A stretch of 64,000 nucleotides of DNA from Anadara kagoshimensis (Eukaryota > Mollusca > Bivalvia > Arcoida > Arcidae): assembly GCA_021292105.1 (NCBI GenBank), contig CM037862.1:6862765-6926764 (forward strand), given 5' to 3'. A program made the position numbers and the translations under genes. The number at the start of each line of letters is the position of its first letter. Within the stretch, counting starts at the first letter, position 1. The notes beneath the pieces are model-generated. The model searched no databases, was not told the DNA's origin, and saw nothing but the letters and a program-made list of their open reading frames with translations. Shown piece after piece: positions 1 through 64,000 of the stretch.

Positions 1-243
1 ATACAATGTATTCAAACTAAAGGACAAAGAGTTGGATCAAATTTATTGAGTTATTATATACTATGAAAGATCATTAAAATCTTAGTTATGAGGAAATATT
101 TTTAACCCCCCCCTTTTTTGTTATTTTATTTTATTTGCAATACAAATGTGCATGAATACTCTATTCATTGTGCCAACTTACAGGTGTGTGATAAAATTTT
201 TAGAATTTAATATTGGTTTTATAGTGCTTGGTCATTTCTGGAA
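1..243. other. Non-coding left edge
   Basis: AT-rich sequence downstream of the minus-strand YqaJ gene, with a short C-run followed by a T-run near 106-120. I see no gene here. It may contain the 3' untranslated region of that gene. Confidence 0.5.
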
Positions 244-1628
244 TCATGTAGCTAACATTAAAAAACTTTCCAATTTTTTCAACATTTCCTTCCAAAATGA
301 CCTGTCAAATTTTATCTGTATAATTTTGAAATCTTGCTTTGTGTAAATCACAAAGTCACACTTTTCTATTTTACATACTCCCATTTGACCTTGTACTTGG
401 CTATAATAGCGGTGTCCAGTTTTCAAGCAAATTTCATTTGTATTTTGATCAATGAAACAACAAAGCTGCTTTAATTTACATGCCTCTGTTATGGACTTGT
501 CCCTCATACTATATGGACACTTGATTTCAAATAAATACTTGTTCATTTTCTTTTGGTTATACACAAGCCCTTTAGGACTTGCTCCCAAAAATCCATAACC
601 CTCACACAGCTTAAATCCAACATTCTCTACTGTAACATTTTCCTTGTGATGGAGTTTTTTATATGCAATGTACTTTTTCCTTGCAATTGGTTCATATTTT
701 CTTCCCCATCTAATGGGCATAGTATCCACTTCATCTGAGTTTCCAAAAACTAATTTTTGAAGTAATTTTTTTACTGGGGTTGTGGACTTTCTGACAAGAA
801 TGTCATGAAATAGTTGGAGATCGTTATTCTATTTTTTCTAGCAAGCTTCCATAATGTGTTCTCATTTTGACCCCTTGTTCTTGTTTCCAACTCTTTGATT
901 ACTGTGTCTGGAACATGCATTGTTTTTCTATAACTGTTTTCTCATCATAGTTATATTTTCTAAGTAACTGTTCAAGATTTATATATTCATCAGAGTCATA
1001 CACAATATGTTCTGATGTTTCAACTTCTACTGAACAGATAACATTTAAATCTGACATAACCTCACTGCTTTTCTGAGAGACAGGAGGCAATAAATAATTA
1101 AATAATGATATTACTTAGTTTGCAACACAAGCTTGTTCTAAAATGCTCACTTTGTGGTATTATCTCTGGAAATGGTTTAGCAGGCCTTCCTACACTGTCA
1201 GGTCCATATTTGATCTTTTTAAATGTAATATTTTCCACAACATCAGGCTCTTTCTTCCTTTTCTTAGGTTTTGACCAATCACATGGACGAGAGGTACAAG
1301 ACTCTTCACTATCGCAGTTCCCTGCAGCATTAGCTTCTAATGAAAACAGCAAGCCAGCCACATGTTTGCAACCTTCTCCTTGTCTGCAATATTTGTATTA
1401 CATTTTATTAAAATATTAATTAATTATGTCCCTCCCCCCCAAAAAAAAAAAAAAATTCGGGAGAGACATGTTGTTTTGTTCGAAAAGTCTGTCTGTCTGT
1501 CCGTCACAAATCATGTCAGGCTCATAAGTTTTGAATGCATAAAAATAACTTGAAATAACTTGGCATAAATGTTCACAGACACTGGCGTAAATGTCAAGAA
1601 AAGACAAACACATTTTACACCTAAAGGC

Positions 1629-1691
<63 letters not shown>

Positions 1692-2357
1692 CATGAAAAC
1701 AAAATTATCTATACAAAAATTTTTTTATATATATGGGTCTAGTATCACCAATGACTCACCCAGCAGGACAAGAACAGTAAGCCTTTAGAATGGTATATGG
1801 AGCCTCCTTTGATAAACACACCCACTGGGTGTAAGTGCCTTGTTTCATGGATGGGTAACATTTTGATCGAATGTAGCACATTTTAGAGTCCTTCTCTATC
1901 AAATTAACCATAATATTATGAATATAACCCTCCTTATAGAAGTTGAATCCTCTGATGAATTGGCCATAACATTCCATCTTTCCACTGTCTTCTGTCCTGT
2001 GACTACTATAGATTAGGTATTGTTCAACATCTCTGTGTGATATCTGTGGAAATAGTTTTGTGTCACTCGTCCAACCAGAGTTCAGAGAATCAACAGAAAT
2101 AATATCAGTGTCGGAGTCATGGCTGTTTGATCTAGATTCAGTATCCGATAATGACCCCTTCAGGTCTCTCTGGCGTCACTGACACTACTAGTAGGCATGC
2201 ATACATTGTCTTCCTTGTTAACTTCAAAAGCTCTTTGAGCTAGTTCTAATTTTGTACCGCTTATTTTCCTGTTTTTCTGTTTTAAATATGTTTGTAATGC
2301 CGACTTTTTTAGTGCCAATAAGTCTTCAACAGTTGTGTTTTCATTGAATAAACTCAT
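244..2357 (-). pseudogene. SAP-SWIM-YqaJ exonuclease-like gene, frameshifted
   Basis: Minus-strand multi-exon gene. It starts at the Met encoded by 2357-2355, followed by a SAP-like helix pair (VEDLLALKKSALQTYL). Next comes a segment ending in CSCPAG, a GTGAGT donor at 1759, an acceptor at about 1384, and an exon starting QGEGCKHVAGLLF. The join rebuilds a SWIM zinc finger (CxC, C, H) exactly in frame. A linker with CTSRPCDW and TRGQNENTLW follows, then a YqaJ/lambda-exonuclease fold at 729-244 with KYEPIA, GASPKGLV, EIKCPYS and YYSQVQGQM. The known family motif is SPDG with a catalytic Asp; here it reads SPKG, so nuclease activity is doubtful. Frameshifts or stops near 2160, 895 and 800 break the frame. 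Such genes are amplified in invertebrate genomes and are usually thought to be carried by mobile elements. SWIM and SAP would bind DNA or protein. Confident on domains, less on whether it is live. Confidence 0.8.
1629..1690. repeat. (TA)n(TG)n compound microsatellite
   Basis: About 22 bases of alternating TA followed by about 40 of alternating TG. It lies within the intron (1384-1759) that splits the SWIM motif of the minus-strand gene. Confidence 0.95.
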
Positions 2358-2437
2358 TTTAAATTTACCCGCTTGAAGACTTTTAATACTACGAAACCGG
2401 AAGTGGGAGATACCTGCACTCAAGAACGATAACTCCA

Positions 2438-2760
2438 TTAACATTTCTTGCCGCAAATCCGGAATTCCCCTACATCTTTAAATAGTTGTAGCTGATTTTG
2501 TAACAACACGTTCATCTGCTTCCCTGTGACATTGTGAATTTTATGGTCTCCGAATGAGTTCGTTGCTTTGTCCCAGTTACTAAAACCTTCTTTGCATAAG
2601 TTAGCCAATTTATGTTCTTGATAAGCTCTTACACATAAAAAGCAGAAAACTTTGTCAGAGTTTTCTTTATAATGAAGCCATGGCCAAGTACTAAACCAAT
2701 TGTAAACAAAAGACCTTTTTCTTTTACCAATCATTTTAGTGGGAAAGTCCTTTTTTCAAG
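2438..2760 (-). pseudogene. ZMYM/hAT-type TTF zinc-finger fragment
   Basis: Minus-strand reading frame with RSFVYNWFSTWPWLHY, then FCFLCVRAYQ, then GFSNWDKATNSFGDH. This is the TTF-type zinc finger found at the front of hAT-like transposases and ZMYM1-like proteins (WF..PWLHY, C-x2-C, GF.NW, H). About 98 residues are open and then stop at 2438; no hAT catalytic domain follows. The next gene downstream on the same strand is the SAP-SWIM-YqaJ gene, 81 bases away. It is either a truncated hAT remnant or a 5' exon once joined to that gene. I favour a remnant. Confidence 0.7.
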
Positions 2761-3504
2761 GTTGATTTGACTCATGTCCAATGTTTGGCGTTTCCAATTC
2801 CATGGACGGAGGCAACGTTTTGTGGATGTGCTCATATGGCTAGTTGTATCTTTATCTGATTCGGTACTTTTATGACCCTGAACTTGTAATCAGGTAGTAT
2901 GATGGCTATCAAAAGCAGTTATGTTCTGAGTTACCGCAACAGACGTGTTTTGTGTTTTTAAAGTCTGCGGTTCTTCTATTTTAATGTCCGATGGGTTACT
3001 TTCAGTTTGGCCCACCTCAGATTTAGAATTATCAATGGACGATTTAGCATCAGATATTTGTTGCGAAAAAATGACAAAACTGACAACTGTTTCTAGTTTT
3101 TTCCTCGGATTGGATGACCATTCTGTCTTTTAAAATTCTTTTCGTTTGGCACTTTCATAAGGCATAATAGGAACAAAATGGTTTGACTGAAACATTGTTC
3201 CAAAAACATTTGAAAGTAATCCATCCCTGCTTTACATAATAAAAAGGGTATTTGTTTGGTTTGCAGTTAAGTCGCTTGAATATATCTGGTCATTAAAAAT
3301 AGGGCGCAAAATATAATTAACAGCGGACTAAACGGAGATGATGGTGCAATATTGTTCTAAAACCGGTAAAAGTGGCCTTTATGGGCAGATGACCTTTTTA
3401 TACAGGTTCAAATAATACGAATAAAGAACAATTAGGATACAATTCTACTGGTTTTTATAGGCAGGTGGTCGTTATATAGAGGTTGCCTTCAAGGCAGGTA
3501 TGAT
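2761..3504. other. No recognised feature
   Basis: About 740 bases with only short open frames on either strand and no domain I recognise. The part near 2765-2830 may hold the 5' end of the zinc-finger fragment. Confidence 0.4.
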
Positions 3505-3506
3505 TG

Positions 3507-3509
3507 TGA

Positions 3510-3543
<34 letters not shown>

Positions 3544-3546
3544 GTG
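3507..3546. repeat. (TG)n microsatellite
   Basis: Nearly perfect TG repeat of about 40 bases with one TTT interruption. On the minus strand it follows the end of the adjacent SINE, so it may be part of that element's tail. Confidence 0.9.
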
Positions 3547-3549
3547 GCT

Positions 3550-3865
3550 TATTATGATTGACCGATTGAATGAATTAGGTTTTACGCCCCAGTCAAGAAT
3601 ATTTCACGTATATTGAGACGTCACCAACAATATGTGAAGTGGCTGAAATTTTTCATTTGCAGAGCGCTTTTGGCAATATGCAGGGGTGTCTCAAGTTAAC
3701 GCAGCCGTGACACGGAAAATCGTTTAAGGTATCTTCCGGACTTTCATTTTATAATGCCGAGTGCTTGGCGAAAGAACAGTCAGTACCTGTTTTCAAGTCT
3801 TGGCTCAGACCCGTTCGGGGCTCGAACTCATGACATCACACATACGAAGCAGCGAGCACTCTACC

Positions 3866-3866
<1 letters not shown>
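3550..3866 (-). mobile_element. tRNA-headed SINE (family 1)
   Basis: On the minus strand a tRNA-like head near 3862-3795 carries TAGAGTGCTCG (A-box-like) and GAGTTCGAGCC (B box). The body reads, on the plus strand, TCAAGAATATTTCACGTATA and GAGACGTC. The same body recurs at 19520-20100, 26395-26745, 51390-51560 and 61018-61205. Described molluscan SINEs such as RUDI (V-SINE) or MetaSINEs are candidates for comparison; I do not assign it to one. Confidence 0.7.
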
Positions 3867-3903
<37 letters not shown>

Positions 3904-3990
3904 TACCAATCAATTTAAAACCCGAAAAGATCGGCCAATCGTCGCTAAAATAATTATTTAAAAGTGAAGGACGTCTACTTAACAAATGAC
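3867..3990. repeat. (ATT)n plus flanking dispersed repeat
   Basis: ATT array at 3867-3903 followed by ACCAATCAA and GCCAATCG motifs. The same arrangement recurs at 21340-21550 and 38770-38950 in the ASB array. Its continuation, GGGGCTCAAAAATAATCGAAG, resumes at 6449, so the element between was inserted into it. Confidence 0.7.
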
Positions 3991-3994
3991 AATG

Positions 3995-6443
3995 AATTAC
4001 AGACGTTTCGTCCCATAGGACTTTTCGTCCCATGCCATTTCGTACCATTTTCGAGACATTTCGTACCATATTCAGGACTTTTCGTCCCATAATTAGAATA
4101 AGACGTTTCGTACCATGGGACTTTCCGTCCCATCACATTTCGTAACATTTCAATGACTTTTTAAAGAAAGAATGATTCCCAAAACGCCGAGCTATCCGCC
4201 TATAGGAATATATACGCAAGAAACTGATTACACCCTTTTCAGGCCTCTATACCCGTCACTACTTCGAGGCCAATTACAAATAAATCTCTATGTAAATATA
4301 TACGTTGCATATGAATAACATTTTTCCTTTTTTATTTTGACGTGTGTAGAAGCTGACTTTACTGGGTAGTTAGCTGTCTATATAATTTAAATGTTTGTTA
4401 TTCTGCACCAAAGTGTAGCGCTACTGTCATTGCCATTACTTTGCTAGCACAAAAACAAAAAATCAGGTGTCACAATGACTTGTTTTGTTTTGCATCATAA
4501 TGCGTATACGTTGTGTCTATTGACGGCATGTCAGTGTGATTTCATAGCAGAATACTTTGATTTAGGCCATCATAAAATCAGTGATAGAAGGCATTCAAGA
4601 AACTGAAGTTGTTAGAGCCACCGTGCTTCAGAGAGCATGCTTGACACCTGTGGAGCATTTTTTCAGACAAAATAGTGTTGCTAAGAGTTCATGATAAAGA
4701 CCAGTTTAAAGCTTTGCCAAGAGCAGTCCTAACGCAAAGCTTTTTGACTTAGTGCTGCGGACTTTACTGATATAACCTTTGTTACAAGATGCTACGTCCA
4801 GTCAATGTATAATAGTCATCATCAGAAAGACCATTTGTATAATCGAAATCAATTTCTCTACGTTAACTATGAAATATTATTATTCGACAAACCGCAGGTT
4901 CATGATATTCAGTCGTGTCCAGTTAGTGACATTCATTACATATGAAACCTACCCCGACTTTTCGTATATGGCCTTTCTTCGTGCAACGAATGCACTTAGT
5001 AAAGCTTTTGGCATTTTATTTACTAGTACGTGTTCAACATACACGAAATACACGGAAAATGACAAGTGGTCTTAAACTGAATTGTAATGTCGCTCGCTAT
5101 ATATATTGTACGTATAAAAAAAATATGCGTGCATGTCTTTTTATCTGTTATGTTATTTGTGGCATAAAAAATAATATTGCATTTAAATTCTAACACAAAG
5201 TAAGATAAAAAAGAAATAAAGCTGTAAAATATACATTTTATTAAAATAAAATAAGTTGAAAAATAAAACTGTAACTTTGGGATTCGAACCAACAACGTAA
5301 GACTTACTGGTACCTACGTATACCCACTACACCACGCAGGTAATGGTTGACAATAAGGTTTATTAATATCAAGTACGAGTATAGTACGGTGTACTAAGAG
5401 GTTATATTGGGGTAACTCTCAAAACAATGATTTTTACAAAATTCAGTATCAGCGCATGTCTCTCCATTAACCAAACTTTGCATTTCTAACAGTAAAATGA
5501 TATAGTTTTTATATTCAAAATATCTTTAATGGAAAGGCATGCGCTCCATGTGTATTTATTAAAAAACGTGTTGATTTTCACTTACTTGTTCCATGTTTGT
5601 ATTGAGTTATACGGAGACAAACCTAAATGATTACACGAGTTAAACATATAATGCAATGTTTTACTGAGATTTTTACCATATAAACTTTTACATAATGATA
5701 GTAGCTTAAGGTTTTTTCACTATCAATATGTATTCAACATACTTTTAAATTTTGAATTCTATAGGCGGATAGCTTGGCGTTTTGGGTATCATCCTTTTAT
5801 TTATTTATTTATTTATTTGATTAAATAATTTTTTACTGTGTTATGACAGAGACATATAAAACCCGAGATTGGCAACTCCTACATATCGTTATTAGCCTGG
5901 AGCGAACTATCGCGGTCCGGGGGTATACTTGCAACTATGATAAAGAATTTGGCACTTTTACTTATCATGATGTCCCGCTTATAGAAATGTTAGATACAAA
6001 CCATTCAGTGTAATATTGTTGAAAAAATGACAATGTTCAAAGTGTCCATTAAATCCTGAAATCTGAAGAAAATAAGATGGAGAAAAATACATAAAATAAT
6101 AAATCGGTACCCTTATTTGTAATATTGTTGAAAACTACTCAGTTCAACTGTGTAAAATCTTAAAAAATTAAGCAGTCAATGTAGAAAACGAATGTATAAT
6201 GCCAGGACGAAAAGTAATCCGGTCTGGAACGTTCTGAAAAGTTACTTAATATTATGGTAACGTACAAAATTGGAAACGAAAAGTCCCTAAAAGTTTTACG
6301 AAATATCATGGGATGAAAAGTCCTATGGTACGAAACGTCTTAGAAGTATGGGACGAAAAGTCCTGAATATGGTACGAAATGGCATGGGACGAAAAGTCCT
6401 ATGGGACGAAAAGTCCTATGGGACGTAACGACTTGCACCCATA
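3995..6443. mobile_element. Inverted-repeat element built of CGTCCCAT motifs
   Basis: About 2.45 kb bounded by inverted repeats of roughly 150-200 bases (4001-4155 and 6230-6435). Each arm is made of short variant motifs such as GACTTTTCGTCCCAT and GACGTTTCGTACCAT. A second inverted pair lies further in: AACGCCGAGCTATCCGCCTA near 4178 and its complement near 5760. ACAATG occurs at both junctions (3989-3994, 6444-6449) and may be the target duplication. It interrupts a dispersed repeat that is continuous at 21395-21550. The interior has only short frames and no recognisable transposase, so it is probably non-autonomous. The superfamily is not recognised. Confidence 0.75.
5276..5342 (-). pseudogene. 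tRNA-like sequence
   Basis: The minus strand reads GTGTAGTGGGTATACG (A-box-like) and, about 30 bases on, GGTTCGAATCC (B box). The acceptor stem does not pair and the T stem has mismatches, so this is a tRNA-derived pseudogene or SINE head rather than a working tRNA. It lies within the inverted-repeat element. Confidence 0.5.
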
Positions 6444-6762
6444 ACAATGGGGCTCAAAAATAATCGAAGAAACTCCCAGTTCAAGAAGATAAACCTGAAA
6501 ATTAGAAATGTCATGTGCTACTTTTGAATTTTTATGAAATGATACATTCAAAAGTAGCAAAAAAGCTAGAATAGTAATTGGGACAACTTAATTAACAAGT
6601 TTATATTTATTATATCAATATGTTGGAAACAAGAAGGAAAAAACAGAGATTAATCAATTTTTTAAGATGTTTCACAGACAATCTTAAATGTATCCATCTA
6701 CAAGTTAAGAAATTCACCCCTAAAACACTAGTTTATCTGAAAACTTAGAAACTATACTATGT

Positions 6763-7040
6763 AGAACAGACTTTTACTATAAATCATTTCTTTCCTCCAC
6801 AATTAGGGATTGGAATAACATTCCAGTCTCAGTTAAAAACAGTTCGCTTAATATTTTTAAATCCTTCATAAACCATAAAAGACCAATATCCAAAATAATA
6901 TTACGCAGGTAGTCGCGTAGAACAAATACATCACACCAGACCTATATGTAGTAAAAACCTCGTTGATAATCCCAATTGTGCAGGCTGTCAAATTAAATCT
7001 ACAAAACATTTTCTATTACACTATTACATGTATTATCATA
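6763..7040 (+). pseudogene. LINE ORF C-terminal fragment
   Basis: One frame encodes a segment ending FLSSTIRDWNNIPVSV, the usual end region of CR1/L2-like reverse transcriptase ORFs (RDWNxLP). After a stop and a frame change, a second stretch has CAGCQIKSTKHFLLHYYMYY, resembling the C-terminal zinc knuckle (C-x2-C...HFLLHC). Both pieces are degenerate and no upstream reverse transcriptase is present, so this is a 5'-truncated dead copy. Confidence 0.7.
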
Positions 7041-7098
7041 TAAGAATATAAGCTAAACCACCATTCATTTTATAATCTTGACATATTGTTATTTGGTA

Positions 7099-7311
7099 AT
7101 CCTTAGAATAGCAGGAAACAACATCACTAACGCTGCCCTTCGATGGACACCGCCTGGAAATAACCACCGGACAGGTAAAAAAACCTGGCACAGAACCGTT
7201 GAAACAGAATTAAAAGAAATGAATCTAGAATGGAGAGAGGCAGAGGCCAAAGCAAAGGATAGAACTGAGTGGTGAGATCTTGTGTCGACCTTATGCTCCA
7301 CCGGGGGCGAA
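7099..7311 (+). pseudogene. 3' end of a second non-LTR retrotransposon
   Basis: The frame reads ALRWTPPG, KKTWHRTVETELKEMNLEW, then DRTEW, a stop, and DLVSTLCSTGGEEDK. This is the familiar C terminus of RTE-like or craniofacial-development-protein-2-like LINE ORFs. The internal TGA lies where CGA (Arg) is expected, a single transition. The ORF ends directly at the TAAG tail, so the true 3' end is retained while the 5' end is lost. Confidence 0.75.
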
Positions 7312-7315
7312 GAGG

Positions 7316-7457
7316 ATAAGTAAGTAAGTAAGTAAGTCAGTAAGTAAGTAAGTTAATAAGTAAAAGTAAGTAAGTAAGTAAGTAAGTAAGTTAGTCAGTC
7401 AGTAAGTAAGTTAGTTAGTTAGTCAGTAAGTGAGTTAGTTAGTCAGTCAGTCAGTCA
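7316..7457 (+). repeat. (TAAG)n retrotransposon tail
   Basis: About 140 bases of TAAG repeats that degrade into TTAG and TCAG variants. It abuts the stop codon of the LINE fragment and is most simply its simple-sequence 3' tail. Confidence 0.9.
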
Positions 7458-7591
7458 TCACAACCTGACCCAGGCTGAAAACAATTATAGTTTTGCACAA
7501 AGAGATTTTCTGTTTGTGTATTTTGTATTTTTGAAACTCCATATATATTTCCAAATTGTTTGTAAAGAAGTACACAGTATAATATATAATA

Positions 7592-7746
7592 AATAAAAAC
7601 TCTGACCAGGATAAACATGTTAAAAACTTTAACATTTTCTCTAGCGCTTTCATCCCTTATGGGACTTTTCAAGAGTGATCTCTTTATCACTCCCATAAGG
7701 GATGAAAGCGCTAGAGAACATGTTTATCCTGATCAGAGTTTTTATT
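7592..7746. repeat. Foldback (hairpin) element
   Basis: Long inverted repeat: AAAAACTCTGACCAGGATAA on the left and its near-perfect complement at 7722-7746, then CTCTAGCGCTTTCATCCCTT at about 7639 and its complement at about 7691. The left arm holds an extra stretch of about 17 bases. The transcript would form a long hairpin. It is probably a foldback MITE. Confidence 0.85.
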
Positions 7747-8280
7747 ATTATTATTATATATATAATTGAATTATTGCATTTTTAAAAATTTCAATCATTT
7801 TTAATTTATAACCTACGAACTTTATTTATTTAAGTATACACGTTTCTTCCTGTGACATGCAAAATAGTTGAATTGTAATTTAAACATTATTGAGGAACCG
7901 GTTTATATAAGAGTATACTCTTGTTCCGGGATCATCTGTATATATGTTAGCTATTTTTGTAAACTGTAGTTTCAGAAAAAAAAATTGTTTAAACTAAGAT
8001 GGCCGATTGTCAAGCTCGATGTTGTGATGCCTCATAACATGTACTGAATTATCTTAGCTGCTACTGGGCCAGGAGAGATACGAACTGGTATGTTACTTGA
8101 TAAATTTATATAAAATACATATATTGCAGACTGAACTTTATAAATGGTGTATCTTTTTAAATTTGATCATTTTTTTCTGAACAATAGATTGAGATATACA
8201 TATAGACGTAATATGATACTCGCATACCAATCCACCCGTGCATAAAAACAAAACATATGACTTGGAGTTAAGTATATGTA
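7747..8280. other. No recognised feature
   Basis: AT-rich sequence with a short ATT/TA microsatellite at 7740-7765. No coding frame, tRNA or repeat that I can name. Confidence 0.4.
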
Positions 8281-8304
8281 TTATTTAACTATTGGTATAG
8301 GCAA

Positions 8305-9265
8305 ACAACATTGACCTGTCCGTTTGCCCTTTCATTAGGAATATTAATTTAGAAGAGTCTATCCTATACATAGGTAGTAGTAGGGTTCGCAGTTGATATT
8401 GTGTACACAAGATTATCAGTGATCAGTGTTCACATTATGTAGACAAAATAAACCCACGTGATTCATAAACATAAATGCACTCGTCTACAATAAATATTTA
8501 AATTAAAGGTCAAGCGGACAGGTCAAAGTTTTTTACCTATAACTGTTTTATATTGTGCTACAGTGTAACTGCTCTTTGTAATAAGTATATGTAAACGACA
8601 TTGACCTGTTTGCTTGACCTTTTATTTAAATATTCATCATGGGCAGGTAAATTCAAGTAATAAGAATTATGAGTGTTTATTTCGTATACATGAACATAAA
8701 TCATGAGCAATATGTAAATGTATTATCTGCAAATACTAATACTACCCATGTATTGGGTGGACCCTCCTATATAAATATTCCTAATGAAAGGTCAAACGGA
8801 AGGTCAATGTTGTTTGCCTATAACTGTGTAATAGTTCTTTGTAATGACTTGTCCGCTTGACTTGTATTTTAAATATTCATTAAAGGCAGGTACATTTAAG
8901 TAATAGGGATCACGCGTGTATATTTCGTCTAAATGACGTGAACACTAATTATGGGAAATGTGTATATGTAACGGTTTATTTTATCCCTCTAGGATGATAT
9001 TTTCTTGTGAAACTTTATTCCGTGGATAATATTTTATAGGTAAAATTATTCACGGATACTATTTTACGGAATAAGCATGACTTTTATTCCGTCGGATAGA
9101 TTTTACCATAAACTTTTATCCTACCGGACACATCTTCACCCGGATAAAATTACCGATCACACAAATGTATTTTCTGCGAATCCCAACGTCAACCTTTTAT
9201 TGGTTGGACCGTCCTATATGAATATTTCCAATGTAAGGTCAAACGGACAGGTCAATATTGTTTGT
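8305..9265. repeat. Cluster of six AGGTCA direct-repeat pairs
   Basis: AGGTCA-type half-site pairs separated by six or seven bases occur at 8312-8330 (-), 8507-8525 (+), 8602-8620 (-), 8789-8806 (+), 8845-8863 (-) and 9236-9254 (+). The pairs alternate in orientation, each within a longer shared sequence (ATATTC...AATGAAAGGTCAA...TATAAC). This suggests nested or tandem foldback units. AGGTCA is the nuclear-receptor half-site. Whether any receptor binds here is unknown, and a repeat origin explains the copies. ATCC/GGAT-rich sequence at 8985-9160 within the cluster is also repetitive. Confidence 0.7.
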
Positions 9266-9269
9266 CTAT

Positions 9270-10089
9270 AACACTGAATTATTTACATATACAGATCACG
9301 TCACTCTTGATACAATAATAAAAATACAAAAAAATACAAATACAACAAAATACATTTTATTTAGAAGTGATTAAATTAGAATCAATGAAATTGCGTGATA
9401 TCATCACAATCTTATATTTACAGCTTGTATTTTGTATAATCACCTTTTGCTCGAAAAAACGAGGTAGTGTGCGATACAAATTTCAAGGTATATTGCTTTT
9501 AACTGTAAAATAATTTTTTTTCCACAAAACGTGCGTGTTTTGTTTTAATATATCTAAACTCCATCTGTTGCGATTTGCTAATTCTATTTTTTACTAGTTG
9601 CCTCCTTTTTTAAGAACATCGCCAGAGGTGAGTAATACAAATTTTAATAATAAGAAATAATACAAGTGACCATTGTAATAAAAATATATAAAATAATTAT
9701 TTAAAAACTAGTGACTAAAAAGCATCAAATCCTGAACACAGACACACGCACTTCATAGCTATATGGCTACGATGCCATCTTTGGTAGTCCGAATTATTAT
9801 TCTTATGTAATTCAATAATATGCATAATATTGCATATGTAAAATATATTTTGGTCCTTTGAGTATATTTGCACCAACTTGAAAAAATGGTTTACCAATTT
9901 TGGTACAAGTACTACTAATCAGGAATTGGTATCTCTTCAAGATTTTGAATAAAAAAAATTGTTTAACAATTTTGGCCAAAGCGCTACTGATCAGAAAATG
10001 GATTCCGAAACTGTCGTCCCTTGCTGTAAAAATCAAACTTGTATAATATGTAATTTTAATGCGATCATTTTGTTTTCAACTTTGTAGCC
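9270..10089 (+). promoter_or_regulatory. 5' flank of ASB copy A
   Basis: Non-coding sequence homologous to the flanks of the other copies (about 21600-21900 and 39030-39320; 25860-26030 and 50860-51034). Shared landmarks include GTGCGTGTTTTGTTT and CTGTTGCGATTTGC. The segment ends TTTGTAG at 10087, a splice acceptor just before the first ATG. An untranslated first exon therefore probably lies upstream; I cannot place it or the promoter. Confidence 0.5.
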
Positions 10090-13034
10090 ATGACACCTTC
10101 AGAATTATTGACTTATATTTACACAAACACTGATGAAGATGTTATCAAAATGTTCAAGAAAAATCCAGAATTGATTAAGCTACAGTTTAAATTTCGTAAG
10201 TGTTATAATATATGGTAAAACAGAAATTGTATATAATTGACTCCACAAGATTAGTTTTAAAATTGTCTTATCATTAATAAAATATTCAATTTTACGTTTG
10301 GTTAGTAAGAACGTTTCTGTTATTTTACATAAGAATTTGCTCTTGATGAACATATTAGGATACGCGAGCGTATCAGACACATGGACGTCTGGTTTTAATA
10401 AAGTATACATTTATCCTTTTTAGCTGAAATGAATATAGCCAGCATAATTTATTGCATGGCAAACAATCTCTAAATACACCAACTTAAGCGAAAAAAGCCT
10501 TTATGTCACTGAAACACATTGCGAATTTAGAGATGAGCCCAAGTACATAAGACTTTGATTTTGTCTTCCAGCGTTAAAATGAAAGTTCATAATTTTGTAT
10601 TCAAATCATCATAACAAAATAGTTTCCCATGGTATTGGAGAATTTATCATCTTATTTACAGAAATTGTTGCTAATATACTTTTATTATTTTTCTATTTTT
10701 ATTTTTTAGTATGTTTACACATTACCTACTCGAGATTTAAAAAATCAGTATGCACCTGTTGTCAGAAATTAGAAATATTCAAGCCGAACGATTCTATAGA
10801 TTTATTCGTGACAGAATTATGTTGCTTAGACAGAGGTTACTGCAAGTGTCTGCAGGCTGATAAAGAAGAAGAAGACCATTCAGAATGCCGTCCACTGGGT
10901 GAAGTTTGGAATAAAGAAAATGCAAAGACGTCTGTTTTACACATTGCTTCTGCTTTAGGGAAGAAAAAACTAGTTAAATTTATATTTCCTAAAATGAAAT
11001 GCAGTTCATACGACATTTGGGAATTATTTCATAATTTAGATAATGCAACTGGAAGTCTGAAGTTAACCCCCCTTCATGTTGCATTTATTAACAATAGAAT
11101 GGACATTTTTAAACTCTTAATTAAACGATGTGTTTATTTTCTGTGTGCCGAAGGCTATTTTATTGATAAAGTATCAGAAACTGGATATTCTTCTTATGAG
11201 CTTTGCATAACAAGTATTGCTGGATCAAATTCAATCGACTATCTAAATTGCATAATTTCTCGTTTAAAATGGTCATTTGTTAATCATGACAAAGATTTTG
11301 AAACAAGATCGTATGAAAGTATGAAATGGGCATTGTGTAAAGCGTTACACCAGAAATCATATGAATGTGCATCCTTGCTAGCAGACAATGTAAGAAACTT
11401 TTCAATATGTTGGCGTAAAGAATGTAAGAAAGCTGCCGATTTTGTTTTAGATTCTGATGATGATAGACTCTTCACAATTCTCATGAGTATCAGATCACTG
11501 AACTCATCATATTGCCTCAAAAGGTTGATAACAATTGGTAAGTATTTACGGTGATGAAAATTAATTAGTTTAAGTAGGGGACAGAGCTCACTTCAGACAA
11601 GTTGTAACACTGATAAATAGCTATAAATTTTAAATTTAGGGGCCGAGACGTATTACAGGTGCTACTAGGGCTATTGGGTTCCTGCTTATTTTAATCCCTT
11701 TATTTATGTACAGTCCCAAACCAAAGGTTCAGGTGGCAGGCAATTAAACCTGACAAAGTTTGATGCATGGAAATTGCGAAAAACCAAATTATCTCCCTTT
11801 ATAAAATGCAAAACACATATCTGTCTTCGTGCAATAAATGCTCTCATATTAAACGTTGCTATATTTCAGCGATGAGGTTGTGTTTATATATAATGTGTAA
11901 TCTGTTCGACAAAATGTATTAAAGGCATGCTTTCCAAATATGATCACTCAATGTTTACATGTACTTCTATATCGAGGATGTTTGACAAATTTGGTAAATT
12001 TCAAACTAATAACAGCATAGTGTGATAATAGCTTTGTAGTTACATATTACGGTGATACCAGTCAAGTCGTGTTATTAGTCTTGTTATTGTAATCCATGAA
12101 TTATTATATATTTATATTTTTAGGTAATAAAACATTTATCACAAAACTTATACAGATCAAAAGAAAATATAAAAAAGATCTTAAAGGTGAGCCAGTTCCT
12201 TTTCTGACACAGGCAGTGGTCTCCGGCTCTTCATTGGACATTATTGAAATTCTTCTGGCACACTGTCAGGAAGATAACTTTAGATGTTACCATGGCTATA
12301 GTGCCCTGGATTGGGCCAGTCTTTTGGGTTTTAAAGAGATGGAGAAAGTGATAAGACAAGCAGGAATAGAAGAATCTAATGACAGGTCCAGTCCGCCATT
12401 GCATGCAATATTTGACTTCGGAAACATTGAATCTGATTTGTGTGAATCAGTTAAAAGACTTATCGTAGGTGGGCATGATGTTAATGCAGAATCTAACAAT
12501 GGAATAACCCCTTTTGTAAAAGCTATTGAACTGCAATATAATGGTAATATTAACAGATATGCAAGTATTAGAACGTTACTGCAAAATGGCGCAGAACCTT
12601 TCAGAGGTATTGGATGCACAATACCTGTTGACCGTCAACTGTTGGTAGAATTTTTATACTGTAATGTAGATATCTACAACACAAATTATGAAACATCATT
12701 GTTTAAGCATTTGTTGATTACTCAACAATATGAAGATTTATTTTTATTTTTACGATGTGCCAATACCCTACCACAAAGTTACAAAAACGCACTTTCTTTT
12801 TTACATGTACATGGATTAACGGCAGATTGTAATGGGTGGGGTTTAAGGTTAAAAACAGAAATTGGGGAATTGCTGGATAAACCACAGTCTCTTCTAATTG
12901 TTTGTAGAAACCGTCTGAGACGTTTTTATGGAATTAACATTCATAGTTTTGTCAACACTTGCAATTTACCTAGTAGTATGAAGAAGCTTCTTTTGCTTGA
13001 AAATGAATTGCTTTACCAGGTAACTTCGGATTAA
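10090..13034 (+). CDS. ASB-like ankyrin repeat/SOCS-box protein, copy A (intact)
   Basis: Three coding exons: 10090-10195, 10710-11537 and 12124-13034, with GTAAGT donors, TTTTTAG acceptors and phase-1 joins throughout. They give about 614 residues. Residues 1-36 form a charged helical lead (starting MTPSELLTYIY). Residues 48-84 are cysteine-rich (CTCC, LCC, CKC). Ankyrin-type repeats follow near 109-140 (VLHIASALGKKKLVKFIF), 155-180 (TPLHVAFINNRMDIFKLL), 334-390 and 400-470. The C terminus (564-614) is a SOCS box, with BC box SLLIVCRNRLRRF and a Cul-like NLPSSMKKLLLL. ASB proteins recruit substrates to Elongin B/C-Cullin-5 ubiquitin ligases, in the cytosol or nucleus. The substrate is unknown. 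The start was chosen because this ATG follows an acceptor and is kept in all first-exon copies. Confidence 0.85.
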
Positions 13035-15194
13035 ATGCCACTTTTTTATCCAAAAACAACCCTTGAAAAAAACAAGGACTTTAATTTTTCAAAACTCGAA
13101 TATCAAGAAAAAGGTAGGTGAGGGTTGTGCACAGACAATATTTTTGTAGGGCGAAATTAATGTTTTTGGGTTAATGGACCAAGAAGTCGCTCTAGATTGA
13201 ACACTGATATATGCTGTAACATTTAACATACACGTATGTTTCAGGATTTATGCCCAAAAGGAATGTTTTCAGATAGGACATGTTTTACTGAATTTAAAAA
13301 AGTAAAGAAAAAAGGCAATAATATTTTAATTAAGAAATTTAACCCAAAAAAGTGACATGCCTTTTTCTTCTGTTGTAATTTTAGAATCTAAAAGAAAACA
13401 ATACATCTCTGATTATTTTTGTTATAGTTAAAGTAACAATACAACTTTGTGAAATAAACCTGTTCTATCGTTGGCCATTATATCTCTGATTCATCCTAAG
13501 ATTTATTAGCTCACCTGGCCAAAGGTAATTTGAGCTTATGGCATAGAGAATGTTTATAAAAATATCAAACCTTAATTACTCTAAGATAAAATTTTACATA
13601 TAATCAAGATATAACAATTTTAGCTCATTTCATTAATAAGGTGATGACCATTTACTGTGACCTTGGTTTCATGTAGAAAACGATCATGTGATCTTATGAC
13701 ATTGTGCAGTTGGTGTGTGCTTTTCAACGTCTATTTTGATTTCTCTTCTGATAAAACTTGACAGATTTCAATGGAACTTGATTAAAGTAAAAACTCTAGA
13801 AACTGGCGAATTCAGTTAAGCATGTGAACTTCCACCAGATGAGGTCTGGTGATCCTCCTGACGGTTTAGCGACTTTTGCTTAGCTAGGCTAACTACACCC
13901 GTCATATGTAAAATGAAAACGAGAAAGATAGAAACATGGAAATATGAGATGAGACGTCAACCGAATTCAAGATACTTTTGGATACAGTCTAATTAAAAAT
14001 AATAGTGTGATGATTACCATAAAAGCTTCAAGGTCTTGATTTGGACAAGTTTCCAATACTCAATATGAGTCAATTTATTTACAAGCAAGCATTTTACTGC
14101 AACCAATTCAACCATTGTGGACTGCAAATCACTGTAATTTGAAAGCGTGATTCCGGACCTGATGTAGCAGTGTCCGTATCACAAGTGGAGTGATTTGTTG
14201 CTTCAACCATAGCAATACCCGCTGTATGTTTTCCCACAATGGATGTTATTCGTATGATGTATGTATTTTTATAAAATGTAAAGACATAATATTGCTTTTT
14301 TCATACTTAGGGTTGAAGGATCGCATCTTATCTGCTCTGGAGTAAGGATGCATATTTTATAAACATTTGCACTGGCATTACGAAATATTTAAACACTGAT
14401 TTCTGCATGAAACCTTGAAATCAAAAACAAACATTCTAATCCATATCCGAATCAAAATCCAAAAGCAAAGTGAAAACTTTAAAACTTACAAATTAGGCGA
14501 AGCATGTTAATTTTCACCAGGGAAGTGAGACCGGTTGCTCCAGAAGGGTAAGCATATCATGTTTAGCTAGCTACCACTGCGACGCGTATAATCAAACTGA
14601 TTGAAAGGAACATGGATTTATGAGACGTTGACAATGTAACAGTTTGGCAGTTCCAAGGATTGAACCCGGTTTAGCTGTCGGTATTTCCTTTCCGTTTTCC
14701 ATTTTAAGGGATTTAAGTTCGCAAGATGATGTGTCTGTTGTCGCAAGATCGGGGTTTCCAGGCCTCCGATCCTTAAGATAGCTATGATATTCTACGGTTT
14801 ACTGTTGCATAAATAGGTTTGAAACTAATAATTTTGTTATAAATTATTAAAACTAAACGCAGAGACACGCAAACCATATGCCATCTTCGGTATTTAAATT
14901 TAAATTATAGTGTTATTAAATCATTTGGATCTGGTAAAACTTCTGATGTGTGTACAAAGGCGAATTTTGCATTCATAATAAAATAGTATATTGGTGTTAA
15001 TATTTTATCTACAATAACCGCAATATACTGTTCTTCATTATAAATCAACACCTTGTCTGTGGCTATATAGAAGAACTTCTCTGACGGATGATATATTGCG
15101 GATTTTTTTGTCAAACATGCTGTAAATTTTTTATGTCTTTGTAGAATCAGAAATCTGTAAATCACTCATTTAATGCAATCATTTGGTTTTCAAC
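13035..15194 (+). other. 3' flank of ASB copy A
   Basis: Nearly identical to 32772-34940 in unit B and partly alignable with unit C. AATAAA at 13453-13458 is kept in the other copies (33186, 56156) and is a candidate polyadenylation signal. No other gene is supported. A minus-strand frame at 14905-15165 is discussed among the rejected items. Confidence 0.55.
13815..14590 (+). repeat. Two copies of a GTTTAGCTAGCTA dispersed repeat
   Basis: Related blocks at 13815-13905 and 14505-14590 share CACCAG, GTGAGACC, CC...GAAGGGTAAGCA and TTTAGCTAGCTA. Further copies are at 33550-33635, 34243-34320 and 58015-58095, with one inverted at 61365-61445. This is an interspersed repeat of unknown class. Confidence 0.6.
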
Positions 15195-15220
15195 TGTTCA
15201 ACTCTGAGACCTTCAGAGTT

Positions 15221-15308
15221 ATGACCTTCATTTACACAAGCATTAAAAAAGATGTTATTAACTTGTTTAAGAGAAATTCAGACTTGATAAGGCTACAATT
15301 TACATTTG
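15221..15308 (+). pseudogene. Extra ASB first exon (degenerate or alternative)
   Basis: 88 bases homologous to the 3' part of ASB exon 1. The original ATG has become CTG and one base is lost, but an in-frame ATG (MTFIYTSIKKDVINLF) opens 29 codons. The exon ends in the same splice phase with donor GTAAGC. It could be an alternative first exon for the next unit downstream or a relic. Confidence 0.5.
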
Positions 15309-16559
15309 GTAAGCGTTAAAATCTGTGGCTTATGCTCCACGGGGGAGTTTAAAAGGCCCAAGTCAAGTAAGTGTTAAAATTGAAATGAAATAATAACAGT
15401 TTTACACTCAAACATGATCACATCCCTTTGTGACTACAATTTTAGGAAATTTTTTTTTCATTATTATCCCGATACTATAATTAAGGGTTAAGTGGTTTAC
15501 GGTGTTGATCTGGAACTTAAAAGTCTGTCATGTTGTGGACTAGCTAGCACTTTAGGATGTCGTTTATTTTTCATTAACAAGATTCCATTTTCCCGAGTAA
15601 GAGTAAGTCTAAAGAATTAAAATTTTGATAGAATGTGTCTATTGAAAATTGTAGATAATAGTTACGATGTTGTTTGGTTTTTTATTTAAAGTTGTATCCG
15701 TAATTTAACCTATTCGCGACGAGAACTATTTTACTAATCTCTTTTATGTTCTGTCTTGCACTAGCGCGCACTCAGGACGACTTTAACCCCCTTGCTGCCG
15801 GAAGGACATATATGTCCACAGGTTTGAATGAAATTTGAAGATAAAATAAAAGATCATTATGTAATGCAGGGACACTTAGGAAAGCTTAGAGCGTTTGCAC
15901 AGTGGAATATGTAATACTTTTAAATATTTTTTATGACGTCACTTGTCGTTTTATGACGTTAAGCTGTGAAAATGACGTCATAAAACAATCATACCTTATC
16001 ATTACATCGCTACCTATTAATGATTTTCTGGTCCAAAATCTGAAGAAGCTATCACAGGATTTGCATAGTTACTTGATAGTTTCATTGACATCATAAAAAT
16101 AAGTTTAATTAAGTTTTCGCATTTCAAACATTGCTCCATTTATCGTTGGAGAAGTATTTTCAATAACTATTTCGTTTATCTGTTTATACTAGCCTTTATC
16201 GGTGATTTGATTTCATAATTCAATGTACATTTGTTTACTAGCATATTCAAGAAAATCAGTTTCATACACTTATAAAACCGTGTATTGTATGATTCTTCGC
16301 GGTTAATTTCATTTCTCTAATTTCATACGATTTTCCTGCAAGATAAAAGATAGTTCTGATTGCATTTTTGCAAGACAGAACTACTGTCCGTTTACTCGGC
16401 TGGAGAGAAAGGAATAACGCTAATATCTCAAAGATTTGAATGGCACGGTTAAAAATCAAATAATCATTTACTTACATGAGCAGAGTCGTTGCTAATAATC
16501 TTTATTTAGATCTAATCCGTGCATTATAACTCCTTTAATGCACCAAAACGTGTTTTGGA

Positions 16560-16913
16560 TGGGTGTTTACAATGGTAAAAATTTTGACAAAATGGCGGAG
16601 TCTTTCGTGTGACGTAATGATGACGGAAGAATTTATTATTTACGTAGGTTCGCGAGGGGTACAATGAAGGGTAGTCAAAGGTTGGGTTGAGTTTAAAAGT
16701 TTGAATTTACGTCAATTTTTTCAAAAGTTTGAAAATGCAGAAAGGTAGTTCACTTTATTACTTTATTAAATCGATTTTGGTCATCCCGGTTACTCAAAAA
16801 TCAATCCGTTCTTGAGCTGCACTAACCTACGTAAATAGTCGACTCTTTCGTCATGACTATGTAACATAAAGAACCCCGCCATTTCGCAAAAAGATTACCA
16901 TTGTAAACACCCA
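16560..16913. mobile_element. MITE with about 95-base inverted repeats
   Basis: TGGGTGTTTACAATGGTAA at the left is answered by the complement TTACCATTGTAAACACCCA at the right. The arms also share AAATGGCGG and TTATTTACGTAGGTT. It is 354 bases long, non-coding, and nested in the TTAA element. I could not define a target duplication. Confidence 0.75.
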
Positions 16914-17769
16914 CCCAGGTTATATTTTGTCCCATAAAATGATATATTAAGCAAGAATGGAACCAAAACAGAAATTTTCAGTTACGACTCGGCTCATGTA
17001 AGTAAAAGAATCATTGATTTGTACCGGTCGTATTGAAATTTAGAGAGTATTTTGCGATCTTGCTTTCACCGAAATAGGCTAAATAAACAGTAGCATTATC
17101 ATACTACTCTAGTATTTGTTTTTAGTGCAAAATAGTTAATCCTTCGTAATTTATTCATCTTGTTATAATCACTTATAGCTAATATAGATTTCAATTTATC
17201 CCAATGCAAACGAAAAATTAAATATTTCAACAAACAAAGGTCTACATCATATTAGCAGTAAAAAAAAGTGACAGTTAAGGTGCAAATTACCATAACATAA
17301 AAAGGACAAAGTCAATGTGAGACAATTTTTATATTGGACCGGATCTATAGTCAATAACGTTTTTTTTCTGTAATGGGAATTGGTTTCCAGATTAATATTT
17401 AATACGATTTTTAGTTTCTCCAAAAGAAGTTTTTTTTTATAACACAACAACACTATCTACTCGTTTTTTTTTCTTAAATAGAAAGAGGTTAACAGATTTT
17501 AGGAGTCGCTGAAGTAACTGAATGGAAAAAATGAATAATAAAAATAATAAACGGCAATTACAACTTAAATTAGTTATACAATTACGTACATAATATACTA
17601 TGTATAAATTATCCGTACGGCTAAGATAAGTGTTGATATTTGAAATATGTTAAATTTGTTTGCTGTTGTACACGGTAGAGTAATGAGACTTTATTTTGTA
17701 CTTATCGCAGTAAACGTTCATCCAACTGAATTAAATGCATTATCAATGCACAGTCATAGAACTGAACAT

Positions 17770-17806
17770 TCAACGGCTTAACCACTCGGCCGCCAGCTTG
17801 TAAGGG
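17770..17806 (-). pseudogene. Partial tRNA-like 5' half
   Basis: The minus strand reads GGCGGCCGAGTGGTTAAGCC, the D-arm/A-box of a Ser- or Leu-type tRNA. No B box follows within 100 bases, so it is a fragment. Confidence 0.35.
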
Positions 17807-18151
17807 ATACGGTGTAATGATAACATGCGATAATATTAATGAAATTAATGTTACGAATCAACTAGCCAAATACCTATCAATATTTTATTATAAAATAAAT
17901 TCAAAATGAAAAAAATACACAGGGATTCCAAACCATATATATATTTGTTTGTTTATTATCACGCCGAGAAACACATTTTATTTTCCATTTTTCCATTCAG
18001 TTCAAATATCTTCTTTATTTCCTTTACTTATCTGGTATACATCGCTCTAAAATCTTAAAATTGCAATTCTATTCAACCAAAAAAATTATGTTGGTACTCT
18101 GTAATACCACCGAAAAAAAGGAATTGCAAAATATACGAGAAATTGCCGTTT

Positions 18152-18478
18152 AATGCTACAGTCACACACAGCCGGGTCACAAACCGGATTAGTCTGGAAT
18201 GGAGGTTAATTTATGCTACAATCACACGGCCGGGCACGAACCGGATAAAAACGGATTGACCTGCATCGTGACCCGTGGTAATTCTTCATGGATAGAGGGG
18301 CTGCGATACGACCATATTTTATCCGTATTGACCCGGTTCGTACCGCATTACATGCATCAATGCATTTCAACCCGCAAAGTAAAACCGCATAGACCTTTGT
18401 CTCGCATACTGCATTGCCTTCATGCAACAGATTTTAAAAAAGGTTTACATCCGGGCGGATACATGTGTGGCTGTATTA
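18152..18478. mobile_element. Possible small inverted-repeat element
   Basis: The left end has TACAGTCACACACAGCC and the right end has ATGTGTGGCTGTATTATA, which are partial complements. The interior repeats an ACCCGGTTCGTACCGCA/GAACCGGAT motif in both directions. Non-coding, nested in the TTAA element. Confidence 0.4.
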
Positions 18479-19519
18479 TAAATCTATCAGTTCATGGGGT
18501 TTGAAGAAAAACTTATTAAATTCAAAATGTCACAAATGTACTAAAACTGCGATAACTAATGATTAAAACAAATGTTATATCGAAAACGAAGTCAAAGATA
18601 TAACTGAAAACTATCACTTTAGGTGGTTCACGATCTCGACCGGGGTCTGAACAAGACTTGTCAAGCACATGGAAGTGTCACTGGGTCCTTCGGAAGAGAC
18701 CGATGTCGTGTTTGAATTAATTTACCAGATTCAACGTTTTTCTTTGTTCTGAGATTGTGATTTGGAATGGAATGTTAGTTTTATTATTTATTGAAATGTG
18801 CATATACCGGTAGACAATTGCAATCCCACTGTGCCAATGAAAAGTTGTCTAATGAAAATGAAAATTGGTGATTACAAATCGTACAAGATTACAACTCTTT
18901 CAGTGCACCTATTATTTTGTTTTAAGAGGGATTTAAGTAGGCACCGGTGTACTCTTTTCTTACATGAAGGTGAAAAATATACAACTGAATTTGTCTCAAA
19001 AATAGTAAAAGGATACAGATAGTCTTTCCTTGGGTTGTTAGAATACGAAGTATCACGCCTGGGTATCACATTGTTAGAAGCAAATAAATCGCAGAAGACC
19101 TCAGCCATATATTAAACTGATCATTTGTCTATTTATTGATAAACTTTATCTTTTAAATACTGTTTAATTTCCACACCAAAAACTACCAAAGCTTGTTAGT
19201 GCCATTTTATACAAAAGACAAAATATGGTAAGTGGTTCAAACGAGATACTACTTGAAGTCGTTTAAACGATATCATTAAGTCGTATTTATATGACCAAGT
19301 GACTTTTATTTCTATAGTGGTGTTTTTAATTGAGGTATACTTTAATATAACAATAGATATATCGACATATGTATGTTAAATTAAATTACACAGCTATGTT
19401 TTTATTTTGAAGTAAAATAGATATGTGCCACAAGTCAAAAGTCCCCATTCAAAAGTCACATCTTGAAACTGAAAGCTCAAAAGTCCCCTCAGCGCTTCCA
19501 TACTTTACTGTGATATGAT

Positions 19520-20100
19520 ACGGAATGGGTTGAGTTAAGCAATGGTGTTTAACGTCTTAGTCAAGAATATTTCACTTATATCAAGACGTCGTCAGCTATA
19601 GGCGAACATGCAGAAATTGTAATGAAATATACTCTTACATTCAGCCATTAAGGATTTGGTAAATTTTTATTAAATGTGAACTTAGTAGTAATTAGTTAAT
19701 AATAACGATTCATAAAATGACATCAAGTTGTCAAATCCTGTAAACCTTGGTAATAAACAAAACAGGATGAATATGACGTTATTCTGCTAGTCCTTTTCAA
19801 GTTGTTGGTAAACAAGTCAGAAATATAAACCCTGGCACTACACACACACATACTCTCAGACACACAACAGGACTGAATAGTTTTGGGACCCGCAGTCCAA
19901 AGTTGCTGGATTACCTCGACGGGACACATATCACTGAGCACACATCACAACATGAACATCCGCTACAGGTTCTAAGCTGGTATTTCATAATCATCACGTT
20001 TTGTGTTGTTTCGTTAAATTTTGCCTGTGCGTTGCGCTTTTGGCATTATACAGCAGTGTTATTTCAAGTATCATGCCACACCTTCCGTGACACTTGACCT
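19520..20100 (-). mobile_element. SINE family 1 copy, interrupted
   Basis: AGTCAAGAATATTTCACTTA and GACGTCGTCAG at 19555-19615 match the family 1 body. The next part of that body (GCGCTTTTGGCATTATACAGC) resumes only at about 20035, so about 400 bases of other sequence separate the halves. The tRNA head is missing. Confidence 0.55.
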
Positions 20101-21134
20101 AGTTTATTTTATGTTCCCATCCGAAAGAACTGTCACCTTCAATTAGTAAATCCGTGTCTTTTCTAATTTGATAGAAATTTCCATTCCATATTGACATATA
20201 CCCGCGATAATATTTGACCGCCACAGTTTGGTTAGAAAATGATGAGATTGTGCATGAATCTTCAAATTTGCTTCTTGGTTTTATATACCGAGGGCACCAT
20301 GACATTATGTTTTTTTGAAATTCAAAATTCATTTCTTTGCAGTTATATTGAAATTTTGGTTGGTTTATTAAACATTATTTTACGTCGCATCAGCAATTTT
20401 TCAGCTTTTCGTGACGAGGCATTTTTTAATTTATTTTATTTTTTTAATTAATCTTAAGGGTTACTCTACATGGAAACATGAGTTCATGTGGTGTGTGAAT
20501 TTTATCGAACATTAACGGTCTGTTTTTGTACGAATACGTACTAATGACGGGCTTTTTAGTGCTAGTACACTCCTTTGCAATATTACAGATTATTCAGCTG
20601 ATTGTGATGGTACCCATCAACCAGTAAATGCCAGAGGTGTATTTGCACATCGAAAGTAGACTAAATAATTCAGAGATACCCTGGCAAAATTCACTTATTT
20701 ATTTTTTTTATTTTCCCCCCGTCGTTTCTCTAACAATTAGGACAAACAAACGCGTAGTTATACTTTACACAACAAGCATACGACAATAAAATAAAAGTAC
20801 ATAAATAAAGAAAAGAATCCACAATATAGCGACGGAAATAGCGATAAATTTGCGTTAAACTTCCAGCACCTGTCGATCACATAGTAAGTAAATGACAGTG
20901 ACGTCACACAAATTACTTCACAAATCGGAAGTTTTAATGACGTCATCGAGGAAAAGACGTTTCAATTTATTCAAATTTATTCTTCATTGGTCTAAATATC
21001 CAGTAGTTTTGTTTATTTTGTTCGTTCATTGTAGTTGTATACAATAAAAAGCAAATAAAAATCTTCAGTTTTTTCCATAATCTACCGGCACTGGGTAATC
21101 AAATGATTTTCACTCCCGGCAGCAAGGGGGTTAA

Positions 21135-21327
21135 GTTGCTAGCTTACCCAGTCAGTACGCCGCAGACAAGCATACAATGTACCCAGTCACATTATACTGA
21201 CACCAGGTGAATCAGTAAATGCCAAGGAAAATTCAATTTCGCTCATGGGGTCTGAGCGGGACTCGAACTCAAAGCGATGAGAGACCCGGGATTTGTATAC
21301 TGACGTCTTATCCATTAGGGCACTGAC

Positions 21328-21330
<3 letters not shown>
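21135..21330 (-). mobile_element. tRNA-Arg-like SINE (family 2)
   Basis: On the minus strand the head at 21327-21245 reads GTGCCCTAATGGATAAGACG (A box) and GAGTTCGAGTCCCGC (B box). The body includes GGTGTCAGTATAATGTGACT. A near-identical copy in the next unit is at 38568-38765. The TTAA element inserted at this SINE's end. Confidence 0.7.
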
Positions 21331-21369
<39 letters not shown>

Positions 21370-21976
21370 CATTATTATTATTACTAGTAGTAGTAGTACT
21401 AACCAATCAAATAAAAACCTAAAAGTTCAGCCAATCGACTCGAAAATAAATATTAAATAAGTATTAAAAAATTAACATTGTCTACTAAGAAAAAGGTGCT
21501 CAAAAATAATTGAAGAAACTCACAATATTCAAGAAGATGTTTTTAATATACACCATTTAATATCGGACCACAAGTGAACGGGTTATTCAACTAAGGTACG
21601 AACAAATTATAACGAGGTATATTGCTCTTATATGTAAATTTATTTTTTCACAGAAATGTGCGTGTTGTGTTTAAATGTATCTAAAATCAATCTGTTGCGA
21701 TCCGATAATTCTACTGTCTAGGTAGTTTCCTCCCATTTTAAGGGCACCGTCAGTGATAAGTAATACAAAAGTCGTACTACTATAATGGCAATTGTAATAA
21801 AAGTATATAAACTAATTATTTAAGAACTAGCGAATAAAAAACATTGGCTGCTGAACATAAAACACACGCATTTCATAGCTATATGGCTATGATGTTATTT
21901 TTGGTAGTCCCAATTCTTATTCTTACGTAAATCAATCATTTGGGTCTGTTGTGTGTACACAGGCGCTATCTCTTAA
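21331..21976 (+). other. ASB-array flank, 5' part of unit B
   Basis: An ATT/AGT microsatellite (21335-21400), then the ACCAATCAA repeat, then sequence homologous to 38833-39323 and, at its end, to 50449-50531. No coding frame. It ends at the TTAA target of the Kolobok-like element. Confidence 0.6.
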
Positions 21977-22413
21977 AGGCCGAGGCTGACCTATTTGAAA
22001 ATCCGGTGGTACACCAATTAAGCCTATATGGATGTAGGGGAGGGGCTTATCTTATAGCTGGTGTTAATAATAGCAGCCAGCATGTAAACATTGCCATGTG
22101 CATATTATAATACTCACTATATGATTTATTGTTAAAGTACCGTTGATCAGAGACATTAATAAATACAATAATAATCCCAGTGAATGTGTGTCTGTATCCA
22201 GAGTTATAATACATGTATAATTAAAACTAGTTTAGTTATAATTTATTGACATTATTTTTGAAGTTAATTTAACAATCCAAATTATTTCTGTAATGATTCT
22301 TTTTACAAACTTTGAACAATATTAAACTAATCTTAGAATAACCTTGATATGTAACAATCCCAAATATTTGATCTGTAACTATAAGTAAGTTTTTTGTACA
22401 CCTTTTTCCCTTT

Positions 22414-23939
22414 TTAATTTCTTGGAGCATTTGGATTTCTTGACATCCATAAAGAAGTATATCCCCTATCCACATTCTCATTCCAATGAGCTACTGCAAG
22501 GTCGGATCTAAACTTGTATTGATCATCACTGAAAGATATTCTCTTGTCCTGAAAAATGTTCATGACGTTATTAAAACTTTCTACGTATGAAGTATCCTTG
22601 GCTAAAACATAATCTCCAGGAGAACTGTAAATGGTAGAATTTTGAATGGCAGATTTCAGCAATTTTATGGCAGTAGAATTTTTCAATACAATTCTTGATG
22701 GTTCGTAATTTGGATCCTGTTTACAGCGAGATGTTATATGGCAATTTGAGTGATTGTTTGAATAATGTTCAACAATATTATCCAATGACTGTTGTAGTTT
22801 AACTGGATCATTTTCACAATTTCTAACAGCCCAATTAAAATGTGTAGCGACTGGTTCTACTTTGTCTGCTAGTTGTTCACTCCATGTTTTACCCTCATGT
22901 TTCATTGCTCCTCGTGAAATATTTGATACCGATTTTTTTACTTTTTTAACTGCATGCCACAAGTCATTTTGGTTCATTGTAAAATTTGTGTCTCTGACAA
23001 ACTTGTTAACTGATATGTTTCTGTCATGTGAGTGGACTTTGATATCTATATTTTCATTATCAAAATGTTATACATCCTCTTAGTGCCCAAAGTTTCATGT
23101 CTTTGAGAAACTGGATCATCAGATTTTGTTATGTGGACGCAATCTAAAACTTTATGACTGTTTTCTCCTAGTGCAACATGAGATGTATCTTTTGCATTTT
23201 TTCGCCACCCATGTGCATCGGTCATTATATTAATCCCATCTAATTCCTCGTAGCTTCCTATTTCTTCCATTCTTGCATCTTGAATTGACTTGATCGTTCT
23301 ATCATTTGCTGCACCCTTATATATTTCAAAAAACTTCTGTCTTCTTTCTCTATTAATACATCCTATCCCGGCGGCAGTTGAAAAGCGGTAATAGTGGATA
23401 GGAAGCATACCACTGCAAAGAAAAGCATGGTTTATTCTGTGATTTAGAAGGTATTCGTCGTTTGGAAGGTATGGTGATGAAGACCATAAATAGGAATGTC
23501 CTTTGTCAGTTGAACACTGTAGTCTTGTGCCCAAGACATGTCCTTTCATTGTCTTTTTTGAAATTTTGAGTTTTCCTTTGCAGATACTTGTATGAGCCTC
23601 ATAAATTTCACCAAAAATATTCAAAGATGACTCTGCAGTCACAAATGCAAGTTGATTAACATCCTTCTTTTGCACTTGGCTGTATGAGCATGGAAATGGA
23701 TGTCCTTGCTCTTCTTCATTCTCATTGTGATGTTGAAGCCAATAATCTAAAAGTTCCTCAATAACTGTTGCATTGTTTGCTGGTTTGTTGTATTTGCTTG
23801 TCAAATGACTTTTTACCAAAAGTATTTTATCTTGTATACTCTTTTTGAAGTCTTCAGCACCTGAAATTTCTATTCTAAAATTTGGAAGACGTTTTCGAGA
23901 TGATTCTTGATTATCACTCATGTTGAAACTATAAGACAA
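22414..23939 (-). pseudogene. Kolobok-like DDE transposase, one frameshift
   Basis: Two abutting minus-strand frames (23939-23046 and 22977-22414) join into a protein of about 500 residues. At about 23060 the frame moves by one base near an ATTTT run. The first part has MTDAHGWRKN and LDCVHITKSDD. The second part, read upstream of its first Met, has HSHDRNISVNKFV, then NQNDLWHAVKKVKK, RCKQDPNYEPS and DTSYVESFNNVMN. The order D...DR...DLWH..KK...ESF matches the catalytic region of Kolobok-type transposases, which cut and paste DNA at TTAA. One shift in an otherwise complete frame means a recent break or a sequencing error. Confidence 0.75.
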
Positions 23940-24379
23940 TGAAGATTTTTTGCGCTAACAATACAGATGTAGGACCCTCATAAGCTATCATTGTGGGGTA
24001 CATAATAGGGGGCATTGATAATTCTCAGAGACACATTTTTATTATTTTTTTAAATCTAACAGTTAAAAAAAATAATAACACATAAAATATAAACAAATTA
24101 AGATATACTTATAATTTATATTGTGATAATTACCTACCAAAGTATAGTAAATATGCATTTAACTTAATTTAATTAAATTTTATAACAGCCCCTCACTTGT
24201 GCCTAAATCTTGTCCTCCTAAACTTTGACACAATAATGTAAAACCCAGAATCTGTACCAGCATATTTCATGATAATGACAGATTGAGATTTTGACCCCAC
24301 TTTCTCTAGAGTTAGGTGGACATGTTAGATAGTTATGCACATGATATCAGACATTATCGGATGGTAAATTTTAATTTTA

Positions 24380-24952
24380 ATGGAGAATGAAGATAAACAG
24401 AAAATAACATTAGAGGTAGATGAAGTACAGTTTGAGACAATCAGGGCTTTATTTAATCACAGTGATTGGGAGTTTTCTCCAATTATTGATACGGAGGAAA
24501 ATGGCGGGAATGTACAAAATCCTAAAATGATTGATAAAGACACACAGACAGATGGCAATTTTGAAGATTTTGATGATTCTGAAGATAATAATTATAGAAT
24601 CGAACAGGATATTACTATAGAGGAATGTATGTATTGTTTATGTAGACCATGTATTACCGATGAGCAAAACCGTCAGTTTTGGTGGGAAAATGATACCCAA
24701 GTCCCACACAGGAGAAATTCATTTTTTAGGAAGGAAAAATATAAAAGATTTTGGACTATGATGCATCATCGTGGTGTTTGGAATGACGAGAGGTATCAGA
24801 TTATGAAAAATGATGCCATGGAACGGGATAGAAGGAGGAAAAAATTTGAATGGCACAAGCGTGATATCATGCCCAAATGTGTTCTGGAGATTGTACGGTT
24901 ATGGTTTCCCAACCCAGTTGGAATACCATATATGGGACATATGTGGGAATAA
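24380..24952 (+). CDS. Second ORF of the Kolobok-like element
   Basis: 190 residues, uninterrupted, transcribed away from the transposase. The first 85 residues are acidic. A cysteine cluster, ECMYCLCRPC, follows, then FWTMMHHRGVWNDERYQIMK and a basic stretch. The end, IMPKCVLEIVRLWFPNP, resembles the end of the P2RX7 cytoplasmic 'ballast' type domain (conserved C, IR/VR and FPxP), which is widespread as stand-alone invertebrate genes. The resemblance is weak and the zinc ligands differ, so this is a hypothesis. It might be a DNA-binding or accessory protein for transposition. Confidence 0.6.
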   Translation: MENEDKQKITLEVDEVQFETIRALFNHSDWEFSPIIDTEENGGNVQNPKMIDKDTQTDGNFEDFDDSEDNNYRIEQDITIEECMYCLCRPCITDEQNRQFWWENDTQVPHRRNSFFRKEKYKRFWTMMHHRGVWNDERYQIMKNDAMERDRRRKKFEWHKRDIMPKCVLEIVRLWFPNPVGIPYMGHMWE

Positions 24953-25528
24953 ACTTGTTTTCTATGACTGTTTGCAATGTGCAATATTTTATGCAAAAAA
25001 ATGCAATGTGTCCAATTGTCCCGCCATTTGTGATTTTGGAGGGAAAGTTACATTATATTAATTTCTGTGACAGAAAATCCCATTTGTATCATAGTAATGT
25101 TAATGGGTGTAGTTACAAGGATCCGTCATATCATATTTTAGAATTAAAAAATGACACAAGACAAAGGTAAGAATATTAATATATCATATACATGCAGATT
25201 GAGTAAAAACACATCCACATGGCAATGTTTACTTCCTGTATAAACATTCACACCCAAAATGTCAATCACAACTTGTTTTCAATTCAAAATGCTGCTGCCT
25301 GGGGATTTTAGCAAGCTAATACAAGAAACATATTTTTTAAATTAAATTTTTGTTTAGGTTTTTATGTTCTTGATTATGAAGCAAAAACCCATGCCAAAAT
25401 TGGTTAATATACATGGTCTTTGTATAGAGGTATTTGAAAATAACTTGCTGAAACATGAATGTGTAAGAAAAATCAAATATCCCACCATGTTTTTCGATTG
25501 GCTGCTATTTATACTCCAGCCATGGCCT

Positions 25529-26030
25529 TTAATAATAAAGAATGATATACTGGTCAATAGATATTTATATAAATATTAATGGCAATATTCTGTTCTTCGT
25601 TATAAATATAAACAAGTGTCTGTGACTATTTGTGAGAGGTACTGTGACGAATGATATATTGCTGAGTTTGTTAGCAAATAAAAAATTAAAGTAGATTTTA
25701 GATGCCATTGTAGAGTCAGTATTCCGTAAATCACTCATGTTTAATATGCTATACTATACTCAAAATTCGCTGCTAGTTTCATTTGAAATTCCTCAAAAAC
25801 TAACGATTACTCCTTTATGATATATATTTCCTTGGCTAAATTTAGTAATTTATTTTTTCGTCCTTTTGGTATCTCTTCAAGATCTTGAAACAAAAGAAAT
25901 TGTTTTACAATTTTGGTCAAAGCACTACTGATCAGAAATTGTATTCCGAAACTGTGGTCCCTTGCTGTAAAAATAAAACTTATATAATAATATGTAATTT
26001 TAATGCAATCATATTTTTCAAATTACAGGT
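25529..26030 (+). promoter_or_regulatory. 5' flank of ASB copy B
   Basis: Starts at the right-hand TTAA and is closely similar to 50528-51034 in front of copy C. It ends in the acceptor ATTACAG at 26028, just before the first ATG. No coding frame. Confidence 0.55.
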
Positions 26031-26394
26031 ATGACACCCTCAGACTTATTGACTTTCATTTACAAAAACACTGATGAAAATGTTATTAAATTGTTCAAGG
26101 AAAATCCAGAATTGATTAGGCTAGAGTTTACATTTGGTAAGTGTTAAAATATGTGGTCTATACTCCACAAATTTCTAAAAATAGATTCAATTTAAGTAAG
26201 ACGTGTTGGAATTAAAATGAAATAATAAGTAACAGTTTTACAACAGTACGTGATCACATCCCTTCATGATCACGATTGAGAAAGTGTTTCGGTTGCTGTT
26301 TCAAGAACCTTTTTTAAGGATTAAATGGTTTACCAGGTTAATCTGCAACTATCAGCATGTAATGTTGTATAGTAGTCTAAAATTGATCAAATGG

Positions 26395-26745
26395 AGATTT
26401 ACGTCACAGTTAAGAAAAATTTACTCATTTCGAGACGTTACCAGTTATAGGTGAAGTAACAGGAATGTTGACCTTTGCAGTGCGCTTAGGGCAATTTGAA
26501 TGGAGGATACTTTAACATGCCACGCCTACTGTGACAGGGGACATCGGTATTTAAGGTCTTCTCGAAAAAACGCTGACATTCATTCTCATTTAAACGTCGA
26601 GTGCTTGAAGAAGGAAGAGACACTAATAAAAACAGACATACTGATCCATGTTTACCTATTTTAGTCTAGGCCAGACCCGGTCGAGGGTTTAACCCATGAC
26701 TTGCCCTATACGGGGCGAACACTTTATTAACTTGCATATGGAAAA
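26395..26745 (-). mobile_element. SINE family 1, near complete
   Basis: Body motifs GAGACGTTACCAGTTATAGG and TGCCACGCCTACTGTGACAG lie on the plus strand. The head at about 26735-26665 (minus) has a tRNA-like arm whose B box has drifted. The copy in unit C (51390-51560) is truncated at the equivalent of 26560, so one deletion or insertion separates the units. Confidence 0.65.
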
Positions 26746-26950
26746 GTATGTTTTTTTTTCATAAGCTTGCGCTTTTAAAGGATGGTTGCTAACACTTAAG
26801 TATAAACAAGATAAGAAACAGAAATCACTCTACAAGATTAATTTCAAAAATTGTAAAAATAATCAAATTTTAATGCCGATTGCTAAGAACTTCTGTTATT
26901 TTTGCATACAAATTTGCTCTTGATGCATGTGTCATGGAGGACACACAAAC

Positions 26951-29726
26951 TAGTGGAGCAGTTAAGCAGAAAAATCTTTCAAATCCGGATACAAGCATGA
27001 AACTGTATAAATGATGCGAATATGTTGTAATTTAGGAAAATTACGATGGCCATTGCAAATTCTAAAATGGCCGCCATTTTTCAAGATGGCGGCCGAAAAA
27101 TCAATATAATTCAAATAAAATGGAATGTAAACATTATTGCTTTCGTCAATAGGGTCAATAATGGCGTTGAACATGCAGTGCAGTGTATTATTCAAAGAAA
27201 GCAAAGAGTATTTGGGTATTTGTTATCTTAATTACCGAAAACATACACTAAAATCTTGTTTTTGTGGTTAAAACTTTGTCATTTCCATAAACCGTCAGTT
27301 TATTTTCAAAATAAAAGTTTCCAGCTTTAACATAACAGATACGCGTCTGTTATACTATGGATTTATTATACAAATTATAATGAGACCAAAGTAATTAATA
27401 AAGACAGCTACATAATGCAGTGCATGGAAGACTAAAGCGGTAGCACTTGCATATCCCACTACATTTACTTTTGCATCCACATTTAATCAATTCCTGACAC
27501 GACACAGCGATCGGTGATAAAGCTGCCCAACATATTTGCCATTTGTCTGTCCTAGTCCATCCTAAATCAGCTAGATTATGTAGCTGAGGACATCGCACAA
27601 TCGACTGCCCAAATACACCCTGCTTGAAAAACAGCACGTTAACAATGTTGCAACTAAGTGCGTCCTGTGTTGGAGGTAAAGCATCATACGGTCTCTGTTT
27701 TCTTGCAAAAAGTGCAAGTCTTGTCATACATCACAACAAATTTCTGAATTTTGCCAAAATCACCTTGATCTATTGATGGTGGATGACAACTGAACTTTGT
27801 AAAGACACCCGATACTTCACTGCAAACATTCCATGATTGCCAGTCGGACTTTTTCCCCTTTCCTCAAAAGCCCGAAACAGTATCACGACCAGTGAATGCA
27901 TAAAAGAGAAGGATACCATTAGTTTTCTGGGGGCCTACTGTTGAACAAATTTGATGCACAGGTATCCATTTTGTTTTGAACTTTTAACCAAACAAGATCC
28001 ACATATGTTGCAGACCTCTATGATGCAAGAATGCGTATAAAGATACCGTTATAACTACAATATCAGTGTCATTTGCTTTTATCATAATGTTTATGTACCC
28101 CGTCATTTTTGCATTCAGTGCATGAACAAAAATTCGTGTATCGGCTTTTTCGTGGTTACATGGACTGAAATCATGAAGAGAAATATTGTGATTGCTCAAC
28201 ACCTGATCCTCTTTTGTAACTAGAACCGTCTTTACAGATTGTATTAAAGCTGCTCTGTCTGCAACTAAATTAAACAACTCTGTTTTATTTTTGCCATCAC
28301 GTAGCTGACTCGACTTCAGTTATATCAATTGCTCCCTCATCGCCTTTGATAACTGCATTAGCTTGCATATGAGCTTGGTCTATAACAATAGCGGACTATT
28401 CACGTTTAGACTTATGAACAATAAATTAAATACTCTTGCTATTTGTGGGTGTTGTTGATTAAGTGTCAACATATCTCTAAGATAAATAGGAAGCCGTCTT
28501 GCATAATTAATATTATTATTATTTGAAAAGAAATAAGGTATCAATTCAGACGATGCACTAAAATAAAGTTGAAAACTTGCCTCTCGAAATGATCTAATGA
28601 ATGCAAGTATGACCAGTTCCATTGTCAATATCAAATACCAGTAATGAAACTGCAAACGCTCGTTTTTGCGTTTTGAACAACATTCATCAAAAGTAATGGA
28701 AATTGTGCCTTCGTTATTGCGGCTTGTTGCGTTACAGAAATCATCATATGCTTGTTTAAAAAGCTTGAAGAGACAATATGCTGTTATTTGGTGCGAAGAC
28801 AAGTTTTGGAAACACTTGATGCAGTTAGAAAAGAATCTGATGTGTCAGATGAAGCTACGCCTGCTTCTTTAATGCCAGATGTCCATCCACTATTTTGAGT
28901 AGATCTCAATGCAGCCATTTCAATATGTAAACCTCCAAACATGAAACAAAGTTATCCTTTTCAAAACTCTTCAGGCCATTGCCATTAGATCTGTTTTACC
29001 AAGGGGTATAATGGCTGATCAGCTGTGACCTCCCACCATCCTTGGCTCAGCTCTCTCGTGCTAGCACATCCTGTCAATTCAGGTGCGAATGTCTAACTTA
29101 TAAAAGAGGGTAAATTAGACATTATTTGGGACACTTATTATATTTATTGAATAAATGTAGCTGACACTGACCTCCATGCTGAGTTTCACGACAGTGGTGA
29201 TACCACTGTGTCCTGGTAATGCTATATCGACCACTCTTAATTTTTACATGACACACATTTAACTACAAACCAACCAAATCTTCTTAGATATGTACTATTT
29301 TGTGTTTTATGTGGTCTTTGTGAACAAAATGTATTGAAACGTTTGTACGTAGAAATCTCACTTTAGAATAAAGAGCTCGTTTACTCTTCATGTTATTAAA
29401 TCAATTATTGGCGGCCATCTTGGATAATTGCGGCCATTTTACAGGATAGATGATTTATAGTGCCTTTATGTCATATTGGTCACGTTTGTAATATTATTTT
29501 CTCAAAATAAAGTAAAAATGCGATTCAATAAAAATAACATATACACACAATATTATTCTACCAACACATGGCGGCCATATTGGATTTTGGCAGCCATTTT
29601 GATTTTTTTGTGTGGCCATCGTTTAATTTGTATTCAGTGACTATAAAACTACCATCATACAAAATTTCATGCTTGTATCCGAATTTGTAAGATTGGCCTG
29701 AAATAAACGTTTTATCTGCCCCACTA
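26951..29726. mobile_element. DNA transposon with TAGTGG ends
   Basis: 2776 bases. The left end TAGTGGAGCAGTTAA and the right end (complement) TAGTGGGGCAGATAA begin inverted repeats. Both arms continue into CGGATACAAGCATGAAA (about 26987 and 29670) and GATGGCC/GGCCGCC motifs (27048-27100, 29565-29620). A third GGCGGCCAT copy lies at about 29412. Unit C lacks this block. No clean target duplication is visible. It encloses the minus-strand PIN-like/cysteine-cluster gene. The superfamily is not recognised. Confidence 0.7.
27395..28802 (-). pseudogene. Decayed gene with PIN-like and CXC-type segments
   Basis: Three minus-strand frames in order. The first (28802-28380) has AFIRSFREASFQLYFSA and YARRLPIYLRDM. 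A short linking stretch at about 28385-28310 has VIDQAHMQANAVIKGDEGA. The second (28277-27984) has CNHEKADTRIFVHA and ANDTDIVVI, typical of a PIN-like nuclease fold. The third (27727-27395) has DKWQICWAALSPIAVSC, then CGCKSKCSGICKC and CTALCSC, a tesmin/CXC-like cysteine cluster. This order is familiar from a multicopy invertebrate gene family of unknown function. Stops and shifts make this copy non-functional. I infer that it belongs to the surrounding transposon. Confidence 0.65.
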
Positions 29727-32700
29727 ACACTTGCATTCTTTAACCATAGTGATGTTAATTGTGTTTACTTAGAAATTGTGTAAGAGTAATAAAGATGCTG
29801 GTCTGTTATTTGTTATTTAAAAAGATATACGAAATAAAAAAATTCTTTTTGTTATTTTTTCTATTTGTTGTAAGAAATGAAAAATGGACATTTTGCATAT
29901 TTAAAATAATAAAAACTATGCAGTGTGTAAAAATGTAATTCTTCCATTATTCAAAAAAAACCCTTTTACTTATAATTGTTGTTACGTTTGAAAGAATATC
30001 ATAAGGGTAAATCATCTGGAAATAAGTTTTAAATATTAATTATATTTATGATTTAGACATATGCATGGAGTTTTAGTTTTATATGATTTCTTAAAACTTT
30101 TCAACAGGGCATTATTAGTCGTGAGCGTATCATGCTCATCTGGGTCTCTAGTTTTATAAAAAAGCTTAACTTATTGCATGACAAACAATCTGTAAATGCA
30201 CCAATTACAGCAAAAATGCCTTTCTGTCATTGAAATATATAGCGAATTTAGAGATGGGTTCAAGTGTCCAGTCGTCCAGTGTTGAAAATAGAAAAAAAAT
30301 TGAATTAAAACCACCAATCAATCATATGGATAAAGTATTACATTCAGTTTTTCATGGTATTTGTGAATTTGATATTTGGGTTACTGAAAATAATAATTAT
30401 ACACTTTCATTTTTGTTATTTTCTATATTTATTTTCAGTATGTTTCTACAAGTACAGATTAGGAAAATCAGTATGCTCTTGTTGTCAGAAATTAGAAACA
30501 TTCCATTCGAAAGATCCTGTAGGCTCACTGGTGACAGAACTATGTTGTTACTTAGACAGAGGATACTGCAAGTGTCTGCAGGAAATGCAAATGTTTGAGA
30601 AATCAGAACAAGAAGACCATTCAGAATATCGTCCAATGTATAAAGTTTGGGATAAGGAAAATGCAAGGGTATCTGTTTTGCACATTGCTTCTGCGTTGGG
30701 GAAGAAGAAACTAGTTAAATTTATTTTTCCTAAAATGACATGCAAATTATACGACTTTTGGGAATTATATCATAATTCAGATTATGCAACTGGAAGTCTG
30801 AAGTTAACTCCCCTTCATGTTGCATTCATTAACAATAGAATGAACATTTTTAAACTCTTAATTAAACGATGTGTTTATTTTCTGTGTGCCAATAGCTATT
30901 TTATTGATAAAGTATCAGAAACGGGATATTCTTCTTATGAGCTTTGCATAACAAGTATTGCTGGATCAAATGCAATCGACTATCTAAATTGCATAATTTC
31001 TCGTTTAAAATGGCCATTTGTTAATCATGACAAAGATCTTGAAGCAAGATCGAATGAAAGTATGAAATGGGCATTGTGTAAAGCGTTACACACCAGAAAT
31101 CATATGAATGTGCATCCTTGCTAGCAGACAATGTAAGAAACTTTTCAATACGTTGGAATAAAGAATGTAAGAAAGCTGCCGATTTTGTTTTAGATTCTGA
31201 TGATGATAGACTCTTCACAATTCTCATGAGTATCAGATCACTGAACTCATCATATTGCCTCAAAAGGTTGATAACAATTGGTAAGTATTTACGGTGATGA
31301 AAATTAATTAGTTTAAGTAGGGGACAGAGCTCACTTCAGACAAGTTGTAACACTGATAAATAGCTATAAATTTTAAATTTAGGGGCTGAGACTTATTACA
31401 GGTGCTACTAGGGCTATTGGGTCCCTGCTTATTTTAATCCCTTCATTTATGTACAGTCCCAAACCAAACGTTCAGGTGGCAGGCAATTAAACCTGACAAA
31501 GTTTGGTGCATGGAAATTGCGAAAAACCAAATTATCTCCTTTTATAAAATGCAAAACACACATATCTGTCTTCGTGCAATAAATGCTCTCATATAAAACG
31601 TTGCCATATTTCAGCGATGAGGTTGTGTTTATATATAATGTGTTATCTGTTCGACAAAATGTATTAAAGGTATGCTTTCCAAATATGTTTACTCAATGTT
31701 TACATGTACTTCTATATCGAGGATGTTTGACAAATTTGGTAAATTTCAAACTAATAACAGCATATAAGTGTGATAATAGCTTTGTAGTTACATATTACGG
31801 AGACACCAGTCAAGTCGTGTTATTAGTCTTGTTACTGTAATCCATGAATTATTATATATTTATATTTTTAGGTAATAAAACATTTATCACAAAACTATAC
31901 AGATCAAAAGGAAATATAAAAAAGATCTTAAGGGTGAGCCAGTTCCTTTTCTGACACAGGCAGTGGTCTCCGGCTCTTCATTGGACATTATTGAAATTCT
32001 TCTGGCACACTGTCAGGAGGATAACTTAAGATGTTACGATGGCTATAGTGCCCTGGATTGGGCCAGTCTTTTGGGTTTTAAAGATGGAGAAAGTGATAAG
32101 ACAAGCAGGAATAGAAGAATCTAATGACAGTCCAGTCCGCCATTGCATGCATATTTGACTTCGGAAACATTGAATCTGATTTGTGTGAATCAGTTAAAAG
32201 ACTTATCATAGGTGGGCAGGATGTTAATGCAGAATCTAACAATGGAATAACCCCTTTTGTAAAAGCTATTGAACTGCAATATAATGGTAATATTAACGGA
32301 TATGCAAGTATTAGAACGTTTACTGCAAATGGCGCAGAACCTTTCAGAGGTATTGGATGCACAATACCTGTTGACCGTCAACTGTTGGTAGAATTTTTAT
32401 ACTGTAATGTAGATGTCTACAACACAATTATGAAACATCATTGTTTAAGCATTTGTTGATTACTCAACAATATGAAGATTTATTTTTATTTTACGATGTG
32501 CCAATACCCTACCACAAAGTTACAAAACGCACTTTCTTTTTTACATGTACATGGATTAACGGCAGATTGTAATGGGTGGGGTTTAAGGTTAAAAACAGAA
32601 ATTGGGGAATTGCTGGATAAACCACAGTCTCTTCTTATTGTTTGTAGAAACCGTCTGAGACGTTTTTTGGAATTAACATTATAGTTTTGTCAACACTTGC

Positions 32701-32771
32701 AATTTACCTAGTAGTATGAAGAACTTCTTTTGCTTGAAAATGAATTGCTTTACCAGGTAACTTCGGATTAA

Positions 32772-34957
32772 ATGCCACTTCTTTATCCAAAAACACTTAA
32801 AAAAACAAGGACTTTAATTTTTCAAAACTCGAATATCAAGAAAAAGGTAGGTGAGGGTTGTGCACAGACAATATTTTTGTAGGGCGAAATTAATGTTTTT
32901 GGGTCAATGGACCAAGAAGTCACTCTAGATTGAACACTGATATATGTTGTAACATTTAACATACACGTATGTTTCGGGATTTATGCCCAAAAGGAATGTT
33001 TTCAGATAGGACATGTTTAACTGAATTTAAAAAAGTAAAGAAAAAAGGCAATAATATTTTAATTAAGAAATTTAACCCCAAAAAAGTGACATGCCTTTTT
33101 CTTCTGTTGTAATTTTAGAATCTAAAAGAAAACAATACATCACTGATTATTTTTTTATATTTGAAATAACAATACAACTTTGTGAAATAAACCTGTTCTA
33201 TCGTTGGCCATTATATCTCTGATTCATCCTAAGATTTATTGGCTCACCTGGCCAAAGGTAATTTGAGCTTATGGCATAGAGAATGTTTATAAAAATAACA
33301 AACCTTCATTACTCTAAGATAAAATTTTACATATAATCAAGATATAACAATTTTAGCTGATTTCATTAATAAGGTGATGACCATTTACTGTGACCTTGGT
33401 TTCATGTAGAAAACGATCATGTGATCTTATGACATTGTGCAGTTGGTGTGTGCTTTTCAACGTCTATTTTGATTTCTCTTCTGATAAAACTGGACAGATT
33501 TCAATGGAACTTGATTAAAGTAAAAACTCTAGAAACTGGCGAATTCAGTTAAGCACGTGAACTTCCGCCAGATGAGATCTGGTGATCCTCCTGACGGGTT
33601 AGCGACTTTTGCTTAGCTAGGCTAACTACACCCGTCGTATGTAAAATGAAAACGAGAAAGATAGAAACATGGAAATATGAGATGAGACGTCAACCGAATT
33701 CAAGATACTTTTGGATACAGTCTAATTAAAAATAATAGTGTGATGATTACCATAAAAGCTTCAAGGTCTTGATTTGGACAAGTTTCCAATACTCAATATG
33801 AGTCAATTTATTTACAAGCAAGCATTTTACTGCAACCAATTCAACCGTTGTGGACTGCAAATCACTGTAATTTGAAAGCGTGATTCCGGACCTGATGTAG
33901 CAGTGTCCGTATCACAAGTGGAGTGATTTGTTGCTTCAACCATAGCAATACCCGCTGTATGTTTTCCCACAATGGATGTTATTCGTATGATGTATGTATT
34001 TTTATAAAATGTAAAGACACATAATATTGCTTTTTTCATACTTAGGGTTGAAGGATCGCATCTTATCTGCTCTGGAGTAAGGATGCATATTTTATAAACA
34101 TTTGCACTGGCATTACGAAATATTTAAACACTGATTTCTGCATGAAACCTTGAAATCAAAAACAAACATTCTAATCCATATCCGAATCAAAATCCAAAAG
34201 CAAAGTGAAAACTTTAAAACTTACAAATTAGGCGAAGCATGTTAATTTTCACCAGGGAAGTGAGACCGGTTGCTCCAGAAGGGAAAGCATATCATGTTTA
34301 GCTAGCTACCACTGCGATGCGTATAATCAAACTGATTGAAAGGAACATGGATTTATGAGACGTTGACAATGTAACAGTTTGGCAGTTCCAAGGATTGAAC
34401 CCGGTTTAGCTGTCGGTATTTCCTTTCCGTTTTCCATTTTAAGGGATTTAAGTTCGCAAGATGATGTGTCTGTTGTCGCAAGATCGGGGTTTCCAGGCCT
34501 CCGATCCTTAAGATAGCTATGATATTCTACGGTTTACTGTTGCATAAATTGGTTTGAAACTAATAATTTTGTTATAAATTATTAAAACTAAACGCAGAGA
34601 CACGCAAACCATATGCCATCTTCGGTATTCAAATTTAAATTATAGTGTTATTAAATCATTTGGATCTGGTAAAACTTCTGATGTGTGTACACAGGCGAAT
34701 TTTGCATTCATAATAAAATAGTATATTGGTGTTAATATTTTATCTACAATAACCGCAATATACTGTTCTTCATTATAAATCAACACCTTGTCTGTGGCTA
34801 TATAGAAGAGCTTCTCTGACGGATGATATATTGCGGATTTTTTTGTCAAACATGCTGTAAATTTTTTATGTCTTTGTAGAATCAGAAATCTGAAAATCAC
34901 TCATATTTAATGCAATCATTTGGTTTTCAACTGTTTAACTCTGAGACCTTCAGAGTT
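32772..34957 (+). other. 3' flank of ASB copy B
   Basis: Aligns almost base for base with 13035-15220, including AATAAA at 33186-33191 and two GTTTAGCTAGCTA repeats (33550-33635, 34243-34320). Nothing else is supported. Confidence 0.55.
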
Positions 34958-35045
34958 ATAACCTTCATTTACACAAGCATTAAAAAAGATGTTATTAACT
35001 TGTTTAAGCGAAATTCAGACTTGATAAGGCTACAATTCACATTTG
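34958..35045 (+). pseudogene. Extra ASB first exon, second copy
   Basis: Same degenerate exon as at 15221, but the start is ATA and the donor has changed to GTACTG. This copy is unlikely to be used. Confidence 0.5.
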
Positions 35046-36439
35046 GTACTGAAGTGTTAAAATCTGTGGCTTATGCTCCACGGGGGAGTTTAAAAAGGCC
35101 CAAGTCAAGTAAGACAAGTGTTAAAATTGAAATGAAATAATAACAGTTTTACACTCAAACATGATCACATCCCTTTGTGACTACAATATTAGGAAATGGT
35201 TTTTTTCCATTATTATCCCGATACTATAATTAAGGGTTAAGTGGTTTACGGTGTTAATCTGGAACTTAAAAGTTTGTCATGTTGTGGACTAGCTAGCACT
35301 TTAGGATGTCGTTTATTTTTCATTAACAAGATTCCATTTTCCCGAATGGATTCGATTTAGATGAGTCATTTACTGCATAGGGTACGTGTAACCTGAAAAA
35401 CGGGGGTGTAGCTTAAAATAGCTGGTTTTTGCTCGAAATTAAAACTACGAGACGTATGTTTTTAAGTTATTCCTTGTGTTTGGCAGTTCCAAGGATTGAA
35501 CCCGGGTTAACTGTCATTAAACTGTTTGTTATACATGTACCACTTAATGATGTAAATATTATCGCTTGTGAATTTATTCTTAACTGGTTTAATGTGTAAA
35601 CGCAAAATCACAATACATAGACGTTGAGATGTCGTTTATTAATTCATTAACAAGACACTAGGTTGCCGAATTGATGGGTCTATTAAGGCATAGGTGGTAT
35701 GTGTAATCTTAAAAAAGATGGGGATTCTAAAAACACTAATTTCTTGATCAAAATATAAACGAAATGTGCTTTTAAGTTACTTATGGAATGTTTAAAAAGT
35801 TATCAAATAACATATTATACTAGTTATACACCACTAGACAGTCGTTGTGGAATACAATTCCTCATATTGTTTTCTCAAATATTTCTTCATTACTTTCGAT
35901 ATTTCCTTTCCGTTTTCCATTTTAAGGGATTTAAGTTCGCAAGATGATGTGTCTGTTGTCGCAAGATCGGGGTTTCCAGGCCTCCCATCCTTAAGATAGC
36001 TATGATATTCTACGGTTTACTGTTGCATAAATAGGTTTGAAACTAATAATTTTGTTATAAATTATTAAAACTAAACGCAGAGAGACGCAAACCATATGCC
36101 ATCTTCGGTATTTAAATTTAAATTCTAATGTTATTAAATCATTTGGATCTGGTAAAACTTCTGATGTGTGTACACAGGCGAATTTTGCATTCATAATAAA
36201 ATAGTTTATTGGTGTTAATATTTTATCTACAATAACCGCAATATACTGTTCTTCATTATAAATCAACACCTTGTCTGTGGCTATATAGAAGAACTTCTTT
36301 GACGGATGATATATTGCGGATTTTTTGTCAAACATGCTGTAAATTTTTTATGTCTTTGTAGAGTCAGAAATCATTTAATCACTCATATTTAATGCAATCA
36401 TTTGGTTTTCAACTGTTCAACTCTGAGACCTTCAGAGCT

Positions 36440-36527
36440 ATGACCTTCATTTACACAAGCATTAAAAAAGATGTTATTAACTTGTTTAAGAGAAATTCAG
36501 ACTTGATAAGGCTACAATTTACATTTC
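36440..36527 (+). pseudogene. Extra ASB first exon, third copy
   Basis: 88 bases with an in-frame ATG (MTFIYTSIKKDVINLF), phase-1 end and donor GTAAGC. It is the nearest such exon upstream of the copy C body but is about 14.6 kb from exon 1 of C. An alternative exon or a relic. Confidence 0.45.
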
Positions 36528-37194
36528 GTAAGCGTTAAAATCTGTGGCTTATGCTCCACGGGGGAGTTTAAAAAGGCCCAAGTCAAGTAAGACAAGTGTT
36601 AAAATTGAAATGAAATAATAACAGTTTTACACTCAAACATTATAACATCCCTTTGTGACTACAATTTTAGGAAATGTTTTTTTCAACATTATCCCGATAC
36701 TATAATTAAGGGTTAAGTGGTTTACGGTGTTAATCTGGAACTTAAAAGTCTGTCATGTTGTAGACTAGCTAGCACTTTAGGATGTCGTTTATTTTTCATT
36801 GACAAAATTTTTAAAATCGCTGGTTTTTGCTCGAAATTAAAACTACGAGACGTATGTTTTTAAGTTATTCCTTGTGTTTTCAAACAATTTCTCCAGAATT
36901 ATTTCGTCATTTTTGCTATTTGCGAACCGTTTTCCAAGTTCATGGTTTTGAGTTCACCGGATGATGAGTTTATTGTAGCCATCTTGGCTGTCCAAATTCT
37001 AAAATTAATTTACCTTAAAATTTTACAATTTTGCTCGAAGAATTTCTGTCAAGAGTAAGTCTAAAGAATTAAAATTTTAATAGAATGTGTCTATTGAAAA
37101 TTGTAGATGATAGTTACGATTTTTTTTTTTTTTTGAAAGTTGTTTAACGTTGTATCCGCAATTTAACCTATTCGCGACGAGAACTATTTTACTA

Positions 37195-37693
37195 AAGTCC
37201 ATTTACGATCCTTTAGTCTCTCGGTCTTTCGTAAAATTCTCTAAAACGAAACGTTTTATTGTAAAAGTAAAATCGTACATTTATTATACAATTCATGCCG
37301 TAATTAATTTTTAATATTTCTATCCTTAAACTTTTCTCAGTTTTGCCCCATACTCCGTAAATTTTGGTCAATTTTAAGCAACGGCTATTTTGTCTAAGTC
37401 CAACATTTCGGTCGAAACCATTTCGGACAGGGAAATACTGATCTAATTTGCATAAGAAATACTTATCGACAATAAGTTGATACGCAACACTACCCATGAT
37501 TGACAGGGACGGATATTGTTTTCATAAATTTGTTTATAAAATTACCCAAAATTATTTAAATTTATCCACATATGGTGTTATAGTTCTGCACGTAAGAGTA
37601 CGTCATGTACTAAAATGTTTTGTTTACAAGATTTTTGTACGAAATATAACATTCTTGCCACAATTCACGTGTAAATCATTATTTGAGACAACG

Positions 37694-37741
<48 letters not shown>

Positions 37742-38515
37742 GTACCATAGTTCTTACTGAAATTCATTTAAGAACGGTGATACTTAACCTTGACAAACTT
37801 AAAACAATTCACGTGCAAATCATTATTTGAGACAATGCTCTCTCTCTCTCGTTGTACTATTATTCTTTAATGGTAAATTATGATAACTAATTAAAATCGT
37901 GTGTACGGATAAGTAGAAAGACTGCAAGAACTTTGTCAAATCTACTTGGTGGCTGGCAAGAACTACCGTTACGTATTCATGATCAGGTGTACACGTGTTG
38001 TAAAAGTCGGTCAACTTTGACTTTAGCAATTTGGTAACCGGATTATAATAACAAATATTTCTGATCATTGTAGCAGAAAATATGGATTAAATAATAACGA
38101 TAAATTAACAAATGTGTAAATTTTTAGAGACATTCACTAAAAAAAGTTTTTAGGAAAACTGGTTGTGATATTAATATACACGTGGTTGGGGTGACTATCT
38201 TCGTAGAATCAAAGAAAATTGTGTAAATGACCCGTAACAGAAACTGATTAGCATATGAAAAACCCTCTCACTCCTGTTTTTGGTATCGCCGCAAAGGTTA
38301 GGAAAATGGCTCTAAAATAATTTACATAGCGATATCGAAGGCAATATTAAAAAGTTTTAATATGAAGTAAAGAGTGTAGATTAGACACCGGTTACATCAG
38401 GCCACATTACGGCATAGGCTTGTTTTCACGATGCAAAAAGCTATGATTTTTATTCACAAGTTAACCCCATGAAAAGGGGCAAAGACCAAGAGACTAATTG
38501 GTTGTAAACAGACTT
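37195..38515. mobile_element. TA-flanked inverted-repeat transposon
   Basis: 1321 bases starting AAGTCCATTTACG and ending in the complement of AAGTCTGTTTACA. The ends share about 30 imperfect bases (TAGTCTCT, GGTCT). TA flanks both sides (37193-37194, 38516-38517). The homologous sequence in unit A reads straight through (TTTTACTAATCTCT at about 15745) with a single TA. A TA target fits Tc1/mariner-like elements. No transposase frame is visible, so it is non-autonomous. Confidence 0.8.
37698..37850. repeat. (CT)n arrays in a short direct duplication
   Basis: CT array at 37698-37738 and a shorter one at 37837-37850. Each is preceded by near-identical sequence (ACAATTCACGTG, AAATCATTATTTGAGACAA), so about 140 bases were duplicated in tandem within the TA-flanked element. 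Confidence 0.85.
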
Positions 38516-38567
38516 TAATCTCTTTTATGTTCTGTCTTGCGCTAGCGCGCACTCAGGACGACTTTAA

Positions 38568-38760
38568 GTTGCTAGCTTACCCAGTCAGTACGCCACAGAC
38601 AAGCATACAATGTACTTAGTCACATTATACTGACACCAGGTGAATCAGTAAAGGCCAAGGAAAATTCAATTTCGCTCATGGGGTCTGAGCGGGACTCGAA
38701 CTCAAAGCGATGAGACACCCGGGATTTGTATACTGACGTCTTATCCGCTAGGGTACTGAC

Positions 38761-38832
<72 letters not shown>
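38568..38832 (-). mobile_element. SINE family 2 copy plus ATT/AGT microsatellite
   Basis: Near-identical to 21135-21400: A-box and B-box head at 38763-38683 (minus), then an ATT/AGT array at 38770-38832. It supplies the empty-site sequence (single TTAA at 38564-38567) for the piggyBac-type insertion. Confidence 0.7.
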
Positions 38833-38835
<3 letters not shown>

Positions 38836-39323
38836 ACCAATCAAATAAAAACCTAAAAGTTCAGCCAATCGACTCGAAAATAAATATCAAATAAACATTG
38901 TCTACTAAGAAAAAGGTGCTCAAATATATTTGAAGAAACTCACAATATTCAAGAAGATGTTTTTAATATACACCATTTAATATCGGACCACAAGTGAACG
39001 GGTTATTCAACTAAGGTACGAACAAATTATAACGAGGTATATTGCTCTTATATATAAATTAATTTTTTCACAGAAACGTGCGTGTTGTGTTTAAATGTAT
39101 CTTAAATCAATCTGTTGCGATCCGCTAATTCTACTGTTTAGGTAGTTTCCTCCTATTTTAAGGGCACCGTCAGTGATAAGTAATACAAATGTCAATAATG
39201 AAAAGTCGTACTACTATAATGGCAATTATAATAAAAGTATAAAAATTATTTAAGAACTAGCGAATAAAAAACATTGGCTGCTGAACATAAAACATACGCA
39301 TTTCATAGCTATATGGCTATGAT
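38833..39323 (+). other. ASB-array flank, 5' part of unit C
   Basis: Homologous to 21401-21888. Non-coding. It stops at ATGAT (39319-39323), the target of the next insertion; the flank resumes at 50444. Confidence 0.6.
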
Positions 39324-40865
39324 CATAGGCGTAGGAGGGTTTTTAATATTGGGGGGGGGGGGGCAAACCGAAGCTATGTCGTATGTCGTGCCGCAGGTAC
39401 GACCTCGTGCCTATGGCACGAGGCGGGGAGAGTATGAGAGGGGTGCTAAACCCCTCGCATAGGTGGGGGTCCGGAAAATTTTCAAAACTAAGTCCTGTCT
39501 AGACGCATTTTCAATCTATTTGTGCATCGTTTTGATAGATTTAAAATACTGTGATATCAAGGCAAGATTATATAAAATAACCGTATGACAAAAGTTCCAT
39601 AATCACCCTCTCATTGGAGATTGATATCAGAGGTTGATCCAGAATTTTAGAAAGGGGGCGTATAATGTGAGATTTGAAGGCTTGAACCTTCTAGGGGGGT
39701 ACGGGGGCATGCTCCCCCGGAAAATTTTGAAAAAGTTTTTTTTTTTATATTTTTTTTATTTTTGTAAAGCAAACATGAAATATCATAGTTCTACATAATT
39801 GTTATATACAATCATAATACAATATATACAATATACAAATTTTCTGCATGGTTATCCAATACATGTAAATAGTGAAAAAAAAATTAAATTAGAACACTGT
39901 AAATATATTTCCAAAACCTATCAAAAATTTCTAATTTTCCCAAATTGCTTAATCTTATTCTTTCTAATGCTATATTATAGTTTAATTTTGTTCTTAAACT
40001 GTTAAAATTTAATTTGCTATCATTTGATCTGGCGTTGTATATATAATTTCTTACTAGGATAAATATGAAGTTTAAAGGTTTTAATTTTTCTGAAATGTAT
40101 GGGTTACCAAAGATAGCCGTTTTAGGATTTATTTCTAAATTTATTCCATTATTTTCAAATAAATTTTCTAATTTCTCCCAAAGATTATAAACATGTTGAC
40201 ACTCCCAAAACAAATGTACTATATTTTCCGCAAATGTGTTACAAAATTTACATTTATCATCTGTTCTTATTCCAATTTTTTTCAGATAACTATTTGTTGC
40301 TAAAATGTTATTATTTATTCTATATTGAAACCATTGGAGATAAGTATTTTTGGTTGTATAAAAAGGTATGCTATTGTAAATTTTCCATTCTTTATCTCCA
40401 ATGTTAAACTCTGATTTCCATTTTATTTCACTTGTCTGTATTTTGTTTGTCTTAATTAAACATAAGTACATGTCTTTAGCGCCTTTTTTAGATTTAAAAA
40501 TTATTTTTAAGTGAAACGGTATAAAGGGGTTTATTGTTTTAATGTTGTTGGGGTGTATCTTAAGTGTTTTTATATACTCTTTAATTGAATTTATAAGACT
40601 CTTATACTCTAGAAAATTTGTTTTAATGTTGTATTTTAGTTTAAAAGTTTCATAATTCAGTAATTGTTGGTTTTCATCTATTAAATCTTTTATGAAAAAC
40701 GATATTATTTTTCAAATATTCTTTATAAAGTATTGTTTCGTTGTTTATTTTTATATTTATATTACACCATATGCACGAAGATTCAATGTCGTTCCAGTTT
40801 TGAGGACTGAGTTTTATTTGTAAAATAGACCATGCTTCCAAAACATCTTTCCAAAATGTATTTTT

Positions 40866-43053
40866 ACGTAGGAAAGTCGAAGACTTTTCAGAGTATTGTC
40901 GACGTTTGGTAACTAACGGCGTATCGATGTAAACAAAATCTTCCCTTAACCAAAACACTACTGTTACAAGAAATAGACCCATATACAAGAGCCCGATCTT
41001 AATTTTACAAATGCATTTCTGGTTATTTGTAATTGGTTTTTGAATGCCAAATTTCAGGCAAGTATTTTAAAACAACTTCAATGACTGAAATAAAACAAAC
41101 AAACAACAATCCACACACTGATACAGCGAGTAGGAATTTCGAACCTAGTCCCGTCTGTGAAGTCAGATTTGCATATATAATTAGGCAATGGATTTGATTG
41201 GTCAGTGGGCAGAACTTTCACTTTCAGATTCATTTTATACTACATGCTAAAATGACACATTTAAACAATATTTTGGCTACTGATGTGATAAATAAAAACA
41301 ATTTTTTCGTGGTTAAATAACATTTATTTCACGTCGTCCGTTTAGAAAATATTGAGTCGATCTAGAAAATCTTACGCATCTTAAACTACAGTAGCCCGTA
41401 TGTAAACAAATATTTTACATCAGCGATCTAAATATAGAATTTTTTGTTTTCTTTCACATCGAAAATTTACGACATTATCGGGAATACAGTTTTTAAACGT
41501 ACACGTTACTTTTATCCGGGACAATCGGGGATATTGTGACAGAATTTTCACCACTTTATGAGAAGCAAAATTAACGTGTATCAGCATTATATAACTGTTA
41601 ATTAACGTCGTAATAAATATATATAACTAGACAGTTCAGTCTGAATGCAAATTTTATATTAGCGACCACCCGTGTCCACAACAGACATTCTCTTTTAAAT
41701 GCCATCTCCGGGAACAAAAAAGTCATAAAAAAAATCCACGTGTATGTTAAACTTGCACAGAATAAAATGCAAAGTCCGAGATTGTGTTATTCTTACCTTA
41801 TATTTAATTCATAAAAATCCTGGTGGCCACTTGATAATTAATCCGTTAAATAGAAGCTGATAAAAATAAAATCCCGAAAGAATAACAACTCTGTAAAGTT
41901 CAGGTAGACACTGTCAACTAAAAATAGAACGATGTCTGGTTCTTTAGACTATTTATTCAGTGGGCCTCACAGCGGGAGTAAATTACCTGGACATTTAAAA
42001 TTGGTAAAATAAAATTATCTGACCACCTAATAATACTTAAATTCAAAGTAGATCTAATTTTATTGTAGCAGAGGATTATTGGAATTTCATTTATCCAAAT
42101 AATCATCAATTAATTATTAAGAAATATTGCCCCCTTTTGTACACCATTCTTGTCAACAAACTTCTGAAAGAGACAGTTGCCTGGACAACTTCTGTAATTG
42201 GAGATGCAAATTGTTAGCTTAGGGGCTATATATAGGTTGTGTCAGAATTATATCAATTCAGGCTTTTGAAGCTCACTTGGTCAATTTATATTTATTCAAC
42301 AATAATTTTAACTACATTTAAATGATTTTTTTTAATTTTCGTTTTATTTTATTTTTTCAAATTAACTGTGTATTCAATCACTTAAATTACTGACTTAAAA
42401 AGAGAGGAAACAAGTTAATGTGTCAAATGCAAATCAAAGGAAGTAGCTGGTCATGGTGAAGGTGTTTAATGTGATAATGACACTATATTGATGATGATGT
42501 GACATGATGATCTGATGAAGATGATGATAATAATGGTGACATTAATTCTGCTGCTGACGACGACAATGATGATGATGATGATATGAGTTCTGTTGATGCC
42601 AATGATGATGATAATGATGATTGTGATGAAGATGGTGATAATGATGGTGATGATGACATTAAGTTCTGCTGCTGCCAATGATGATGATGATGATGATGAT
42701 GACGATGTGACATGAGGAGCTATAATGATGATGATGATTATGGTGACATGAGTTCTGTTGCTGCCCATGATGATGTTGATGATGTAACCATGTTAATAAT
42801 GTGACATGAGGATTTCTGATAATGATTTTGATAATGATGTTGGAGATAGTCTGACATGGGTTCTGCTGCTGCTGATGATGATGATGATCATTGTGATGAC
42901 GATGATGATAATGTCTTCACGTTGATGATAATGTAACAGGTGGAGTTTTGATGATGATGATGATGATAATGATGATGATGGTGGTGGTGGTGGTGTTGAA
43001 TTGCCATTTGAAGTTCTGATAAAGATATTGTTCAACAACATAACCCTGCTGTT

Positions 43054-43104
<51 letters not shown>

Positions 43105-44215
43105 GTGGTCGTCATCACCATCAGAACTATTCATGTCATATTATCATCGTGATAATGGTGGTGATGATGGTAATGATCATCTGATGGTGATGGTGATGAT
43201 GATGATGATGATAATATTCAGTTCTGCTGAAGCTGATTATGATGGTAATAACTCATGATGGTGATGATAAAGACATCGTTTTCATGTTGATGATGATGTG
43301 ACAAGAGGATTTCTAATGATGATGATGATGATGATCTGATGAAGATGATTATGCTTATGATGGTAATTTTGACATTCAGTACTTCTGCTGCTGATGATGA
43401 TGATGACGATGATGATGATGTCACCATGATGATTATGTGATATTAATAGCTATGATGATGATGACAATGATGATGTTGTTACCACATTAATGATGTGACA
43501 TGAGGATTTCTGATAATGATTATGATGATGATGATGACGGTGACATGAGGATTTCTGATAATGATTATGATGATGATGGCGCTGATAGTAGTGACATGGG
43601 TTCTACTGCTGCTGCCAATGATGATGGTAATGATGATGCATGGTGATGATGATGATGTCTTCATGTTGATGATAATGTAATATGAGGAGTGATGATAATG
43701 ATGATGATGATGATTATGATGATGAATTGCCATTGGATTTCTGATGTCAAAGATGTTGGTTATGATTTCTGACTGAAATTAGACCCAAAACAACAACATA
43801 ACTCTGCTGTTGCTACTACAAAATCATTGTATCTTTTCAGATAACAAGGTTTTGTATCATCACCATCAGTAGCAGCATAATCATCATCATCACCACCATC
43901 ATCATCAGTATTCATGCCATATCATCATCATCTTCTTCATCATAATAACCATCAGTAGTAGAATTCATGTCACCAATACTGTTATCATCATTGTCATCAT
44001 CATCATCAGCAGCAGCATCATCATGATTCATCGTCTTCATCAGAACTTTTCATGTTACATCAACATCAAAAAATGAAATCATATTCATCATCACCATCTT
44101 CATCAGTAACTACTCATGTCACATTCCCATCACCATCATCATAATCATAATCATCATCATCATAGGCAACAGCAGAACCATAACTATCATCATCACTACT
44201 TTCCTACGTTCAGCA
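40866..44215. mobile_element. Insertion within LINE ORF2
   Basis: ORF2 coding breaks off after EYLNKKIHNINQ and resumes at NTFWKDV. The intervening 3.35 kb begins ACGTAGGAAAGT and ends in the exact complement ACTTTCCTACGT, a 12-base inverted repeat. No target duplication is clear. The left half (40880-42450) is AT-rich without a recognised gene; a B-box-like AGGTTCGAAAT lies at about 41138 (minus). The right half is the GAT array. Confidence 0.6.
42465..44170. repeat. Large GAT-rich array with inverted second half
   Basis: Degenerate GAT/GAC/AAT trinucleotides dominate 42465-43740 and are mixed with repeated sub-motifs (GACATGAGGATTTCTGATAA at about 42807, 43498 and 43543; TTCTGCTGCTG). From 43855 to 44170 the composition switches to CAT/ATC triplets with CAGCAGCAG, the complement of the first half. 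Frames rich in His, Ser, Asp or Ile here are artefacts of the repeat. Confidence 0.9.
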
Positions 44216-47063
44216 CTATCAGTGCTTTGATTAATATTATGTATTTTCTTATTTAAATATTCCACTCCTATAGTGGCAATGTCATTACTTTGAAAATTAA
44301 AACTTCTAGATAACCTTAAACATTTAGAATCCCTTTGTAAGAGTCTTCGTATCCAGGTCATTTTTAAGGCTTTGATGAAAGATGTAAGATCGATCATTTT
44401 TAACCCTCCCTTCTGATAATTTTGAATTATTATATCTCTTTTGATTCTGTCAATTTTATTGTTCCAGATAAAGTCATAAAATAAAGTGTTTAATTTATAT
44501 ATTAACTCATTTGTAGGATTAGGTAAACTTATGAATAAGTGATTGAATTTTGAAATAACAAGCGATTTTATTAAAGTAATTTTACCGAGTGGTGTCAAAC
44601 TTCTCGTTTTCCATATCTGAATTAATTTTTCTGCTTGTTTAACTTTTCCATCATAGTTTAAAGATATCATTTTATCTAAATCTACATGAAATTTTATTCC
44701 TAATAAAGTAAAAGTATGTCCCCACTCCAGTTTTAATCGATGATTAAATGTTTCTCCAGAAAATTTTTTGCAACCTATCCAAACTGTTTTACATTTATTT
44801 ATATTGGTATTCAATCCAGAAATGTTGGCAAAGAAATTTAAAGTTTTTAAAGATTCATCTATAGATTTATAAGACCCATCTAAAATAAGAGATGTGTCAT
44901 CAGCAAATTGTGAAATTTTAAATTCTTCTTTATTTATTGTAATACCTTTGATTTCTTTATTATTTTTTATCATAATACTTAGTATTTCGGCACATATTAA
45001 AAAAAGGTAACTTGAAATTGGGTCCCCTTGTCTCACTCCCCTGCCTACCGCAAAAAATTCTGAGACAATGTTGTTTTGCACTACTGCAGAAGAAATATTT
45101 GTATATAAGATTTTTATCCATCTTTTAATAGACTCCCCAAAATTGAAAAAGTCAAGAACCTCGAATAAAAAATCCCACGATACCGAATCATATGCTTTTT
45201 GAAAATCAATCAAATATAACATACCAGGTATGTTATGGTTTTCAGTATATGTCATTATATCAGCGATTAGCCTAATATTTTCAGCTATGTGTCTACCACT
45301 TAAAAAACCAGTTTGGTCCTCTGATATTATTTTATTTAAGACAGATTTAAAACGCTCTGCTATACAACCAGAAGCTATTTTATATACAACATTTAGTAAA
45401 GTGATCGGTCTCCAGTTTTGTAAATATTCTCTCGGCTTATCTCCTTTGGGTATACACATAATAATTCCTTGTTTTTGAGTTATAGACAATTCCCCTTTAT
45501 GTAACCTTCATTTATTGACCTTAGTACATATATTCCCAAATCTTTCCAAAAAAATTTAAAAAATTCTACCGTAAACCCATCAGACCCTGGACTCTTGTTA
45601 TTTTTCATTTTCTTTAATACAGACAATGCTTCATTATTACTTATTTCTCCCTCCAGTTTTAAATTGTCATTTTGGTTTAGTTTATTTATATCTATCAGTT
45701 TAAATTCATTTTTTAAATCTATTTTTTCTGTCTTTTTTTCTTCATAGAGTTTTGAATAAAATGATTTAACTTCATTAAGAATTTCTTTTTGATTAGTTAT
45801 TTCGTTTCCACTTTTATCTATTAATCTACTAATCGTTTTATTTTCGAAATTATGATTTTCCAAATTAAGAAAGTATTTATTTGGTTTTTCCCCTTCCTCG
45901 ATCCACTGCACTCTTGATCTTATTATACTACCTTTTAATTTTTCATTTCTAACGGTTTCCAAATTTTCTTTTAAATCCTGCAACACCGATAGGTCTTCTT
46001 GGTTTAAATTATTTTTATTTTCTAACTTTAATATTTGATTTTTTAAATTAGTTTCTACTTTATTTTTTTCCTTTTTAATGAAAGATGAGTGTGCAATACA
46101 TTTTCCTCGGATTTCCATTAAAAGTGTTTCTAGGAATAGTTGGTCAGATATTGTAAACTGTATATTATCTATATTATTTAAATTATCTAAGTTATATAAA
46201 GGTACCATGTATTGTTTAACAGTATCTTTTATACATCGTTTAATTTTATCAATGAACACCTGATCGCGTAATAAGTTGGCGTTAAATTTCCAAAGGCCCC
46301 TACCCTTAACAAAATTATTTGGCTTAAGAGACAAGATTACCATAGAATGATCCGACCTATAACTGGGTTCAATTTGAACTTTACATACTTGATTAAATAT
46401 ACTGTCACTTATTAGAAAAAAGTCCAATCTAGATTGTTTAAGAGGTTTGCTTCTTCTCCATGTATACCTTTTTAAATTAGGATATAGTTTTCTAAAAGGA
46501 TCAGTCAAATTGTATGTATCTTTAATTTCCAAAACCTTTTTCTAGCCCTTGGGTTATTTATATTTTTATATTTATCCATATCAAGATCAGGTTCTTGTAT
46601 CAAATTAAAATCTCCACATATAATATTTGTTGTGCAACTAAGTGTCTCTATATGTCTAACTAATTTTGTATAAAAATCAGGTGAATCTATTAGGGCCATA
46701 TAAATTCAGTAAATTAAATCTGAAATTATTCATTTCTACATCTAATATTAAAAAATTACCATCGGTATCTGTTATTTCTTTATGTATTTTAACATCTGAA
46801 CCCTTTTGAAAAAGAATACAAACACCCCTAGCGTTTGATGTATATGCGGAAAAAAAGCTTTTACCATCCCATTGACTTTTTACTGTATTTTCAATTGCAC
46901 TCGAAAAATGTACATCTTGTAAGCAATAAATATGACAATTCATATCTTTAAGGTAACTAAAAACATCGTGCCGTTTCTTAAAATCGGATAAACCTCTACA
47001 ATTATAAGACAATATTCTAATTACAGTGTCAAACGTTTTATCATCGCTTTTATCTACACTCAT

Positions 47064-47194
47064 GATTTAAATGATATAATAACAATGCGTTGTAATATAT
47101 CAAAAACTTATACATATAATCTACATGCAGTATGAAAGATAACTTATTTACAAAAATACAACTACGTATTTGACTATTCATGTTTGCTTGCATT

Positions 47195-47249
<55 letters not shown>

Positions 47250-48518
47250 TGGAAGTGGAAGAATTGTATTAACAATAAGGTGTTGCTAATACAGGCGCCT
47301 TTCCTAGAATAACGGGATACATTAAGTATTTGATAGTATGATTATATACAAGTAAAATATCTATACAAACAAAAGCATGTCATTTCGGCCGCAAGGATGA
47401 CTTAACAAAGGGTAAATCAGTTATTACTTGATACAAGTATTACAGTAAGTATTACTTATTATATAACATATTATGATATACGCGTACTTCAAGAAAACAA
47501 AAAATGTATACATATACCTATATACATACACTTGTGTGCGTGACTATATGTGTGTGAGTGCGCGTATGTGTATGTGTGCGCACATTTCGGGCCGATATTA
47601 CCCTATCCTTTTTTGTGTAGTACTATCTTTTGTATGTGCAAATTTTGAATATTTACAAAATAGTACAAAAGTAGCACATAACAATTATGATAGATAAATT
47701 GATAGTTGTATATTAAGAGGAAAAAAAACAATATTAAAAACCGTAACGTACATGTGCGCGCGCATTTCGGGCCGATATTACTCTATCCTTTTTAGTGTAG
47801 TACTATCTTTTGTATGTGCAAATTTTGAATATTTACAAAATAGTACAAAAGTAGCACATAACAATTATGATAGAAAATTGATATTTGTATATGAAGAGGA
47901 AAAAAAAACAATATTAAAAACCGTAACGTACATGTGCGCGCGCATTTCGGGCCGATATTACTCTATCCTTTTTAGTGTAGTACTATCTTTTGTATGTGCA
48001 AATTTTGAATATTTACAAAATAGTACAAAAGTAGCACATAACAATTATGATAGATAAATTGATAGTTGCATATGAAGAGGGAACAAAAAACATATTAAAA
48101 AACCGCAACGTACATGTGCGCGCGCATTTCGGGCCGATATTACTCTATCCTTTTTAGTGTAGTACAATATTGTATGTGCAAATTTTGAATATTTACAAAA
48201 TAGTACAAAAGTAGCACATAACAATTATGATAGATAAATTGATAGTTGCATATGAAGAGGGAAAAAAAGTACATAAGGAATATACAAAATAATGTATAAT
48301 AGCGCTTGCACTTAGTGTCTATGCAATGTATTTTCTGGGATTGTACTGTTATGATCAACTCAGATACATGTATTATTACTAAACATTGTACATCGTAAGT
48401 GTATTACAGAATACAAATATATAGCATAATAATTCTAAAAAGTATAATACACATTTATATGAGAGGAAAAAAAACGCGCATAGACACAGTACAAAACCAA
48501 GAAGAAGGATATAGATAG

Positions 48519-48590
<72 letters not shown>

Positions 48591-48676
48591 TTTAAAGCAT
48601 CAAAAATAAGTATAAATATATATTTTTACATAAGTAGTACAAAGTTTCAATTTGTGAATACTGTGTAGCATTGTGT
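47064..48676. repeat. LINE ORF1-ORF2 spacer with microsatellites
   Basis: 1.6 kb between the two LINE ORFs, long for this type of element. It contains (AG)n at 47201-47246, a four-unit array of about 180 bases at 47581-48260, and (AT)n at 48522-48588. No coding sequence. Confidence 0.8.
47581..48260. repeat. Four tandem units of about 180 bases
   Basis: CATTTCGGGCCGATATTA starts at about 47583, 47763, 47943 and 48125, and each unit runs through TTTTGTATGTGCAAATTTTG and ATAACAATTATGATAGA. The units differ by only a few bases. The short frames in each are by-products of the repeat. Confidence 0.95.
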
Positions 48677-49937
48677 CTATAGTTGTGTTATCAGATTTTG
48701 AACGATGTCTTGCATATAAGCAAAACGCTTTGGACCTAACCTCCTGTGGCTAGCCTTTCGGGTAATTACTGCCGCAAAGTTGTCCATTGTATATTGTCTC
48801 ATATGATTTATTAATTGTCGTCCCGCTCCGATCTCTCCATCATCATCAAATCCTTCGTGTAATTGTCCACTCTGGTCGTAAAATCTGTACACTACAATAT
48901 TGTGTGTCGCACTCGCGTTTACAGGATTTTGCAGGATCATTTTGCTGAAATTCCTAATGTCATTGAAACATGACACTTTAGTACCGCTGCCCCAAAACTC
49001 GTTTCCTGCGTCAATAATCGGTTTTGCTGTTACACATGGAATTTTTTCCAACAGCTGTCGTTCTGGTTCTTCCGTGCTCAATATCTGTTCAGCTTTTGGT
49101 GTTTTGACCTTATCTCTGTATACGGACCCATTTTCAAAAACAAGCTTGTTACCAAGAACACGCGTTTTTCACATTTTGTTCGTTATAGGTTTTTTGCAGA
49201 TCGTACAACATTCGACGTCGTTCTAATACTTCTGTTGGTGATTGTGGTGTAAGGTGAAATGAAAAATTTGACCCGTTATCTTTCTTTGTTTTATATGTTT
49301 GTAACACGTTTTCTTTTTTGGTATAATCTGCTAATCTAGCAACAATTGTACGTGTTTTATTGTTTGAGAATGGACCTATGCGATGTATTCTGTCTATCTG
49401 TATATCAGTCATTTCTAACTCTTTTTCTAATGTCGTTCTCATTTCTATGTGTAATTTCTCCCCTTTTTTCTCCTGATATCCATGTATTAGGATATTATTT
49501 CGCATTGACCTACCTTTTAAATCTAACAACTGCTCAGATTGTTGTGTAACGGTTCTATCTAGCTTAACTATAATAGCCTTCATTAAGTTAATCTCCTTTC
49601 GTAACTTTATATTTTCTGCTTTAATGGTAGTCATGTCGGACAGAGTATCGTCTGCTTGATGTGAAAATAGTTGAAGTCTTTCGTCAACCCCGTCCTTACC
49701 CCAAATATCTTCTCTTAACCCTTTCATTTCAAATTCCATTTCATCTACTTTTTCTAATTTTTTGTTAATGTCTTTTAAAGTTTGTGATATTATAGGTAAA
49801 GCTGATAGTGCTTTACTCACCTCTTCCATGTTTACATTTTGTTCAGGTGTAGCCATTGTATGTGAATATATACTGTCTTCCTGCTCGTTTTCACTTATTT
49901 TTCTTTTTGCATAGGCTCTTCTTTCGTTCAATGACAT
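48677..49937 (-). pseudogene. LINE ORF1 (coiled coil and RRM-like), one frameshift
   Basis: Minus-strand ORF1 of the LINE. Residues 35-140 are heptad-rich (coiled coil, LSALPIISQTLKDINKKLEK). Then RSMRNNILIHGYQE and DRIHRIGPFSNNKTRTIVAR form the RRM-like core of L1/Tx1 ORF1 proteins, which bind LINE RNA as trimers. At about 49160 the frame shifts; the continuing frame reads RVLGNKLVFENGSVYRDKV and then MSTEEPERQLLEKI to a stop at 48677, an extra C-terminal part of about 130 residues. One base change would restore continuity. Confidence 0.8.
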
Positions 49938-50448
49938 AATTACCGTCCATTCAATGCAATATCATGTTATAAGCACCATCCATCCTCAGAATTCCATAAA
50001 CTTACATGTATACCCACTATTACAAGGGAAAAAACCTGGAGGTATTAAAACCGCCTGAGTGTTATGAGCGCCATATTGCTGTCCGTAATGAAAATTTTGA
50101 AAAAGTGGCGCAAAAATCCTGCATTCTGGTGCAATCTGAGCTGAACAATATGTATTTTTAGCGACATAAAGGGGGTGCGTATTCCCCCTACGCCCCCCGC
50201 TGAATCTGCCACTGGATATGGGGTACCTCTGAAAATTTTGACGCCCTTTTACAAGTATAATGATGAAATTGATAATTGATTGGTTACCAGATGGACATTT
50301 CCTGTTAACGCTCTTGTTTTTTTTTTTTTTTTTTTTTTCTTTGTTATTTTTAGCATGATACAAAATTTCACACAATATATTGGGGGGCCTGGCCCCCCCT
50401 TCTCTGACATTGGGGGGCCCCCCCCCCTGCTCCTACGCCTATGATGAT

Positions 50449-51034
50449 GCTATTTTTGGTAGTCCCAATTCTTATTCTTACGTAAATCAATCATTTGGGT
50501 CTGTTGTGTGTACACAGGCGCTATCTCTTAATAATAAAGAATGATATACTGGTCAATAAATATTTATATGAATATTAATGGCAATATTCTGTTCTTCGTT
50601 ATAAATATAAACAAGTGTCTGTGACTATTTGTGAGAGGTACTGTGACGAATGATATATTGCTGAGTTTGTTAGCAAATACAAAATTAAAGTAGATTTTAC
50701 ATGTCATTGTAGAGTCAGTATTACGTACATCACTCATTTTTAATATGCTATACTATACTCAAAATTCGCTGCTAGTTTCGATTTTAAATTCCTTAAACAC
50801 TAACGATTACTCCTTCATGAAATATATTTCCTTGGCTACAAACAGTAATGTATATTTTCGTCCTTTTTGTTATCTCTTCAAGATTTTGAAACAAAAAAAA
50901 ATTTGTTTTGCAATTTTAGCCAAGCACTACTGATCAGAAATTGTATTCCGGAACTGTCGTCCCTTGCTGTAAAAATAAAACTGGTATGATAATATGTAAT
51001 CTTAATGCAATCATATTTTTTCAACATTACAGGA
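50449..51034 (+). promoter_or_regulatory. 5' flank of ASB copy C
   Basis: Non-coding, homologous to 21890-21976 joined to 25529-26030, that is, unit B without the Kolobok-like element. It ends in the acceptor ATTACAG at 51032. Confidence 0.6.
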
Positions 51035-54000
51035 ATGACACCTTCAGACTTATTGACTTTCATTTACAAAAACACTGATGAAGATGTTATTAAATTGTTC
51101 AAGAAAAATCCAGAATTGATTAGGCTAGGGTTTACATTTGGTAAGTGTTAAAATATGTGTTTTATAATTCACATGGTTCTGAAAAAGATTCAATTCGTGT
51201 AAGAATTGAAATAAAATAATAAGTTACATTTTTACAACAGTACGTGATCACATCTCTTTAAGATCACAATTAAGAAAGTGTTTCGGTTGCTGTTTCAAGT
51301 ACCTTTTTTTCAGGATTAAATGGTTTACCAGGTTAATCTGCAACTATCAGCATGTAATGTTATATAGTAGTCTAAAATTGATCAAATGGAAATTTACGTC
51401 ACAGTTGAGAAAAATTCACTCATTTCGAGACGTCACTAGTTATAGGTCAAGTAACAGGAATGTTGACCTTTGCAGTGCGCTTAGGGCAATTTGAATGGAG
51501 GATATCTTAACATGCCACGCCTACTGTGACAGGGGACGTCGGTATTTAAGGTCTTTTCCAAAGAATGCAAAAATGAAAAATGGACATTATGCATATTTAA
51601 AATAATAAAAACCATGCAGTGTGTAAAACATGTAATTATTTCATTATTCAAAAAAAACTTTTTACTTATAATTGTTGTTATATTTAAGATTTAGACATAT
51701 ACACTGTATATCACATAACTCTCCTGTTTATTGATGTAATAAAACGGTGTAATATTTTTCTTATTACACAGGTACCCATGTAATATCACTTACTGTGATA
51801 ATAGAATTGTGACGTAATCAGTTCGCACGATTCTGACTGATTCATAGCATAAGAAAATATTCCTACGCCATTCGTGTGCTTCTTTTTACAACCTTACTAT
51901 GTCCAAAATGACTGCATTTATTGTTGGGGATACCGTAAAACACGTAGACGGAGAAGAAATTGGTATATTGAAAGAAAAAATTCCCAAAAGGTTTGCTACA
52001 TTCTATGGTGGAACACAACAGTGACATCATTTACGTAGCGGTCGCGCCTAATGACGTCATAAACTGTGTCAGTCTGTTGTTTATTTTTAGACTTTTGTAG
52101 GCTTTCCCATTATTTGAAAAGTAATTTTGATGGATTCGAAAAATATAACAAAACTTACATACTGAATTTGTCTTTTTTATTTTAGTTGATTAATTTACTT
52201 TTACTATAACTAAATAGAACTTACTTGCGCAGTTTATTTGGAGGTGATTTGTCTGACCTAGAAAGAAGTCAGCTGTTTCTATATGGCATCAAATAATATG
52301 TACATGCCATTGTGTCTCGGTATTTGGAGTTATGTGATGTATGGAATCTTAGACTTGTGAGGGTTTAATATGAAATTTATTTAACTCATTCAATAATTAA
52401 ATATGCCACTCGCCAAGGCTCGTGACATATTTAATGATTAAACTCGTTTAATAAATATCATATTAAACCCTCACTCGTCTATGATCCTCTATGTATGGAG
52501 TTTCAGTTTTTATGATTTCTTAAAAATTTTCAACAGGGCTTATTAGTCCTGAGTGTATCATGCTCATTTGGGTCTCTGGTTTTTATAAAAAATGCAGTTT
52601 CCCTTGTAAGCTGAACTTGATGTAGTCAGCTTAACTTATTGCATGACAAACAATCTGTAAATGCACGAATTACAGCAAAAATGTCTTTCTGTCATTGAAA
52701 TATCTAGCGAATTTAGAGATGGGTTAAAGTGTCCAGTCGTCCAGTGTTGAAAATAGAAAAAAATGAATTAAAACCACTAATCAATCATATTGATAAAGTA
52801 TTACATTGAGTTTTTCATGGTATTTGAGAATTTGAAATTTGGGTTACAAAAATAATAATTATACACTTTCATTTTTATTATTATCTATATTTATTTTCAG
52901 TATGTTTATATAAGTACAGATCAGAAAAAGAAAAATCAGTATGCTCTTGTTGTCAGAAATTAGAAACATTCAATTCGAAAGATCCTGTAGACTCACTGGT
53001 GACAGAACTATGTTGTTACTTAGACAGAGGATACTGCAAGTGTCTGCAGGAAATGCAAATGGCAAATTCAGAACAAGAAGACCATTCAGAATATCGTCCA
53101 ATGTATAAAGATTGGAATAAGGAAAATGCAAGGACGTCTGTTTTACACATTGCTTCTGCGTTGGGGAAGAAGAAACTAGTTAAATTTATTTTTCCTAAAA
53201 TGACATACAAATTATACGACTTTTATACGACAGATTATGCAACTGGAAGTCTGAAGGTAACTCCCCTTCATGTTGCATTCATTAACAATAGAATGGACAT
53301 TTTTAAACTCTTAATTAAACGATGTGTTTATTTTCTGTGTGTAAATAGCTTTTTTATTGATGACGTATCAGAAACGGGATATTCTTCTTATGAGCTTTGC
53401 ATAACAAGTATTGCTGGATCAAATGCAATCGACTATCTAAATTGCATAATTTCCCGTTCAAAACGGACATTTGTTAATCATAAAATTGATGCAAGATCGA
53501 ATGAAAAGATTGTTTTGGCATTGTGTAAAGCGTTACACCAGAAATCATATGAATGTGCATCCTTGCTAGCAGACAATGTAAGAAACTTTTCAATACCTTG
53601 GCGTAAAGAATGTAAGAAAGCTGCCGATTTTGTTTTAGATTCTGATGATGACAGACTCTTCACAATTCTCATGAGTATCAGATCACTCAACTCATCATAT
53701 TGCCTCCAAAGGTTGATAACAATTGGTAGGTATTTACGGTGATGAAAGTATATTAGTTTAAGTAGGGGATAGAGCTCACTTCAGACAAGTTGTAACACTG
53801 ATGAATAGCTATAAATTTTAAATTTAGGGGCCGAGACTTATTACAGGTGCTACTAGGGCTATTGGGTCCCTGCTTATTTTAATCCCTTCATTTATGTACA
53901 GTCCCAAACCAAAGGTTCAGGTGGCAGGCAATTAAACCTGACAAAGTTTGGTGCATGGAAATTGCGAAAAAACTAATTATTTCCTTTTATAAAATGCAAA

Positions 54001-55232
54001 ACACACATATCTGTCTTCGTGCAATAAATGCTCTCATATTAAACGTTGCTATATTTCAGCGATGAGGTTGTGTTTATATACATTGTGTAATCTGTTAGAC
54101 AAACTGTATTAAAGGCATGTTTTCCAAATATGTTTACTCAATGTTTACATGTACTTCTTTATCGAGAAGTATGTGCTCCTCTTTTTGACAAATTTGGTAA
54201 ATTTCAAACTAATAACAGCATATAAGCGTGATAATAGCTTTGTAAATACATATTACGGTGACACCGGTCAAGTCATGCTATTAGTCTTGTTATTGTAATC
54301 CATAATTATATTATTTTTTTAGGTAATAAAACATTTATCGCAAAACTTATACAGAACACAAGGAAATATAAAAAAGATCTTCAAGGTGAGCCAGTCCCTT
54401 TTTTGACACAGGCAGTGGTCTCCGACTCTTCATTGGACATTATTAAGATTCTACTGGCACACTGTCAAGAGGATAACTTTAGATTTTACCATGGCTACAG
54501 TGCCCTGGATTGGGCCAGTCTCCTGGGTTATAAAGAGATGGAGAAAGTGGTCAGACAATCAGGAATAGAAGAATCTAATGACAGGTCCAGTCCGCCATTG
54601 CATGCAATATTTGATTTCGAAAATATTGAATTTGATTTGTGTAAATCAGTAAATAGACTTATCATAGGTGGGCATGATGTTAATGCAGAATCTACCAATG
54701 GAATAACCCCTTTTGTAAAAGCTATTGAACTGCAATATAATGGTTATATTAACGGATATTTAACTATTAGAACGTTACTGCAAAATGGCGCAGAACCTTT
54801 CAGAGGTATTGGATGTACAATACCTGTTGACCGTCAACTGTTGGTAGAATTTTTATACTGCAATGTAGATATCTACAACACAAATTATGAAACATCATTG
54901 TTTAAGCATCTGTTGATTACTCAACAATATGAACATTTATTTCTCTTTTTACGATGTGCCAATACTCTACTACAAAGTTACATAAAGGCACTTTCTTCCC
55001 TACATGTACATGTATTAACGACAGATTGTAATGGGTGGGGTTTAAGGTTAAAAACAGAGATTCAGGAATTGCTGGACAAACCACAGTCTCTTCTTATTTT
55101 TGTAGAAACCGTCTGAGACGTTTTTATGGTATTAACATTCATAGTTTTGTCAACACTTGCAATTTACCTAGTAGTATAAAGAAGCTTCTTTTGCTTGAAA
55201 ATGAATTGCCTTACCGGGTTGGTTTGGATTAA
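51035..55232 (+). CDS. ASB-like gene copy C, SOCS box out of frame
   Basis: Exons 51035-51140, 52901-53725 and 54323 onward, all phase 1, are open and divergent from copy A at many codons (for example an LYKYRSEKEK segment at the start of exon 2). Ankyrin repeats are kept (VLHIASALGKKKLVKFIF, TPLHVAFINNRMDIFKLL, GYSALDWASLLGYKEMEK). Near 55096 one base is missing relative to copy A, so the frame ends at 55116 (LIFVETV) before the SOCS box. The box (CRNRLRRFYG, LPSSIKKLLLL) survives intact in the next frame to 55232. If real, the product would keep its ankyrin part but lose the ubiquitin-ligase link. Confidence 0.75.
51899..52024 (+). other. Small ORF in intron 1 of copy C
   Basis: 41 codons from ATG to TGA, starting MSKMTAFIVGDTVKHVDGEE, with a KEKIPKRF stretch. 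It reads like a fragment of a small beta-barrel (KOW/Tudor-like) domain, but this is only an impression. TGACGTCA follows at 52053. Not present in units A or B. Confidence 0.3.
52351..52480. repeat. Foldback element in intron 1 of copy C
   Basis: The left arm GTGAGGGTTTAATATGA... and the right arm ...TCATATTAAACCCTCAC are complementary over about 55 bases around a short centre (CACTCGCCAAGGCTCGTG). Palindromic MITE. Confidence 0.85.
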
Positions 55233-56843
55233 ATTGTACTTCATTAGCTGAAAAACCCTTGGAAAACAAGGATATTAATTTTAAAAATGGGTCGACTTAT
55301 TCAAAAATCCAAACCAATGTATTAATATATGTTATATGATATCTGATGACATCTTTTATATCTATAATCAGTCATATTAAGGCAGAGAAACAAAGGAAAC
55401 CTGTCACTTAACCAAGATTGAAAACTAAACGACAGGGCTGATCAGCAGACTGTAGGATAAAACCATACCCCCTTTCTAGACCGAACAGGAGATGAAAAAT
55501 TCAAATAACTGCAGAGTTTTGGGTACTATTATGTGTCTATATGAAATCAGATTTTATACACGCAACCATAATATGAGATTTACAATATTAATGTTCCATA
55601 CACATTAGACTGTGTTCAATCCAGAATTGTATTTGGTGGGGTCATTATGGCACAGGCCTTGACAAAATATGGACCTTGTTTTTTCAGAGTTGGTTTCACA
55701 TTATAAGATGCATGTAATCAATCCGTTCATTTAAAAACATGTATGAATTATGTCGAGGAAAAATTCAAATAAGCAAGTGGTAAAACTGGATTTATGTAAA
55801 ACTCGAATATTAAGACTAAAAAGATGGCTCAGTGTTGGCCCACAGACAATATTTTGTGGGGAGAAATCAATATTTTTTGGTCAATAGAGCAAGGACTCGT
55901 TCTAGATCGAACACTGCATTAGGTTGTAACATTTAACATACATGCATGTTTCAAGAAAAAAAATCGTTCAGATAGGAAATGTTTTACTGAATTTAAAAAA
56001 AGTAAAGACAAAGACAATAATATGTGAACCATTTTTAATGAAGACATTTAAAAAAATGGCTTATGTCTTTTCTTCTGTTGTAATTTCAAAATCTAAAACA
56101 AAACAATACATCACTGATTATTTTTGTTATTTTGGAAATAAAAAAAACTTTGTAAAATAAACCTGTTTTTGTGTTGGCCATTATTTTTCTCAATCATCCC
56201 AAGATTTATTAGCTCACCTGGTTAAAGGCATTTGAGCTTATGGCATAGAGATTGTTGATAAACATATTAAAGCTTCATTGCTCTATGACAAAATTTTACA
56301 CATAATCAAGCTATGACAATTTTAGCTCATTTCATTAATAAGGTGATGACATTAACTTTGAACTTGGTTTCATGTAGAAAACCATTATGTGATCTTATGA
56401 CATTGTGCAGTGCGTGTGTGCTTTTCAACACCTATTTTAATTTCTCTTCTGATACTTATGGACAGATTTCAATGGAACTAAGTAAAAGTGAAAACTGTGG
56501 AAACTGACAAATTCAGTTGAAAACGTGAACTTCCATCAGACGAGACCCAGTGTTCTAAAAGTGTCAGCACCTGCCGCATGTAAAATGAAATCCGGGAAAG
56601 AATGTCTTCAGAAAATATAAGGACATGACCCATAGGAAAATTTCATGTATGTCAAAATTTATATTAATAAAATATTGGTTAAAAGTACTTCCTATCTATT
56701 GAATAAACTATGTTCTAAAGTGTCATGTCAAAAATATATCTCTGGTAACGGATAAGTAGTTCTATATGTACATGAAAACGGTGATTCAAAGCAAAAATGG
56801 ACATTTCCATACTTTTGACTGTATATATATTACAATTTCATAC

Positions 56844-56943
56844 TGATGGCAGGCCTGCCCGTGAACAAAACCGATGTTAAAATGTAGGTATTTCATGTAG
56901 TTTTCACTGGCCTAAAGATTATCGACGGGCATGCCTGCCATCA
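56844..56943. repeat. Short inverted repeat
   Basis: TGATGGCAGGCCTGCCCGT (56844-56862) faces its near complement ACGGGCATGCCTGCCATCA (56925-56943) across 62 bases. Possibly a small MITE. Confidence 0.65.
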
Positions 56944-57029
56944 TAGTGAAAAACTGAAAAACGCTTAAAAATTAAACCATTATCCTTGTCCGTCACTCAT
57001 ATATTATAGCGTATACAAAGCGTCCCTAA

Positions 57030-57127
57030 GCTTCGGTAGCTCAGTGGTAAAGTGTGTGGGCTGCTAATATATCACGAAATGCTGGGGTTTTTTTTTAATG
57101 TGTGGGTTCGAATCCCATACATTGTAC
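57030..57127 (+). pseudogene. tRNA-like sequence with oversized middle
   Basis: TAGCTCAGTGGTAAAG (A box) and GTGGGTTCGAATCCCAT (a well-paired T arm with B box) are present. The part between holds GGGCTGCTAAT and a T-run, and the acceptor ends do not pair. A tRNA pseudogene or SINE head is likelier than a working gene. Confidence 0.45.
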
Positions 57128-57646
57128 GGGATTTTTTTTAAAGGTTTATCCTAATTTTTGTATCTTCAAAACACATTTTTTACTAAATTATATTTAACTC
57201 AATTTTATGCATTGTACAGCCACTGTTTATTACCGATTTAAACTGAACCATTATCACCGATTAAGTCACAGAAAACACTATTTTATATAACAGTGGTCTC
57301 ATACAGGTAATATCTTAAAGCCATACCAGGAATATTCCTGTGGGTCGATTGCTCGCAAAAACCGAAGACATTCTTTGGGATCATGGAGCTGTAAGAATAG
57401 ACGTCAATCAAACTTTTGATAATTTTGGATATAAAGACGTACTTATTAACAATATAGTGATGATTACCATAAAACTTTTAAGGGCTTTATCAGGATAAGC
57501 TAAGGCTTGCAATATTCATGAGTCGATTTATTTGCAAGCAAGTAAGCATTTTACTGTTACTAATTACGCAATTGTGGACTACAAAACACTTCTGTAATGT
57601 AAGTGGGTGATTCCTTTCCTGATGTTAGAGTGTCCACATTGGAGTG

Positions 57647-57691
<45 letters not shown>

Positions 57692-57931
57692 TCAAGTTCA
57701 GCAATATCCGGTGTATGTATGTTTTCCCAAAATGGATGTTATTCGTATGGTGTGTGTATTTTTATTTTCCTAAGTTTTTACTTTGCTTCTGGATTGTGAT
57801 TCGGAATTGGATTAGTATGTTTGTTTTTGTTTATAAAATGTAAAGACACATAATATTGCTTTTTCATACTACGGGTTGAAGGATCGCATCTTATCTGCTC
57901 TGGACTAAGTATGCATGTTTTATATAAGAAA

Positions 57932-58013
57932 TAATCAACATTTACCCGTGGTATATCGTCGAATTATACACGGGCCGGAGTTCACATGCGGAAGAATATA
58001 TCACGAGGTGGCT
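57932..58013. repeat. Single arm of the TAATCAACATTTACCCGTGG foldback
   Basis: Matches one arm of the foldback at 60222-60371 (TAATCAACATTTACCCGTGG, TATACACGGGCC, GAAGAATATATCACGA). Right after it the sequence rejoins the ASB flank (CACCAGGGAAGTGAG), so this is a truncated copy rather than clearly the partner of the distant foldback. Confidence 0.6.
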
Positions 58014-58389
58014 TTGCCACCAGGGAAGTGAGGCCAGGTGTTCGTCTCGAAAAGCATCTCCTGTTTAGCTAGCAAAACCCGCCACGTGTTTAACTAAAAT
58101 TGGGTGAAAGAACAATTCTAACATGTGACCAGTGTTTTCATTCATATGATACACGAAGAAAGCCAACCGTGGTATAACCCAATATACCCATCGCTGTTCC
58201 GTTTTAATGACGTATTCCATCGCTCAGATAGTGACGTTATGTATTGGAAACAATCGTAGTGACGTAATTTTCATCCATAAATCATTCAATTCATGATTAA
58301 ATGGAGGTACTGTCTACGGCCGCATTGTTCCAATGAACATTTTGCAGGTAAATAGTAAAATGTACTTCCGAGAAAAAAGTTAACCCAGC

Positions 58390-59723
58390 GTTTATTTCAA
58401 ACCTTTTGTTGGGGGACATCTGAACATTAATCGAACCTGGGGCCAATCATTCATGAGACGAATCGGATTTACAAAATGTAAAGGCACTAAATCTGTCAAA
58501 ACCGTCCCTAGTGATTTTGATGTTAAAAAAGCAGAATTTCATGACAGAATTAAAGATGTTGTTTCGAAATTTAAAATCCCCGATGACTTGATTATTAACT
58601 GGGATGAAACGGGGATCAATATGGTTCCTACTGGTGAATGGACCATGGATGCGACTGGTGTAAAACAAGTGTCAATAAAGGGTCTGGATGACAAAAGACA
58701 GATCACTGCAGTGTTAGCAGCTTCATTATCTGGAATTTTACTGCCCCCTCAACTTCTTTATGAAGGCAAAACAGAGCTCTGTCACCCTAAATACAAATTT
58801 CCTAGTGACTGGGATGTGTACCATTCACCTAACCACTGGTCCAACACAGACACACAACTAAGGTAAAAATATTAGTATAAATACCATCAGAAGTTCAATA
58901 AATCACTTAATAAACTTCTGATATCATTTATATTAGTTTATAATAGTAAAATAGTAAAAGTTTAATTTTTATGAAATAAGAAATTGAAATTAGCACATGA
59001 CAACTTTTGAATTTAATATTTAATAAAAATTCAAAACTCTGTGTACTATACTATAAGTCAAACATCGAACATACCGATCCATGTTAAAATCACAGTTATT
59101 ACTGAGCTTCAATACTTTGTTGTTATTACGTGTATAGAATAACGGTATATTTTCACTGAGTAATATTATGAATGGCTTTAATTTTCACTGAGTAATATTA
59201 TGAATGGCTTTAATTAATAAATAGCATGTTAATAGAGGTATCTTCGATATCTGTATTTTGTAGGTATATCGATGAAATCGTCATTTCTTATGTCACAACT
59301 ACCCGAGATGAGCTAAATTTGCCCTTAAAACACAAGGCACTTGCCATTTTTGATGTTTTTAAAGCCCATAGATCGGAGGCGGTTATTGAAAAATTGAGAA
59401 AATCAGGAATATTGTGTATTTTTGTTCCGGCAAACTGCACAGATAAGTTGCAACCTATGGACCAAGAAATAAATAAAGTCTTCAAAGACAATTTAAAATC
59501 AAAATTTCAGAGTTGGTATGCAAAAAAAGTTGTCGATGGCTTAAGAAAGGGATTGGTTCTTGAGGAAATTATTAAATCTATTGACTTAAAAACATCGTCA
59601 ATTAAGCCCATTCATGCTGGCTGGTTACACACTGTTTTTGACGAACTACAATGTAGAACACAGCTCATTACTGAGAGTTTTGAGACAGCAACTGTTGCAA
59701 CAGCCGTAAATTCTGCTCGTTAG
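58390..59723 (+). pseudogene. Pogo-like DDE transposase, N-terminally truncated
   Basis: Two exons, about 58390-58862 and 59264-59723, joined by a GT-AG intron of 401 bases. The join restores DTQLR-YIDEI in frame. It begins in the family's GGH...TW.QS motif (read upstream of the first Met) and RRIGFTKCKGT. It contains the DDD catalytic triad of pogo/Jerky-type transposases: INWDETGINMVP, LAIFDVFKAHRS and KLQPMDQEINK, with PANCTDKLQP and DKRQITAV between. The usual N-terminal HTH/CENP-B DNA-binding region is not seen upstream. The catalytic part is unbroken over about 310 codons. It could be a young truncated pogo element or a captured host exon pair. Confidence 0.75.
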
Positions 59724-60221
59724 ACTTTTTGTGAGGTGCAATCTTGGAATTTTTAGATTGAGTATTTTTAACATTTTATAACTTTGTTTTTATGCGTAGT
59801 ATAGTTTTAACCGTGTTCAATGGATTATTAGACAGGGGGAGTAACTCTGAATTCCGATTCGGGTTAATACCTTTTAAACCGGGAGAACTGTAAGTTTTTT
59901 GTTTTATTTTAATTGATGTCTGCCTGTTTTCAAATGTCTGCACTTTTAACACAATTTATTTTACGAATTAAATATTAGATTCACATATATATCACAGATT
60001 ATGTTGTATTTTAAACCAATGATCGATTTGTACTTGTTAAATTGCCATCAGTTGTCAGTGGTCAGGTTCATGTGCCGGAAGTTGGGATTTGCATTACCCC
60101 AAAACGGTATTAAATTTCACGATAGATTTATTTTCGCGGTTGAGCAGCGACCGCGAAAATAGCGAACATTAATACACAGCTAATATTTCTACGTATACAG
60201 TATGTCATGTTAGAATTGCAA

Positions 60222-60371
60222 TAATCAACATTTACCCGTGGTATGTAGTCTAATAATACACGGGCCGCTTCGCCACTTCGTGATATATTCTTCCGCCACC
60301 GAATGATATACTTCCCGCATGTGAACAGCCCGTGTATTATACGACGATATACCACGGGTAGATGCTGATTA
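60222..60371. repeat. Foldback element, 150 bases
   Basis: TAATCAACATTTACCCGTGG...AATACACGGGC on the left is mirrored by GCCCGTGTATTATA...CCACGGGTAGATGCTGATTA on the right, with a GC-rich centre. A palindromic MITE. TA at both outer edges could be the target duplication. Confidence 0.8.
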
Positions 60372-60889
60372 TATCTCAATGGAACCATGGGACGTCGACA
60401 ATGTTACAAATTGGCAGAGAAGATAAAAATTTACTTCTCGGTGTTATCAGAGTGTCGTTTTTATAGCTGTACGTTTAATGATACTTATGTTGTGGTTTTT
60501 AATTAAGAAAACACGCAAAAGAAATAAGATCTTACCGCCAGTGCTTCCCATTACCCGTGTTGCGTAAAAATGGTTCTTATGGACAAGGATTACAACATGG
60601 ATGAGGTCCACAACATGTTCTCAGGCATATCAATGTCTTTATTAAACCTAAAAAATAAATAATCATTTACAGATAAAACATTCCCCGTCCATAACAGGCT
60701 GCTGACAAATCGCAATAACATACCCATACTACATTGTATAATATACCATCTGCCACCAATTACGTATTTCAACAGTACTGTGATAAATTTACATTTCTTG
60801 TATAATATATAAAGCACGTAGGAGAACAAAATAAACGCAAACTGTATTTTTATTTAATTGGCTAACTTAACGCTAATATTCTATCTAAT

Positions 60890-60892
<3 letters not shown>
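60372..60892. other. No recognised feature
   Basis: About 520 bases. The first 60 resemble the ASB 3' flank near 14605-14650 (GACAATGTTACAAATTGGCAG). No coding frame. Confidence 0.4.
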
Positions 60893-60927
<35 letters not shown>

Positions 60928-60936
60928 GAATGAATG

Positions 60937-61020
<84 letters not shown>
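60893..61020. repeat. (ATTG)n microsatellite
   Basis: About 128 bases of ATTG repeats with a short run of AATG variants at 60925-60938. It directly joins the SINE on its right and is most likely the tail of that minus-strand SINE. Confidence 0.95.
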
Positions 61021-61022
<2 letters not shown>

Positions 61023-61205
61023 GTTTCACGTCCAAGTAAAGAATATTTCACTCATATCGAGACGTCGCCAGTTAAGGTGAAGTGGCAGAAATATAACCTT
61101 TGCAGTGTGCTCAGGCCAAGTAAAAGTCTTGGTCAACCCGGCCATGGTTCGAACCTGCGATTTCCCACATACAAGGCGAGCACTCTACTTATTAAGCTAA
61201 CGTAG
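61018..61205 (-). mobile_element. SINE family 1 with complete head and tail
   Basis: On the minus strand: head AAGTAGAGTGCTCGCC (A box) and GCAGGTTCGAACCATGG (B box) at about 61195-61130. A body with GGCGACGTCTCGATATGAG follows, then the (CAAT)n tail. This is the best-preserved copy of the family in the window. Confidence 0.75.
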
Positions 61206-61754
61206 CGGTGTGTATCTGATATAGATTTTCAAGCTGATATCAAACCCGCTCAGAGTTAGTTAATGTATAATTAATTGCATTCTATGATTAGCATCACTGT
61301 ATTGTTGTTAATGTCGCTGTGTCCAGGATTACCCTAGACAATTTGAATTTTCAATAACACACGTGGTGGGTTTAGCTAGCTAAACAGCAGGTGCTTACCC
61401 TTCCGGAGACCCAGTCTCACTTCTTTGGTGGAAGTTCGCGTGTCTAACCTAACTTGTCTGTTTCAAAGTTTTACTTTGCTTCTGGATTGTGATTATGACA
61501 TGGATTAGTATGTTTGTTTTTTATTCTAAAATCTTGATATTTGCCGTTTTTAGAGACAGACTTAAAGTTATATTTACCTAATGCAGCAGGTTCCTGAAAT
61601 AAACCAAAATTAGCCAATGTTAAACTATCATATTAAAACGCAAACACAATTACGGAAAAAATGCATGCAGTATATTTTAACTAGCTTATCGAGTCATATA
61701 ACACTTGTATATTTGACAACTATCAAGGTCGCGTATAGAGAAGGTAGTAAAAAT
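61206..61754. other. Non-coding, with inverted GTTTAGCTAGCTA repeat
   Basis: 61365-61445 is the complement-orientation copy of the dispersed repeat seen at 13815, 14505 and 58015. The following sequence, TTTTACTTTGCTTCTGGATTGTG, also occurs at about 57776. No gene. Confidence 0.5.
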
Positions 61755-62126
61755 ATGTTATACTTGGCTACCAAATGTTATACTTGACTACCAAATGTTA
61801 TACTTGACTACCAAATGTTATAAATGACTACCAAAAATTATACTTGACTACCAAATGTTATACTTGACAACCAAATATTATACTTGACAACAAAATGTTA
61901 TACTTGACTACTAAATGTTATACTTGACTACCAAATATTATACTTGACAACCAAATGTTATACTTGACTATTAAATGTTATACTTGGCTACCAAATGTTA
62001 TACTTGACAACCAAATGTTATACTTGACTACCAAATGTTATACTTGGCTACCAAATGTTATACTTGACAACCAAATGTTATACTTGACTACCAAATGTTA
62101 TACTTGATTACTAAATATTATACTTC
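61755..62126. repeat. 20-base satellite, about 18 units
   Basis: Monomer close to ATGTTATACTTGACTACCAA repeated head to tail. Variation is concentrated at two positions (GACTACC, GACAACC, GGCTACC). It ends at TATACTTCGCTTGACGACTAG. Confidence 0.95.
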
Positions 62127-62131
62127 GCTTG

Positions 62132-62459
62132 ACGACTAGAATGGATTAGTAGAATTTTACGCTCACGCATAGGGGCAGGATTAGCTCTGGCTCACAAAAA
62201 ATTGAGTAAAAGAATGACCCAATTTTTAAATATGTGGGCCAATTTATATGCTAAAGATCCAGGAAAATGGCTCAAAAGTAGAACTGAAGAACTTCTATCT
62301 GCTGTACAGATTGTTCTTGATAAACAGTTAGTAACACTTGTTTTACTTTTCATGCTTTTAAAAAAATCAGTAAACTTTGTCTCCGATCCAAATTCTTGTG
62401 CAAAAAATGATAAAAATTGGCGAATGGCAGAGCTAACCCTGAGAGACAGTCAGTACTAG
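62132..62459 (+). other. Unidentified ORF remnant
   Basis: About 109 codons open after a TGA, ending TAG at 62459. It reads ...GAGLALAHKKLSKRM, then FLNMWANLYAKDPGKWLKS and a hydrophobic LVLLFMLLKKSV stretch. Composition and length suggest a real coding remnant, perhaps one exon of a repeat-borne gene. I do not recognise a family, and no splice sites are decisive. Confidence 0.35.
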
Positions 62460-64000
62460 TACATGGATGGTGGAAATCGGAGTGACCGTAAAAAACCACT
62501 AACCTTATGTAAGCAACAATCGTGCACGGGTTAAAACATTATTTTTTTAAAAAAAAATCAAAACAGTTCCTTATTATTATAATTTATCATTATTATTCTT
62601 ATAATTATTATTATTATTCCGAACCAACATAGGTGGGGAATCATATTGTTTTCGTTCTGTTTCCTCTTAGTATTATTCCTATTATTATTCCGCCTTTCTC
62701 AAGACCTACTGTCATAGTATATGCTGGATCAGATCTCGGAAACGGCTGGATGGATTTAGATGAAATTTGGTACCAATAATCTGTTATCTGTGTATATATG
62801 CAAGGCGTGTTCATTTTCTTGATCTTGAAGGTGGGCGGGTGTAAATTGCGTAATTAAATACGTAGTTGAATACCCTGGGAAGCCAATTCTGAATGGATAT
62901 AAGCTGGTTATGACACTTTAATTATACCAAGCCAATGCTTTCACCTATGAGTTAATCTAATTAGTGACCGTCAAAAAAGTCCACTTCGAGCATAAATCGT
63001 ATAACTGAACAATTTAATTGAGTAATAGTACGGCGCAGGACAAAACGTACCCATGCTATAACGTACCCTACCAGAACGTACCCATTTTTGGACGAAATGA
63101 GTGTGTTGAAATAGACCGGCGCTATATATATAGTCCGATTAAAAGACCCTATCTACGGGAAAAACATACTTTTTAACACGTAGAGGGTCTTATCAGGAGT
63201 ATTATACGGAATAAATCTCGTGTATAGAATTTATACGATGGAAAGAGTAAAGCGTCTGAGTGATCAAGATTAACAACACTGGGTCGGTTGAAAACCCTGA
63301 AAAAGAAATAAGACCCTAGGATCTTTTAACCGAAACATTCCATATATTATTTATGGATGGTGGGGAATCATACGTAACTAGTATCCCAGTTACAATATCT
63401 AGTTATTATCATTATTATTATTATTATTATACTCACGCTATACTTGACCATCATGCTTAGTAAAATTAATATCAAAAATATCAATTTTAGTAGAAATCGT
63501 CTCAACATTATCATATTGTAAACTAAATATGCAATTCTTGTATCACCGCACTATCTTATTATATAGCCAGATGAAATCAGGAAAATCACGTGACGGATAA
63601 TATACAACACTTATTTTAAGCCAATCGCTGAAAAGGTTATACTTTTAAATTAGTTACATGCTGTTTCACAGTACATATATTATTCACGGCATATGCACAA
63701 TGTAACATTTACTTTTTGACATATTAAGTTATGCTAAATGTTTTTTGTTAAAAGTGAAAAATGAACAAGTGTTGCTCGGTAACGATCGTGGGCGTTAGTC
63801 ACTCGGAAAACAAACTGTGTGAACAAATTTTATTCCGGGTATGAAAAACATCCAGGAAATAACCTGAAATGTCTAGTGTTTTTACACCAAGTACTGTGAA
63901 ATAATTTATTTTCCTGGTTTTCATTTTTTTCACTCTGGCTTACGAATTTACATGTCAACGACAAAGTTTATATTGCAAGCGTACCTTTGAGCCACGAAAA
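62460..64000. other. Non-coding right edge with dispersed repeats
   Basis: ATT arrays at 62570-62618 and 63408-63430. GGTGGGGAATCATA occurs directly repeated at 62630 and 63359. AGATCTCGGAAACGGCTGGA at about 62732 looks like part of a common interspersed repeat. A short AACGTACCC motif is repeated at 63043-63095. CGATTAAAAGACCCTA (about 63137) and GGATCTTTTAACCG (about 63319) are partial complements, perhaps a MITE. No gene. Confidence 0.45.

Follow-up and report, generated by a model that had tools for sequence, protein, structure and literature searches.

The 64,000-nucleotide stretch of the Anadara kagoshimensis genome analysed here (hereafter the window; C6:6862765-6926764 in an assembly of 1.115 Gb and 36 contigs) contains a tandem array of ASB-like genes, an arrangement of an ordinary, known kind. 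Its genes share one exon structure, encode ankyrin repeats followed by a SOCS-box-like C-terminus, are constrained on average, and include a mosaic middle copy. The explanation that we consider reasonably probable as a whole is that of a small tandem ASB-like family encoding CRL5 receptors, shaped by unequal crossing-over and represented in the assembly by two haplotypes, in which many of the frameshifts would be consensus errors.

Three gene copies, A, B and C, lie on the forward strand, each with three coding exons separated by GT-AG introns that are in phase 1 at both junctions, and their pairwise DNA identity (86-94% over 2.8-5.2 kb) is far beyond chance. In copy A, the ATG exon (10090..10195) is followed by exon 2 (10710..11537), which comprises a Cys-rich N-terminal part and the first ankyrin repeats (Ank_2, E 1.9e-8), and by exon 3 (12124..13034, stop codon included), which carries further ankyrin repeats (Ank_2, E 2.5e-8) and the C-terminal SOCS box (12882..12995). 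Once spliced, copy A encodes an open ankyrin protein of 614 residues with a SOCS-box-like end, and is the only open copy of the three in this assembly. The ATG exon of copy B (26031..26136) has the same coding bases as that of copy X, a member of a second cluster described below, and its exons 2 and 3 cover 30439..31280 and 31872..32771, respectively. Copy C is made of an ATG exon at 51035..51140, exon 2 at 52901..53725 and exon 3 at 54323..55232. An AG, acceptor-like in copy A, is found two bases 5' of the ATG in each of the three copies, which leaves room for a possible further 5' exon upstream of the ATG exon. The original prediction of three gene copies and three extra first exons on one strand with identical splice phases agrees with these exon borders, phases and GT-AG introns; the array structure thus stands, with the qualification that the frame is intact in A and broken in B and C.

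Six first-exon-like stretches are present in the window, three of which are the first exons of A, B and C. The extra ones, all on the forward strand, are located at 15218..15307 (GTAAG donor), 34955..35044 (GTACT donor) and 36440..36526 (GTAAG donor, within a 1.48-kb local repeat of the preceding stretch), the GTAAG donor being kept in two of the three. They are devoid of the ATG position of A, B and C, and are open with an in-frame ATG farther upstream. Such a second-type first exon, open and with its own ATG, occurs after each A-type copy and also after Z (at position 8796 of locus L039), a further copy upstream of the window. No exon 2 or 3 belonging to any of these four stretches was found, including in the interval between the one at 15218 and copy B. 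They are not decayed remnants, since all are open with an in-frame ATG upstream, and may represent either alternative or spare versions of the first exon.

Ankyrin repeats and the C-terminal tail

In the HMM search that the original prediction proposed as a check, exons 2 and 3 each give Ank_2 matches exceeding the cut-off, in A and C alike, which confirms the ankyrin repeat array. The SOCS box that it had placed at the C-terminus of copy A is at the canonical position, and the profile search reports a weak match there (15.9 bits, E 0.016) that lies below the curated Pfam cut-off of 23.5 bits; the six tails with a match all score below this threshold (14.2-19.6 bits), and Pfam returns no SOCS_box match for one of the more distant relatives on contig C12 (L022). 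A search of the PDB with the last 60 residues of copy A reports ASB9 as the top hit (E 0.0016; ranks 1-3 of the five matches listed), and a family profile, built from six rows of which some are near-identical, again reports ASB9 (E 1.3e-5) and nothing else below 0.5. BC boxes follow the pattern [APST]Lxxx C xxx[AILV]. This pattern occurs once in the 614 residues of copy A, at residues 567-576 (SLLIVCRNRL), and in 374 of 20,000 shuffles of its last 60 residues. AlphaFold2 modelling of copy A exon 3 from a three-row alignment yielded a pLDDT of 34.7, too poor for a comparison with the three-helix SOCS fold.

The ASB-like architecture of ankyrin repeats and SOCS box is therefore supported by homology, and the proteins likely work in the manner of ASB receptors, while strict ASB membership by the Pfam cut-off fails. 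Like copy A, ASB9 has its SOCS box at the C-terminus, after the ankyrin repeats, and among PDB entries it matches the copy A tail best. Copy A differs in its length of 614 residues and in its additional N-terminal Cys-rich segment, and the similarity does not imply orthology; among the best 60 matches listed for the whole of copy A or for exon 3, most are designed ankyrin proteins and ASB9 is absent. If we assume that the array proteins function as their architecture suggests, the ankyrin stack would bind the substrate and the BC box Elongin B/C, with Cullin-5/Rbx2 being recruited through the C-terminal half of the SOCS box, and each protein would serve a CRL5 ubiquitin ligase as substrate receptor. 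Such adaptors probably mark other proteins for destruction.

Mosaic copy B, relatives and surrounding sequence

Copy B is a mosaic, of C/X type in its 5' part and of A type in its 3' part. Before the position equivalent to A 11153, within exon 2, it groups with C at 135 of 157 informative sites, and after this position it groups with A at 253 of 285, a single-switch model bringing a log-likelihood gain of 129. Its upstream flank is 99.87% identical to that of X over 3 kb, and its downstream part differs from A by 1-3% substitutions. Since this combination is the product expected from such an exchange, one unequal crossing-over between a C/X-type copy and an A-type copy would have generated copy B, and the array would have grown by ordinary unequal crossing-over.

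The whole-genome search reports at least 19 matches for exon 3 and at least 11 for exon 2, which are pieces of A, B, C, three further copies (Z, Y and X), one exon-2 fragment, a single paralogue on contig C5, and relatives on contigs C12 and C15. The count of copies beyond the window, left to be made by the original prediction, thus extends on the same contig to Z (C6:6.797 Mb), the exon-2 fragment upstream of the window (C6:6.859 Mb), Y (C6:9.650 Mb) and X (C6:9.674 Mb), X being open throughout its exons, three in number. In the C5 paralogue the two large exons are arranged as in the array and the end is similar, the tail being 44% identical to that of copy A over the aligned part. In exon 3, identity to the relatives on C5, C12 and C15 is only 28-36% (32-36% for C5, 28-32% for C12 and C15).

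A genome-wide SOCS_box search gave 66 matches over the cut-off from 113 candidates, and the window copies are not among them. The C12 relatives resemble the array in forming a local group of three exon-3 relatives in 31 kb (C12:20029635-20060417), where the ankyrin and SOCS scores of one locus (L023) are below cut-off, and three SOCS boxes are found within 6.1 kb on contig C9 (C9:49826939-49833053). The idea that this class does not usually form local arrays consequently does not hold here: as the C9 trio indicates, local groups recur in this genome. Within the literature searched, judged by titles and the beginnings of abstracts, we found no ASB or ankyrin/SOCS array in molluscs. A scan of viral contigs for relatives of exon 3 returned 15 pattern matches, none of which is a relative.

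The window also contains several other features. On the reverse strand, a LINE-like stretch (44119-49961) encodes a reverse transcriptase (RVT_1, E 9.6e-33), upstream of which an ORF with a UPF0029 domain (Impact-type, E 3.9e-13) overlaps an ORF that has no Pfam match and resembles a LINE ORF1; to our knowledge, a LINE ORF1 linked to a UPF0029 domain would be unusual. The same strand carries an ORF with a YqaJ-like recombinase domain (244-828, E 3.7e-14), with a nearby ORF (1756-2175) that has no Pfam match, and a Mutator-like transposase remnant (22414-23064; PF20700, E 3.5e-5, below cut-off). Two tandem repeats comprise 3.9 copies of a 180-base unit (47572-48268, partly within an open frame of 119 residues) and 18.5 copies of a 20-base unit (61755-62125). 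No Rfam match was found in the window at the gathering score.

Competing explanations

The assignment of the array proteins as Cullin-5 receptors, made in the original prediction, is a fair inference from homology, and it meets one difficulty. The Cul5-box motif has been described as LP-Phi-P (PMC4812663), and copy A reads LPSS in its place (residues 593-596). Together with the sub-cut-off Pfam scores, this departure would be accounted for if the genes encoded ankyrin proteins that have lost Cullin-5 recruitment by their SOCS-like tail, the latter being either vestigial or devoted to Elongin binding only. We regard this as unlikely, as the BC-box pattern is intact, the C5 paralogue keeps a similar tail, and ASB9, with which a CUL5 ligase has been assembled in vitro (PMC7950132), is also devoid of the canonical motif, with LPED at the corresponding position in the alignment with the copy A tail. 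Judging from these homologies, the array genes probably encode Cullin-5 substrate receptors. The array had also been called diversifying, and an immune-like recognition array with an ankyrin surface under positive selection would be consistent with the unequal gene number of the two locus versions described below, with the dN/dS values of the second half of exon 2 (Nei-Gojobori method; 0.64-1.58 for the six pairs of A, C, X and Z), and with that of exon 2 between B and C (1.54). However, these values rest on 3-11 synonymous changes for each of the six pairs and on 6 for B-C, whereas whole-gene dN/dS is 0.55 between A and C (bootstrap range 0.38-0.80) and 0.48 between A and X (0.34-0.68), and exon 3 values are 0.33 (A-C), 0.32 (A-X) and 0.59 (X-C). 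As anticipated, the difference between A and C is greatest in the N-terminal part of exon 2 (dN/dS 0.61, range 0.31-1.29), where dS is raised along with dN (0.31 versus 0.08 in the rest); the divergence of this part was rejected as a sign of diversifying selection on its own, because dS is also raised and the edge of a recombination block is located there. The comparisons show constraint on average, parts of exon 2 reaching values of about 1 or more on few changes; general diversification is not supported, although the middle ankyrin repeats may be an exception, and a positively selected recognition array appears quite improbable.

The state of the broken copies and the meaning of the second cluster are best considered together. 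Copy B contains, as compared with A, a two-base insertion in exon 2 (at 31088) and ten deletions of 1-2 nucleotides in exon 3, and a three-way alignment reads one further stretch best as a +1/-1 pair. Copy C is missing one base near 55098, within the SOCS-box codons, where it has one T fewer than X, and its SOCS frame is otherwise kept downstream. The frame is also broken in Y and Z in this assembly. A birth-and-death array, in which A (and X) would be working genes and B, C, Y and Z true pseudogenes arising from duplication, is possible though not favoured: in its favour are these frameshifts, the exon-2 fragment upstream of the window and the clustering of the B deletions in exon 3. Yet true decay should bring substitutions, whereas exon 3 of Y and of Z shows four and two one-base deletions, respectively, and no substitution, and deletions of 1-2 nucleotides outnumber insertions over the aligned 6.3 kb (20 to 1 in Y, 11 to 3 in Z). 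As near-identical copies differ mostly by short deletions, consensus errors probably account for many of the small frameshifts. Short gaps between C and X run in both directions without a strong deletion bias (X lacks bases at five places, C at nine). In copy B, ten of the eleven deletions of 1-2 nucleotides relative to A fall in exon 3 (31872-32771; binomial 6e-7), leaving only one in the remaining 3.8 kb of the A-B alignment, and some of those in exon 3 fall outside base runs; this confinement disfavours random consensus error for B, and the clustering is explained neither by error nor by decay. Regarding the second cluster, it is located on the same contig about 2.7 Mb away and has the same outer flanks, with two genes instead of four: one version of the locus comprises Z, the fragment and the three window copies, and Y and X make up the other. 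Its position on the same contig and the absence of N in the pieces of it that were examined are compatible with a true segmental duplication in a haploid genome with six copies, which we find doubtful. Indeed, the 5' flank is common to Y and Z and the 3' flank to X and C, and both are colinear as far as compared, with 85-99% identity over most of two pairs of 5-kb pieces. In addition, seven pairs of SOCS boxes with equal scores, each pair on a single contig (C1, C5, C9, C11, C14, C18 and C19), are separated by 0.3-2 Mb, and the two pairs that were compared appear haplotig-like (96.7% identity over 3.1 kb in one, 91-97% in pieces in the other). Because these pairs favour unpurged haplotypes, the two clusters most likely represent two haplotypes placed side by side in the assembly. 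One further difference between the two locus versions is an insertion at 58409-60200 of the window that contains a piece of DDE_1 transposase (59214-59720, E 1.8e-9) and is absent at the matching site beside X (L045).

Significance for the gene family

Variation of gene content between genome versions has a parallel in a mussel pan-genome, for which gene presence-absence variation has been described (PMC7653742), with the difference that the present case concerns a single locus in one assembly. As many of the frameshifts are probably consensus errors, the true number of working copies may differ from that of the open ones in this assembly, and among its near-identical tandem copies a frameshift does not equal a pseudogene unless accurate reads say so. 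If confirmed, the array would be a case in which CRL5 substrate receptors have undergone duplication and recombination within one animal locus, the gene number of which would vary between its two versions.
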